Position numbers and translations under genes: made by a program. Of a DNA stretch of 64,000 nt, positions 1-64,000 are shown in pieces (the first letter of the stretch is position 1; every line of letters starts with the position of its first letter). Below the pieces are notes generated by a model that saw nothing but the letters and a program-made list of their open reading frames with translations, was not told the origin of the DNA and made no database searches. Location of the stretch: contig NC_065541.1 of the NCBI RefSeq assembly GCF_932294415.1, forward strand, positions 56,336,290 through 56,400,289. Direction: 5' to 3'. The stretch comes from Quercus robur. Taxonomy: Eukaryota; Streptophyta; Magnoliopsida; Fagales; Fagaceae.

Positions 1-1696
1 AGCAGTTTAAGTTCATTTAAAACAATAGTAAGCTGCTCTCTCTCTCTCTCTCTCCAAGACACACGTGTGCACACACACATACATGAATATACACTGAATT
101 GATAGACTTGAATAGGTGTTCGTGGGTCAGTTCAGGTTGGTAACATATTGACCCGCTACTGACCGATGGGTATGGTGAAACCACCCACCCAATGGGATCA
201 TTGGGTTGGGTTGCATGTTAGAAAAAACCAATCTTGATTCTTGTTTGGATGGTGTTCAGAATTATCTTCCATTGAAATGCATGGTTTAGGTGGACTTTTT
301 AGTACAAAATTACTTGAGGTTCAAACCAGACTAGATGGTTCAACTGGGAACTAGGCCCTAAACCGGTCTAGTAAAAACCAGGAACCGATCCCTTTTTAGG
401 TTCTTTGACCATTCTTGTATTTAAAACCATGGTTTTTTTGTTTGTTTTGTTTTTGGGATGAGATTTCAAAGTAGTCAGTTTACAAGAAATTTGAAAATTT
501 TAAACATTGTCGAATATTTGGACCATTTAGCTATATCAAAGATGGAAGACAGAGCTGCAACATGCCTTCTGTTAGTCCAAGTGATTGGCTCTGAGTCCAT
601 TATATTTCAGATTTATTATTGATTATTATTTTTATTTGAATCAGCTATGGGCTGCTTTTTCAGACATTTGGTGTTGATGATAAATGGTTGGGGGATGGAT
701 CTTTGGGAAAGTTTGACAGAAAATTGAAAAGAGAAGAGTGGTATGTATGTAAAGCCCAATTGCTTTTAATTAGAAATTGGGGGAGATTCTAAAGTGGACT
801 TTTTAAAAGTCCAGCTTTGGAAATTTTGTGGTCATCGTAAAATTATATTTTAGAGAGTTGCATGGAATCTATGGATACTGTTGTAAGATTCATATTTTTT
901 AGAGAGCTGTATGTGTACTGCTGTAAGATTCATTTTTATGGATACTGTATTTGTTTTCTGTTTTTTTTAGAGAGCTGTACGGATACTGATGTAAGATTCA
1001 TTTTTATGGAGAAATATAGATGGGATGAAAATGGTATACTTCAACATTATTTTTTCTAATATATGGTTAAAAGTAATGTGACTTGCCTTTAGGAGGGTTA
1101 TCCCAATACAACAAGCCGGAATTTAAAAAGTGCATATGTTTAGATTGTATCACTATGATTATAAAAAAATAAAAAGACTATCACGAATGCGGTAGAAGTT
1201 GTTAAGGGCACACAATTATGTGAGGCACATTTGGTAGTCATTTCTTTTCTTCAAAGGTCACATTCCAATAAATTGCGGAAGTTTTATCACCAGATTGAAG
1301 ATTGTGGACTTGCAATGCTAGAGCCGGCTCTATTTCTCTGGTGCAAGAAATTAATGTGGAAATGCTCAAATAACCCGTATTCGATTTTAGATTTCCATAA
1401 TAAATGTGTCCATCTATTTGTTGGTTATGGGTATAAATACGGTTCATTGGATGGTGATTAGATTAAAGGTTCCTTTTGGAGGTTATATAATCAAATAACA
1501 TTTTCCTAGCTTTAAATATTCTAGATTCTAGTCTCTGCTTAACATGTTTGAGCCGAAAATTTCTATCATCCAGTTCCAAAGTCTGGAAAATCATTCCCCC
1601 TCTTTTTGTTAGGGGAAGTGACACAAATCTAATATTGTTTTAACGCAGCTTAAATAGTCTCATTCATTATAAATGTATTTTTATGAAAAATTTTAC
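1..1696. other. Intergenic, old dispersed repeats
   Basis: No complete gene is visible. A short CT microsatellite lies near 36-54. Around 118-220 there is a GGGTTGGG-rich stretch, and around 300-430 a CCGGTCTAG/AACCGGTC-rich stretch. The second resembles the block at about 62750-62890 in inverted orientation, so both are probably decayed dispersed repeats. The only gene-like signal is the exon-like segment listed at 664-740. Confidence 0.5.
664..740 (+). other. Possible orphan exon
   Basis: A pyrimidine-rich acceptor (GCTGCTTTTTCAG) precedes an open segment, and a GTATGT donor follows it. Read in the frame starting at the acceptor it gives TFGVDDKWLGDG followed by a basic stretch ending in KLKREEW. 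I do not recognise the family. It could be the end of a gene lying to the left of the window, a captured exon, or chance. No second exon was found to pair with it. Confidence 0.22.
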
Positions 1697-2638
1697 CTCT
1701 ATATATTAAAAGGATTCAGAAAGTTAGTTATTGTCTTTTTGACTTCCAAAAATACCCCTAATTTAATTAACTTATCATTATTCTTAAAAACAAAAATGAG
1801 GTTAAAACTATAAATTGACAAAAAATAAAAACAAAAAATCTACCCATGTCTATAAAACTACCCCATGTTCTATAAAACTTCTCACTACCCCATCTACACA
1901 ACCAAAACTACCTCATGTTCCTAAAAATAAATAATAATAAAAAATAAAAAATAAAAAAACCTACCCCAAGTTCCTATTAAAATATATATATATATCTAAA
2001 AAAGAGAGCCTCATTACATGTACAAAGCATGTGTGATGAGTCTAATATGTTTTAATGGTCTGTCTTATTTTAATAATTATATGTTGTTTTGTCATTTTTT
2101 TCTCTTTTACATCTTATTTTTTAACATATCTAACTAAAGTGGAGCAGTATCTATAAAACTACCCCATGTTCTATAAAACTTCTCACTACCCCATGTACAC
2201 AACCAAAACTACCTCATGTTCCTAAAAAAAAAAACCCGACCCCAAGTTCCTATTAAAAATATATATATCTAAAAAAAAAAGCCTCATTACATGTACAAAG
2301 CATGTGTGATGAGTCTAATATGTTTTAATGGTCTGTCTTATTCTGATAATTATATGTTGTTTTGTCATTTTTTCTCTTTTACATCTTATTTTTTAACATA
2401 TCTAAATAAAGTGGAGCAGTATTTATTCCTCTTCCTTGGAAAGAATGGTAAAGGAAAGATATGCTTATGAATCTCTCATTTCACTAGGTCGAAAAAAAAA
2501 GAAAAATGACACAATGCAGGGTAAAAAGCGCATTTCATATTTGGGAAATGAATACAAATTGCATTACATATTTGACAGTTAAATAATTACATGGTATGAG
2601 ATACATAATTTGCACGTGTGCGTGAAATGACACACTAG
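1697..2638. mobile_element. Candidate non-autonomous Helitron-like element
   Basis: The left edge reads TCTATATATTAAAAGG, similar to many plant Helitron 5' ends. The right edge reads GCACGTGTGCGTG, then a short gap, then CACTAG followed by T, similar to a 3' subterminal hairpin plus CTRR. The base before the left TC is C rather than the expected A, so the left boundary is not canonical. No protein is encoded. The interior is mostly a 300-bp tandem duplication. Confidence 0.25.
1849..2421. repeat. Two tandem ~300-bp units
   Basis: Unit 1 spans about 1849-2149 and unit 2 about 2150-2421. Both open with TCTATAAAACTACCCCATG and close with AAAGTGGAGCAGTA, and they share the internal CATTACATGTACAAAGCATG. 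Unit 1 is longer because of an AT-rich expansion in its middle. Similarity by eye is high, so the duplication is fairly recent. Confidence 0.8.
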
Positions 2639-2680
2639 TCAACCAATGATTGAATGTGTTACAATTGGAGACATGTCATA

Positions 2681-5600
2681 TTATTCGGGCAAAAGGGGCA
2701 GCCTAGTAACACTTGTACCTCTGCCACTGCGAGTTAATGGTGTAGAATCTGCTTCTTTTCGAACACTTGAATGAGATTTAGGGGATTTGGGTAAATTTTT
2801 CTTGCTTAACCTTTGAGGGAGAATCTGCAGCCTTGGATTAAGCTCGGTACCAGAGTTCTCAGCAGCCAACTGATAGCTTTCCACAAGCTCAAGCTGCCGG
2901 GCAATAATTTCAGAGCGTCTAGGAAGAAGCTCCACTGGTTCTCCACCAGGAATCACAATATACTCAATTGCAAGTCGAACCTCCTGTCAGAAAAGAATGA
3001 AAGAGTACTAACAATTAAACATTTGCAAGCTATTACAATTTACACATGGTAAGATTACTTTAAAAGTTAAAAGTGGAATTGTTGTTTTTAGTGACCGTGT
3101 AAGTGAAGAGTGTGTCTCATGTATTGGATATATACATCTTCACTCTCAGATTATGTATTTTGACCAACAAACAGTTACTCCATTAAGACTTTAAAAGGAT
3201 CAGCTAAATTGAAACGTTTCTGAACAGATGAAAACCGAAATGGAAAATATGCAATGAGAAAGGATTTGCACCTCCAATGCATCAATCTCTTCTAGGGATG
3301 GTTTTCTTTTTGGGGCATCATCTTCAATTTCAATGTCAAACAAATTATTGAATGGTTGCTTTGATACTGAGGAAAATGATTCCATTTCAAAGATCATGCG
3401 AACTGCCTTGACCATTTGTGCCATGGTATTTGACTGCAACAACAAATGTTAAATTATCTGCTAGGTGGAACTTTAATCTAATTTATTTGCAAAATAGATA
3501 AAGCAACAAGAGTTACCTTGATAACAAATACAGGCAACTGATGGAATTTTGCTATACCACGGATCCATGGGTTCTGCTTCATTTCAGAACTGGACGCCAA
3601 AATTGCATCTGCGGTTCCAATGTCATCAGTTACATCTATTTCATCCTCAAGCCCCATTACTGTTGCTACTTGTAGAAGATCAGCATCAAGGATCTGAAGA
3701 CATCCATTCCAACCAAAAATAAAATGAGAAGTTTCATAACAAGTCTTCTGCCTCAGATAGTTTTTCAAGTATAAAAAATTATGCAGCTTCAAAATGGCTG
3801 CAGCTTCAAAATGGCTTTATGACATCTTAAGTCCCAAATGATATCAAACATTTTTACTAAGCATAGGCAGCTTCGGAAACAAGGAATAAACCAAAAACTT
3901 CTAAATTGGGAATTATTTTTACAACAATCTCATCTTCAATGAATGTAGATTCAATATTCCTCCATGTATTATTGACTGAAATTTATAGTGGGAGAACCAG
4001 GAGAAAAATGAATGCAGATATAAACTTGAGGAATTTACCTTGTAAGTATAGACACACACTGGTGAGCTCCGCTTCTTCACATATATACTAGTGCTCTGTT
4101 TTTTAGACCAACTGGGTGGATGACCTACTTCTTCCTCATCAGACTCTATGTCAGAACTTACATCTTTACCATCATTCATATTTGATTCTTCTATATGGCT
4201 TTTTTCAGGTAACAGAGTAAACTTCAGAGAATCATTATCATCAGCATCCATGTGACGGATTTCGAAGAGAGGAGATTTTCCTATCACCCAATAAAAATTC
4301 AACTTCAGATTAACTGTTGGCCTAAAAACTTCAACCCTCATACAAGTATGTGAACATTATATTACATAAGAATCAATTCAAATATTCCATAGAAAAAGCA
4401 CAATACCTGCTAAGATGGCATCTACTGTGGCATCCAATCTGTGATGAACACGACACTCAGTTTTAGATATTATCTCAACAGCACATGTAAATGTTGGAGG
4501 CCCCTGCCTTTCAAGAATTGTCTTCTGCACTTTCCTCTTCCTCGCTTCCTCATCTCCAAGAGTTACACTCTGTGTTTAGATGAAGAACTAGTTTTGATCA
4601 ATCAAAATTCCTTACTCAGCAAGGCTTAAAGTTGGTAAGATTCCCACACAAAGTAAATTGTGATGGAAATTTCTTATTTTATGGATTCCCATTCAGATAT
4701 GATACCACAGTCTGGATCAACTTGCACTTTATGAGATTAACAGATGGGTTAACCTTACTAATTATAAATCCATATGAATGAATGTAGATTAAAACAAAAG
4801 GAATCACTTTGCACCTCTATGCCACCAACAAGGATCTGCAGAGAGGGGTTTTTTATTATGTTGTCTATAGTCATTCCATGTGCCGTTCCAACTAGCTGGA
4901 CTCCTCTTTGAGCAATAGTACTGGCTGCCAGTGCTTCAAGCTCAGTTCCAATTTCATCAATTATAATGGTTTGAGGCATATGATTTTCAACTGCTTCAAT
5001 CATAACCTGCATAGAAGTCAACCAAGAAAATAACATCACTGAAAAGGAGAACTTGTCAAAGTAACATTTGGAAAACACACAAACCATACAATTGAGTTCA
5101 AAGCTTACATTATGCTGCATATGAACATTAGGAACTTGCATCCTTCTTGCACGACCTATTCCTGCATGAGGAACATCTCCATCACCTCCAATCTCATTAG
5201 ATGTGTCCACAATAACAACACGCTTCCTGTGTTCATCTGCCAACATTCTAGCAATTTCTCTGCACAAGCAAAGTGTCTTCAGATATTAAACAAGTGTATT
5301 CTTGATGCTTGTAGCCACAATAAAAGAAACGTGATAGAATAAAGCGTCAATTTCAAATGCTCATTGAATTTTGAATTCATCCTTTTTGTGTTCCTCTTCC
5401 AATGGAAGAACTTGAACACTACATAATAGAGATCATTATCATGAAAAAGCATGCAGCAACTAATTATAAGAGGATATGAAGAAACACAATGATGGCAAGC
5501 CAATGACGGGAAATTAGTCTTCCAAATTACTAAAAAGAACAAAATGTAAACCAAAAAAAAAAAAAAAAAAAGGCACTCTAGTAGACAACAAATATAAACA

Positions 5601-7464
5601 TGGACAGGATATAGAGTGCATTGTTGGTGAGGATGAAAAATGGATCAACCAAAATTGCACACAAAAAGTTTGAAATTAAAAATCAATTCTTTAGACAGTT
5701 ACCAAAATGATCATCAACTCAATAGCTTCATTTTACACACATCAGAAATGTAAGTACCTGATCAAGGTTGTCTTGCCGACCCCAGGAGGACCTATGACTA
5801 AGATGGAACCTCCCCCCTCAACTAAGTCACGTATTATCCCGGCACTTCCGGATACAGCACGACCAACCCGGCAAGTGAGGCCAATGATTTGCATTTTCCG
5901 ATTCCGAATAGCACTTATACGATGTAAAGAATTATTAATACCCGAACGGTTGTCATCCGAAAAATCACCAACCTAATAGGATCAAGTAACTTTACATTAA
6001 ACTCTCTAAACATCCACCTCCCCACAAATATCCTAAGTAATACAGCATACACATGTAATCCGAATAATAATTTATTATAAGAAGTTATCATCAATAATCA
6101 GCACAACCAATCACATAAGGGAAATACCAAAGGTACTATAAAATTTATACATGGGTCATGTTAACGGGTGACCTCAGGACAGGGCAGATGTTAATAAATC
6201 ATATTTAAAAAGTTTTTTATCCAACTTTTAAGGAAAATATTAAAAACTGTCAAAAAAATCAATTGATTTTTTATTTTCCAATAAAAAGTTTCTAAAAATA
6301 ATTTCTAAACTAATGGCTTAGGGCATTTCGTTTTTTTTTTTTTAATCTGACATGTCAAAATGTAGGTGATTAATGCCACATCAATAAAATAATAAATAAA
6401 TCTTTTATCTTTTAATTACTACTTTTCTTGATTTGTTTTTAGAAGCTGACCCATCACCTTTTAGAGCTTGTAATAAAATTTGTAGTAAACCTCATCACTA
6501 TCACACAAAATTTGACCATTCAATTAAATATAACATAAAAAGTGCTCTAAGCATATATTAGAGCATTCAAATCAGTCTCACTAATTTAATATTTCAGCAA
6601 AAATTTATCTAAACTCAACCAAAACAAGCCTGTATCAGAGTCACTAAATTAACTAAAGTTTCTAAATAAGATAGTCTCACTGCTACATGTAATGAGCCTC
6701 TATCCTCAGTACATTAAATTTCAATATTGATAAAGTATTGAGGCTGACTATGTGTATGAAAATAATAGGGAGCTAAACCAGTAAAAGTAGAGTTTTTTGG
6801 ATTAGTTTAGCTATATATTTGAGGATACCGAAGTGAATGCTCTTAGTAGCTAAGTCACCATCTCTCTAAAAGTCTAAAATGCAGAAGCACCGAATGAAAT
6901 ACGTTACAAACGAAGCATTTTTATTTGCACGCAAGAATTCCAATGAGCTCAAACCTCCAAAAACAATGAAACAATGGAAATGACATTGATCACCTTAGAT
7001 ATCGCGTGCTTTAGATCTTCATGCTTTACGGGTTGCTCCGAGATGACCCAATCACCCGAAGGAAACCTCGCAAGAGGCTGCCTTCCCAAATCCATAACAA
7101 CCTCAATAAGCTCCCCAATCTCCTCGTGCTGAAACAGCTCCCCCCTCATCCTCTGAGGCAGCAACTCGAGAAACATCTCGAGCTCCGACGATCGCGACGT
7201 CGAGGCCGAATTCGGCGAAATCGACGGCGACCCATTTCCGGGAAAGAAACGATCGGACGGTCTACGGATCTCCGGGGCCGCCGGTCTCGACGACGAAGCT
7301 ATTACGGGACGCGCGCGACATGTTCGACGAAATGACGAAGAGAGAGCGGAGATGAAGTTTGAGGAGTTCTTGAGGTACGTGAGAGTCGAAGTTGGGATTT
7401 GGTTCGCTGAGTGCCATGATGTGTGCAGATCAATCAGCACCAAATGTGAATTCAAAGCTCTCAT
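2681..7464 (-). CDS. SPD1: SPD1/ycf45-like plastid P-loop ATPase, nine exons
   Basis: Seen: exons (minus strand) 7464-6994, 5972-5758, 5259-5109, 5006-4815, 4569-4407, 4280-4039, 3693-3517, 3433-3272 and 2983-2681. All junctions are GT-AG and all phases agree, giving 691 codons plus stop. The N-terminus is rich in Ser and Arg and starts MRALNSHLV, like a transit peptide. Walker A GPPGVGKT is at residues 218-225 and Walker B TIIIDEIG at 292-299. An acidic linker follows (about residues 370-420). The C-terminal part contains [12 protein letters not shown]. Known: Arabidopsis SPD1 (SEEDLING PLASTID DEVELOPMENT 1) and plastid/cyanobacterial Ycf45 share the AAA-type core and this tail; SPD1 is needed for early plastid development. 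Inferred: a plastid NTPase with an intact frame. An in-frame ATG at 7710 was rejected as the start because the extra 82 residues are low complexity and unlike the family. Intron 1 carries a MITE. Confidence 0.9.
6561..6842. mobile_element. PIF/Harbinger-like MITE in SPD1 intron 1
   Basis: This is a 282-bp element flanked on both sides by TTA (6558-6560 and 6843-6845). The left end is GAGCATTCAAATCAGT; the right end read inward is GAGCATTCACTTCGGT. There is no coding capacity. TTA duplication plus GAGCATT termini fit PIF/Harbinger-type MITEs. It lies wholly inside intron 1 of the SPD1-like gene, so it should not affect the coding sequence. Confidence 0.75.
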
Positions 7465-7962
7465 TCCTTTAAAAAAATTTGTGTAATTGTTTTTTTTTTT
7501 TTTTTCTTTTTTTCTTTTTCTGGTTAGTTTGGATAAAGAGAAGAAGGAACAGTCAGAGAATTTGGATGAAGAGAAGATTCGAAAGGATCTCCTCTGGGAT
7601 TGGAGGGAGGGTGGGGCCAATAGAGAGAGGGAAAACAAGTTAGCTAACTGTTTAGCTTGGGCAATAATTGGTTGAACGTTGAAGTTGAACCACGTGGGGC
7701 TGCGAACCACACATGTTTGAAGAAGAAGAGCCGTGTTTAGCCATTTCCCTGTTTTGGCGTTTGGCGTATAATTTTCTTCAATTTTTTCAGAAAGAGAAAC
7801 GCAATTTCCCTTAAATAATCTTTTTTTTTTTTTTTTGGGAAAAGGGGGGGGGGGGGGGGGGGTGTAATGAAACTAGAAGCTTTATTAATTAATACTAATT
7901 AATTACGTATAGAACAGGTACATGTCAGGTGGACTATTGATTGGGCTTAATGGGTTTTCCAA
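7465..7962. promoter_or_regulatory. SPD1 5' flank with poly-T and poly-G runs
   Basis: This is the upstream region of the minus-strand SPD1-like gene. It contains a T-rich run (about 7490-7520, which reads as A-rich leader on the gene strand), a T run near 7822-7836 and a G run of about 20 near 7842-7862. No gene is seen on the plus strand. The right edge abuts the outer inverted repeat of the large MULE, so the element sits about 0.5 kb from this promoter. Confidence 0.5.
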
Positions 7963-8053
7963 CCTGAGTCTAAAAGACTAAGTTCCATATGCTGGCAGGA
8001 CTGAATTGGAAAAATTATTCACACGGAACTTGAGTCTACCCTAAAGAAACAAC
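7963..8053 (+). repeat. Left outer inverted repeat of the MULE
   Basis: Related, in inverted orientation, to 34541-34646. Landmarks on both sides are a GAGTCT..AGAC core, GTTCCAT(A/G)TGCTGGCAG, then AAAAATTATTCAC, then CCCTAAAG followed by CAAC. Similarity is clear but diverged, with small indels. No target-site duplication is evident outside it. Confidence 0.6.
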
Positions 8054-8137
8054 AAACAAAAACGGGAAATGTAGGAAACTAGCATTAAAAAACTAACTAT
8101 TCAGTTAGTTGGACCCGTTTGCAAACAATTTGTGGTT

Positions 8138-8400
8138 GTAACATCTCGAGCCTTAGAGGGTCGATTTAGGCCTCTAAATCGACCCTCTAAGCCTCGGTTT
8201 ACCTGGGTTAACATGCGAAAATTCCACGTGGAGTACACGAGGAAATCGAGTGTCTGAGACTCGATTTCCGCGTGTACTCCACGTCGAAATCAAGTCTCAG
8301 AGACTCGATTTCTACGTGTTCTCCACGCAAAAATCGAGTCTATGAGACTCGGTTTTCTAAAGGTTAAACCGAGTCTCAGACAGTCGATTTTTACACTTTC
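8138..8400 (+). repeat. Left subterminal palindromic motif cluster
   Basis: Starts GTAACATCTCGAG and then carries repeated palindromes of the type AAATCGAGTCTxxGAGACTCGATTT, spaced about 50-70 bp and separated by CACGTGGAGTACAC-type spacers. The right end of the block (33815-34049) is built in the same way in inverted orientation. Such clusters could be transposase binding sites, promoter elements for the inward-reading gene, or hairpin-forming ends. This is inference. Confidence 0.7.
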
Positions 8401-8439
8401 AGAATCCCCACCTCTTGGTTTGTCTCTTTTGGACGCACA

Positions 8440-8835
8440 TGGAATATCTGACCAGCCAGGCATTGGTCATGTCTGTTGGGCGCAGAGAATATCTGACCAG
8501 CCAGGCATTGGTCATGTCTTTTATGTTTTATTTTGAATGTGCAATGTTTTGTCTAAAAGCTTATAAAGAAAAATCTTTGGGCGTGAAGAATATCTGACCA
8601 GCTATGCATTGGTCATGTCATGCCCATTTTTATGTTTATTTTGAATGTGCAATGTTTGTCTAAAAGCTAAGAAAAAGTCTTTGGGCGTGCAGAATATCTG
8701 ACCAGCTATGCATTGGTCATGTCATGCCCATTTTTATGTTTATTTGGAATGTGCAATGTTTGTCTAAAAGCTAAGAAAAAGTCTTTGGGCGTGCAGAATA
8801 TCTGACCAGCTATGCATTGGTCATGCCCATTTTTA
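8440..8835 (+). repeat. Tandem repeats upstream of the transposase gene
   Basis: Five copies of TATCTGACCAGC followed by a short variable stretch and GCATTGGTCATG occur at about 8445, 8488, 8590, 8694 and 8799. The last three are part of a unit of about 105 bp that also contains TTTGAATGTGCAATGTTTG and GTCTAAAAGCTAAGAAAAAG. They lie between the left subterminal cluster and the leader of the transposase gene, where a promoter would be expected. Confidence 0.8.
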
Positions 8836-9093
8836 TGTCTATTTTGAATGTGCAAAGTTTGAGCAGCACTGTTTTGGCATTGGTCATATCCGTGTTTTGT
8901 TTTTTGGGTGATTGGTCAGAAAAAAAAAAAAAACTCTCACACAACTCTCACACCTTCAGCAACTTCTATCACAGAACCTCTCTCAACAACTCTCACAAAA
9001 CATCATACAAGTCTCATAAACTCTCATACATCAGCAGCAAAACATTGCTCCTCTCACTCTCATACAATCTCAGCAGTATATTTGCTCATCCTC

Positions 9094-12000
9094 ATGTCAA
9101 GTAAGGGTCTCCTCCTCACTCTCTAGTTGGTTGTTTAGTGTATATAGCTGCTTTAAAAAGTGTTGCTTGCATTGAATTTGTCATGCCATTTCTTGATTGT
9201 ATTAAAAAGTGTTGCTTGCTTTAAAAAGTGTTTGTATTAAATATTTATATTTGTTTCCTAATAAGATATTTGTTTATATTAAATATTTATATTTGTTTCC
9301 TGAGAAGATATTTGTTTGTATTAAATATGTATATTTGTTTCATAATATTTTTTTTTTTTTTGAGTAACCGGCGTGGAAGCCCAGGCAGGGCTCCTTATGT
9401 ATATTAGTTGGTTGTTTAAATATGTGTATATATATTTATATTTATACAACTAAATGCAAATATAAATATAAATATATATTTATATAAATATATAGATTTA
9501 TATTTATATTTATATTTATATTTATATTTATATATATATATATATATAAATATTTATATATTTATATATAATTATATATTTATATTTATATTTATATATT
9601 TATATATTTATATATTTATATATTTATATAAATATAAATATATGTGTATATTTATACAACCATATATTTATATTTATATATATATATATATAATTATATA
9701 TATTTATATATTTATATTTATATATTTATACAACTATATATTTATATTTATATATCTATACAATTATATATTTATATTTATATATTTATACAACTATATA
9801 TTTAAATATTTATTTATTTATATAAATATATAAATAATAGACACATAAGGAAAGAAAAAAGAAACAGGTTCAAAGAATTGTGCAACCTCCAACTTTTATG
9901 AAATTCCAACCATGAGAAAGACATTATTGAATACAGTAAAAGGTATGAAAATAATTGGGTCACCGGTCCAGTTGCACCTAATTAAGCAGCTAGCATTTTT
10001 CCATTTTCTGGATGACATAAAGCTGATGACATATTAGCAGATTCGAAACAAATTTACTGTCATGACGGATTTTTTATTGTATGATTTTTATGATTCAGAG
10101 TCAAAATTTGAGTTTGTATATCACATCTAGTATATTTCACTGTATATTAATGCCTTGATTTTCAAATTAGATGATATGTCTAATTTGATTGATCATGATC
10201 ATATTCACATTAGTGTTTTTTTTTTTTTTTTTTTCTTTTGTCTGATGAACCCTGCTCTATGTTATTTCATTAATAGTAGTGTAATAGGGTATGCCATTAA
10301 TTTCCATAGCACTGGAATGATGATATTTTTATTTATATTTTTGTTAGAGCTGAGTTTAAAATTTGTAATGGGGGTGAGTTTTGTTTTTAGTTTTTTTATT
10401 TGTTTGAGTACGAAATTATAATGATTGAGTGTGTTTGTATGTGATGTGGGGTGAGTATATGCAATTGTTACACTTTTAGATCCCTTGTAATTTTTGTACT
10501 TTGAGTAGATAGAAAAGGTTTTTTAATTCGAACATAAATGAAAGAGATAAAATATGTCACTAACATAAATTTCCTTGGCTTGGCTCTCTAATAGGTTCAC
10601 AATCTTTGAAGAATATTGATATAAATGTATACTTCGGTGGACCCCTTCACAATCCTGAAGGGATTGACGGATTCCCATTTAGAGGGGAGGGTATCGAATG
10701 CTACTACATGATGTTACGTCGTAAGTTGAAGACGTTGAATGATTTGAAGAGGAAAATAATGGGCGACTTGAAATTGAATCCTGCTTGGTATGACATCAAG
10801 ATTATTTATCGTTACCCACAAGAAGTCCTTCATGAACGGATAAATTATGGGTATATGGCGATCAAAGAAGATAAACATGTAAAGATGATGTTTAATAGGA
10901 TCCAGAAAATGCCCCAAGTAAATGCTGCTGAGTTGTATGTAAGTTTGGAGGCGCCTGCAGATAACACTACTGAGGTGGTGCAAGAAACAACTACGGCTTT
11001 ACAATTTACAGCCCTAGATGATGGATGCACTACAATGGGAGGGTATACGATGGGAGGGTATACTACACAAGAAACAACGATGGGAGGTTATACGCTCCCA
11101 TCTCAAGATCATGTTGCTAATACTAGTGAAACCCTCTATCGTGAAGAGACACATTTAGAGGAGGAAGACGAAGACGAAGATCATGTTGCGAATGATGGTG
11201 AAAATGTTGAGGTTGTGGATGAGTACGAAGAGAGGATTGAGCAAGGCGACTTTGAGAACGATGTGGATGAACATGAAGTCATTCCCAATTTTGAAGAGGA
11301 AAATATGGAGGACCATGATGAAGGTGATGCAAATGATGATATTGGTGTCCAGTATAATAGAAATACGACCACTGGCTACAGACCTCCTGCTGAGTCATTC
11401 TACTCAAATACTTGGGAAGGTATGGTTGATCCTTCACGTCTTCAGATACCATTTGTCTCTACTTGGGAAGATGGGATGCATTTTTCTAAAGGGTTGACTT
11501 TTGCAAATAAAGATGCGGTGAAGCATGCATTGATAATATACGCAGCAAAGGATAATAGAAATTTTATAATCCGGAGGTCGACCAAATCGAAATTGTGCGC
11601 CGCATGTGTTGATGACAACTGCATGTGGTATGTTGGGGCATACATGAAGACTAAATTCAATGGTATGTGGATGGTTACGTCTTATGTGGGTCCACACACT
11701 TGTATACCCTTTGGCCTAAAAAGAGATGGTAGAATGATGGATTCGCATTTTGTTGCATCAGAAATTGTGGGAAAATTGCAAAAAAATCACACTACACGTA
11801 TTGATGACCTATGGGAGATCATACGTACTAAGTATAATCATGAGCTTTCTTACTATAAAGTATGGGACGCAAAACAAAAGGCAATTGCTAAGATATTTGG
11901 GGATTGGGAGGAGTCTTACCAAAAGTTGCGAAAGTTGTTGTTGGCATACTTGGATGAGGACTCAGGTACCCAGTACAGCTATCACACCATACCTAGGCCA

Positions 12001-13377
12001 CACGAAGGTACTGCGTTACTACGCTATGTATATTGGGCATTCGCTCCATGCATTGCTGCATTCCAATATTGCAGGCCAGTGATTAGTATTGACGGGACTC
12101 ATCTGTATGGTAAATACAAAGGGGTATTGATGATTGCAATGGCAACCGATGCTAACCAAAAGGTTTTGCCTCTCGCCTTCGCTGTTGTGGACAAGGAGTC
12201 AGGGGCTAGTTGGGGGTGGTTTTTAGAGTGTCTCAGGATTTCCATAGAGCATGTCATACCTAACGATGGCATTTGTATTATTTCTGACCGACATAAAGGT
12301 ATTAAATGTGCCATTCGAGAGTGGCCTAGACGTGAGGACGGAAGAGAACAGGTATATCATCGATATTGCCTTCGACATGTTGCTAGCAACTTCAACAGAC
12401 ACTTTGATAACCCGATTCTAAAGGCATTGGCCTTGAAAGCTGGATATGCGAGTAATGAAGCTAAATTTAAGTCCATAATGGAAACCATTAAGGAGGCCGA
12501 GATTAATTTACTGAGGGGTGTAGACCCTACTGATACGCGGATTGAACGTTATATGCCGTACACATATCTAGTGAGTGAGGATGTGGAGAAATGGACCCAG
12601 TCACATGATGGTGGAAGACGTTACGGGGCAATGACAACCAATATCTCCGAGTGCTTTAATGGGGTACTTAAAGGTGCCCACGGTTTGCCCATTGCTGCAA
12701 TGGTTCATTTCACTTGGTGCAAACTTGTTGCATATTTCCACGATCGACATAAACAAATTACTTCTGATCTCTCTCGAGGTAAGCTGTGGAGTGATTATGC
12801 AATGGATATCTATAGCAGAAATGAGCAGAAAATTGCAGGACACACTGTGAGGAATTTTAATCATGCAGAGGGTGTATATCAGGTGGTTACCCCATACAAT
12901 GACCATAGAGGTGGAGGGGGAAACCACAGTCATGAAGTGCGCATATTTGCTAGAACATGTGGTTGCAGAAAGTGGCAAAACTTGAAGATCCCTTGTTCAC
13001 ATGCAATTAAAGTTCTTCAAGATCTGCATCTCAATGCGACCAACTATATTGACCCATGTTACAGTTTGAACAACGCCATTCTCACATATTCACATAATTT
13101 TGTGGTACCAAAGTCAGAGTCTGAGTGGAGGGACGTTTCCGGACCACGATGGGTGCCTGACCCACTGCTGTTGCGGGGCACAAGTCGTCCTGTGAAGTCA
13201 AGAATAAGGAATGAAATGGATGAGGTACGGCGAGAACGGGGAAGCCAGAGGGAAGATCCGGACTTGAGGGAGACTCAACCGAGGCAACGATGCGGAGTGT
13301 GTCATCAAGAGGGGCATAACCATAGAAGTTGTCCCAATTCCCGTGGGGCATCGACAAGTGGTACTGCTATAAACTAG
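9094..13377 (+). CDS. MURA-type MULE transposase, two coding exons
   Basis: Seen: the large open frame in exon 2 (10595-13377) begins without an ATG. A mini-exon at 9094-9100 (ATGTCAA, donor GTAAGG) joins in phase to the acceptor at 10593-10594 (TAATAG), giving a 929-residue protein starting [12 protein letters not shown]. An acidic low-complexity region follows the N-terminal domain (about residues 180-240). The DDE core shows Asp502 in [14 protein letters not shown], Asp567 in IISDRHKGI and Glu688 in [14 protein letters not shown]-type finger [17 protein letters not shown] follows, then a terminal CCHC knuckle [14 protein letters not shown]. Known: this order is standard for MuDR/MULE transposases, which cut and paste via the TIRs. 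Inferred: complete and possibly functional, as no stop or frameshift is seen. The 1.5-kb first intron is AT-rich. The exon-1 assignment rests on phase and splice sites only. Confidence 0.88.
9416..9840. repeat. AT-rich low-complexity tract (TATATTTA)n
   Basis: About 420 bp of TATATTTATA-type simple sequence inside the first intron of the transposase gene, with a tandem TATACAACTATATATTTA variant near its right end. Its reading frames are low complexity and not genes. Confidence 0.9.
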
Positions 13378-14117
13378 GCAAGTGCCCTCACTGTTTTTAT
13401 ATAATATATTCAGAATTTCATTTTGTTATAGTTCTTTGCATTTGGAAACTAATGACCGTATTTTAATTTTTGGCAGGCAAGCGGAAACTCGATTTTGCTA
13501 AGTGACATTGTACGTGGGACTTGTGGTTATCTTCTGTATGGACAAGTGCTAGGTGACTATGTAGAGTATGTTGTATCAGTATGGAGAAGTGCTTGGTGAC
13601 TATGTAAAGTATGTTGTATCAGTATGGTTTAGTATGGACAAGTGGTAGGCAAATATGGGGACTATGTTGTATTTATTAGTTGTTATTTTGGTAATTGTTG
13701 AATGTTGTTGTAATTGAACTATTTGCTGTCTATTGTACTTGTTACTATAGTTGCGTTGTGCAGCTTTTGCCTCTAATGCCAGCAATTATATTACGGCTGG
13801 CATTAGTAGCTACTACTTTAAAGCACATTCAACCACAGGGCCCTCCTTTGAAGCATTTTGTTGCTAGTATTGAATGTATTTTGTCCGTTAATAGGGAACC
13901 TATAATGGGTATGAATAGTAACTGTTTGAATCCAGTTGTTTGCATATGATGTACGAGCCATTTACCAGTATCATATGCTTTGTATCTACTTGTTTATCGC
14001 TGCTCATGTTATGTGTTCTGGATCTAGTTTACTGCTGCAGGGGAAGGGAAACCAATTATGGTTTACTGCTGCACGAGTAGGTGCCAAAAACAAATAAAAC
14101 ACAAAAAAACCCCAGTA
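13378..14117. other. 3' flank of transposase gene
   Basis: This stretch holds no gene. It starts with a GTGCCCTCACTG-type 3' UTR. A tandem duplication of GGTGACTATGTAGAGTATGTTGTATCAG-type sequence lies at about 13533-13630. The remainder is unique, AT-rich sequence up to the hairpin at 14118. Confidence 0.5.
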
Positions 14118-14183
14118 GAAATCGACTCTCAGAGAGTCGATTTCCATAGGAAATCGACTATAAGATAGTCGACTTCCACTGGG
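14118..14183. repeat. Internal nested hairpin with AAATCGACT motifs
   Basis: CCCAGTAGAAATCGACT on the left pairs with AGTCGACTTCCACTGGG on the right. Inside are the smaller palindromes AAATCGACTCTC/GAGAGTCGATTT and AAATCGACTATA/AGTCGACTT. The motif is the same as in the two end clusters of the MULE but lies just beyond the transposase gene. It could be an internal copy or a relic of an older right end. Confidence 0.7.
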
Positions 14184-14745
14184 GGATTTTTTTTTTTTTT
14201 TTTTTAATCCAGTTGGGAACTAATTTCAACAGGCAAGTGAATAGGATTGAAGTGGACTAAAATAGACTGAATGAACCTAATAGACCGAATTGGACTGCAG
14301 TGAACCGAATGAACCTAAATGGACGGAATGGACCTAAGTGGACCGAATTGGACCAAAATAGACCAAAAGGACCAAATAGACTGAATTGGACCGAATTAAC
14401 CAAAGTGGACGTAAGTGAACCAAATTAGACCGAAATGGACCCAAGTTGAAATCGACTATAAGATGGTCGACTTCCACTGGGGGAATTTTTTTTTTTTTAA
14501 ATCCCAAGCATACACAATCAACAGGCAAGTGAATAGGATTGAAGTGGACTAAAATAGACTGAATGAACCTAATAGACCGAATTGGACTGCAGTGAACCGA
14601 ATGAACCTAAATGGACGGAATGGACGTAAGTGGACCGAATTGGACCGAAATTGACCAAAAGGACCAAATAGACTGAATTGGACCGAATTAACCAAAGTGG
14701 ACCTAAGTGAACCAAATTAGACCGAAATGGACCAAATGGGACTTA
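14149..14745. repeat. Two 299-bp units with TGGACCRAAT decamer array
   Basis: Units 14149-14447 and 14448-14745 each start with the AAATCGACTATAAGAT hairpin and CCACTGGGGG. A T run and CAACAGGCAAGTGAATAGG follow. Each then ends in about 200 bp of imperfect 10-mers such as TGGACCGAAT, TGGACCAAAA and AGGACCAAAT. The same decamer family recurs at 38.1 and 38.7-39.0 kb, outside the MULE. Confidence 0.85.
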
Positions 14746-15236
14746 ACATAAAGTCATAACCCTTGTAGGTCTTGCATGAAATACATATGCCAGATCAAAC
14801 GAGCGCTAAAGTTGATGCCAAAGTTGGCACTTGTAAATAAAGTCATAACCCATGTGTTTATAGTTTTGATCTTCATGGCGGTCAACATGAGACCTATTAT
14901 TGCCCAACTATAAAATGCTCACTGCTTGTGACTAAAAATTAAAACTGGTTTTTCAAACACTTAGATAAACCATCTTGCTTGTACAAAACCATCAGTCACG
15001 AATTGCTGAAAATGAAGTCTGGAAATTTTCAAACACTATTTGAAAGAATCTTAACACAAGTTGATCGGAGAAGTTCACAAAATATAAGCCAAACAATCTA
15101 TAGAGGAAGTTCATACATCAAAAGGCACCATGCTATTCTCTCATAACTTGACCAATCAAAGACTTAAAAATAAAACGTATTATGCAGCTCTTATATTAGT
15201 TGCTGGGAAGCATAAGCAGGTCTCCTTCCATTAAGT
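14746..15236. other. No gene recognised
   Basis: AT-rich sequence between the decamer array and the first captured exon. I see no open frame with family resemblance, no clear repeat ends and no RNA gene. Confidence 0.4.
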
Positions 15237-15399
15237 TTACGCAGAATATGGTATCCTCAAGGCCATTCTTTGGGCAAGCCAAGGTCTTTCTGAATCTGGG
15301 TCAATGAAACGAGGCATGAGGAACTGTTCTGCTTCTTCGTCTATCAATTCTCTAGCCCATGCGACCCTCTTTGATGGGCAACTACCTGGCCCATAGCAC
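15237..15399 (-). pseudogene. Captured 3' exon of pectinesterase 31-like gene
   Basis: Acceptor TTAATGCAG is followed by an exon reading CYGPGSCPSKRVAW, then ARELIDEEAEQFLM, then a segment ending MALRIPYSA and stop. Known: this is the C-terminus of PME31-type pectin methylesterases, cell-wall enzymes. Only the last exon was found here, so this is a fragment rather than a gene. The frame of the fragment is open. It lies on the same strand as the neighbouring captured fragments. Confidence 0.8.
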
Positions 15400-15814
15400 C
15401 TGCATTTTTAATTGAAGCATTCCATACTTATTTAGTGTGCTATTAAGAATAAACTTTCATAAACACAGCAGCATCCATTTCAGAAGAAAAGTCAAAGAAA
15501 AGAAAGTACAACCAACTCCACCAAAACAGTAATCCAACATGTTATCAATTCATTTTCATTTTCATCTCTACTCAGCATCAAAAAAAGGTTATCAATAAGC
15601 ATCTACACTTGTTACAAGCTACCAAATCATAATGGTAAAATTGCCGAAAATTTTATTGCAATTTATTAATTATATGGTAAAAAATGCGATGTTCATAATA
15701 AAGGCTTATGGTCATTAAGCACAGGAATTAGCAAGCAAATAATTTGAGAAGCATGGTGATGTGTGCTGGCAGCAGCCACACCAAATTGACTATGCTGGGA
15801 TTGGACGCTTACCA

Positions 15815-16066
15815 AGTTAATTGAGTCATACTTTTCATCAGCATCTGTAAAACAAGAAAGGTATGTTGTAAGCACTTCACACACTAATGTAGAATGACAA
15901 CAATTGAATTTAGCGGAAATTCATACAATCTAGTATCAAGTAATTACATAATTTTTTAAGGTAAAATACAAGAAGCCCAACCTGCACTGTGCTTTCTGCT
16001 GCTTTTGATGCCAGGTACAACCAGGTTGGAGCCACAAGACGCGGATCATATTCTGTCATACTCTTT
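15815..16066 (-). pseudogene. Captured cyclin C exons (fragment)
   Basis: Exon 16066-15948 encodes KSMTEYDPRLVAPTWLYLAS, then KAAESTVQVGLLVFYLKKL. The next exon (15844 to about 15815) starts YADEKYD. Known: these match the first cyclin box of plant cyclin C (CYCC1), the partner of CDK8 in the Mediator kinase module. The usual KAEES is KAAES here and the usual Cys is Trp. The N- and C-terminal parts of the family were not found, so it cannot make a full cyclin. Confidence 0.8.
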
Positions 16067-16129
16067 CTGAAAGCACAAAAAGAAGTTAAGCTTAGCAAGC
16101 AAAAGAGGTGATGGTATTTTTGTTTTTTG

Positions 16130-17344
16130 TTTTTGTTTTCTTGTTTTCACTTTCATCAGTCACTTCATCAAATTCAGAATCCTCAGTGGCATGTTCACTT
16201 TCAGAGTCACTCAACACATACCTTGTTTTCTAACTTGGTTCACCCTTTGAGGTCTTGCTCTTGCTGGTGCAACTTCAATAGTTTCTTCAGTACTGGCAGA
16301 AGTAGAAGCAGAACCCGAAAATTGCAATAATCATCATCATCATCATCAGATATCTCCGAAACAGTTGCCAAGGGCTTCTTCTTCTGTGCAGCAGCAGCCC
16401 TTTTGCTAGGTTCTTTCTTCTTGGCTGGTACTTTGGGCACTTCAGTCTCCATGGCTGTCAGGCATAAAAACAAAGAGAAATTTACTGTGGGAATACTTAC
16501 AGGAAAAACAGTCCAACACATTCCCAATGATCACGGTAAAAGATCATGGAAAAATTCACAAGAAACTAATTATTAGTGATGCTGAATCTGAAGTGGAAAC
16601 AAAAGTTGGTGCTTGTAACATGGAAAATTTTGAGCAATGTACATTACAGAATATGACGAGACAGCTTCTGCAACAGATTTTGCATTATTTGCCTTCTTAT
16701 TATTGTTCTTCCGTGGGTTCGTGGGTGCTTCTCTAGCAGACTTCATAGCAGCTTCACCCCTTGCTTTGCCTCTCATTTTCTTTCTTAACTCCTCTGACTC
16801 ACATCACTTCTCTCTAGCTCCTAAATGACATAAAACTAAAAACAGTCAACAAATAGACAACTACACAAAAAAAACAAATCATCACAAGGAATTGTTAATT
16901 TTTCAGTCATACATCGAGTTGCCCCTCCAAAGCATCAACATCTGTCCTCCAAAAGGACTTTGGAGTTTCCTTTCTCAAATCATCAACCTCCTTATTGGCC
17001 TTATCCCTTTCAGCGCATAACTCCTGAACCTTCTCAATGGTCAAGCTTCCAATTGCCATGGCCAGTAGATACTCATAATCACTTATCTGTACCCCATTAC
17101 TACTGTTGTCAGCAGGAGATTTCACTTCTGTTTCTTCTGTATCATCAGTTGCACCAGCAACTTCTGGCTCAACAGCTTTAGATCCAAATGGAAAAGGACT
17201 GAAACCTTTTGTTTGCAGCTCAACAAACAGATCAGCTCTCTTCCTATTACTTACAATGATCTCTCCCTTCACAACTGCAAGGATAAACCTAACCTTGTTT
17301 TCTAACTTCAACAACTCCATTTCACGTTTGTTCAGTACAAATTT
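16130..17344 (-). pseudogene. Captured DNA topoisomerase II C-terminal region
   Basis: Exon 17344-16913 is open for 144 codons (ELLKLENKVRFILAVVKGEI, SDYEYLLAMAIGSLTIEKVQ, ending GQLD before a GTATGA donor). Farther along are MRGKARGEAAMKSAREAP (about 16776-16720), METEVPKVPAKKKEPSKRAA (16452-16390) and SGSASTS..EETIEVAPARA (about 16315-16250). Known: this is the order found at the C-terminus of plant TOP2, just after the coiled-coil/tower region. Several frames are needed to read it, so the copy is broken. The ATPase and cleavage domains are absent. Confidence 0.85.
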
Positions 17345-17929
17345 CTGCACAAAATACAAAAACTGCAATTAATAATTGTTTCCCTAAGAAATGGCTGAAA
17401 TTATTGAGTATCAGTGTTCTATTTGTGTTCACACAACAGGCCATGACATCAAAGGCAAGATATAAATTCTATGAAGCAGCTTAAGAAGCTTGCAATTTTT
17501 GAAAGCGCCAAAGTTTTTCAGCAATTAGATTCTTCTGGAAAAAAAATACAAAAAATAATAATAATAAACAAAATAGATTCCAATATGTTTGACTGTAAGT
17601 CTGCTATAAGATGCTTCCAAAAAGAGAATTTACTTACTACATTCAGGATTTCCTAGAGATTAATATTCATGGAGGAAAAAAATAAATAAAAATAGATGCA
17701 CCTATAGAAATAAGATGCATCAGTGCATGTATTTATCAAAACAAGCTCAGGAAAACAAAAATCTAATTGCCTTTAAGTACATTCTCTACAGAATAGAAAA
17801 GACAGAACATCAGTTAAGGAATGAAGTTTCAAATTACAAATCAAATACAGATCATGAAGTACAGTTTCTAAGCAAAACATCTAACGGTCAAGGATTTTCT
17901 ACAATGTGAAACAGATGAGGTATGTTCAC
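17345..17929. other. Spacer between the two TOP2-derived pieces
   Basis: AT-rich sequence between the TOP2 exon and the second copy of the TOP2 tail. It may contain TOP2 intron sequence, but I recognise no exon in it. Confidence 0.4.
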
Positions 17930-18396
17930 CCTCAGTGGCATACCTTGTTTTCACTTTCATCAGTCACTTCATCAAATTCAGAATCCTCAGTGGCATGTTC
18001 ACTTTCAGAGTCACTCAACACATACCTTGTTTTCTAACTTGGTTCACCCTTTGAGGTGTTGCTCTTGCTGGTGCAACTTCAATAGTTTCTTCACTATTGG
18101 CAGAAGTAGAAGCAGAACCCGAATATTCTTCATTTTCAGTCACTTCATTTACCTTACCAACCCTTCCCAACACAGATCCACTTTTCTTGTTGAATGGAGA
18201 TGCCCTCATCTTTCTCACTTTCTTCTCCGGTGAAATCCTGGAATTTTCAGGAGGCTTTAACATGTCAGTTCAAAGCTTCTGGGCCAATGTCTGAGGCTGC
18301 TGCTTATTCGCTGCACCTCTCTTCTTTGCCGCTGCAGCAGCCCTTTTGCTAGGTTCTTTCTTCTTGGCTGGTACTTTGGGCACTTCAGTCTCCATG
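17930..18396 (-). pseudogene. Second copy of the TOP2 C-terminal tail
   Basis: Reads METEVPKVPAKKKEPSKRAA, then AAAKKRGAANKQQPQTLAQK, then (after a frame break) MLKPPENSRISPEKKVRKMR, ASPFNKKSGSVLGRVGKV and SGSASTSANSEETIEVAPAR. The plus-strand sequence at 17945-18115 is almost the same as 16150-16318, so the tail was duplicated within the block. The copy at 16130-16460 lacks the middle of this tail. Known: this is the acidic/basic disordered end of plant TOP2. Confidence 0.82.
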
Positions 18397-18679
18397 GCTG
18401 TCAGGCATAAAAACAAGATGTGATATGGTAGGGCTGTTATTGGGGGGTTCAATCACAAAATCAGTGATACAAAAATTGTATATGCAATGAATTCAGATCT
18501 ATTTAACAGATGTTCATATTGATCATGAATTTCAGAGTATCTAGTTGGATCTGAACTCATATCATGCCATATTCACATTGAATTGACAGTCATGTAACAT
18601 ACTTCATTATCACATATCACATAGCTAACTGTCTAATCCTATATAAATGGTTCAACCAAAAGTGGTGGAACATACCTGC

Positions 18680-21400
18680 GATGATCTCAGCTGCTGCATA
18701 GCAATCTCAACAGCTTTGCTCCCGCCTAAGAAATTTGGATTTGAAGAATTTATATAATCCATCTGAATGAAATAAGTTCATATATCAGCAGAAAACAATA
18801 CTGGCATTTGTGTGTCAAATTTGATGTTATTGAAAACAAGATGTGATCAGTAGAAAGACTGCCATCACATATGAAATTCTGCTGGTACCAAAGCACAATC
18901 ACTTATCATGTAAGAATCAAGAAAGCAAATGAATCAATCCCTTTCATTCCAGCAAGTGACCAAAACAACAGATTATCAAGGACATCAAAGGTGTAATGAA
19001 ATTATCTGAAAGCTGCAAAAGTATTGTAATTCGGTAATTCGTGATGCTTGATTTCGGGATACAAGCTTTCATATTCTGTTCTTTATGTTATTGTATAGCC
19101 AACACCATGGTTTTGTTTCTATTGATAGCAGGATATAAGTTTTTGATTTCTTATATCCGACTAGTAGTAAGCAATCAAACACTTAGATAAAACCTAATTT
19201 TCAAGCCTTCATTTTGCCTTTAAAATTCCAGTCCACATTTTGAAAGATATTAGTATATGTAATATCAGATTTCAAATGAATTTTGAAACTTGGTGATTCC
19301 ACTTTACCATCAATTAGCACAGATGCAATATGAAGTTCTAACTATAAACACTTTTGTGCCTACTTTGCCACCCATATATCTAATTACGTGCCATCCTAGA
19401 TTTTAAGTATAATATCATTGCCCACAGCTTTTTTTTTTTTTTTATATGTAATTTTAATTTACTAAAATTGGAAAAGCACATACAAGAAGTCTACAGAAAT
19501 TTAAAAAATAGAAAGAAACAAAAGAAAGCTAAAAGATTAGCGATACGAGTGCAAAGAGTCTAAAAACTCATCAGAGATAAGAGCAAAATTTAATTGAACG
19601 GAGATATTAGATAACCTCCATCTCAATAAGATTCACTATCATTCTCTCAGCAGGCTTTACGCCATCACGCAAAAACTTTCCCATGACTTCATCCATACGC
19701 CTTCTTAAGAAGGGAAACCTTTGCAACTCAGTTGCCTCACAAGCACGGCTCATCTGCAGGGAAACAAAATATTCTACATCTTGAAATTCATCACACAATA
19801 ACACAAAAGCAGAACTCATAAGAGCACAGCAAACTAGACTTGTATATGTCACCTTCACCAGTTCATCATAAACAAATCTGAGACACTAAAGACTAGGATC
19901 TAACAACCGAGCAATTTGTCTTCTAATCAAAACTTCAAACGGAACCTGAAACACCAATAAAGAATTCACCATCCAATCACCCATGGGAAACACAAAACAA
20001 ATACATCATATGCACCATTAAACAATCAAGAAAACAGATGGCTCACAGACTCCCCACTAGACTTACGCATGCATGGGCACACGCCCCTTTCAAAGAATAC
20101 AAATAAAAGCAGTCCACACAAACTCCATAGCCCAAATATTCCCAGCCCACAACAATAGGATCAAGTTCAAAGTTGTTTTCCCATCAACAAAAAAAAAGTT
20201 TAAAGATGTTTTATACATATAAGTACAAAATTTATTAGGAATAGAAAAGGGAAAGAGAACAATAATTGTCTGAATGAACCTTTCAAAGAATACAAATATA
20301 AAATACAGAGAATCAATAAACTCAAACAAAAGACACAAAGGTGGTTGTCTCCTAGAGCACGTATCCTGTCAAACAAAGACCACAAAATATGCTTTTTGAT
20401 TGCAAAAGTAGGACGTTCAACTCCATCAAAGACTCATCTGTAGCTTTCATACAACAGAATCCACATGACACACAAGGGCAAGGCTCACCACATGTTCGCT
20501 CCTCTGTGGCACTGAAACTCACCTTCCCAACATTCTAACAAATCAAGCACTAATTTAAGCATCACCCAAGCCAACCGAAACCAGGTGAAGGCAAATAATT
20601 TGTTGGTATATGTTGGTATATAGAGTGTCATATCCTAGTTAGCCATACAGCCTACATTATAGTCTCTGGATTTCTAAAACTAATTCCTCAGTTCTACTGA
20701 ACATTGAGATCTAATTACTCAGGAATCAAATTCTCATGAGTTTAGAAACTCATGAGAATCGTAAATGCTCAAGAATTTTTTTTTTATATAAAAAATCTAC
20801 CAAAAAACCATGCCCTTAAGGTTGTTCATCATAGAGCACAAATAAACAGTTTCCAGCAGAATATAAATCTAAATACGGATGATCAGATTCCATGATGAAA
20901 AAATCACGACATCATTCATGGATACAATACTTAAGATTATCTGATCTTACCAGTACTTTAATGCAATTATGGCATCATATGCCCTTATAGTTGTTCATCA
21001 TAGAGCACAAATAAACAGTTTCCAGCAGAATATAAATCTAAATATACACTTATAAAAAATATATATAAATCTAAATATGGATTATCAGATTCCATGAAGA
21101 AATCATGGCATCATACATGGATACAATACTTAAGATTATCCAATCTTACTAGTACTCTAGTACAATTATGGCATCATATATGCAAATACACCAGTTCCCC
21201 CAAACTTTGCAAACTACATGTAAGCACCAAAGAAGGCTAAAAATATTCTAGCAACTCACATATTTTATACTGCGTAACTTACTTTAGATTCAATAGCTTC
21301 TCCATACATTCGCAACTCTTTAACAATACTCATCATATGGAAATTGAACTCAGCGTTCAAACCTGGGAGAACCATTCTGATATGCTGCTCCAGAATCTGA
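18680..21400 (-). pseudogene. Captured dynamin-related protein fragment (DRP3-like)
   Basis: Pieces in order on the minus strand are: ILEQHIRMVLPGLNAEF (about 21400-21345); VPFEVLIRRQIARLLDPSL then a stop (about 19945-19890) followed by LRFVYDELVKV; MSRACEATELQRFPFLRRRM and VKPAERMIVNLIEMEV (about 19770-19613); and MDYINSSNPNFLGG with SKAVEIAMQQLRSSQ (18775-18690). Known: they match the middle (stalk) and early assembly part of plant DRP3-type dynamins, which divide mitochondria and peroxisomes. The GTPase domain is absent. An in-frame stop and long non-matching gaps show it is a pseudogene. Confidence 0.78.
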
Positions 21401-21786
21401 ATAGGAAACAAATAACATCAACAATGAAAAATCAAAAGAAAAAAAGAAATGAAAAATAATCAAGAGTAAGAGATCTGAATAGAAAACAAACAAAATCAAC
21501 AATGACCAGTCAAAAAACAGAACAAAAAATTAATAAAGACAACAAATTGTCTAAATAAGAAAGGGAAACAGAATCACAACCATTCCATTTTCCATTGCTC
21601 CAATATCTAAAAAGTTTAATTAGTAAAAAGTATATCATCTCATACACGCTATGCATTTAGTAATTTATATGAAAAGAAAAGCACTCAGCTGTTTCCTGTC
21701 TGCATCACCAATGGGACCATTTACAATTTTCAAAAGCTAAATGAAATTAAGCTTAACAGTAACCCCTAATTAATATTAATCGGCCT

Positions 21787-21905
21787 CTTTTTTATAAGTT
21801 TTGGCCCCAAGAGAGGGAGAAGGGAAGATTCGAACTAGTGAATACTGCCTAATGTGACATGGTCCCTAGCCGATTGTGCTACCCTTGGGGTTAATTTAAT
21901 AACAA
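21787..21905 (-). mobile_element. tRNA-derived SINE remnant
   Basis: On the minus strand there is an A-box-like TAGCACAATCGG, about 40 bp, then a B-box-like AGTTCGAATCTTC, and an A-rich end (ATAAAAAAG). This is the internal promoter layout of tRNA-derived plant SINEs. It is not a tRNA, because no cloverleaf closes. Confidence 0.6.
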
Positions 21906-22220
21906 AATGCAACAATTCCATGATGGGAGCTCTCAAAGACTCAAAAAAACCCATTTTTTTCCTTTGTTTGTAGCTGTGAAATTGAAGAGATTCAAGGAAG
22001 ACCCATTTGCCAAAAAACACCAATTTATGTACTTATACTCAATATTGAAAAAAACAAAACAAAAAAAAATTTAATGATAGGCTAACAAGAAAAGGCTAAT
22101 GACCGAAAAGCAGAGCATAAGCCCAACTTCTGCATGAAGTACAAATTCAAGCAATAAAGATTAATTACCTGAGCCGCAGAAGTTGCACCATGCCGTTTTG
22201 AGAGCTAACTCCGATCAGGT

Positions 22221-22573
22221 GCAATAATTGGGTTCTCAAAGTTACTCACCAGTGCATCTTTCGGAGGATCATATGGAGGCACGTTTTCAAGTTCTGCTTT
22301 ACAAGCAGCAAGAAAAAGTTAGCTTTAATGATTCTTTGTTACCGAGATTCTTCTTGCAACCTCACGTGTTCCACTTCTTTATATTTCTTTCTAATACCCC
22401 TTAGGAAAAAATATAAAGAAATGGAAGACCTGAGGAAGCAAGAAGAATCTCGGGAACATAGAATAATTAAAGCTAACTTTTTCTTGCTGCTGCAGAAGCA
22501 GAACTTGAAAACATGCCTCCATATGAACCTCCAAAAGATGTACTTGTGAGTAACTTTGAGAACCCCATTATTG
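22221..22573. repeat. 168-bp hairpin made from a duplicated gene fragment
   Basis: Arms 22221-22389 and 22406-22573 are reverse complements with about 19 differences in 168 bp (roughly 89% identity), around a 16-nt loop. Each arm holds two exon-like pieces: one reading EMEDLRKQEESREHRIIKA in the plus-strand arm, then, after an intron-like TTTTTCTTGCTGCTGCAG, one reading AELENMPPYEPPKDVLVSNF. I do not recognise the parent gene. A transcript from either strand would fold into a long double-stranded RNA. Confidence 0.85.
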
Positions 22574-22582
22574 ATTTATGCC

Positions 22583-22618
22583 TCAGGTCGTGGGTTATGA
22601 CGTGAACCCACGACCTGA
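22583..22618. repeat. Perfect 14-bp stem palindrome
   Basis: TCAGGTCGTGGGTT and its exact complement AACCCACGACCTGA flank an 8-nt loop ATGACGTG. It begins ten bases after the end of the long hairpin. Its function is unknown. Confidence 0.85.
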
Positions 22619-23312
22619 AGCTTTAAGCCCATTTTGACGAAAATACTTTTCAATAAAAAAAGATTAGAAACCTATTAGAAATAAGTCATGCCATGGAAAA
22701 CAACACACCCACGAACCATTTACAAATTTAATTGTATGAAGTAACCAACCTCAGTATTAATCCTTGCTTTGGATATGGCATCATCCTTGAGCAACTTCTT
22801 CAATACCTGCACAAAGTTCACTAACCATTAGCATCACAAGTTGAAAATCTCTATACACTGCCAATAACCAAAAAACCTCAAAACATAGTCACTTGCCTTA
22901 CGAAATGGAGAAACTATAAATAAACATAAGAGCTGAGGAAACAAGAAGAATATTGTCATCAAAGAAGCATTGATGCAACAAGTTTGTAGCTACTGCTGAA
23001 ACAGAACATAAAGCAAGATAGTTAGTTCTTGTTAATGCATGCACAAGGAAGCGGGAATTAAACTTGTTTTCATTAATAACAAGAGAACCATAGATAACCA
23101 CAAACACATGAATATGTACCTCGAAGATAACAGCAACAAGAATTGTATTATTCACAAACACATGAATATCTACCTCCAGCTAATGTCCCAACTGTACCTT
23201 TCACCTAGTTCAAATAATGTACATTAAAACCATTTTGGCCACAAATATAATTTCATGAACTTTTCAACACCAGCTTGAAATGTCCAGTTAAAGGAATAAG
23301 GTATCATTTGAG
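22619..23312. other. 3' flank of PMD gene, one unidentified exon-like piece
   Basis: Near 22810-22750 on the minus strand an open piece reads VLKKLLKDDAISKARINTEV, bounded by an acceptor-like CAG and a GTTGG donor. I cannot assign it to a family. The rest is AT-rich, with a short duplicated ACACATGAATAT(G/C)TACCTC motif at about 23105-23180, and should contain the 3' UTR of the PMD gene. Confidence 0.35.
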
Positions 23313-26300
23313 TTACCTTTTTTGAACCTTACGCTTTCTCGTATAATAAGGAGGAGGTCTTGCATGTCCTTCGTCAGATGCGTCGGGCCCAGCGTTGTGT
23401 CCATGTTTGTGCCCCCCTGTCCCACAAGGAGGTGCCTTAGATATGCGTTTTGGTCGACCTTCTGCCGCTGCAGCTAACCCAATAGGCTGCTCAGGCTGCA
23501 CATGTGGTGGGTCAACGGCTGAAGAAGGGCCAGTGGACGTACTGTGGGAAGGTGGGAGGGGTTGCAAGTCAGGAGGAGTTTGATCAAGACCCAGGTCATA
23601 TGATGGAATAGGTGATAGCTCAGGAAATGACCGTGGGGTGGGTGGACGAATGTCAGACCCAGGACAGGCATGTGGGGTGGGTGGAGGGATGGTGGGACTA
23701 GGGGACTCATGTGGGGTGGGTGGAGGGATGGTGGGACCAGGGGACTCATGTGGAGTGGCTAAAGGGATGGTGGGGGTAGGGGATGGATGTGAGGTGGGTG
23801 AAGGGATGGTGGCGCTAACGGATGGATGTGGGGTGGGTGAAGGGATGGTGGGGCTAAGGGATGGATGTGCGGTGGATGGAGAGGGATCGAGGGTAGGGAC
23901 AACCTGAGGGGTAGCAACAGGCGAACGAGAGCAACGTCCGGCAGGAGCTGTGCTCGTGCTTGGGCTCTCAGTAGTGCTTGGCCTCTGAGTAGGCGCTGCC
24001 GCAGGAGTAGCTGCCTCCTCGTTCGGGGCCTCAGGTTCCTGAGGTCGTACATGGCCAATCTCATGCACTGCCTCCAGCACATTAATAATGTCATTGTGGG
24101 CCTCCGTGCCCACTGGGTGACGGCGCATCATACGGACATATCCTTCAATCTGCACATAGAAAAACCAAGTATATTAATAATGCAATATCAAAATGAAGAA
24201 AGCCAATCAATAGTATAATAAAGGTTGGTTCGAAATTGATACGACAACTAATAATTGGAAATTATAGGGACACCAACTGTTACATTGGACTAAATTGAAA
24301 TTAACTTTTCTATTAAAGATATAGTTAACGGATATTGTGTTCTCAAAAATGCAAATTAAAAATTCAAATGAGGAAAAAAATTAAAAATAATAAAAATGGA
24401 AAGACGAATGTATACCATAACTGTAAAGGCTGAAATAGAAGATATGACCTTAGAGCATCCCAAATTACATTTGTATATGAACAAAGTTCTCTATAAGGTA
24501 AATCAACAAGATTGTCTATAAGCAATCTTAAGCAAATGAAATTAAAAGGGAGGTTTGATGCTAAGTAAACATTGGACCACATAAGGTGTGTTCTCTAAAC
24601 AGTGGTAAACTAAGTAACAAGTACAGTAAAATGTAGAACACGTGGAGAAGTTACCAATACAATGAATCTAGCACCGGGGATATCGATAAACCTTCGAGTT
24701 ATCCTTGTGAACCAATCGAAGTACTCGTGGTGTAGAGGCATATCACCAAGCACTGCTTCACAACGATGTTGAAGGCGATGACCCCACTCCGTGAGATGCA
24801 TAGCATGTCTCCGCACCCAATCAACACCCATCTTCCCCCTCAAATCAATGTCATGAAGCACCGAGTCCGTGTTAACATGGCGGGGAATTTCTTGGATCAT
24901 CCCAAATTGCCTCACAACACGATCCGGTGTATGTTTCTCTACTAGATGGAAACATACAAGCGGCACCATTGCCGTCCACACTGCCCTCCCTGCAACGCAC
25001 GACGGCGGAAGGTTCTCGTATTCATCTTCATACGGCTGCCACACCACCTACAACAGCCCAAAAACAAATATGCAACACATTAGGCAACTATCTTTCTATT
25101 TCAAAGTTCAGCAAATATATATCTTCTTCTTGAACATGTTGAACAAAGCATAAACATAATACCTGGTTTGGCAACATTAAAGCTATTTGCTCCCGATACC
25201 TGTCCCTAAAGACCTGGGCGGGCCTATTTTTCTTGTTTGGGACCCACACCCACCTACAATCAAGAACAGGGGATCAATATCTACAACTTCCGAAGTAAGA
25301 TAATATTATGATTAAAACTATAATGTAATCAGATATAACTACTAATAGAATCTTATAGAAATTTACTGAATTAATAATATCACTAGAATAAAAAAAAGTC
25401 CTTAAGCCAAACAAAGCACATATTGACAAAGCAGATAAATATCTATATATCTATGTATCTAAACATTCAGAACCCAACAAAGATTAATTAAAAGCAGACC
25501 ATCCCAAAAAGACCCTCATATTTGCTATATAAGTAATATCAAATATACTGAGGATTTGTCATTACAACTCCACGCATTAGCTTTTGAACTGTTCGGACCA
25601 GTGATAGGCAAGGCTTAGCTGTAAAACTTGATTGCTCTAAAAGCACATTTCCATAACTACTCACACATAAAATAAAACTAGCTAGCAACTTGATTGCTTA
25701 GCAGAATAAAATGATGGTTCCGGAAAAACTTGACTGCAATGTTTAAGCCATTTTACCCATCAACCATCACCATCACCATCACCAGGACCCCAATCCCTCA
25801 CTAGATAATGGTACTAGAAACGGTAGTAGACATAAAATATTACAAAGCCAAGTTGATCCTTTAGTTTACTTACAAATAACAAAAGGGAAAGAATACCAAA
25901 TAACAAATAATTGGAAAGAGTAAAAATTAGATTAAAGATAAAGATTCTACTTTTACATTATACCCAAAATTTTCCTACATTATGACATCTAAACATTAGC
26001 ATTCTAAAACTGAAAGTCATTCACAATCTGGAACCAATGTCAATGACAATATTTATATTAGATACTCATATCACATTTACTCAAATAAATTGAACCCATC
26101 AATCCCTACTATACCCAATCCAACCATTTCACTAGATTAATAGGGAGTTAGGTTTCAGTCACAATAACATTTTAGTTGCTCAAAATCTCAGACAAAAAAC
26201 TCATGCATTAAAATATACAACTCACACAAACATTTCATCAAACAATTTCTTAGCAAATCTAAATCGCACTCAGTTTACCAGACCTCACATATAACTCAAA

Positions 26301-29300
26301 AAATTGAAAACTAAATAACATTGCACTCCCAGCCTTAGTAGAAGTTATAGACCCATATAGATAAATCCAAAAAAAAAAAAAAAAAAAAAACATTAAAATT
26401 TTACCATAATTTCAAACCCAGTTCCATGAATGAATGAAAAAACAACTATCAAAACCAAGACAAGCCAAAGACGTTACTTTTTTGCAATTCCAAAAGCCAT
26501 CCACATAATCTGCACATGATTTCTCAGAAACCCAATCCACAAGACATTGTGTGAAAAGTTCTAGGTTGACAAGTTTCCTTCCATAGTCCTTTAGCCCTTT
26601 GAACACTCTTCTTGAAGTAGGAACAAACTTACTTGACATAAATGATTCGTACAATGATTCGTACAATGATTCGTAATCATATATATTGAAACATGTGTTT
26701 AACATTTTTTAATGTTGACATAAATGATTCGTACAACCCTTTTAAATAAAAATAAAAATTTAAATTTTAAGTTACATGATTGTAAGCTTAGGTAATGATC
26801 ACATATTGTAAATGAAGTTACTAAGGTACAGACTTACTTAAGGGACAGTGGACCACGCACTGGAGGACCATAAGCACCCACTGGTGGGCCACGCTCAACT
26901 GCCGGGCACAAAAAGGGGAATCTGGCCCACGCCCAATACTGGACCAACAATAAACACCCACCAATCTGACTGGCTTTCTTATCACTTGCCCTGCATAACT
27001 GTCGGTACAGCCATGCAAGGCAAGCACTTCCCCAACTATACCTTCGTGGGTTGCGAAGGTCTTCCAACTGCTGCACCCACATTAGATGCACCCTATCACC
27101 GGATTTGTCCATGAAGATTGTGTCCCCCAATAGTGCTAGGATGTAGCATCGTGCGTACCTATGCACTTCATCGTCTTCAGCATTAGGCGGCAGTGGATGG
27201 GCAACTTGCTCCAAAAGCCGTTTGATGAGAATCCTCTGGCCACTACATTCCAGATGGTCTTCATTGGCAGGTCGAAAGCCAAGGTACTCATCGCACACAG
27301 TCTCCCATATTTTTTGTGTGCTCCCTGTTATAGCGTCACCATCAACAAGAAGTCCAAGCAGAACCTCCACATCCTGCAATGTGATGGTGACCTCACCATG
27401 CGGCATGTGGAATGTGTGAGTCTCGGGCCGCCATCGCTCCACTAAGGCCGTTATCAGGCCATGATCAATCTCTCTACCCGGAGTCCTGAGAAGTCCCTCC
27501 AAACCAAGTGCCTTAATGATGTCAATCACTCGATCATCCACCATTGGCTCTCGATTCGAGAACTCTTCACTACGGGCACGACATTTAAGGGACCCTGGAT
27601 CCTGCACAAAACATAACCATGGATTAACGGGGCAAGTTAAGTGCAATAGAAGTTGTTTATAGTATTTATAACACCCACCATGGATTAACGGGGCAATGGA
27701 TTAACATACAACTTATAAACATACAACTTATTTTTAATTTCTAAAAGCTAGTTAATGACTTGATACTAACTAAGAAAATTATACTTTCAAAATATTTAGG
27801 TCATAAAATCTCTTATTGGCATCAATGTTAACATTCGTTTTTTCTAAATAAACATGTAATATTCATAGAAAGAAAAGACTTAGAAACAAATCACAGGGGG
27901 AGGGAATTAATCCCTTCTCTATCTTGTGATTTAAAACGAAAATTTAGTGAGGAAGAGATAGTGTTAAATCTCTCATTTGGCTCCATTTGATGGGCAAAAA
28001 CACTAGCCTTCCTAAAAATATGATTTATAAACCCAAAAAAGAAAAAAAAAAAAAAAGACTTACTTATTAGAAGGATCCCCCTAATTAAAATACAAATATT
28101 TTCATTTTCGACTATCTAGCTCCAACTCACGACATTTCTTTATCTACCAAACTTATCTTTATCTACCAAAATTATTATTGTCTAAAAATAATCTAGTTAT
28201 TAATGACTGGAAGAAATCAAGAAATAACCTTTCACGTGCGAAATTATAGAAGATCCCCTTTAAGATCAAACAATTTATCGAATTGAGTATGATATTTTAC
28301 AGTGATACTATTTCTGCCAGATTGTTAAGGTATTGGAACTCATTGGGAAGAAAGAAAGACTACAACTTCCATCTGGATTTGCTGCTCTTATAGCAGAAAA
28401 GTCAAATCGGAGTTTAAGGAGAGCTATACTGTCATTTCAGACTTGTCGTGTCCAACAGTTAAGCTCCATAATTCTACTCATTGATCAGTAGCATTGTCAT
28501 GCTGTTCTTCTTTACCTTTTTGTCAATCGCACAGCTTCAAAAGATAGCACTCATGGTTCCTGATAACTATGTTCTTTCTGTGTAATGTAATTTTTCATAT
28601 AGGTATCCCTTTACAAGCAAACAAGTAATATCCTCAATGGATTGGGAGGAATATGTTGCTGAACTAGCATCTGACATAATGAAGGAGCAGAGTCCTAAAA
28701 GGTGATTTTCATGCATCTTGCTGTATTGTAATGTTATAACAGTATACTGAATACTTATTAAGATGGTTTTTATGCATTATACTGTATTGTAATGTTATAA
28801 CAGTATTCTGAACATTCAGATTTTATATCTATCATTTCTGCTGTCATTACCATCACCATTAAGTTTCTTTGATACCATCTCTAAATAATAAATGATATTT
28901 TTATTGAGGGAGAAATGCAAGAAAACCCCTGAACTTTAGATCCAAAATTGAACTGAATTTTTGTTCTTCTAAAAGTCAACCAATCCAAAGCTAAACCACA
29001 AATCAGATTCAGTGTAATGCTTGTTTGTAAGTTACTACTCATTTAGCCATTACATATTGAATTTTGCATCCTTCATTATTTTTGTAGTATCTTGATGCAT
29101 GCTTTGTCCAATCCCTACTATTCTATATATATCAACCGGTATTTCTTAACAATTACTATCAGAGGCTAAACTCATGGATTTGATCTGGTTTTAATCCTCA
29201 TCAGTGGCCTTGCCCAGTCCGTCCTATACTCTCCCTGAATGTGGTGGCTCAGTCATTGTTAAAGTGGGCCCACTACAATTGAGTGTTTGGCTTGTTGTAT

Positions 29301-30162
29301 TTGGCGGGCCTGGGCAGTCTATCATTCTTACAGTTCTTTCTCTTGTACCACTGTTCCAAACTAACACATAGTTGATAGTTGACACTTATAGATATTATGT
29401 TTATTTAGCAATTGTTAAAATTAATAATTTTTTAAGGAACCAACTTCATTGCATGCCATCTAATTAATAATTCTAATACTTCATATTTAATAGTTTTTAA
29501 AAAATATTGCTTCAGATAATTATATAAGAATAAAAAGATGCACTTATATTTAAAGTAAACGTATGTTAGGGATTAATAAACTTGATTGGCTCTATTTAGA
29601 AATAGGAGTGTGCACAGGTTGGATTGGTCAGGTCAGGTGGAGGTCAATATTTTTAACCAACCAACCAATGGTGGGTTGGGAAAATTCCAATTCTGCTGCC
29701 GAGTCACCGACCCACCAATCTATAAATTAGGCAGATCGGTTGAAAATCTTCAACTTGGCTGGTTGAGCAGGTTGGGCGGGCTGACAAATGCAATTAGCTA
29801 AATGAAATTATTTCAATTAAATTAGATAATTGTTTTCCTCAAATAAAAATTTAAAAAAAAAAAAAAAAAAGGAAACAAAAAACTGCAATCTTTAGTAAAA
29901 ATAATTACAAATACTATATTATTTTATATTAGAATTTTTTAATAGAATGACTGAAAATTTATCATACTGAAAATAAAAACATCTCAGAATCTTAAATTAG
30001 ATGTGTACATAGAGTGAGAATAATAACAAAATCTTAGAGAGAGTGGCTGGAGTTTATTAGAGAAAAAAAAATGTGAAAATGAAAAAATAAAAAGAAAGAG
30101 AAAGAGATGAGAGAAATAAAGTGGGTGCGTATGTGAAGAAGAGTTTTGCAACATAATAAAGT

Positions 30163-30201
<39 letters not shown>

Positions 30202-32240
30202 ATATAAGCAGGCAGGTCGGGTTGTTGTGGGTTAGAAATATCTCAACATTTAAAAAATAAAATAAAATAATAAGGGACTTGTTCCTTGCTTGTCACTGAC
30301 TTGGGATGAAATGCTCCTATATTTTTTTTGGTCTAACAAATGGCTACCTTTTTAAATGATGAGTTTTGTGGAAAATGAGGTAAGTTCAAGGGATGTTACT
30401 GTAATAATATTTGCAAGGATCATTCATTATTGAGATATGGTAGATTAGAGTTGGTAAGGCTCAAATTTGTACTTCATTATAGTCTTTTTGTGATATCCCT
30501 TATTCCTTTGGAGGGTGACAAAGTGATTGGATGAGGATAAAGGACCAGTGGCGTGTTTGTGTTTATAGTTTATGGAAGCTTTTGACAATTTCCATCTGAT
30601 TCTGCTTTTTGGAGGGCACCATATGCAATTTATAACTGCTCAAATTCTGATTAATTACCATTTTAGATATGCACCCTGCTCTAAACCATTTAATTAATCA
30701 TTTCTCTATATTCTGTAGGCTGTTTCAGGTTCGAGGGAAGTTGTATGAGCTACTTGTCAATTGTATTCCACCAGAGATTATCTTGAAGGTAAAGACAAGC
30801 TTCTTTTAGAGCTTTAAAAAGAAATTCAATACAAAACAAACACCATAAGTTCTATATGTGAGCTACTAACCAGCTACAGCAACCATGTCCAACAATTTAG
30901 AGATATCATAAATTAGACAAAGAGGGCCATAAGCTCTAGCCTAAATGGCAGCTCCTGCAGTTTGCAGTTAAACCAATGAGAGCAACCTTCCCCCTAACCC
31001 TTTCCAGCAACCAATACTGTTATTTATAGATCTTTGCAATCTACAATTAAACCAATGAGAGCAAACACCAAAGCCACAATAGACTATAATTCTAAGCTGC
31101 CAAAAACTGAAAAAGTATATGAGTAACCAACTCCCCTTTAACAGCATCAGCTAACAACCCATGTCTTGATCAAATCATATGTAGTTAAAATCTAGAGCTT
31201 AAGTTCCTTGAAAACTAGCAATTACTCAAGTTCAATCCCTTCATTATCTAATTAATTCCAAACAGAAAACAAATGAAATTGGGAATTGAAAACCAGTTAA
31301 TCTCCCCAAAATCATAACTGATGCTTAGAACAGTGATTGTATTATGGCTTGATCCTAACTATCTTCTATATATTTACTCTTAATCTCCACTTTCAAAGAG
31401 TTGCATTAATTCGTGGAAAAGAACTTGGTACACTTCTAAAGCTACAGAAATTGCTGTTACAGAGGCTAAAGTCTAAGTAATACAACAAAGCCTAATTAGT
31501 TGAAGGATTTCGTAGAGCACTAAGCTTGGGTTCAACTCATTCAGTTTTTCAATCCAACAACAATCAATTAAAATACACATCTCATTGATCCATGCTTCTC
31601 TATGTATATATAAAATACACTCTTAACTGCAAAAGCAGTAGAAATTCAAGACACTCTTAACCTGCAAAAGCAAGTCATAACAACAACCTGAAATTTTCCA
31701 TCAACCCCATATATCTGGATTTATTTATTTATTTATTTATTTTAACTTCACAACCAGTAAAGAAATAGCAGCAGCAACAACAACTGAAATATTCTTCAAA
31801 CCCATATACTATTCAACAAGAAAAAACTAATCCCGTCCAATCCAAATGGTTTTGATCAACCTCATCTGTCTGAAATTGTTTTAAAAACTTCACAACCAGT
31901 AAGAAACAACAGCAACTACAAATCCCTAAGTTCTAATATTTGTGTTTTAGAGATAAAACAGTTTCTGATTTGGGTTTTAACTCTATTAGTTATGGTTAAT
32001 TTTGTAATTAGGAGGAAGATTTGTATTTTCAGCAATCCCTGTGAATTAAGGGTATTTGGTAATTAAGTTCACCACACACAAAATTCACCACACAAAAAAA
32101 AAAATGAAATCTTTAGTGGTGTGTTTTACCTGCCCATTCCAAATGGCTTCTGATCGATGGTTGGGCTGCAACGTCAACACTGACGTGTCAATGGGGCCAG
32201 GCTGCGCATGGTTAATCTGTCCAGCATTTGCAGCAGCCAT
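23313..32240 (-). CDS. Plant mobile domain (PMD) protein, five coding exons
   Basis: Seen: coding exons (minus) 32240-32130, 27601-26838, 25253-25163, 25047-24655 and 24149-23313, all GT-AG and in phase, give 731 residues and no internal stop. Exon 1 reads MAAANAGQINHAQPGP then SVLTLQPNHRSEAIWNGQ. The PMD core (about residues 60-430) includes WRPETHTFHMPHGEVTITLQ, DVEVLLGLLVDG and WEPY-like VVWQPYEDEYENLPP. The last exon is a Pro/Ser/Thr-rich tail with 12-residue repeats, ending in basic KRKVQKR. Known: PMD (aminotransferase-like) proteins include Arabidopsis MAIN and MAIL1, nuclear silencing factors that work with the phosphatase PP7L; many PMD genes are in transposons. Inferred: the second gene of the large MULE. 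ATG lies one base after an acceptor (TTTTGTGCAG), so a non-coding leader exon is expected. Intron 1 is 4.5 kb and contains an antisense RFC3 fragment. Confidence 0.88.
23630..23880 (-). repeat. Coding minisatellite in PMD tail
   Basis: A unit of about 36-39 bp is repeated about seven times and encodes variants of TIPPPTPHESPG and TIPSPTPHPSVS. It makes the Pro-rich C-terminal tail of the PMD protein. The neighbouring units TIPPPTPHESPG and TIPPPTPHESPS are nearly the same, which points to recent slippage. Confidence 0.85.
29600..30250. repeat. Dispersed repeat with GGTTGGG ends
   Basis: The left part has AGGTTGGATTGGTCAGGTC and CAACCAACCAATGGTGGG; the right part has CAGGCAGGTCGGGTTGTTGTGGG. 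The middle is AT-rich. Similar GGGTTGGG text occurs at 118-220. This is probably a decayed non-autonomous transposon in the RFC3-derived intron; its ends are uncertain. Confidence 0.35.
30162..30207. repeat. (TA)n(TG)n microsatellite
   Basis: About nine TA units run directly into about ten to twelve TG units. It lies in the large intron that contains the RFC3 fragment. Confidence 0.95.
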
Positions 32241-33312
32241 ACTGCACAAAAATGTCAAACCATTCACATTTCTCATTTCAGCAATACTTCCAAGTACCCA
32301 AGGACTACAAATATGGCATTTACATTACCCACACGGATCATTTCAAAGTTATTAAATTCAAAAGACGCTCATCAACAGGCATAGAATCTAAAACCACAAA
32401 ATGAAAGCAAACTAAACTAAAAATGCGACACAATTGACCTACAAATACCACAATCTACCCAACTAGAGAGAATGTATCCATTCAGCTCAATCATTTCAAA
32501 ATCGTCAAAACCCATTAAAAACTCCTTGATTAGAATTATTTTATCACAATTCTCAATTGAGCCTTTCAATGTCATTAAATTCTCAAATAATTCAGTCATT
32601 AGATTCTCAAATAATTCATCGACAGGCACAGAAACCAAAAAACCAGAAATGAAACTAAATCCAATTCTTTGTTGCTGCTTTAGCAAACTAAACTAAAAGC
32701 TATGTTATCAAAACCAAATTATAGAATGTATCCATTTAGCTCAATTATGCATCTCAATATCATCGAAAGCCCCATTCAAAACTACTTGATAATAATCATT
32801 TTATAACACACTAAGATTTCATTTTGACCCTATCTATATTTCTTATTTCAGGAATACTTCCCAATATACCCACATTGATATTTCATCATGTTGCAGTTCA
32901 ATTTCTAAGCCAAATGCATCTCTCTCTCTCTCTCACACACGCACACACACGAACACACCAGCATCTTATATATTGGTCTGTCAAAGACAAATTTGGATTT
33001 TTAAGTGCTTTGCTTATTAATTTGTCTTATTTCATTTCTAAGTGTTTATCTGCACAGCAGTACATTCTACATTTCTTATGGTCTTTCTAAAACCTACATT
33101 TCTTATGGTCTTTCTAAAACCTACATTTCTCAAACAAAAAAAAAATAAAAAATACTGATGTTATCTATAATGGGACTTCGAAATTTGTCTTCATTCGAAC
33201 ATAAAATTCGAATCTAAAAAACTAAGTGAGAAATGGCATACTTGAAAAATGGGAAGGAATTGAAGCAACAATCTGGGAATGAAGAAGACACCAACATGGA
33301 ATGCTCCTTATA

Positions 33313-33359
<47 letters not shown>

Positions 33360-33423
33360 AAACAAACAAACAAACAAACAAACAAAACGAACTGATTACA
33401 TTGCAAAATACATAAAGACTCAC
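32241..33423 (-). other. Probable leader intron of PMD gene, with internal duplications
   Basis: Bounded on the minus strand by a GTGAGT donor (33423 downward) and the acceptor TTTTGTGCAG next to the PMD start codon. Inside, GAATGTATCCATT(C/T)AGCTCAAT occurs twice (about 32470 and 32716), as does a TTTCTCATTTCAG/TTTCTTATTTCAG(C/G)AATACTTCC block (about 32265 and 32840). The duplications look like part of the intron, not coding sequence. Confidence 0.45.
33316..33385. repeat. Poly-A run followed by (AAAC)n
   Basis: About 43 A residues and then about seven AAAC units. Such a structure often marks the tail of a retroposed sequence, but no body could be recognised upstream of it. Confidence 0.9.
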
Positions 33424-33800
33424 CTTTTTTTCTTCTATTTCTTTCAGCTACCGCGTAGGTGAGCGAGAGAGTGAGAGGGTGACTGAGACTGGGTCGGTGA
33501 GGCTGAGAGGGTGAGTGGGTGAGTGGGTTGGGGCCGGCGTCGGCGACGGTGACGCTGAGAGAGTGAGAGAAGGAGAGGGTAAGTGAGAGTGTCGCGTTTG
33601 GCTGATGAGGGAGAGTGAGTGGGTGGGTGACTGAAGGGCCGTCGTCGGCGACGGTGACGCTGAGAGAGTGAGAGAAGGAGAGGGTGAGTGAGAGGGTGCT
33701 GAGACAGAGAGGCGTATGAGGGAGAGTGAGAGTGTGCTGAGACAGAGAGGCGTATGAGGGAGAGTGAGTGGGTGGGTGACTGAAGAAAGAGAGAGCGTTA
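33424..33800 (-). promoter_or_regulatory. Probable PMD leader exon and promoter region
   Basis: On the minus strand this is a CT-rich stretch (ACTCACTCTCCCTCAT-type) ending at a strong donor AAAG/GTGAGT at 33424/33423. It contains a duplicated block of about 100 bp with GTCGGCGACGGTGACGCTGA on the plus strand (about 33540 and 33643). It lies just inside the right subterminal cluster of the MULE, mirroring the CTCTCACAC-rich leader of the transposase gene at about 8935-9093. Leader status is inferred from the splice sites. Confidence 0.5.
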
Positions 33801-33814
33801 AATTCAAAAATATC

Positions 33815-34049
33815 CTATTAGAAATCGACTATAAGAGACTCGGTTTCCAGGTGGCTTCCACGTGGGTCCACGTCAGTCCACGTCAACGGCACGTGACACC
33901 ACCATGGAAATCGAGTCTCTGATAGTCGATTTTCAGATGGCTGCCACATGGCAATAACGCCACATCAGATGTCACGGATTATCAAAACCGACTCTTTGAG
34001 AGTCGATTTACACATCCCAAAATCGACTGTCATAAAGTCGAGATGTTAC
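33815..34049 (-). repeat. Right subterminal palindromic motif cluster
   Basis: Read inward from 34049 it starts GTAACATCTCGAC and carries AAATCGACTCTCAAAGAGTC, AAATCGACTATCAGAGACTC and similar palindromes, with CACGTGGAAGCCACCTGG-type spacers. It is the inverted counterpart of 8138-8400. The nine bases outside (TGACCCAAT) do not match those outside the left cluster (TTTGTGGTT). Confidence 0.7.
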
Positions 34050-34100
34050 TGACCCAATTACTTTCATAACCGGACCTATTAACTAGATTGTTGGGAAATT

Positions 34101-34320
34101 ATGGCTATTTTCCCATTTCGTTCAACAAAAACCACAAAGAACAAACCTAAACATAAACCACGAAGAACAAACAACAAACCCACAAAGATTAAACCCAAAC
34201 AACGAAGAGGAAACAACAACGCCACGAAGGAAAAACCCAAACAGAAACCACGTAGAAGAAATAGCAAACTAGAGAAATCAAACCCAAACAGAAACCACGA
34301 ATAAGGCAAACCCCACGAAC
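34101..34320. repeat. AAACCCAAACAGAAACCACG minisatellite
   Basis: Imperfect repeats of about 20-45 bp built from ACCACGAAGAACAAAC and AAACCCAAACAGAAACCACG. They sit between the right subterminal cluster and the right outer inverted repeat; the left end of the block has no such insert. Confidence 0.75.
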
Positions 34321-34540
34321 CCAGAGCTCCCTAACCCAAACCCCTCGGCTCAAATTGAACCTAAGTGGCGATGACGAAGACTCCAAGAGGCAACGACGAC
34401 TGAATCCAAGCAACGGAGGGCTCCAAGCAGCAGTGGCAAATGCTCCAGCGAAGGTTTTCCTCTAATTCCTTCATTTTTTCTTATCCGGATCTTTGGGTTT
34501 GTTGATGTTTTGCTGCTTCTCTCTAGGTTTGTTGATGAAT

Positions 34541-34646
34541 GTTGTGCTTTAGGGAACTTAAGTTTTAATACTTAAGTTCTACGTGAATAATTTTTAACCT
34601 CAACTCTGCCAGCACATGGAACTCACGAGTTTCTGAGACTTGAGTG
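34541..34646 (-). repeat. Right outer inverted repeat of the MULE
   Basis: Inverted counterpart of 7963-8053. Just outside it, at about 34655-34690, another motif copy reads ACTCGAGTCTAAGAGATTCG and then AGATGTTAG, nearly the same terminus as at 34049. The true right end could therefore be near 34690. Confidence 0.6.
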
Positions 34647-35109
34647 GCTACAATGAACTCGAGTCTAAGAGATTCGAGATGTTAGTTTCCTAAAAAATGT
34701 TGATAACCAATAAAATTGTTTGAAAATTGGTGTTATATGACAAATTTGGCCTAGTAATATAGAGGTTTGGAATTTTTTAGTTGGGTTTAGAAATGGCTTC
34801 TGTTTAAATATTTTAATCCGTTGAGATTTGGAAATTATTAGATTTTACATGTCTGTGGGAGGCTTCTCCGTAGAACAAGCACAAGAGATAATTGTTGAAT
34901 ATTAATCCAACCTATTCATATAATTGTGTTAGCTATGATCAACACTAATGGCTGTCTTGAAATGGAAAGGATCTCTTCATCTATTTTGAAATTAAAAAAA
35001 AAAGGGTCAATTTTTATGATGAAAATCTACTTTTTCATAAATAGTGTATAATACTCGCTTTTAAAATCTCATTCTAAAAATTAAAAAAAAAAAAAAAAAA
35101 AAATTTAAA

Positions 35110-35240
35110 TAACATGACACCATATTCAACTTAAAATTTCACCATCAAATAGATCTCTCGATTATGAAAACAAATGGAGAGGATTCTAATTCATGGAAGG
35201 ATTTTAGAATTTGTATGAGTCTCTTGCTTATGACCCCAAA
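35110..35240. repeat. Paralogue of the sequence flanking the 39.3-kb insertion
   Basis: Reads AACATGACACCATATTCAAC, runs straight on into TTAAAATTTCACCATCAAAT, and continues to about 35240. The same text is found at 39257-39280 and, after the inserted element, at 40075-40190. This copy therefore shows the site without the insertion. Confidence 0.85.
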
Positions 35241-35462
35241 AAATGTCTAATTGTTTGAACCCCTTTGTTTTTACATCAAGAGGATCGAGAGTTCAAGTTT
35301 TTTGTTTAAGTCTTGATAGCATGGAACTTTTGGACAAACAATGGACGGTACATCCATTTCACGTGCTCTGAGAAACTAATGGAATAGTAAACGTCCTAAC
35401 AAAGAAGGGCAGAGAGCAAAGTAGTAGAATAATGGAATATAATCACTACCCTCATTTTGTTT

Positions 35463-35640
35463 TTTTTTTTTTTTTTTTTTTTTGAGAGAGAGTTTCAACT
35501 TATGGCATCCGCTCCTGGTGATAGCTCTTTATCATTAGACCAAGACACCAATCAATTTTTGGTGTAGGCGGGGATTGAATCCTAAATCTCTTATACAACC
35601 ATCAAATATTTTACCAGTTGAGCTAACTAGAACCCACCCG
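35463..35640 (-). mobile_element. tRNA-derived SINE
   Basis: On the minus strand it begins about CGGGTGGGTTCTAG, with A-box TAGCTCAACTGG and B-box GGATTCAATCCCC. It ends in GTTGAAACTCTCTCTC and an A run (the T run at 35460-35482). About 175 bp. The promoter boxes are well preserved, so it is fairly young. Confidence 0.75.
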
Positions 35641-35965
35641 TCATTTTGTTTATGAAGCATATATATTGATAATTTAGTTATTAGAACTATGCATCTATGC
35701 CCAAATAAAATAATAAAATAATCCATAATTTATGATCATATCAGTACCAAAAAAAAAAAAAAAGGAGATGAAATTTAATATATTATCCAAAAGATATTAA
35801 AATAAAGTACTGAATTGATAAGCCAAAAAAATATTGCATGAGCTAAGGTTCACCAACCCAATCCTAAGTTAACAAATAGATTTTGTATACCAATCAAGCC
35901 GAAGAGGAATTGATTAAAAAAAAAGAGTATTATTATTAGGCTGCAAAGGGTAGAGTACAAAGTTA

Positions 35966-36994
35966 GAGTATCCGCATCAGTGGATGTAAAACTTTGCAAA
36001 ATACAAAAAGCAACAAATTTTACACATTTTGCTCTAAAAATCTTCCACATCAGTCTTTCTAAAACTATATATATTTACATATGTGCTACAGTAACCGTAC
36101 ATATATGCATGGTTATTGTAACTGTGTATACTATTATTTTATTAATTTCAAATTTCGTACCTTTTTTTCTCTCTCTTCTCCGTGCAAAACGAACTCAGTC
36201 TCAGACTTCTCCTCTCCTCATCTTCTTTTTCCTCAGATACACACAAACACACCCACACGCAAAACACACAAAGACATCCACTCAAACAAATCAACACAGA
36301 GATACATAAACACACCCACACAGACAAACCAACAGAGAGACAGATCGGTGCTGGTGTTGGTCGCTTGTGGATCGGTGCTGGTGGCGCTAGATTGGAGTTC
36401 TTGGGTCGACGGAAATGAGTCTGGATGCTTGTGGAACGGTATTGACGGCGGAGATCCGTGCTTGTGGGTCAACGAGAATGAGTTTTGATGCTTGTGGATC
36501 AGTGCTGGCGGTGGAGATTGATGCTTGTGGGTTGACTGGAACAAGTCTCTGCATGTGCATCTATCGTTGTGGGTCGGTGCTTGTGGCGGAGATGGATGCT
36601 TGAGGCGACTTAAGGGTCGAACACAGGTAGAGGAGATCTGACCGAAAGGGAGTGGAGATTAGATCGAGAGGGAGAGGAGATCTGAGTATAGGATTGTCTA
36701 TGGAAGTTTGTGTTTAGAAATGGGTATAGAAAGAGAGCAATAAAAAATTTGTGTTCAGAAATGGGTAGAGAGAGAGAGAGAGAGAGAGAGAGTGCGCGTA
36801 TCTATGTACAAAAAAGTAAAAGGGTAGTTGAGAGAAATTATAAAAAAGTGAGAAAATTGATTATATAAATAAAATAGATTGTAGAATAGATGGATTGATG
36901 TGGATGATTTTGAGAAGTGGGTATGTAAAATAGAAAAAGTAGGTTTTTAGTCTAAAATAGACATAAAATTTTAGTGGAACTAATGTAAATGCTC
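35966..36994. mobile_element. 1-kb PIF/Harbinger-like element flanked by TTA
   Basis: TTA lies at both edges (35963-35965 and 36995-36997). The left end is GAGTATCCGCATCAGT; the right end read inward is GAGCATTTACATTAGT. The interior has ACACACCCACACG-rich sequence, a GC-richer tandem region (about 36350-36600, unit containing GATGCTTGTGGATCGGTGC) and a GA microsatellite (36768-36792). No transposase is encoded. Short open frames in the tandem region have no recognisable family. Confidence 0.75.
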
Positions 36995-37062
36995 TTACAA
37001 ATTACTTGGAGTGGAGCAAATATCTCTAGCTTCTTCTTTTTTATCCTTTTGATAAAGGCCTC

Positions 37063-37226
37063 GGCTTAGTTAAGAGAACATAAAGGCACTAAGTAATAAA
37101 TCAGTGTCAGTCGACACACCTATATGACAAAAATAAGACTTATAGGCTTAGTTAAGAGAACATAAAGGCACTAAGTAATAAATCAGTGTCAGTCGATACA
37201 CCTATATGACAAAAATAAGACTTATA
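37063..37226. repeat. Tandem 82-bp duplication
   Basis: Two nearly identical units start GGCTTAGTTAAGAGAACATA at 37063 and 37145. A more diverged copy occurs at about 40237-40320, part of an older duplication of this intergenic region (see 40.2-40.75 kb). Confidence 0.85.
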
Positions 37227-37227
37227 C

Positions 37228-37508
37228 CGACATTAAGTGAGTGTTTGGATAGGAATTATGTTGCATCTGGCATTTGCATTTTGCTTCTCTCTTTTTTTCA
37301 CTCGTTTCCAGCTTTTAGAGACAATTATCACTGTTCACGCACTGTAGCAGTACTGTTCACGCACTGTTGGGGCCTACAACCACTTTATTCAGAAAAAAAA
37401 TATTAAAAATGGGTCTCACGGTACTATTCACACATTTAAAAATTATTTTGCTACAGTGTTTTCATTTTTCAGTTTCAACAAAAATAAGTTGTATCTAAAT
37501 GGACCCTA
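37228..37508 (-). mobile_element. hAT-like MITE (abundant family)
   Basis: Read on the minus strand it starts GGTCCATTTAGATACAACTT, contains ACTGTAGCAAAATAATTTTT and GTGTGAATAGTACCGTGAG, and ends with CCAAACACTCA. Two relatives are in the window at about 41085-41300 and 62445-62690. No clear long target duplication could be fixed. The superfamily is inferred from resemblance. Confidence 0.6.
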
Positions 37509-37956
37509 AGTTTATTCCATTGCTGAATAGTATTGGGGTGGTCTCACTCTCAGCTAGAATGCTATTTGCTGGGAGATGCCAATTTATTATTATCACCTTT
37601 TATTTTCTCTTGGATCAAAACAAAAACATTGAAAACAAACCCAAATTCACTTTAGTTGTCAGTCGCTATTCTCTGGGTTGCACCGAATAGTTAATATAAA
37701 TAAATATTTATTTATTTATTTATTTTGCTTTAAGGTATAATCAACTTTATGCAATTGATTTAGAAGAATAACATTAAAACAAATGGTAACAACTTTATAA
37801 AATTACATTTGTATATTCATAACCTTCATATATAGAAAAACTTTCACTCAAATTTAGGTAGACTGAAATGAACTGAAATGCTATGTTAATGTGTATCAAC
37901 AGAAGCGTAGTAAAAATAAATATTATACTTAAAATTTTAGATATTACAAGTTTAAG

Positions 37957-37969
<13 letters not shown>

Positions 37970-38018
<49 letters not shown>

Positions 38019-38025
38019 TTTCTAT
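37970..38025. repeat. (AC)n(AT)n and (TTTTTC)n simple repeats
   Basis: A short ACACAC run, then about twelve AT units, then a T run and five TTTTTC units. Confidence 0.9.
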
Positions 38026-38094
38026 AAATCTGGATTTAAAATAAGTGCTCTTCACCCAAACCTATCTTTTTCCCACTATGTAAGTGCACAAAAA

Positions 38095-38352
38095 TGGATC
38101 AAATGCAACAAAGTTGTCCAAATAGACCAAATAGGAGCAAAGTGGACCGAACATAACCAAAGTGGACCAAATAGGACCTAAGTGGACATAATGGACCGAA
38201 GTGGACTAAATAGAACCAAAGTGGACAAAATGGACCAAAGCAGACCGAATAAGTCCAAAGGGGACTGAATAAGACCGAATCGACCAAAGGGGGCCAAATA
38301 TGACCAAAGTGGACGAATGAGATAGATAGGACCAGTGTGGACTGAGTAGGAC
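38095..38352. repeat. TGGACCRAAT/AGGACCAAAG decamer array
   Basis: About 26 imperfect 10-mers, mostly alternating so that the effective unit is 20 bp (AGGACCAAAGTGGACCGAAT). Same family as the arrays in 14240-14745 and 38705-38995. The open frames across it are by-products of the repeat. Confidence 0.9.
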
Positions 38353-38704
38353 CAAAGTAGACAATATGAATACTTCTTTTCTTACTTTAATTCCTAAGAA
38401 GAGTAATGCTTTGAATGTTAAAGATTTTAGGATATATATATATATATATATTCCCTAACTACATATCTAAGATTATATGATTTTTTTTCTATTCTTTTTT
38501 AGTATACCATAGCAGCTCAAGAACAAGAACGTATAATGAGACGAAATTATTGGATCATCATTTCTCTTATCTGTCAGGCGGTATTTGTTGCATGTTGGAC
38601 AATAAAGTATGGCAGTCGGTATTTTGCTAATAATGTTTGGAGCTCAAAAACCATTGTTTTTCTTATATTTCTTCTCCTTAGCTTTATTAACATGGTTATA
38701 TAAA

Positions 38705-38995
38705 ATGAACCAAAGTGGACCGAATTGATAGAATAGGACCAAAGTGAACCAAGTAGGACCAAAGTGAAAAAAAGGACCAAAATGGACCTAATAGAACCAA
38801 AGTGGACTAAATAGGACCGAATAGCACTAGAGTGGACTAAATAGGACCAAAGTGGACCGACTACAACCAAAGTGGACCTAATGGACCGAATAGGACCAAA
38901 GTGGACATAGTGGACTGAATTCGACCAAATTGGATCGAAGTGGACCAAATAGGATCATATCGAATAGAACCAAATTGGACCGGATAGGACCAAAT
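38705..38995. repeat. Second decamer array
   Basis: About 29 further copies of the same 10-mers, separated from the first array by about 350 bp of AT-rich unique sequence (38353-38704). Confidence 0.9.
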
Positions 38996-39094
38996 AGAGG
39001 TGGGTGCTTTAAATCATATAACATGATTCATTATCAGATTTTGAAAGGAAAGTGAAGTGGTGTACAAACAAGGGAGAGAAATCTAGGTCAATAC

Positions 39095-39220
39095 TATCGT
39101 GTGGAAGAGGAAGAAAAGCCTTGCTACATTAGGGTTTGTGGAGTTTCACACACATATATATATATTTAGATTAGAATTCTATCTCAGACAAAAAAACAAA
39201 AAAACAAAAAAAAAAAAGTC
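39095..39220 (+). mobile_element. SINE tail fragment
   Basis: GTTTCACACACATATATATA, then TTTAGATTAGAATTCTATC and an A-rich end. The same tail follows a better-preserved SINE at 50630-50774. The 5' half with the promoter boxes is not recognisable here. Confidence 0.45.
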
Positions 39221-39280
39221 TCATTCCATCAAATAATAAAATAATAAATTATTTTAAACAACATGACGCCATATTCAACT

Positions 39281-40074
39281 TGTAAGGACTCAATTTGTAA
39301 CGATCCCAAATTAGTGTATTGGGTTCGAACGTTAAAGGCCCAAACAATAAATTTGTAAAGAGTGGGCTAAAAGGCTGGGCCTTGGTCACCGGATAGTTGT
39401 TAGTCATAGTGTTCATGATGATCGCACAGAGGAGAACTGAGTTTGTCCAATAAGACTTTCTCTCTGGCATGGCCTGAGCGGCTCCGATCATTGGACCTCG
39501 TCCGATGAGGTTAACGCTCTTATTATTCCTTTTTCCTCCGGTTACAATGGTTCAAGAGTCGATAATAATGCCCTCCCCTCTTTTTTTTTGGCGCCATCTG
39601 TGAGAAGAGCTTGATCTAACTTAAAAAGAAATCTGGTGCAACGTTTATGATGGAGGAAGTAGGTCCACATCACTATGCAGCAGGACCACATCAGAAAGAT
39701 GCCAACCCACTCCAAGCAGAGTCAAGGGGCTCCCAGCATGGTGATCCCCACCGGAGTCCTAAACGAAGAGAAGGCCGCGAGGGGAGGGCATTATTATCGA
39801 CTATTGAACCATTGTAACCGGAGGAAAAAGGAATAATAAGAGCGTTAACCTCATCGGACGAGATCCAATGACCGGAGCCGCTCAGGCCGTGCCAGAGAGA
39901 AAGTCTTCTTGGACAAACTCAGTTCTCCTCTGTGCGACCATCATGAACACCATGACTAACAACTATCCAATGACCAAGGCCTAGCCTTTTAGCCCACTTT
40001 CTACAAATTTATTGTTTAGGCCTTTAACGTTCGAACCCAATACACCAATTTGGGATCATTACAAATTGAGGACA
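39281..40074. mobile_element. Old LTR-type element with inverted terminal arms
   Basis: Begins TGTAAGG and ends GAGGACA, and is flanked by the 5-bp duplication CAACT (39276-39280 and 40075-40079). Arms 39281-39578 and 39781-40074 are highly similar but in opposite orientation, unlike normal direct LTRs. The 200-bp middle has a primer-binding-site-like TTGGCGCCATCTGTGAGAA at about 39588 and the start of a gag-like leader. No protein is complete. It is a non-autonomous gypsy relative of LARD/TRIM type, moderately old. Confidence 0.75.
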
Positions 40075-41625
40075 CAACTTAAAATTTGTGAAATACTAAA
40101 TCTTCACCATCAAATAGATATCTCCATTTTGAAAGCAAATGGAAAGGATCTTAATCCATGTTTGAAGGATTTTACTATTTGTAAAAGTCTCTTTGACAAA
40201 AAAAGAAAGAAAAAAAAAAATGGTCTAAAGGCCTTGGCTTAGTTAAGAACCAAAGGGCAGTAAGTAATACATCAGCATTAGTGACAACACACATTAGAAA
40301 AATAAGAGAGGATTATTTTATTGCACGAATTCCAATTAACCTAACTAGTATTTTGTCATCAAATAAAATATTTGATATTCAATCTCCTACTACACCAATT
40401 CTTCTTATAATAATAAAAACACTATAAATTGAAACTATTTTTAAAATAAAATTTAAAAAAAATTCTCCAATGATAAAGATTGAAACTATTTCTATAAAAA
40501 AAAATTTTAAATTTATTTCATTGCCAAATAGTGTTATTTAGCTGGTCAGCCTACACCAATTTCTCTGATAAATTGAAACTATCTCTAAAAAATAAAAATA
40601 AAAATAAAAATAAAAAGGGTTTATACCATTGCATAATAGTGTTGTTTAGCTAGTACTAGTAGTGGTCTCAGTTAGAATGCTCTTGGTTGGTTGGGAGATG
40701 CAGTTGGTCAATGCTATTTATTAATTGCCGTAGTTGGAACTTGGAACCATGTTAGGTAAGAATCAATCTAATTAATCGTAGTGGTTTAAATTAGTCAGTG
40801 CCTTTGTTCCGAGAAAAGAGGCGCATTGACCATTTTGTTGATGTGTGTGCCCCTTTTTGTGAAACTGTCGGCACTGGCCGGATTGCATTAAATTTAATGG
40901 CTATTTTATTTGCTAATATAGTAAATGACCATTTTACTGTTGGACTAAACAAAAATTATTAAGATAAAACTTGCTTCTATCATTTCGAGTACCAATAATA
41001 TACTTGTATAATGGTTAGTTCAGATAAATATCCAATAGTTCTTTCTAGCTAACGTCAGTGATGATACAAATAATATATTGCTTAAATACCGCTTATTTTG
41101 TTAAAAATTGAAAAAATTTTACTAAAAATATTATAACAAAATAATTTTTAAACTATGAATAATGCCATGAGACCCAAGAGTTACTACTTATGCACGTTAA
41201 AACAAGTTTGATTAGATTGTGAATAGTATCATGCCACCCAACCAAAAACACAAAATGCAAAATCATTGCTCGGCAAACACACGCTTACTCTACCGCAAGA
41301 GGCTTGATATAAGAAAGAATGCAAGGACTGGAAATGCTTTGCTTCCTATATCTGTAACTCATTTACATGATAGTGTTGTTAACTAAAATTAAACAAGTAG
41401 AGCAGAACTGTCTATAAGTGTGCATCACAAGCGTGTAATTTACATGGACTGTAAGATACCAAACAGCTCAACACCCTATGGAGTTTGGACAGGGTATTTC
41501 TTGATTTATAGTTGGACCTAGTTAGTACGTAATAGTAAAGTGTCTAAGACTTAAAAAAAAGGCTAAGAACATATGCTGTACAATGTACACTGGAGGAAAA
41601 CCTTAACTGAGGTTTGTAACTGATT
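40075..41625. other. Intergenic, with duplicated segments and a MITE
   Basis: From 40080 to about 40750 this is a diverged second copy of parts of 35.1-35.25 and 37.06-37.6 kb (for example GGCTTAGTTAAG, then CATTGCATAATAGTGTTG and GTCTCAGTTAGAATGCT). About 41085-41300 is a hAT-like MITE of the 37228 family. No gene is seen before the ACR stop codon. Confidence 0.55.
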
Positions 41626-43249
41626 CTATTCCCAACCCATCAATCTATTTCTGACACCCTCTTCAACTTTTTTCCTTGGCAAGGAACAACATTCCCCTTC
41701 GTCTAGAAGGATTCTATATACTTCCCATTCCCGACCGTGGATCATATGTCTCCCTATCTCCACCTAAGAAGCACAACGTAAAAGTGAAAGTTAGCGTAAC
41801 ATGTTCAATTATTTAAGGCACCATTCTTGTAGAAAAAAAAAACACTAAAAAAAATGGATTAGAGCTCAGCTAGTACCGAAAAGATGCACGTGTTCAGAAT
41901 CTTGAAAGCAAGAGTAATATCATAAAATACAAGGGGACGGCCCCTGCCAGACAACTCCACAGGGTTAGCTACCAGCAGCTCAGTGTCAGGGCCCCTGCTC
42001 ACAACACCCACTCTTAGAGGACGCAGTAGCTCCATTCCCAGGCGAGAGCGCAAAGCATTTTGCTTGGAGGGGTCAATAAGCTTTCTCCCATCTGCTTGCA
42101 TGATGAATAATTCTAACTCACAGCTTCTTTTTGAGCTTGCGTAGAATCGTCCATAAGAAACCTGACATAAATTTCACATAAAATCAGATGAAAAATCACC
42201 TAAAGGAGTGTTTCCTCTCTCTTTCTATAGATTTTGGGGGGTTTTGTTCATTGCAGAAGTTCCCAAATTGTGCCTTCCCGGTTGTCCCACCCAAAAAAAT
42301 CCTAATAAAAATACATAGATTGACACAAAAATGTTTGTTCATAAAATTTATTTCTAATTTACCTGAATGTTGTAATCCTTTAGGGTTCTCATGATATCAT
42401 AAATGAGGCCTTTGTGATCCTGACAGAGGATTCGAACAACTGTGTGGGAGGGGCTCAGGGTATTATCCATTGTCACAGAGACAGGGTTGAAGGAAAGAAA
42501 TCCACTTGGGCGTCCATTGGGCAGCTCCAAACTGAATATATCTTCAGTGATTTCAGAAGGAAGAAATGGAGCACCATGTGAACATGCGGTAAATTCTGGG
42601 CCAGCCAAATCAATCTCACAACTTATAATGATATCCCCTAAGGCAGCTGTCAAATAGTCGATTGTTTCCTCCTGTCTCCTTTTTGTATGAAGAAGTTCTC
42701 TGATGAAAAATGTGCAAGTAAATAAACTATTTTCCCAAAAAAAGAAAATCATAACAGTTCACTTCATCTCTCACTAACACTCACAAATGCAACACACGCA
42801 CATCACATGCTGGCACATACAGACACTGATACCTACATCCCACAAATCACTTGTAACCAGCACAACAATAATTTTTCTACAAGTAAAACTGTTTATTCAG
42901 ATTTGAAGAAATTGGAAGGTCTGGAATGAAATTAAAGGTGTCATGGATCAGGTATTCGCCTTCACATCTATTGCATTTCATAGGAGTTCTGTATTGTACC
43001 ATATAAGTCAATCCTATCAACAGAAGTTTTCCCATTAGTGCAAGCCATAATTAATCATAGATCAATATTTGACCTCTTTTTAAAAGTAATTTGAATGAAG
43101 TATCAACTTTTTAACTTCTTTCTGCTGTACCAATGAAAGAACGCTTGGTAGAAATTATTGGAAGCTATTAAGGGTGTCAAAATGGCAATGAGTGCAAGAA
43201 TGAAGATTGAGGGAGCTACATGCAATATGCAATCTCATAACATGGTTGG

Positions 43250-43286
<37 letters not shown>

Positions 43287-45428
43287 AAAAAAAAGAAAAC
43301 CATTGCAAGATGAATCCAAATGTTGGCTTCAAGGCAAGGAAAATTCAATAATCATAGGAGTGTAAAGATTTGGAAGGCTGCTCCATTGTGTATCTTGTGG
43401 ACCATTTGGAGGGAAAGGACTAGTAGGTCCTTTGATGGTGTAGAACACCCCAATTATGTAATTAAACAGATTATGTTAAGCTCTTAGTATGATTGGATAA
43501 TCGCATTAGGCAACATTCCTATTTACCTTTTCTGGATTTTTTATAATTTATACATATCAGCTTGTAATGTTCAGATAGTTGATTTGCTTATTATACTTTA
43601 ATTATTTTTTTTAATAAATATGATTGGTTATACTTCAACACAAAAAAAAAAAATTATTTACGTATCAAAATGGAAGCCGAAAGGTAGCAGCATCATTAAG
43701 AAGGGGGGAAAATCATCATGACAAACCTGGAATCTGTTATGAAAAAGAGGAACATAACTCTCCCATCTGGGGTAGTGGATACCTTCACTCTCTTTATCGT
43801 TAGTTCCAGCACAAAGAGAACCTCAGTTACATCTACAGAGGAAAGGTATAATTAGTTCAACATCAAATAAATGTATTAGTTCTATAAACCACTTCAAGGC
43901 TCAAATACAAAGCTGCAATAGAAAATGGGCAATATCAATCAAGGAAAAACAAAGACACACATGGAGGTAGCACAATTATAAAACCACCCAAACAGATATG
44001 CACACACAGTCCATTTTAAACAAGTAATAAGAATAAAACTAATTAAACTCGAGAAAGAGGAGCTAGTATTTCTTCTTCAAACAACAAGAAATAGTTTTTT
44101 TTTTTTTTCCCTTTATGCTGTACTGATTATTAGACCATTAGTAAAGAAATAGTGAAGCATTGGTAAAGTAAAATTCAGTCCAATCCAAGGAATAAGATAA
44201 AATTATTAAATTTTGCCTACACGTGTCTACAATTGTATCACTTCACCTTCAATTCCTACCAATTTCATTTCCCTAACTAATTTCAATGATCCCAAAGAAA
44301 TGAATTGATAAACTCAAAAACGAATTTTCTCCCTTTCCTCTAAAATCATTCCAAATTCAAATCAAACCAATTCCAGCAATTTTATCCAATCAGAGCTTAA
44401 TTGCTACTATACATCCAAATTTGACATAGCGAATTGTGCTGCCATCACTGTTCTTTATCATTTCTTAACAAGATGATCAACATCCCTTACAAACAACAGT
44501 TATCATGATTTCAATTTTAGCCGCCACTAGGTCCAGATGTGCTACATATCCATGTTTCCACTAGAGAGCTTCAAAGCTAGCATGAATTTTTGCACAAGAA
44601 AAGTTACTTACCATGCAATAGACCCTTCCTATCACAGGAACACCAGAATTTCATGAGGAAAACATCTGGTTCCTTAGGTTGCTGGTTTTCAGGCCGGTAA
44701 TAGTCTATATCTGATGTTGAAAAATAAGATGGGCACACCTCCAACAGCCTCTTCTGCAACAAGTGCCACCTTGTTGTTGGCTTGTCCACCACCCAGAATA
44801 CTATGTAGCACCATTTCCCATCCGTTGAAAAATCTTTACAGCAACAAAAAGCAAATATAAATACACAATCACCAACATATTCATTAACAAAGAAAAAAAA
44901 TTTAGGGAAAGAAAAAGGTTTCATAAGGACATATATATTGTTTTCCTACTAGAAACTTGACAGAAATTGAAGATTAAAAAAAAGACCCTTAATTTGTTTC
45001 TCTTTGGATCTCTAATTTCAACCCCAAACATATTTGAAAATTGTAAAATCACAATAACCCATCACTTCTTTGTCAAGAAAAATCAGATCCCAAGAACCTA
45101 ACTTTCCACTAAAAAATGAGAGAAAAAAAAAACAAAAAACAAAAAATTCAAGATGACCCATAAATTTTTTGGCCATAAACGATAAATCCCACACGCCACA
45201 AACTAAAAACACCAAAGAAACAAAAACATACGGATTTGAAGAGCCTAAAAGGCTAATAAATAATCCTTGTTTACCTCCTCTGGAAATGCTTAGGCCAAAG
45301 AGCAATATGACTCTGCACAAATCACAGCCCAATCCAGTCTTGTCCGGGCAATTCACAGTGATCACAGTGGAATCTCCTGGCTTCTCTGCATGCCTTATGA
45401 CCACCACGTCCTCATACAGAACACCCAT
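41626..45428 (-). CDS. ACR10: ACT-domain repeat protein, ACR9/ACR10 type, six exons
   Basis: Seen: exons (minus) 45428-45275, 44833-44612, 43832-43727, 42699-42363, 42161-41877 and 41763-41626, all GT-AG and in phase, give 413 residues. Landmarks are MGVLYEDVVVIRHAEKPGDS, TVNCPDKTGLGCDLCRVIL, LLHTKRRQEETIDYLTA, GPDTELLVANPVELSGRGRP and a C-terminus ending LMGWE. Known: plant ACR proteins carry several ACT domains, small regulatory folds that usually bind amino acids. ACR9 and ACR10 are about 410 residues and end in the same way. Inferred: an intact cytosolic or nuclear regulatory protein; its ligand is not known from sequence. I favour ACR10 over ACR9 because of QADGRKLIDPSKQNAL, but the two are close. 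The 5' leader has a CT microsatellite (about 45448-45471). Intron 3 holds a LINE fragment. Confidence 0.9.
43330..43655 (+). mobile_element. 5'-truncated LINE 3' end in ACR10 intron 3
   Basis: Plus-strand reading gives VWKAAPLCILWTIWRERTSR, then SFDGVEHPNYVIKQIMLSSL, typical of the zinc-binding domain at the end of plant L1-type ORF2, followed by an untranslated stretch and an A run at about 43640-43650. Only this last part is present, so it is a dead-on-arrival copy, antisense to the host gene. A GA microsatellite lies upstream at 43256-43281. Confidence 0.65.
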
Positions 45429-46282
45429 TCTCTTCCCCCTCTTTCAAACTCTCTCTCTCTCTCTCTCTCTTTTTCCTTTTTTTTTTTTAAATTATTATTC
45501 CTTACTCCCTTGCCACTCTATTCTTTTCGCTGTCTAAATTTCTCAGACCAAAAAACAGAACTATAGGTAGTGTCTATTACTAGCCAGTTGGCTAAGGTAC
45601 GCTACTCGGTTCGGTTGGGTATTGGAGATTCCGCTAAAAAGTGAGAAACAAAACAAACACCACAACAGATCAGATGTCCCTCTCTTCCTCTCCTTCCCTT
45701 TTTCTTTTTCTTTTTTTGTCCTTACTCGTTTTCTTTTGTTTCCTCCTTCTCTTTTCTTCTTCTTTTTCCCCCGAGCTTTTGAATTTCTCGTCTTTTCGTT
45801 TTACAATACTAGCTTAGCATAGTTAGTAAAAGTTTTATATGTATATGCAGAGGCAGTAAAAGTAATAGCATATGGAAAAAGATTGGTGGGCAAGATATTT
45901 TTAGAAACTTTTTTATAAAAGAGGAAAATAATAATTAATTATTTTGATAAATTTTTATATTTTTTAGGAAAGTAATGTAATTTTTTTTTAAAATAATTTA
46001 TTAACAATTATCTTAAGGGTATTAGTTAACTGATTCGTACATACATATGTTATTTAATAAAATTATTGTAATTTAATTGATTGACATATTCTTCTTAAAA
46101 GATAAATTAGTTGATACATTTTGGTATTTCCATGATATTCGGGTTTAAATCTTTCTTCCTCGTTGTAATTATCAAACAAATAAATCTCTTGTTTATTATG
46201 CAAAACAAATATATTCTAAAAATATTAGTTTTCTAAAATTAACCATATAAATTATGTATTAGATAGTTCTTATGTTATACAT

Positions 46283-46444
46283 AAATTTAACTAAATTTTT
46301 ATATTTTTATTGAGAGTATAATTGTTTATTTTATCGAGACTTGTCATGATATATAACAATTATAAATTTAACTAAATTTTTATATTTTTATCGAGAGTAT
46401 AATTGTTTATTTTATCGAGACTTGTCATGATATATAACAATTAT
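46283..46444. repeat. Tandem 81-bp duplication
   Basis: Two almost identical units start AAATTTAACTAAATTTTTAT at 46283 and 46364; they include TATCGAGACTTGTCATGATA. Confidence 0.9.
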
Positions 46445-47869
46445 AGTATCAAAATTAACATTTTTAGTTCCATGTTTTATTATTTATATTAAACATCAAT
46501 ATTTTTCATTTTTATTATAATCTTTAAATTATTTCATCTATTATTATATTTTTTAAATTTGAATTATTAGATTTCTTTGCCATATATAATTTATATATTG
46601 GATTTAAAATAAATAAAAATAAAATATTTTGAAATTTAAGATATTATGAGACAATAAATAAATTTTTTTTTTTGTTGGCTAAGTAAGTGCATGAAGGGTA
46701 TATTAAACATTGTCTCATTCATTCACTTGTTATATATTTTACTTAAAAACACATCTAAAATTTGAAGAAAAGTACACCATACGTACAGACAATGTCTCTC
46801 ACTTACAAAAAATTTACAAACTATGGAAGTAGAAGTGGAAGTTGTTAACGGTAAATGATAGTCAATTAGTCACCCTCATGAATTAATAAAAAACCGCAAA
46901 TTCAAATGTTTTAAATAAATTTGTATATATAACATTTCTTAATCGATTGGGATGGTATTTTAACAAGTTTTAGCATTTTGATTGTTTAGCAAATTAGACT
47001 ATATTTTGTTAGAATGATGGAAAAGTGAGAGAATATTAGAAAAAAGTGAAAAAATAGAATTTTTGTTTTTGTTTTTTACCATGTGTGTTTATTAGGAAGA
47101 ACAAAACGAATGGTATGGTAGAACGTAAATTACTGTTATGCCCTTATTGCTGATTAATATAATGGGATAGAAAAAAAATCCTTTTAAATCTAAAACACAT
47201 TTTTCTTCCAATTTGGTTTGAGAGGATAAGTTTTGGTGTGTCATCCAAATTCCCAAACAACCGAATGAAAGAAAATTCTCACAATCCTCAATACTCCTAG
47301 TTCCTTCCATAATTTTTAATTTTCCATTTTTTCCGCCCAATCAAATGGATTGGAGAGTAAATAGTTATTTAAAATTATTTATTTATAACAAATTATAGAT
47401 TTTTTTATATAAATAAAAGTTCTCATTTTCAAATTGTTAAAAAAAATAAAAGAAAAAACTTTATGAAGGGTTGCTCAAAAACTTCTTTTTTTTTTTTTTT
47501 TTTTGCCTTTTCAGAAAATACTTTTATCACTTTTACTAAAGCTCTTTCTCTCGATGAGCTGGAAGAGGAAAGAACTAAACCCATTGTTTTTCGTTTAACT
47601 CATTTATTTATGTATAATTTTTAAATTATTTAAAGTATAATTATATTTTAATGAATTTTCATTAAAAAAAAGTAGTAAATATCAACCTTGCTTGGTAGGT
47701 AATCTGACACTCGGTATTAGTTGGGCCCAACCACGTGGCTTCAATAACCTAGCTTGTAAGCTATCTCCTATCTGACACTCGGTATTTGACACGTTTAGTT
47801 TCGGCACGTGCAATAGAACCTTTTTTTGTCATCCAAGGTTAATTTGTACGTAGCAGTTTGGTCGGTTCT

Positions 47870-48005
47870 TCTTCTTTTTTTTTTTTTCTTTTTTCTTTCT
47901 TTGGGTAAGCAGGTCGGTTCTTCTTTTTTCTTTCTTTGGGTAAGCAGGTCGGTTCTTCTTCTTTTTTTTCTTTTTTCTTTTTTGTGCCGAGCAGGTCGGT
48001 TCTTC
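47870..48005. repeat. CT-rich minisatellite (GCAGGTCGGTTCTTC)
   Basis: The phrase GGTCGGTTCTTC recurs four times, at about 47860, 47911, 47948 and 47993, separated by T/C-rich runs and CTTTGGGTAAGCA. Confidence 0.85.
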
Positions 48006-49734
48006 AATTATATATATATATAGTTATTATTATATAAAAAAAAAATATATATATATATAGTTATTATAATCAGAATTGTTTATTCAGGAACTATGAACTC
48101 TGAACTAGTTCCATCTCAAAAAAAAAAAAAAAAACTCTGAACTAGTTCATAGTATAGTTCAGACTTATTCAAATGTTTTAATGTTAAAATTCTATTATAT
48201 ATTCTGAATGAATTATAAAGATGATTCTGAAAAAACAAAATAATGAATTATAAAGATTAAAATACATAAAAATTTGTGGTTAGGATGGCCATAAATATTA
48301 CTATATCTTAAAAGATAAGGGTTACATAGAATATTCTACTTGATTGATTCAAATTTCATTTAGAAAAGAAAAAAACGTGGTTCAAATTTCGTGTAAGGGA
48401 AATTTGATTTGGCAACATTTCTCAGGTTCCAGACTTTTCATATTTTTATGTGGATTTGGAAACTTATTTCTTTTTAATCCATACTTTTAACACTGAATTT
48501 GGCTACAGTAATTGAATCATTTCTTTCAAGAAAGACAAGCATAATAACTTATTCATAAATAAAATAAAAACTTATAAGCATCTGTTTCAAGTTTCTACAA
48601 CTTTCAAATGGGACTCGGTTCAATGCAACAATCATAACAATTTTTGTTCTAAGATGACCTTGTAAGCGATTGATGTTAACAACCATCTGCTGCATGACTT
48701 GCCTTTATTTAGTCCAAAAGCTTATCAAATATCAGTACCTTATTTGTTCTTTCTTATCCTCACAAAAGATTTTCCTTTTTACTTTGTGTACAACTTAAAT
48801 AAATAAATAAATAACTAATATGTGATTTCAATGTGTTGCATTTAGAAAATTGAAAGAAAAATTAAGATTATAAAGTATCAACATATACCAAAGTTCTTGC
48901 ACTTATGTAACCTTTTTTAGGACTAAATCATAAACTACACAATCAAAACTTGACCTGTTTTCATTTTCATCCTTATAGTTTCAATTTTAATTTTTTTTTT
49001 TTTTGTTTTAATTTCAAATATTAAGTATTAACTGTCATTCCATTTTCCATGTGGTCGTTTTGTCCACTTTGAATCTTTGATCCAATAAGTTGCTGTTAAG
49101 GTCATGAAACAACGTAATCTCTATTACTCATTCAATATAATACAAATTCACATGTGTGAAACTGTTTTACTAGTTTAATATTTGTCAAACTCAAAATTTA
49201 GTCGTGTGTGTTTATATATAGCCATTTTAAGAATAACAAAAAATACAAGAAAAGGAAACGAGTGAGAATATGTTCCCTCGGCTTTTATTGTACGAAGTTC
49301 TACGAACTATTGATGCTCAACTGGGTCCTCCTATAAGAGATATTTTCTTGATCATGGATATTATTCTTCTTTGTATGATAAGCAACGTACATATATCTAC
49401 TATACAAGTCATGTCAATGATATTTTTCCCGATAGGACTATATTTTGCTCGATAGCTTCATCATTGCACGTTGGTCCTTTCTAACGACGGCACACCTATC
49501 TCTTTTACTTTAATTTTTATATATAACACCTTAATGTGATATATTTTTTTTTTATGGGCCATGTACTTGTAGGGTGTATAATTATTGTTTTTTGTTTTAG
49601 GTAAAATTTTTAATTACTTGTCTGGGCTTCATTCATGTTAAATGGAGATCATGCTCTTGTCGATTGCTGTGTCTTTTAGCAGCTCTTATGGAATATTTTG
49701 GCATCGGAAATTGAAAGGGTACTCATGTGAGGAA

Positions 49735-50024
49735 TGTTAGGTTACACGTGTGAGTGAAGTCCCACATTGAATAAAGTTGAGAAGAATGAGTGATTAATAT
49801 AACATAATTGAACACATATCCATTGGGTTTAGACCTTTTGGGTTAAAGTATGTCTCTATATGTTATATTAATTATTCAAGGAAGCTCTCCAAGATGTTTA
49901 TTTCTCCAACAAGTGGTATCAGAGCCCATGGTGGTGTGCGGTGAAGGTGGTGAGGTGTTCATGGTCCCTACCCAGCGGGGACTGAGAAAGCCTAGACGGC
50001 CCACACACAAAGATCCTGAAAAAG

Positions 50025-50072
<48 letters not shown>

Positions 50073-50461
50073 CAACAAATGAATATTGCTAATGGTGCTA
50101 AATAATGGTGTGATGCAAGGTTCCCATGGATGTGCGTGCGGGGTTGACACGTGGTTCCCATAAATGACGTACGAGAGACCCATGGATGATGCATTGATGA
50201 AGTGAAAGGCCCATTAGGCAAGGGGGAGTGAAAAGGACTTGTTTATGGCCCATAGAGAGGCAGACTCACACGTGAGGGGGAGATTGTTTGATTACACGTG
50301 TGAGTGAAGTCCCACATTGAATAAAGATGAGAAGAATAAGTGATTAATATAACATAATTGAGCACATACCCATTGGGCTTAGGCCTTTTAGGTTAAAGTG
50401 TGTCTCTATATGTTATATTAATTATTTAAGGAAACTCCCCAAGATTTTTATTTCTCCAACA
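49735..50461. mobile_element. TRIM (miniature LTR retrotransposon)
   Basis: Terminal repeats 49735-49911 and 50285-50461 (177 bp each, TG...CA, about 92% identical by eye) with the 5-bp duplication AGGAA (49730-49734 and 50462-50466). A PBS for initiator Met tRNA, TGGTATCAGAGCC, starts at 49914, and a G-rich polypurine tract precedes the right LTR. The interior (about 370 bp) includes a long A run at about 50030-50070 and encodes no protein. It is non-autonomous and of moderate age. Confidence 0.92.
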
Positions 50462-50629
50462 AGGAACACAACAAAAATTCATAATATTCTTAAATTAGTG
50501 TACCATCCCATACATGGGTCATTAAAAAAAATAATTGTAGACCATGGTGCGTTCATGTGTGAGGTGGACTAATTTAGGAATGTAGCTAGTGTGTCTTTAT
50601 TTTATTAAAATTTGAATATATATCATCAT

Positions 50630-50774
50630 GTACCCTTGACGTGATGATCACTGCATAATTAGAAGTTCTTGTAGGATTGAGGGATAAGGGTTGAGATTCA
50701 AGTCTTAAGGAGGAAACTTCACATACATATACACTTAGATTAAATTAGAGTAAGATTTCTATCTCATATATAAT
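50630..50774 (+). mobile_element. SINE adjacent to the gypsy insertion
   Basis: B-box-like GGTTGAGATTCAAGTC, then AACTTCACATACATATACAC, TTAGATTAAATTAGAGTAAG and TTCTATCTCATATATAAT. The A box is decayed. The gypsy element inserted directly at its 3' end (target ATAAT). Confidence 0.5.
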
Positions 50775-51960
50775 TGTGCGCGCCAAAAATGAGGCTGATG
50801 GGCTGGGTCTCACTTGGGCTCACAATCTATTTGTGATGTGGGCTTTGAATTTCCTAACTTGGGTAGTTCCGAACACAAAGACCCAACAAGGCAACTTCTC
50901 CTTAGGAGTTCCCCTATTCCCACTGCTGTTATTCTCATGTTGCTCTCTTGCTCCTATTCTCAGTTTTCTCTAGAACCTTTCAACAACCCCCTCTTCTCCC
51001 TTATCTTCTCATATTTATAGCCCAATAGTTAGTGGGGAGTTATGATTACTCTTGTGGTTAGTGGTAAGGGAGGTCCAATGTCATTATTGCTAAGTGGATG
51101 TTTAGTTAGGAGTGGGGTGTGGTGAGAGTGGCATTGGAACGCTCCCCATTTCAGAAGGGATGTTCGGCAGAGGTTTTTCCCAAGGCGATATCGGTGTAAT
51201 CGAGGTATAGTATCCCCGAGCAATCATGCTCCGGTTCGAGGTGTACCTTGCCGAGCAAATCCTAGGTTACAAGCTACTATGAACATGCATTATAGTGGTT
51301 CGCTCAACAAGTTTTAGGCCAGGCGTAATGTCATAAGGCTGGAGCCCATGGCCTTGGTAGGCCTAGGGTCTAGTTTTGGGCAAGAGGGTTGGGCCCGTGG
51401 GCCGTACCGTAAAGTTGGAGTTCAAGGCCCAAATGGGTCTGGGGGTCCTATGTCGTACATTAGCCCCTCCCCCCCCCCCCTTGATTCGTGCTTGGTCTTT
51501 AGGGACGAATCAAGGAATTCAAGAGGCAATAACTATCTGAGAAGCTCAATGGGTAGATATTGGATGGTTGAGAAACCCATTAATGCGCCCTCAAAAGGCG
51601 CGTTGCATCTGACTGTTGGTTCAGCCGTCATCATTGTCTGATGATTCGTGAACCGAGGCGGCACACGTGTGGCAGTTAAGATGGGGATTCGTAGGGTTTC
51701 CCGCTTCCCAATTATTAAATGCCATTTATTCCTCCTTTGGCCCCTATAAATAGCCATCTCTAAGCCTCTCCTTCTCTTTTGCATTCCTCATTCTTCAAAC
51801 TTTCACTCTGCCAAGCATACACTCTTTGTGCATTCATCTTCCAGCCCAAAACATCCTTCCTCCCTAGAGCCCGCAGTAAGTTCCCTATTCCTTTCCTTCT
51901 ATTCGTTCTATTTCTTTCTGTTCTTTCGTAATCATAGTTCTAGGAATCCTAGCTTAGAGA

Positions 51961-54178
51961 ATGGGCTACTCTCATCTCCTTTCCTTAGAAGCCGTTCTGG
52001 CTACCTTTAGGGCTGCCTACAACATCCTTGAGGATGTTGATATCGCCTACTGTCACAAGGGCGATATTGACATCCAAAGGCATCGTGGTGTAAATACAGT
52101 TTTCTTTCCCTTGATAGTAATTCTTGAGAGTGGGATTAGGTTCCCCATTGACCCCCTTGTCATAGGTACCCTTAGATTTTACGGTTTATGTCCCAACCAA
52201 CTCCCCCTAACTTTTATCAAGTGGTGAGTTGTGTCAGTAGGTTGAACCAGTTGTTCGGGTTGCAACTGAATTACCATGACATCAATTTCATGTATAGTTT
52301 GTGTGGCAATATCGATTCAGATTATTACTTAAAAACCAGAGACATGAAGGTACAGCTCATTTCATGCTTGCCTGACTCAAATAGGAACTCAGTTGGAGAG
52401 TTTGTACGGGTGAGTGGCAATTAGTTTGCCGAGGAGCTCCCCTGCGCGTTCTTACCGCGTGATGTTGGTCAATTCCGAACATACTTTATTAATTTGATTT
52501 TATTAATTTATTAATTTTGATTTGATCAAGTAATTACTAACCAGTTTTTGTGCTGCTTCCATGCAGAGAGCAAAAGGTTTAAGAAGGATCTTAGAGTAGT
52601 GCATATTCGGGATCTAAATTTTGTGCTTAGGTCAAAAAATTTTGTACATTGGGACGGACAATTCCGAGCGTTCCATTTAATCCTTGGCGTTGATCCCGTG
52701 TATTCCACTTGGTAAGCATTCAGCCAAGCTTTGTTAGTTAACAGTCCCCTCTTTTCATACATTGACGTATGGCATGCGAATTTCCTTCCTCCAAAGTTTA
52801 CAATAGGCGAAGCTCGTGACCTTGGTCCACGGTACACTTGTTCGGACGAACTTGCACCTATACAGGACTAGTCGGTTGAACGCGTGTCTCGATGCCGCCG
52901 AGAATAGGCATACGTGCCGATTCAGCTGGAAGCCCCCGCTCAACCCGAGGTCCAAGTAGAGCCCAAGGCTCCTTTTAAACTCAAGGCTCCTGATCAGGCA
53001 GTAGAGGAAGCAGCCGTTAAATTAGTTAGCTCTTTAGAAACTGAATCCGATATGGTGACGAGAAGGGCGATGACGATCAGCCGTTTTATACCCGAGGCCT
53101 GACCAACTGCGTAGCAGCAAGAACCCCAAGGTCAGGTCCAAACTCCCCCTCTTCCTCCTCCTTCCGGCCGCTCCCAGAAGAGACAACGTACAACCGAACA
53201 AACTCCTACTAGCTCAAGTGACACACCAACTGGGACTCCCCCCCGACCATCAAGATGACAGCCTTCGTTCCAATTGGATGGCAAACCTCTTCCCACGACT
53301 GCGAGTGTACGGGTGTGGGAAAAGGCTGAAAGGGGTCGTGTTGCCTAAATTTTGGTGTGCGGTCTCTTGTTGCCCAAGGACTTGCACACTTTCAAGGATG
53401 GGACGGACGAGTCACTGGGCAGGCAGTTGCAATGGCATACCATTGCAATAATCTCTTGTCCCCTGGTTCTCTACTGGCTTTTACACACATTGTTTTTGTT
53501 GTACTTATCATTATTTATTTTTGTTGTACTTTTCATTGTTTGTTTCATCAGGCCGCTCAACTAACTCACGTCCTTGATGGGCGGCTGAAGAAGCTGGCCG
53601 AGGATGCCGAGTAGGAGAAGGCTCTTAAATATGTGGTCGAGGAAACTGCTAAAGAGAAAACCAAAGCTGCCGCGACCGCGGAAAAGAAGGTTGCTGCATC
53701 CAAGAAGGCCCAAGTGTCAGTGGAGAAGAAGTCCTCGGAGTTGGAGGCTAAGCTGGGAGAAACCGAGCTAAGACTAGCAGAGGCTGTGAGCTTAAACACT
53801 GCGCAAGCCAAGGAGTTGGCTAACTTGAAGGCAAGTTTGAAGGCTTGCGAAAATAAATGGTATAATGAGGGATTCGCTGATGCGAAAAACTCGGTAGAGC
53901 TGGTCATCCAGGAAGCTCGAAAGCTCGCCTTTAAGGAGGGTTGGTTGGCTGCCCTGCAAGCTCTGGGGGTCCTTGAGGACTCTCCTTTAAGAAACCCCAA
54001 CCAAATCCCTTTCCCGGGCCCTTCTACTACTGCACAGAACCCTCCCGGTGCCATTAACGAGGAAGAGACTACTAGCATAAGGGAGTTGGTGGAGGCAATT
54101 AACTCCCACGTGGAGCCGATTAACCTGGAAGCCACCAGAAACCCCCATGCTGGTGATCAGCCTAGTGGGAATGTTTAG
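51961..54178 (+). pseudogene. Antisense extra ORF (aORF) of the gypsy element
   Basis: Starts MGYSHLLSLEAVLATFRAAY. An N-terminal part resembles the transposase_28/PMD-like plant transposon proteins (IRFPIDPLVIGTLRFYGLCP). A long Lys/Glu/Ala-rich coiled coil forms the C-terminal part (about 53600-54000). Known: Tat-lineage elements often carry such an ORF opposite to gag-pol. It is broken in this copy. Confidence 0.7.
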
Positions 54179-54669
54179 TTGCCTCTTGCAGCCCAGCAGC
54201 CTCCTGAGGATGTTGCCCAATTCCAGTCCGCAGACCCTTCAACTTGATTTCCAAACTCAATTTCTACTTTTTATTCTTCTTTAGCTTAAGTAACTTCTTT
54301 ATTCAGCTCACCTACATCACCGGGTTGTGGTGATGGAACAATTATTTTTTCGGGTTTAATTTTCCTATTGTCACCGGGCTGTGGTGACAAAACATTGTTT
54401 TAACCTTTATTTGCTTGCTTTAGTCACGTTTACAAATGTTTGTTGCTATCTTTCTTATCGTGTTCTTCAATTGTCTTTCTATTTTATAAATATGTAGGTG
54501 TTCCAAATGACCGGGTGGTTTAACCCCGTGATTGAAACTACTTTCTCAACTCGTTAAAAGTCAGGTAATTGCCAGCCATTCATGGTGGCCCGGACCAGCA
54601 TGGACGGGATCACTTGTATCTAGAAAGAATTGGCTCCTCGGCGGTAATAATCTAATTTGATATACGTTG

Positions 54670-55170
54670 ATAGTTTTTGAGAAAAGTTTCCCACCTGCTT
54701 GGTGATGAAAATTGAATTGAGGGTAGGTTTCTGTCCTTAGAATAATTTCAGAGCAAGGTTTCCACTTGCTCGGTGGTGAAAATCAAACCGAGGACAGGTT
54801 TCTGTTAGAATAATTTTAGTACAAGGTTTCCACCTGTTCGGTGATGAAAATCGAAATCGAGGACAGGTTTCTGTCCTTAGAATAATTTTAGTGTAAGGTT
54901 TCCACCTACTCGGTGATAAAAATCGAACTAAGGATCTGTCCTTAGAATAATTTTAGTACAAGGTTTCCACTTGCTCGGTGATAAAAATCGAACCGAGGAT
55001 AGATTTCTATCCTTAGAATAATTTTAGTACAAGGTTTCCACCTGCTCAGTGATGAAAATCGAACCGAGGACAAGTTTCTATCAGAATAATTTTAGTACAA
55101 GGTTTCCACCTACTCGATGATGAAAATCGAACCGAGGACAGGTTTCTATCATTGGGAGAATTTAATACAA
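54670..55170. repeat. ~85-bp minisatellite inside the gypsy element
   Basis: Six to seven units contain AAGGTTTCCACCTGCTCGG, TGATGAAAATCGAACCGAGG and ACAGGTTTCTGTCCTTAG followed by AATAATTTTAGTAC. It lies between the antisense ORF and the end of pol, a usual place for tandem repeats in Tat elements. Confidence 0.88.
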
Positions 55171-58100
55171 GATTTCCCGTGTGCATCCACCTGAATTTAC
55201 TGAGTTAACAACGATAAAATCATAAGTAATGATGCACCTGCACGGATAAATATTATTATCATATTAGCTAACAAAATGTACATTTAAGATATTATTGAAT
55301 TCACACCCCAATGTATAGATGATTAGTGATAGAACTTTTTCAGATTATGAACATTCCAAGGTCGGGGAAGCAGTCTTTCGTTTAAGTCCTCCAAATAGTA
55401 CGCTCCTGCACCCGCAATGGCAGTAACCTTGTAGGGCCCTTCCTAGGCTGAGGCCAGCTTCCCGGCATTCGTATTCTGCATATTTCCTACTGCTTTCCGT
55501 AGCACCAAGTCCCCAGCACTGAATTCCCTTGTCTTTACGCTCCGGTTATATTGCCGGGCAAGTTTTTGTTGATACTCCGCTAGCCGTATAGTCGCGGCTT
55601 CCCGGTATTCTTCCAGCAAATCCAAACGTTCTACTAGCAATCTATCATTCTGGGAGGGGACAAATCCACCAACCCGTGCACTGCATAAATTTACCTTGGC
55701 CGGTATTACAGATTCTGCTCCATACGTAAGAGAGAACGAAGTTTCCCCAGTAGACCTTCTAGGAGTTGTCCGGTATGCCCATAAAACGTAGGGCAGCTCC
55801 TTGGCCCACCTACCTTTTGCACCATCTAACCTTTATTCAATCCGTTCACGATTGCCTTGTTGGTGGCTTCTACTTGGCCATTACTTTGAGGATATACCAG
55901 GGTAGAGTACTTGTCCTTGAGACCAAGACCGCTGCAAAACTCACGAAAGGCTCTACTATCGAATTACAATCCATTATTAGACATAAGAGAATCTGGCACC
56001 CCAACCCTTTTGACTATATTCTTCCATATGAACTTTTTAACATCCACATCCCAAGTATTGGCTAACACCTCAGCCTCCACCCATTTGGTGAAGTAATTAA
56101 CAGCTACCAATACAAACTTCCCATTACCCATGGCCAAGGGAAATGGGTCGAGAATATCCAGCCCCCACTGTACAAAAGGCCAAGCGCTGCTTACCGGGTT
56201 CAGATGGCTTGCCGGTTGGTGGATCAAGGGGGCATGTTTTTGGTATCGTTCACATTTCCATACATACTTGGCCGCATCCTTTTGCATCTAAGGCCACCAG
56301 AACCCCTTAGTCATTGCTCGGTGTGCTAATGAGCGTCCACCCACATGACTGCCACACACCTTATCATGTAGCTCGACCAAGAGCTCATTAACTTTCACCA
56401 GGTGCAAGCACAAAAGGTACAGTCCCCCAAAAGACCTCTGGTACAGCTTATGATCTGCGGACATCCAGTACCAAACAGCTACTTAGTGAACTCTGCTAGC
56501 TTCCTTCTCATCATCCGAGACTCAATCCTCGGCTAGGAAGTCAATGATCGGGTCCATCCAACATGGCTCGGTTGTCAAAATCACATCCACCCCCACACCA
56601 ACCATTGCATTGATGCTCGGCTCCGCTATGAGCTCCACCTTGATTAACTGAGGCACATCCTCTGTCATTAATGATGCCAACGTGGTTAGTCAGCATGTCT
56701 GTTCTATCCCCGAGGCACTTAGGCCAACTTTGCCATACAAAACTTATTCATGACCTGCTTTACCACCTGTAAGTACCCTTTCATTCAAGAGTCCCGAGCA
56801 TCAAAACTGCCCTACACCTAGCTAACCACCAGTCAAGAATCTGAATAAATCTCTACATCCTGGGCGCCCATACCCAAAACGGTTCTTAATCCGGCAAGTA
56901 AGGTCTCGTATTCAGCTTCGTTGTTAGAGGCCCTAAACCTTAACCTAAAAGAATGCTCCAGCCGTATTCCTTCTGGGGTGATAATGATAATCCCAGTACC
57001 AGCCCCCATAGCACTTGAGGCACCGACCACAAATACCTTCCACAGGCGACATTCCACTTGACAAACCATCTCCGCTTCGTTCTTAGGAGAAAACTCTGCA
57101 ACGAAGTCGGCAAGAACTTGGCTCTTCACTGAACTTCTTGGTCTGTACCTTATGTCGAAGGATCCTAGCCGGATCGCTTATTTAGCTATCCAGCCCGTAA
57201 AGTCGAATCTTTTCAACAACAACTACAATGAGTACTCGGTCAAGACATAGATGGTATGAGCTTGAAAATAGTGAGACAACTTCCTTGTAGCGTGCACTAG
57301 CGCTAGCACCAACTTCTCTAAGGGTAAATATCTTGTCTCGGCATCAACCTAGGTCTTACTGATGTAATACACAGGTTGCTGAACTTTTTGATCCCTTAAA
57401 AGCACGGCTCTCACAGCATGATTAGACACCGAGAGGTACATGAATAGGTCTTCCCCAGCCTCCGGTGTCGTTAACATGGGTGCCTGCATTAAATACTCCT
57501 TCAAATCCTGGAAGGCTCTTTCACATTTCTCATTCCACCTGAACCCCTTCCATTTCTTCAAAAGTTGGTAGAATGGACAGCAACGATCAGCAAACTTTGA
57601 GATGAACTGATTAAGAGCAGCTAACATTCCGGTCAACACCTGCACTTCCTTCAGATTGCCCAACGACTTGAGGTGCTATATGGCTTCAATCTGATCGGGG
57701 TTGACCTCTATCCCACGATTAGTGATCAAGTAACCTAAGAACTTGCCAGCCCTCACCCCAAAAGCACACTTGTCCGCGTTCAGGCGCAACTTATGTTGCT
57801 GAAACACTTCAAATACCCCCTGGAGATCCTCTATATGCCGAGTCTCTTGTTTACTTTTTACCACCATGTCGTCAATGTACACCTCAACTGTGCGCCCAAT
57901 CTTGTCCCAAAACATCCTGGTCATCATTCGTTAATACATTGCCCCGGCATTCTTTAACCCGAAAGGCATCACGGTGTAATGGTAGTTCGCATCAGGGGAG
58001 ATGAATGCCGTCTTCTCCTGGTCCTCAGTAGCTAGGGTGATCTAATGGTAACCCTGAAAGGCGTCCAGGAAACTCATCCTCAGGTGCCCATAGGTGGCAT

Positions 58101-61100
58101 TGACCAATTGATCTATCTTCACATAGGGAACGGGTCCTTCGAGCATGCTCGGTTCAAATCCATAAAATCTACGCAAACTCTCCATTTGCCATTCTTCTTC
58201 TTGACCACCACAGTGTTCGCCAATCATTCCGAGAAGAAGATTTCCTTTATCGCCCCGGCCTCTTTTAATCGCCCTACCTCCTGTCTCATTGCCTCAATGT
58301 GTTCCTTAGATGACCTTCTCGGCTTCTACTTATTTGGAGGAAATGCCTGGTCTACGTTAAGCTTGTGAACGATGAACCCGGGATCAACCTCGGGCACCTC
58401 ATACGGGTTCCAAGCAAACATATCCATGTTCTGTATAAGAAAGAACAACGTTTCTACCCTATCCCCCTCCCTCATGCTTGCCCCTATCTGAAAATACCGG
58501 TAAACATATCTTTACCCTAATTAATTCCTCGGCATAACTAGCCCTCATTCCCTCTCGAGGCTCCTGTGATTGCTATAAAGGGACCTTCTTGGTGGTTTTC
58601 GTCTGCTTAGCCTGCTTATGCTTCCAATCGATTGTGGTCACCAAGCAGTGTCTGGCCGCTTGCTGACTTCCCCTTACTACAACAATGCCCTGCTTGGTGC
58701 GGAATTTAACATTCACATGCAAGGTGGAGGGGACTGCCCCCATCGCATGGATCCAAGGCCTACCCAGAATGGCAGTATATGGAGAAAACGAAGCGACAAC
58801 TATAAAAGCCACTGTTACCTCATTTCCTTCCATGTTTACTAGAAGTGATATTTACCCCTCGGGAATCACTACTTGGCCATCAAACCCGACCAGGGGCGTA
58901 TCGTATTTTGAGAGGTCCTCCTTCTTTAGTTTGAGCCCTTTGAATAGATCCGGATACATCACTTCGACCCCACTTCCTTGGTCTACCATTACCCTCTTCA
59001 CTATGAAACCGTTTATTCAGGCCGTTACCACCAACGCATCATCATGTGGCTAAATTGTTCTTTCCAAATCATCATCATTGAAAACGATAGGCTCCTGACC
59101 AACCTTCATCTTCTTCTCGGGTGGTTGTTCACCCGAGCAATTTCCTACGGGTGCTACGGACAACACTCCTCTGCTCCCGGTCACCGTAGTACCCTTCGGG
59201 GCGGCATGGATGACTTCAATAACTCCCAATGGAAGGGGGAGAGGGTTCCTTCTTTGTTGAGCCCTTTGCCCGGTGCCTCGATTCCTTGAATCCATCACAA
59301 ACTCCTTCAGATATCTCGCCTTCACCAACTATCCTAAATGGTCCTTTACACCCGGCATTGCTTGGTGGTATGCCTTTTATCCCTGTGATAGGTACAGTAC
59401 AAATTCTGGTTTCTCCTAGACAAGTCACCCCCCATCTTGTTCAGCCATCTAAAATACGGCTCATTCTTGATACGGTCTATAATTCTGTGTACTGGCTCCT
59501 TAAACGTCATGTTCACCTCCCTTAGTTGCAACTTAGGCCCTTGCATCCTTAAATCCCTTCGGGGCCTTAGCTAAAACCTACTCTGCCGAGGACAATTCAC
59601 TATCGGGGCCTTACCTTTACTCTGCAGCCGATCATCCTCCAAGCGTTTGTACTCCTCAATACGCCTCATGAGCTGCCTCATATCCTCGGGAGGCTTCCTT
59701 GTCAGTGACTCCCATAGCTCGGAGTCCTCAAGCAGCCCCATCCTAAAAGTGCTCGCAGCGATCTTCTCGTTACCCCCACCGATCTCATTGTATAGCTCCT
59801 AATACCGACTGGCATAACTACGAAGGGTTTCTCCAACCCTCATCTTCATAGATAGTAATGCATCCACTAGTTGTGGTACCCTGCTAAAAGTTACAAACTG
59901 AACACCAAATTCTTGGATCAACTAGGTGAAACTGTGAATTGAACCCTTTCATAACCCATTAAATCATCTCGAAGCAGTGGGCCCAAGGTTTGAGGGAAAT
60001 ACCTTACACATCAGCGCGTCATTGTGAGTATGCAGAGACATCATCTGGATATAATGGTTGACGTGCTCTACTTGGTCCGTTTTCCCATCGTAGGAATTGA
60101 ACAGTGGGCGCGTAAATCTACTCGGCATTTAGGCCCGTTCAATGTCGTTCGAGAACGGCAACCAAGTAGCTTTGTGTAAGGTGCAGCTCATAGCATCCAT
60201 GGCGGCGTTACGGGGCCGTCATTCTTCTGGGGAATCTGAACCCCAGTCTGCATACTCCCGTGAACATGAATGGTCCCGATGTTGACGAGATTCCCGTGAA
60301 TGTGAATGGTCCCGATGTCGACGGGATTCCTATGAATGGGAACGATCTCGACGTCGACGGGAACTAGACCGACTAGACCCTGCCCCATGATGATTTTCCC
60401 TATTATTAGATCTCCCTTCTCGGTTATCTTAGTCCCTTCTCTGGTGCCCACCCCTTGCTTCCAACTCCAGGTCTCTCATCAATCTACGTAACCGCTTAAG
60501 TTACTCGTCTCTCTCGTCAAATTGCTCGTACCTTGAAGCACCCGAAATTGTTCGATGGGTTTGGTACGACCCTTCTCCGAGGCCAAACTACTCTTCTTCT
60601 TGTTCACGATTCCTATCTTCAAACCTTTTATGCCTCTGCTCTCGCCAGGTGGATCCCCGAGAAGATCCCACTGAACTACTTTCGGCATAACTCCCTGAGC
60701 ATCTTTCAGACATTTTCTCGAGCGTGAGTCTCAGTTGAACCACAGCTTTGTAGGAGATTCCCACCGATGGAGCCAATTGTGTGCGCTAAAAATGAGGTTG
60801 ATGGGCTGGTCCTCACTTGGGCTCACAATCTATTTGTGATGTGAGATTTGGATTTCCTAACTTGGGTAACTCCCAACATAGAGATCCAACGAAGCAACTT
60901 CTCCTTAGGAGTTCCCCTACTCCCACTACTGTTATTCTTCTGTTGCTCTCTTGCTCCTATTCTCAGTTTTCCCTAGAACCTTTCAACAACCCCCTCTTCT
61001 CCCTTATTTTCTCATATTTATAGCCTAATAGTTAGTAGGGAGTTATGATTACTCTTGCGGTTAGTGGTAGGTGAGGTCCAATGTCGTTATTGCTAAGTGG

Positions 61101-62444
61101 ATGTTTAGTTGGGAGTGACATTAGAACTGGCTCCCCACTTTAGAAGGGATGTTCGGCAGAGGTTTTTCCCAGGATGATATCGATGTAACCGAGGTATAGT
61201 GTTCCCGAGCAATCATGCTTCAGTCTGAGGTGTACCTTGCCGGGCAGATCTTAGGTTATGAGCTACTATGAACATGCATTATAGTGATTCGTTTAACGGG
61301 TTTTGGGCCAGGCATAATGTCATAAGGCCCAGGCCCATGGCCTTGGCAGGCCCAGGGTCCAGTTTTGGGTAAGAAGGTTGGGCCCGAGGGGCGTATTGTA
61401 AAGTTGGAGTTCAAGGCTCAAGGCCTAAATGGGTCTGGGGTCCCATGCCGTACAATAATAATAAAAAATGAATATATAACTTTCAACAAAGATGGTTATT
61501 GGATTAAATTTGAATAAGTCATAAATAAACATCATTCTACCTAATTAACTTAAATCATATAATTTCAATTTTCAACCACAATTAAATTTTTAATCATTCA
61601 CATAAATTTGTTAATAAGTAAAAAAAAAAAAAAAAAATTGTTGTAATATTTACTATATATGATGAAAGAATAAATTAATTCAATAACTTGTGAATAAGTT
61701 AAAAGTTTATTCGCAAAAAGAAAAAGCATAAAGTTTGATAATGAATTCAAGTTGGAAATAAATTTAAATAAATCAATCTTGGATTTTAAATATTCAGTTT
61801 AACTCAGATTTGGTTCCAACCCTATTTAAAACATTAGTTTTTTTTTTTTAAATTACAATTTATAAAAAATCTTTTCTTATTTAGATATTTTAAAAACCAT
61901 GAAGTTAAAAAAACAAAAAAAAAAAAATCTCAAAATAAATTATACCAGACAGGTGATACCGCGTTGTGTCCTGTTGGCTGGTCCTACGAAGTACAATGCA
62001 TCCGGGAAAGACAACGATGTAATTAAAGTTTTTAACTTTTTTTTTTTTTTTTTTGACATATAAAGTTTTTAACTTCGAACATTACAAAACAATATCATTA
62101 AATTCTCGGTTCCCGATAAGATGAAAGAATATAAGATAAAAACTCCAAATTAATGTATTGTCCCAAACAGTAATATATATTGACGTTCTTATAAAAAAAA
62201 ATATATATATATATATATATTGATATTGACGTTATAATTGGCGCGTCACTGATCACTAAACAAAGGAACACCCATCATCTAACTCTACCTTATCCGTTAC
62301 AAATTCAGCTCGTGGGTTTTCCTATATCTGCTTTCCTTCAACGTGCTCTTACTTTTTGGCCTCGTATTTTTTGGATTTGGGCCTGCACTGCTGTTTCGTA
62401 AAATAAAATTACAAAAACTTTCTGAGGTGTACCTTAAACGGTAA

Positions 62445-62690
62445 GTTTTTGAGAGTATATTTGGATATTGCTTATTTGTTAAAAATTAAAAATTTATTAT
62501 TGAAAATACTGTAGTAAAATAATTTTAAAGATGTGAATAGTACTGTGGAATTCAAAAATGCATTGGAATCTGTGTTTTGCTGAGTTTGATGGAAAAATAA
62601 ACAGTATTTATGAGACCCACTAAAAAACGCAAAACACATGAATTAGGCAAAACGCCCAATCCAAACTTACGCCAAATCCACTACCCAGTT
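62445..62690 (+). mobile_element. hAT-like MITE copy
   Basis: TATTTGGATATTGCTTATTT, then ACTGTAGTAAAATAATTTT and GTGAATAGTACTGTGGAA, ending GCCCAATCCAAAC. It is a diverged member of the family at 37228-37508. Confidence 0.55.
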
Positions 62691-63552
62691 TCATTATTGA
62701 ATTTATATAGTAATATTTTTTACAATTACACCCATGGTTAAAAACCGTACATGAGCAAAACTAGATTTGCCTACAGTTCCCAGTTTTTCTCGATTTTTGA
62801 TTGTTTTGGGCATTTTTATCAGACCGGATTGGTACTCGGTTTTCAGTTGAATTAGTCGTACTGGCCGGTCCAATTTTTAAAACTATGATTATACCTACTT
62901 TTTAATTTTGTGCTAAGAAATTGATAGTCTATAGTCTACACCTTTACCTAATCAATAATTTAATTAAAACTTTAAGTTACCTTTATTAGAGGATAAAGAT
63001 TGCCCTCCAATTTGGTCGTGATACTTTTCTCATTTGCCAATTAGACAAGAATCCAGCAAACTTAACTTCTGATAAGATAATAATAATGCATTTAAGCCAA
63101 CTTGCATTTAATTTATAAAATAAGATCATAAAGTTTTGGTTTCGTAATGGGAAACAAAAGAATGAAATGAGATTTTTTTGTAAAGGATGCGCCCTATTAG
63201 TGAGCAAGGATACAAAGGTACGATCCTATGGAAGAGATCCTATTCAAGTAATGTTGTAAATAAAGGATGCTCCGTGTTAGAATTTTTGGAAAAAAGAGAA
63301 CGTGGATTCATAAAAGGTTAGTGAGATATACACATAGTGCAAAAATTAAAAATTCATTAAATGCTTTTACTAAGATGCCTGGGAAACACTTGCAATTTAT
63401 CTCAAAACTTATTAAAATGCAATAATAAATGTTATCTGTGCTTGTGTGGATGAATAAATAATTAAATTTTGGTTCTAGATTTTCTATCTAAATAGCATTA
63501 AAAGGTAGACGTGTTGTACTCCTATCACTCACCTATAATGCATAAACTAAGA

Positions 63553-63655
63553 GTTTCATAGCTTAATTGGTTGGCAGTATCTCTAATGGAGGCATTTAGG
63601 ATTTAAATTCCTCATTCTTATTGTAACTATTGGATTAAAAAAAAAAAATCTAATA
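63553..63655 (+). mobile_element. SINE remnant
   Basis: A-box-like TAGCTTAATTGGTTGG, B-box-like AGGATTTAAATTCCTC, then ATTGTAACTATTGGATT and an A run at about 63638-63650. Short and decayed. Confidence 0.5.
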
Positions 63656-63820
63656 TATGGAGTATTAAGGGGATTTTTATTAGTCCGAATTTAGTAAGAA
63701 TGAGGTATAAAACCTATGTTTTACAATATCCAATAAGAGATTGTCACATCAGAACTTTACTTAAAATTTAATATATTCTACCACACCTAATATCATCTCA
63801 ATAAATTCCCAATTAGGTTA

Positions 63821-64000
63821 TGTGGGGTCCAATAATCGACGGGCCAGGCCCGTTTGCTGATGAAGGGTCCAAAGGCCCAAGCCTAAAAAGGTCATGGCCA
63901 GAGTTCAAGAATAGTGTGGCCCAATTGGCCCGGAGAAGCAGCCGAGGACAGTGCAGTCCTCGGCTGACCCAAGAAAAAGGGCAGAAAGGTAAAGGGGCGT
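63821..64000. mobile_element. Start of an LTR cut by the window end
   Basis: From TGTGGGGTCC the sequence becomes GC-rich (GGGCCAGGCCCG, GGCCCAATTGGCCCGG, GCAGTCCTCGGCTGACCC), like the beginning of a plant gypsy LTR and unlike the AT-rich flank. The other end is outside the window, so the family and age cannot be given. Confidence 0.45.

Follow-up and report, generated by a model that had tools for sequence, protein, structure and literature searches.

The maize element MuDR, about 5 kb long, carries two convergent genes, mudrA and mudrB, within one MULE. The element described here likewise holds two facing genes, but the second one encodes a plant mobile domain (PMD) protein instead of mudrB, and the element is about five times larger. 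The two-gene plan of a MULE with an antisense PMD gene is already known in print. Dupeyron et al. (2019, PMC6446971) reported PMD antisense to the transposase in most MUDR/MUDRAVI2 elements of plants, or often; as far as the available text goes, the SWIM transposase, a target-site duplication (TSD) of 9-10 bp, terminal repeats and the antisense PMD are common to those elements and ours. Unlike the elements as described there, ours are 22-44 kb in size, hold pieces captured from the host and have a central array of palindromes; the likeness is one of features.

VANDAL/Hiun with VANC also has a MULE-encoded second protein, a variable repeat-bearing region and tandem motifs in non-coding DNA, varying in number and diverging together (Hosaka et al. 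2017, PMC5735166, in the text available). In contrast, the motif here is a 25-bp palindrome and the terminal repeats are clear. PMD within MULEs is described, in the accessible part of the paper, as PMD-C fused to the transposases of grasses and Amborella (Ikeda et al. 2017, PMC5418596), whereas here PMD has a gene of its own, with five exons, that faces the transposase. As Pack-MULEs do, the element carries fragments of host genes (topoisomerase II, RFC3); unlike them, it has its own transposase, and the pieces lie between the genes and in a PMD intron. Extra terminal-type sequence inside the element recalls MULEs with multiple long terminal inverted repeats (Ferguson and Jiang 2012, PMC3310237), but the extras described in the available text are such repeats, mostly in tandem at the ends, and not a palindrome array between genes without a terminus. 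The word "palindrome" is absent from that text.

Within the window, i.e. the whole stretch of 64,000 nucleotides that was analysed, the element and its insertion site comprise:

8064..34123, plus strand: complete giant MULE of 26,060 bp with a 9-bp TSD; termini common to 30 other end-paired copies
8055..8063, no strand: left TSD copy, AACAAAAAC
34124..34132, no strand: right TSD copy, AACAAAAAC
8064..8400, plus strand: left terminal inverted repeat, palindrome units at 8243, 8287, 8331 and 8366
33800..34123, minus strand: right terminal inverted repeat, palindrome units at 33822, 33908, 33985 and 34020
7963..8054, no strand: left part of an older small MULE-like repeat hosting the insertion
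34133..34690, no strand: right-hand portion of that older repeat, which has a TCGAGATGTTA end of its own

The initial annotation had set the ends at 7963 and 34690 and found no TSD. Alignment of copies places the real borders at 8064 and 34123, and a perfect 9-bp TSD abuts both. Positions 7963 and 34690 were rejected as borders of the element; they belong to the older small repeat, and the TSD had been overlooked because the ends were taken from it. An uninterrupted family member of this repeat at C3:20.7 Mb, which is a paralogous copy and not the orthologous site (499 of 728 aligned bases equal), lacks the whole block and not just a part. Taken alone, the duplication would be weak because the flank is A/C-rich; its position is secure because other copies fix the register. 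The search of the same genome with the end sequences, proposed as a check, yielded 31 end-paired copies with a TSD in each. It was exact in 28 (20 exact 9-mers at the fixed register and eight exact 10-mers) and had one mismatch in the remaining three. With mispaired flanks, an exact 9-mer at the fixed register occurred in 0 of 930 combinations. The duplications lie within the 8-11 bp of the MULE superfamily, and terminal inverted repeats are present as well. As described before, the ends are diverged, with a significant inverted match of 69.6% over 138 bp (local search, E 7e-8), and clusters of the palindromic motif were mapped just inside both; degenerate units were also read by eye at about 8145-8200 in the left repeat. 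One copy, C6:15455661-15481773, is 98-99% identical to the window element from end to end and is flanked by its own 9-bp TSD, CCCTTTAAC.

Among the matches listed, both genes were found in 17 of the 31 copies, all 17 with a size of 22-44 kb, the transposase only in three, PMD only in three and neither gene in eight. For 42 of 49 transposase loci (best candidates scored) a facing PMD was located within 50 kb; random placement gave a mean of 0.15 and a maximum of 3. The other seven had no PMD among the matches listed within this distance, and 51 of 93 PMD loci (best candidates scored) had no MURA among the matches listed. Hence a second gene faces the transposase within the same ends, as in MuDR-like elements, and it is PMD in antisense, as in MUDR/MUDRAVI2. 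Of the mudrA/mudrB plan suggested earlier, the two facing genes inside shared ends hold, while the second gene is PMD and not mudrB.

One might instead assume two unrelated events: a transposase MULE inserted at 8.1-14.2 kb and, on its right, a PMD gene or a MULE with PMD that arrived separately. In favour of this, palindromes at 14119-14473 resemble a right end, and the similarity of the two terminal repeats is only about 70%. However, terminal sequence was not seen at 14.2 kb; within the window the exact terminal string occurs only at 8139, 34038 and 34674. Moreover, left and right ends are joined with duplications in 31 copies, and the central palindromes were found inside other whole copies. 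Paired copies with TSDs and both genes inside the same ends rule out two separate insertions, to which we assign a negligible probability. The concern that the genes might never share ends elsewhere is thereby removed. One element with transposase and PMD at opposite ends is strongly supported by the C6 copy, the 17 two-gene copies and the facing loci, and a single autonomous-type giant MULE is with high probability the best explanation of the block as a whole.

The transposase gene consists of:

9094..9100, plus strand: probable first coding exon, ATGTCAA; donor string present in other copies
10595..13377, plus strand: main exon of the MURA-type transposase (MULE, SWIM, zinc knuckle)

The open reading frame at 10606-13377 (plus strand) has MULE and SWIM domains above the Pfam cut-off (PF10551, 1e-15; PF04434, 2e-6), with PF03108 just under it. 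In the translation a CX2CX4HX4C zinc knuckle is readable, and so are residues which we take to be the DDE residues. The assignment to MURA and to the MULE superfamily was correct. Since position 10606 is TTG, translation very probably begins in the tiny exon at 9094 (ATGTCAA followed by GT), spliced to 10595. Of six other copies checked, all have the donor string and five have the acceptor string. The leaders of the two genes are C+T-rich as annotated (0.61 and 0.71 versus 0.49 for the window).

On the opposite strand the PMD gene was resolved into five exons:

32130..32240, minus strand: exon 1 with ATG
26838..27601, minus strand: exon 2, containing the first half of PF10536 and weakly resembling DUF1985
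25163..25253, minus strand: exon 3
24655..25047, minus strand: exon 4
23313..24149, minus strand: exon 5, a tail rich in proline that bears 39-bp (13-aa) repeats

They extend over 32240-23313 with GT-AG introns throughout, the first of 4.5 kb, and give exactly the 731 codons predicted when spliced. The protein matches PF10536 with 2.2e-82 (profile positions 11-346 of 347); no other Pfam family exceeded its own cut-off. Of the "two fully open genes" first described, the transposase is an open frame, but PMD is not a single one.

Three pieces that resemble sequence elsewhere in the genome are located between the genes or in the first PMD intron:

16653..17462, minus strand: captured fragment of DNA topoisomerase II, candidate sources at C4:78.84-78.85 Mb (94%)
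17456..17696, no strand: fragment 96% identical to C1:49183242-49183483
28171..30815, plus strand: captured RFC3 segment of genomic type, with exons and introns, lying within intron 1 of PMD and antisense to it

The candidate donor of the RFC3 piece is C35:29690672-29693651 (97.4-98.2% identity), and the topoisomerase II fragment is also found in 13 other end-paired copies, in one of them in part. Host fragments with a candidate source locus elsewhere are a Pack-MULE feature; the presence of a transposase is not. The elements may have grown to 22-44 kb by gaining insertions and pieces of host genes, both in the space separating the two genes and within them.

For the analysis of selection, divergent relatives were used because the comparison within the young group was too uninformative: a purifying signal was absent in MURA of young copies, with nine nonsynonymous and one synonymous differences between the window and the C6 copy, whose MURA contains a stop. 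Between the window and three divergent relatives, dN/dS was 0.20-0.40 for PMD exon 2 (p 2e-5 to 2e-14), 0.37-0.51 for exon 4 (p at most 0.028) and 0.48-0.57 for MURA; all three involve the branch leading to the window, two of the relatives are closely related to one another, and stops were skipped in the counts (two in one MURA, one in one exon 4, one in one tail). Selection thus acts on both genes, and the PMD core (dN/dS 0.20-0.51) is under purifying selection; for the tail no significant constraint was detected (dN/dS 0.76, p 0.14). The transposase exon is free of frameshifting indels in seven copies, and so are those PMD exons that were located in six copies, the window included in both sets; exon 1 was not found in three of the six, probably because it lay outside the stretch examined. 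Co-occurrence and dN/dS support the proposal of PMD as an accessory gene that belongs to the element and is under selection. A host-captured passenger, kept by hitch-hiking, is conceivable insofar as MULEs capture host pieces and those of RFC3 and topoisomerase II look like passengers here. For PMD this is very unlikely, as its core is under purifying selection across lineages with the frame kept and it faces the transposase at 42 of 49 loci.

The 25-bp palindrome motif forms three clusters, one at each end and a third between the genes:

14119..14473, no strand: central, hairpin-forming palindrome array between the genes, units at 14119, 14151 and 14449
14226-14444 and 14518-14736, no strand: 219-bp direct duplication, 98% alike, beside the central array

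The last unit (14449) sits between both copies of the duplication. The array was present in all 20 sampled copies of clades 1 and 2, with 1-4 units in clade 1, where the central units of all copies seen have left arms of the GACT type, and with 6-11 units and GAGT-type arms in clade 2. As in VANC-type systems, there are thus non-coding motif arrays whose unit number varies and whose units diverge together. At the palindrome centre, pairing was weak for positions 1/7 (13 versus 8.8, p 0.02) and not above shuffles for positions 3/5 (10/31 versus 9.1). Such a hairpin-forming cluster with clade-specific arms and variable unit number was apparently undescribed before; a minisatellite after the transposase frame is mentioned for an aphid-containing group in the available text of PMC6446971. 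The array might be a transcription terminator or insulator preventing antisense RNA from the facing genes, with no role for PMD binding. Its position between these genes, 0.6-1.3 kb past the MURA stop, and its very stable RNA folding (z of -7.6 for the window and of -17.5 for one clade-2 copy) fit this function. We consider it possible but doubtful, since small relatives carry these units in their arms as well, and in the only more distant relative examined (C38:10.0 Mb) no such array lies between the two genes. On the PMD side of this relative a terminal repeat was not found in the 2.5 kb examined.

Transcription of each gene may run inward from the terminal repeat at its end of the element, and MURA would recognise the palindrome-rich ends and move the element. 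PMD would be a trans-acting helper, kept because PMD-bearing elements spread better, and would most likely help by relieving host silencing in a sequence-specific manner. In the host, PMD proteins take part in silencing transposable elements, and anti-silencing by PMD is already a published suggestion (PMC5418596, available text). DUF1985 is a domain of the VANC anti-silencing proteins (PMC5735166, available text). For all four PMD exon-2 proteins DUF1985 was the second or third Pfam family (E 0.019-0.044, below the cut-off), and the full-length 731-aa protein gave E 0.14, also below it. The bridging frame L121 matched PMD (1.8e-8) and DUF1985 (8e-7) in the same register, each below its cut-off, and profile comparison of four PMD exons with L121 gave a probability of 74%. 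Of 65 candidates scored for DUF1985 in this genome two matched, none above the cut-off; DUF287 was not seen in the Pfam search of PMD. The link between PMD and DUF1985 is faint and apparently undescribed. PMD and DUF domains have been met in one group before, as half of the VANDAL group is listed with PMD and/or DUF (Dupeyron et al., PMC6446971, available text).

Because of the DUF1985 likeness we raised our estimate for the relief of silencing from somewhat below even to evenly balanced. The main alternative is help with integration or expression of the mudrB kind. The MuDR layout is matched, and mudrB is apparently required for integration (PMC6446971, available text), but the role of host PMD proteins in silencing (PMC5418596, available text) and the weak resemblance of a PMD exon to the VANC domain make this rather unlikely. 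Beyond relief of silencing, PMD of these MULEs and VANC of Arabidopsis VANDALs might be distantly related members of a single ancient family, whose MULE-encoded proteins counteract silencing in a sequence-specific way. The 25-bp palindromes would be the targets here, the central array a loading platform tracked by the fast-changing, repeat-bearing tail, and host MAIN/MAIL tamed members. The DUF1985 likeness made this reading somewhat less improbable to us than before; it is still tentative and on the unlikely side.

PMD genes are carried by many plant MULEs. The family is suited for testing the link between PMD and silencing: it offers many young copies, several with both genes open, selection on PMD, natural copies with only one gene among the matches listed, and a motif at three fixed places that PMD might target. 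Should PMD bind the array and open the chromatin, the idea of an arms race could be put to the test; should PMD and DUF1985 turn out to share one fold, MAIN/MAIL and VANC would have a common frame. Size, host gene pieces, the central hairpin-forming block and the PMD-DUF1985 kinship are worth following up.

Exchange between copies would have recombined left and right halves of the elements. Identity to the ends of the window element is 98% left and 86% right for the copy on C2, and 89% left and 99% right for C39:18.86 Mb. The dS between the window and C2 is 0.0016 in MURA and 0.025 in PMD. Separate histories of the halves are indicated, because the end identities rank differently and dS differs between the two genes.

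The Mutator-type element of the window is real. The main reading of the initial annotation, a giant MULE carrying a transposase (MURA) and a plant-mobile-domain (PMD) gene, is right, with its ends corrected and a target-site duplication added. The window is G000:C37:56336290-56400289 in the 786-Mb assembly searched. Presence of both genes, oriented toward each other, was confirmed by Pfam domains and by splicing of PMD:

10606-13377, plus strand: frame encoding a transposase (Pfam domains MULE and SWIM)
Minus strand: PMD gene, five exons with GT-AG introns, splicing to exactly 731 codons

The spliced PMD product matched PF10536 with 2.2e-82 over almost the entire profile. The codon count of 731 given previously was exact, but coding requires splicing of five exons. 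Upstream of the transposase main exon a very AT-rich microsatellite, probably intronic, was observed at 9411-9840, where many shifted matches occur in alignments with other copies. An inverted repeat at 22222-22573 (173-nt arms, 88% complementary, 6-nt spacing) is also present in the other giant copies aligned.

Alignment with copies C6 and C2 of the same genome showed homology from about 8061-8064 up to 34123-34130. Beyond these limits the flanks diverge, and the direct repeat differs from copy to copy, being CCCTTTAAC at C6 and ACCAAAGTT at C2 (10 bp if the C before it is counted). Ends at about 7963 and 34690, as first proposed, were not borne out; an older repetitive small MULE-like element is located there, a relative of which, at C3:20.7 Mb, is continuous across the junction and identical at 499 of 728 aligned bases. 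The earlier statement that a target-site duplication is lacking has to be revised as well, since the window element is flanked by AACAAAAAC and paired copies have exact repeats. The genome search with the element ends, proposed for finding further copies with both genes and outer duplications, did detect them. Left-end matches were paired with right-end matches; of 159 right-end candidates the best 40 were scored, 31 were paired with a left end and 9 unpaired ones were excluded. Among these best 40 of 159 right ends, an exact 9-mer duplication at fixed register was found for 20 of the 31 end-paired copies. Eight further copies showed an exact 10-mer, one being a T run, and three a duplication with one mismatch in nine. 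Mispaired flank combinations, used as control, gave no exact 9-mer at fixed register in 930 cases. With a separate rule, an exact repeat of 8-11 bp was detected in 29/31.

The gene pair was examined in searches with MURA (49 loci scored) and the PMD core (93 loci), both scoring best candidates only. For 42 of the 49 MURA loci the closest PMD exon is located downstream, on the other strand and no more than 50 kb away (2.9-25.7 kb); 2000 random placements gave 0.15 facing pairs on average and 3 at most. One of the 42 has an additional same-direction PMD close by. Among the matches listed, PMD was absent for 7/49 MURA loci and MURA for 51 of the 93 PMD loci. The end-paired copies are 2.3-44 kb long; among the matches listed, 17 of the 31 carry both genes (22-44 kb), three MURA only, three PMD only and eight neither. 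They look like an autonomous-type family and deletion derivatives with common ends. Both the 42 facing pairs and the 17 two-gene copies agree with the location of MURA and PMD within one element.

No frameshifting indels were found in the transposase exon of seven copies, window included, nor in the PMD exons found in six copies including the window, with one 39-bp repeat unit as the sole exception noted. PMD exon 1 was absent from the fetched stretch of three copies and probably lies outside it. A MURA stop occurs at codon 522 in C6 and in none of the other six copies; PMD has no early stops across six copies. Within the young group a purifying signal was not found in MURA (window against C6: 9 nonsynonymous, 1 synonymous). 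Against three divergent relatives, in non-independent comparisons, dN/dS was 0.40, 0.22 and 0.20 for PMD exon 2 and 0.51, 0.39 and 0.37 for exon 4 (each p <= 0.028), and 0.48, 0.57 and 0.57 for MURA; the PMD tail gave 0.76 (p 0.14, one relative). Stops in these relatives (two in one MURA, one in one exon 4, one in the tail) were left out of the counts. The values for exons 2 and 4 and MURA indicate that the PMD core is constrained at least as much as the transposase. A helper role for PMD is likely in general terms, the kind of help being unproven.

The MURA/PMD layout and the general idea are already known. Dupeyron et al. (2019, PMC6446971) list antisense PMD for most MUDR-group members and frequently for MUDRAVI2; for the VANDAL group, half is listed with PMD and/or DUF. 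Ikeda et al. (2017, PMC5418596) describe that MULEs captured PMD-C twice, as fusions, and propose anti-silencing; this idea is restated in a 2021 review (PMC8616336). In word searches, MULE, Mutator, captur and anti-silencing were all absent from Nicolau et al. (2020, PMC7156037), and PMD or plant mobile domain from a 2026 gene-capture review (PMC13317346). For tea, phased small RNAs from PMD genes are reported (PMC10673657). Giant size with captures, mosaic halves, a central array and a likeness to DUF1985 are added here.

DUF1985, described as a domain of VANC (PMC5735166), was the next family after PMD for the full 731-codon product (E 0.14). In the exon-2 proteins of the window and of three relatives it came up, below cut-off, at the same place in all four cases (E 0.019-0.044), ranking second or third behind PMD; DUF7745 (0.016-0.023) intervenes in two of the four. 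A genome search with DUF1985 gave two matches, both below cut-off:

G000:C4:20.45 Mb (locus L121): open 171-codon frame
G000:C37:23.26 Mb (locus L120): DUF1985 match below cut-off

L121 scored 8e-7 for DUF1985 (29.5 bits, cut-off 35.1) and, over identical residues, 1.8e-8 for PMD (34.4 bits, below cut-off 34.9); as it was picked by its DUF1985 score, only its score for PMD is free of bias. Interpolation places position 139 of DUF1985 at about position 158 of PMD in L121 and at 160 in the exon of the window, hence both alignments share their register. This sequence likeness suggests, without proof, that PMD and DUF1985 may be distantly related. No paper treating DUF1985 together with the plant mobile domain was found in the literature searched. 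For VANC, tandem motifs that vary and diverge together are reported as targets, and variable regions with peptide repeats in the proteins (PMC5735166).

The 25-bp palindrome AAATCGAST-N7-ASTCGATTT forms clusters at both element ends and a third between the genes. Genome-wide, 2128 exact sites were counted (reversed control 0; 0.05 expected at equal base frequencies). Six contexts on contig C1 (loci L113-L118), picked for at least two neighbouring sites among the matches listed, were all inverted-repeat stretches with palindrome units inside the arms, indicating a motif common to the giant element and small relatives. By eye, one context terminates like the right end of the giant element, and one has a 9-bp repeat at its ends. 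On C1 and elsewhere, small MULE-like elements with inverted repeats, a large population, appear to be marked by the palindrome; the plainest guess for its role in the ends is a putative transposase-binding site. Arm types were 33 symmetric GACT/AGTC and 64 mixed sites, where independence predicts 2 and 126. By position, 31 of the 33 symmetric sites belong to the giant family, and C39:1010888 and C39:1349485 lie outside it. The 50 sites listed have 31 distinct centres. Of these, 28 pair at positions 2/6, 13 at 1/7 and 10 at 3/5, against shuffled means of 20.2, 8.8 and 9.1; the underlying copies are related and the events thus non-independent.

Central array units were present in all 20 copies sampled (12 clade 1, 8 clade 2), 0.6-1.3 kb beyond the MURA stop; as the stretch fetched from each copy measured 0.7-0.8 kb, unit counts may be too low. 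As a control, random 750-bp pieces inside elements matched in 80/2000 cases, two of the eight source pieces containing arrays. Without these two, 64/2000 matched, owing to one weak unrelated match in two pieces. In clade 1, the sampled arrays hold 1-4 units and copy C5 has six in tandem; steps are 32 bp and left arms of the GACT type. Clade 2 arrays have 6-11 units at 35-bp steps with GAGT arms, organized in triplets whose outer two are almost reverse complements of each other. The blocks are framed by CCCAGT/ACTGGG and fold as long hairpins (z -7.6 and -17.5). Between the genes of the C38:10.0 Mb relative no array was found. The literature searched, available in part, gave no account of a central palindrome array in MULEs, which is weak evidence of absence.

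The ranking of copies by left-end identity differs from that by right-end identity, and the window and C2 show a dS of 0.0016 in MURA but of 0.025 in PMD; together this indicates that halves were swapped between copies. Two gene-derived pieces were identified:

28171-30815, PMD first intron, antisense to PMD: RFC3 block, candidate source C35:29690672-29693651
16653-17462: topoisomerase II piece, PDB match 1e-19

The RFC3 block is 97.4-98.2% identical to exons and introns at its candidate source, with sharp limits within the 4.3 kb fetched, and its exons match RFC3 chains with 9e-32. Among 40 places scored, the full block occurs in the window and C6 only, thus the capture looks recent. Within the block, a repeat at about 29602-30247 has over 30 other genomic places (69-84%), indicating an older repeat taken along with the capture. 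The topoisomerase II piece, an older capture, is found in 14/31 end-paired copies, window included (partial in one); candidate sources show 94% identity. In the C38:10.0 Mb relative, the facing genes are separated by about 1.4 kb from the last PMD exon found to the MURA stop, and the first PMD intron is about 100 bp. This suggests that the giant forms may have expanded from a compact two-gene ancestor.

Ten PMD matches are clustered at G000:C37:13.17-13.42 Mb (loci L001-L005 and L007). Eight of them are full-profile with a single open frame of 645-952 codons, and the cluster possibly represents a local family of host genes. In the window, a minus-strand frame at 4758-5267 resembles what we take to be an exon of a plastid-type Ycf45/SPD1 ATPase. 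Two opposite overlapping frames of 181 and 189 codons at 53566-54178 are, by likeness, possibly retrotransposon gag.
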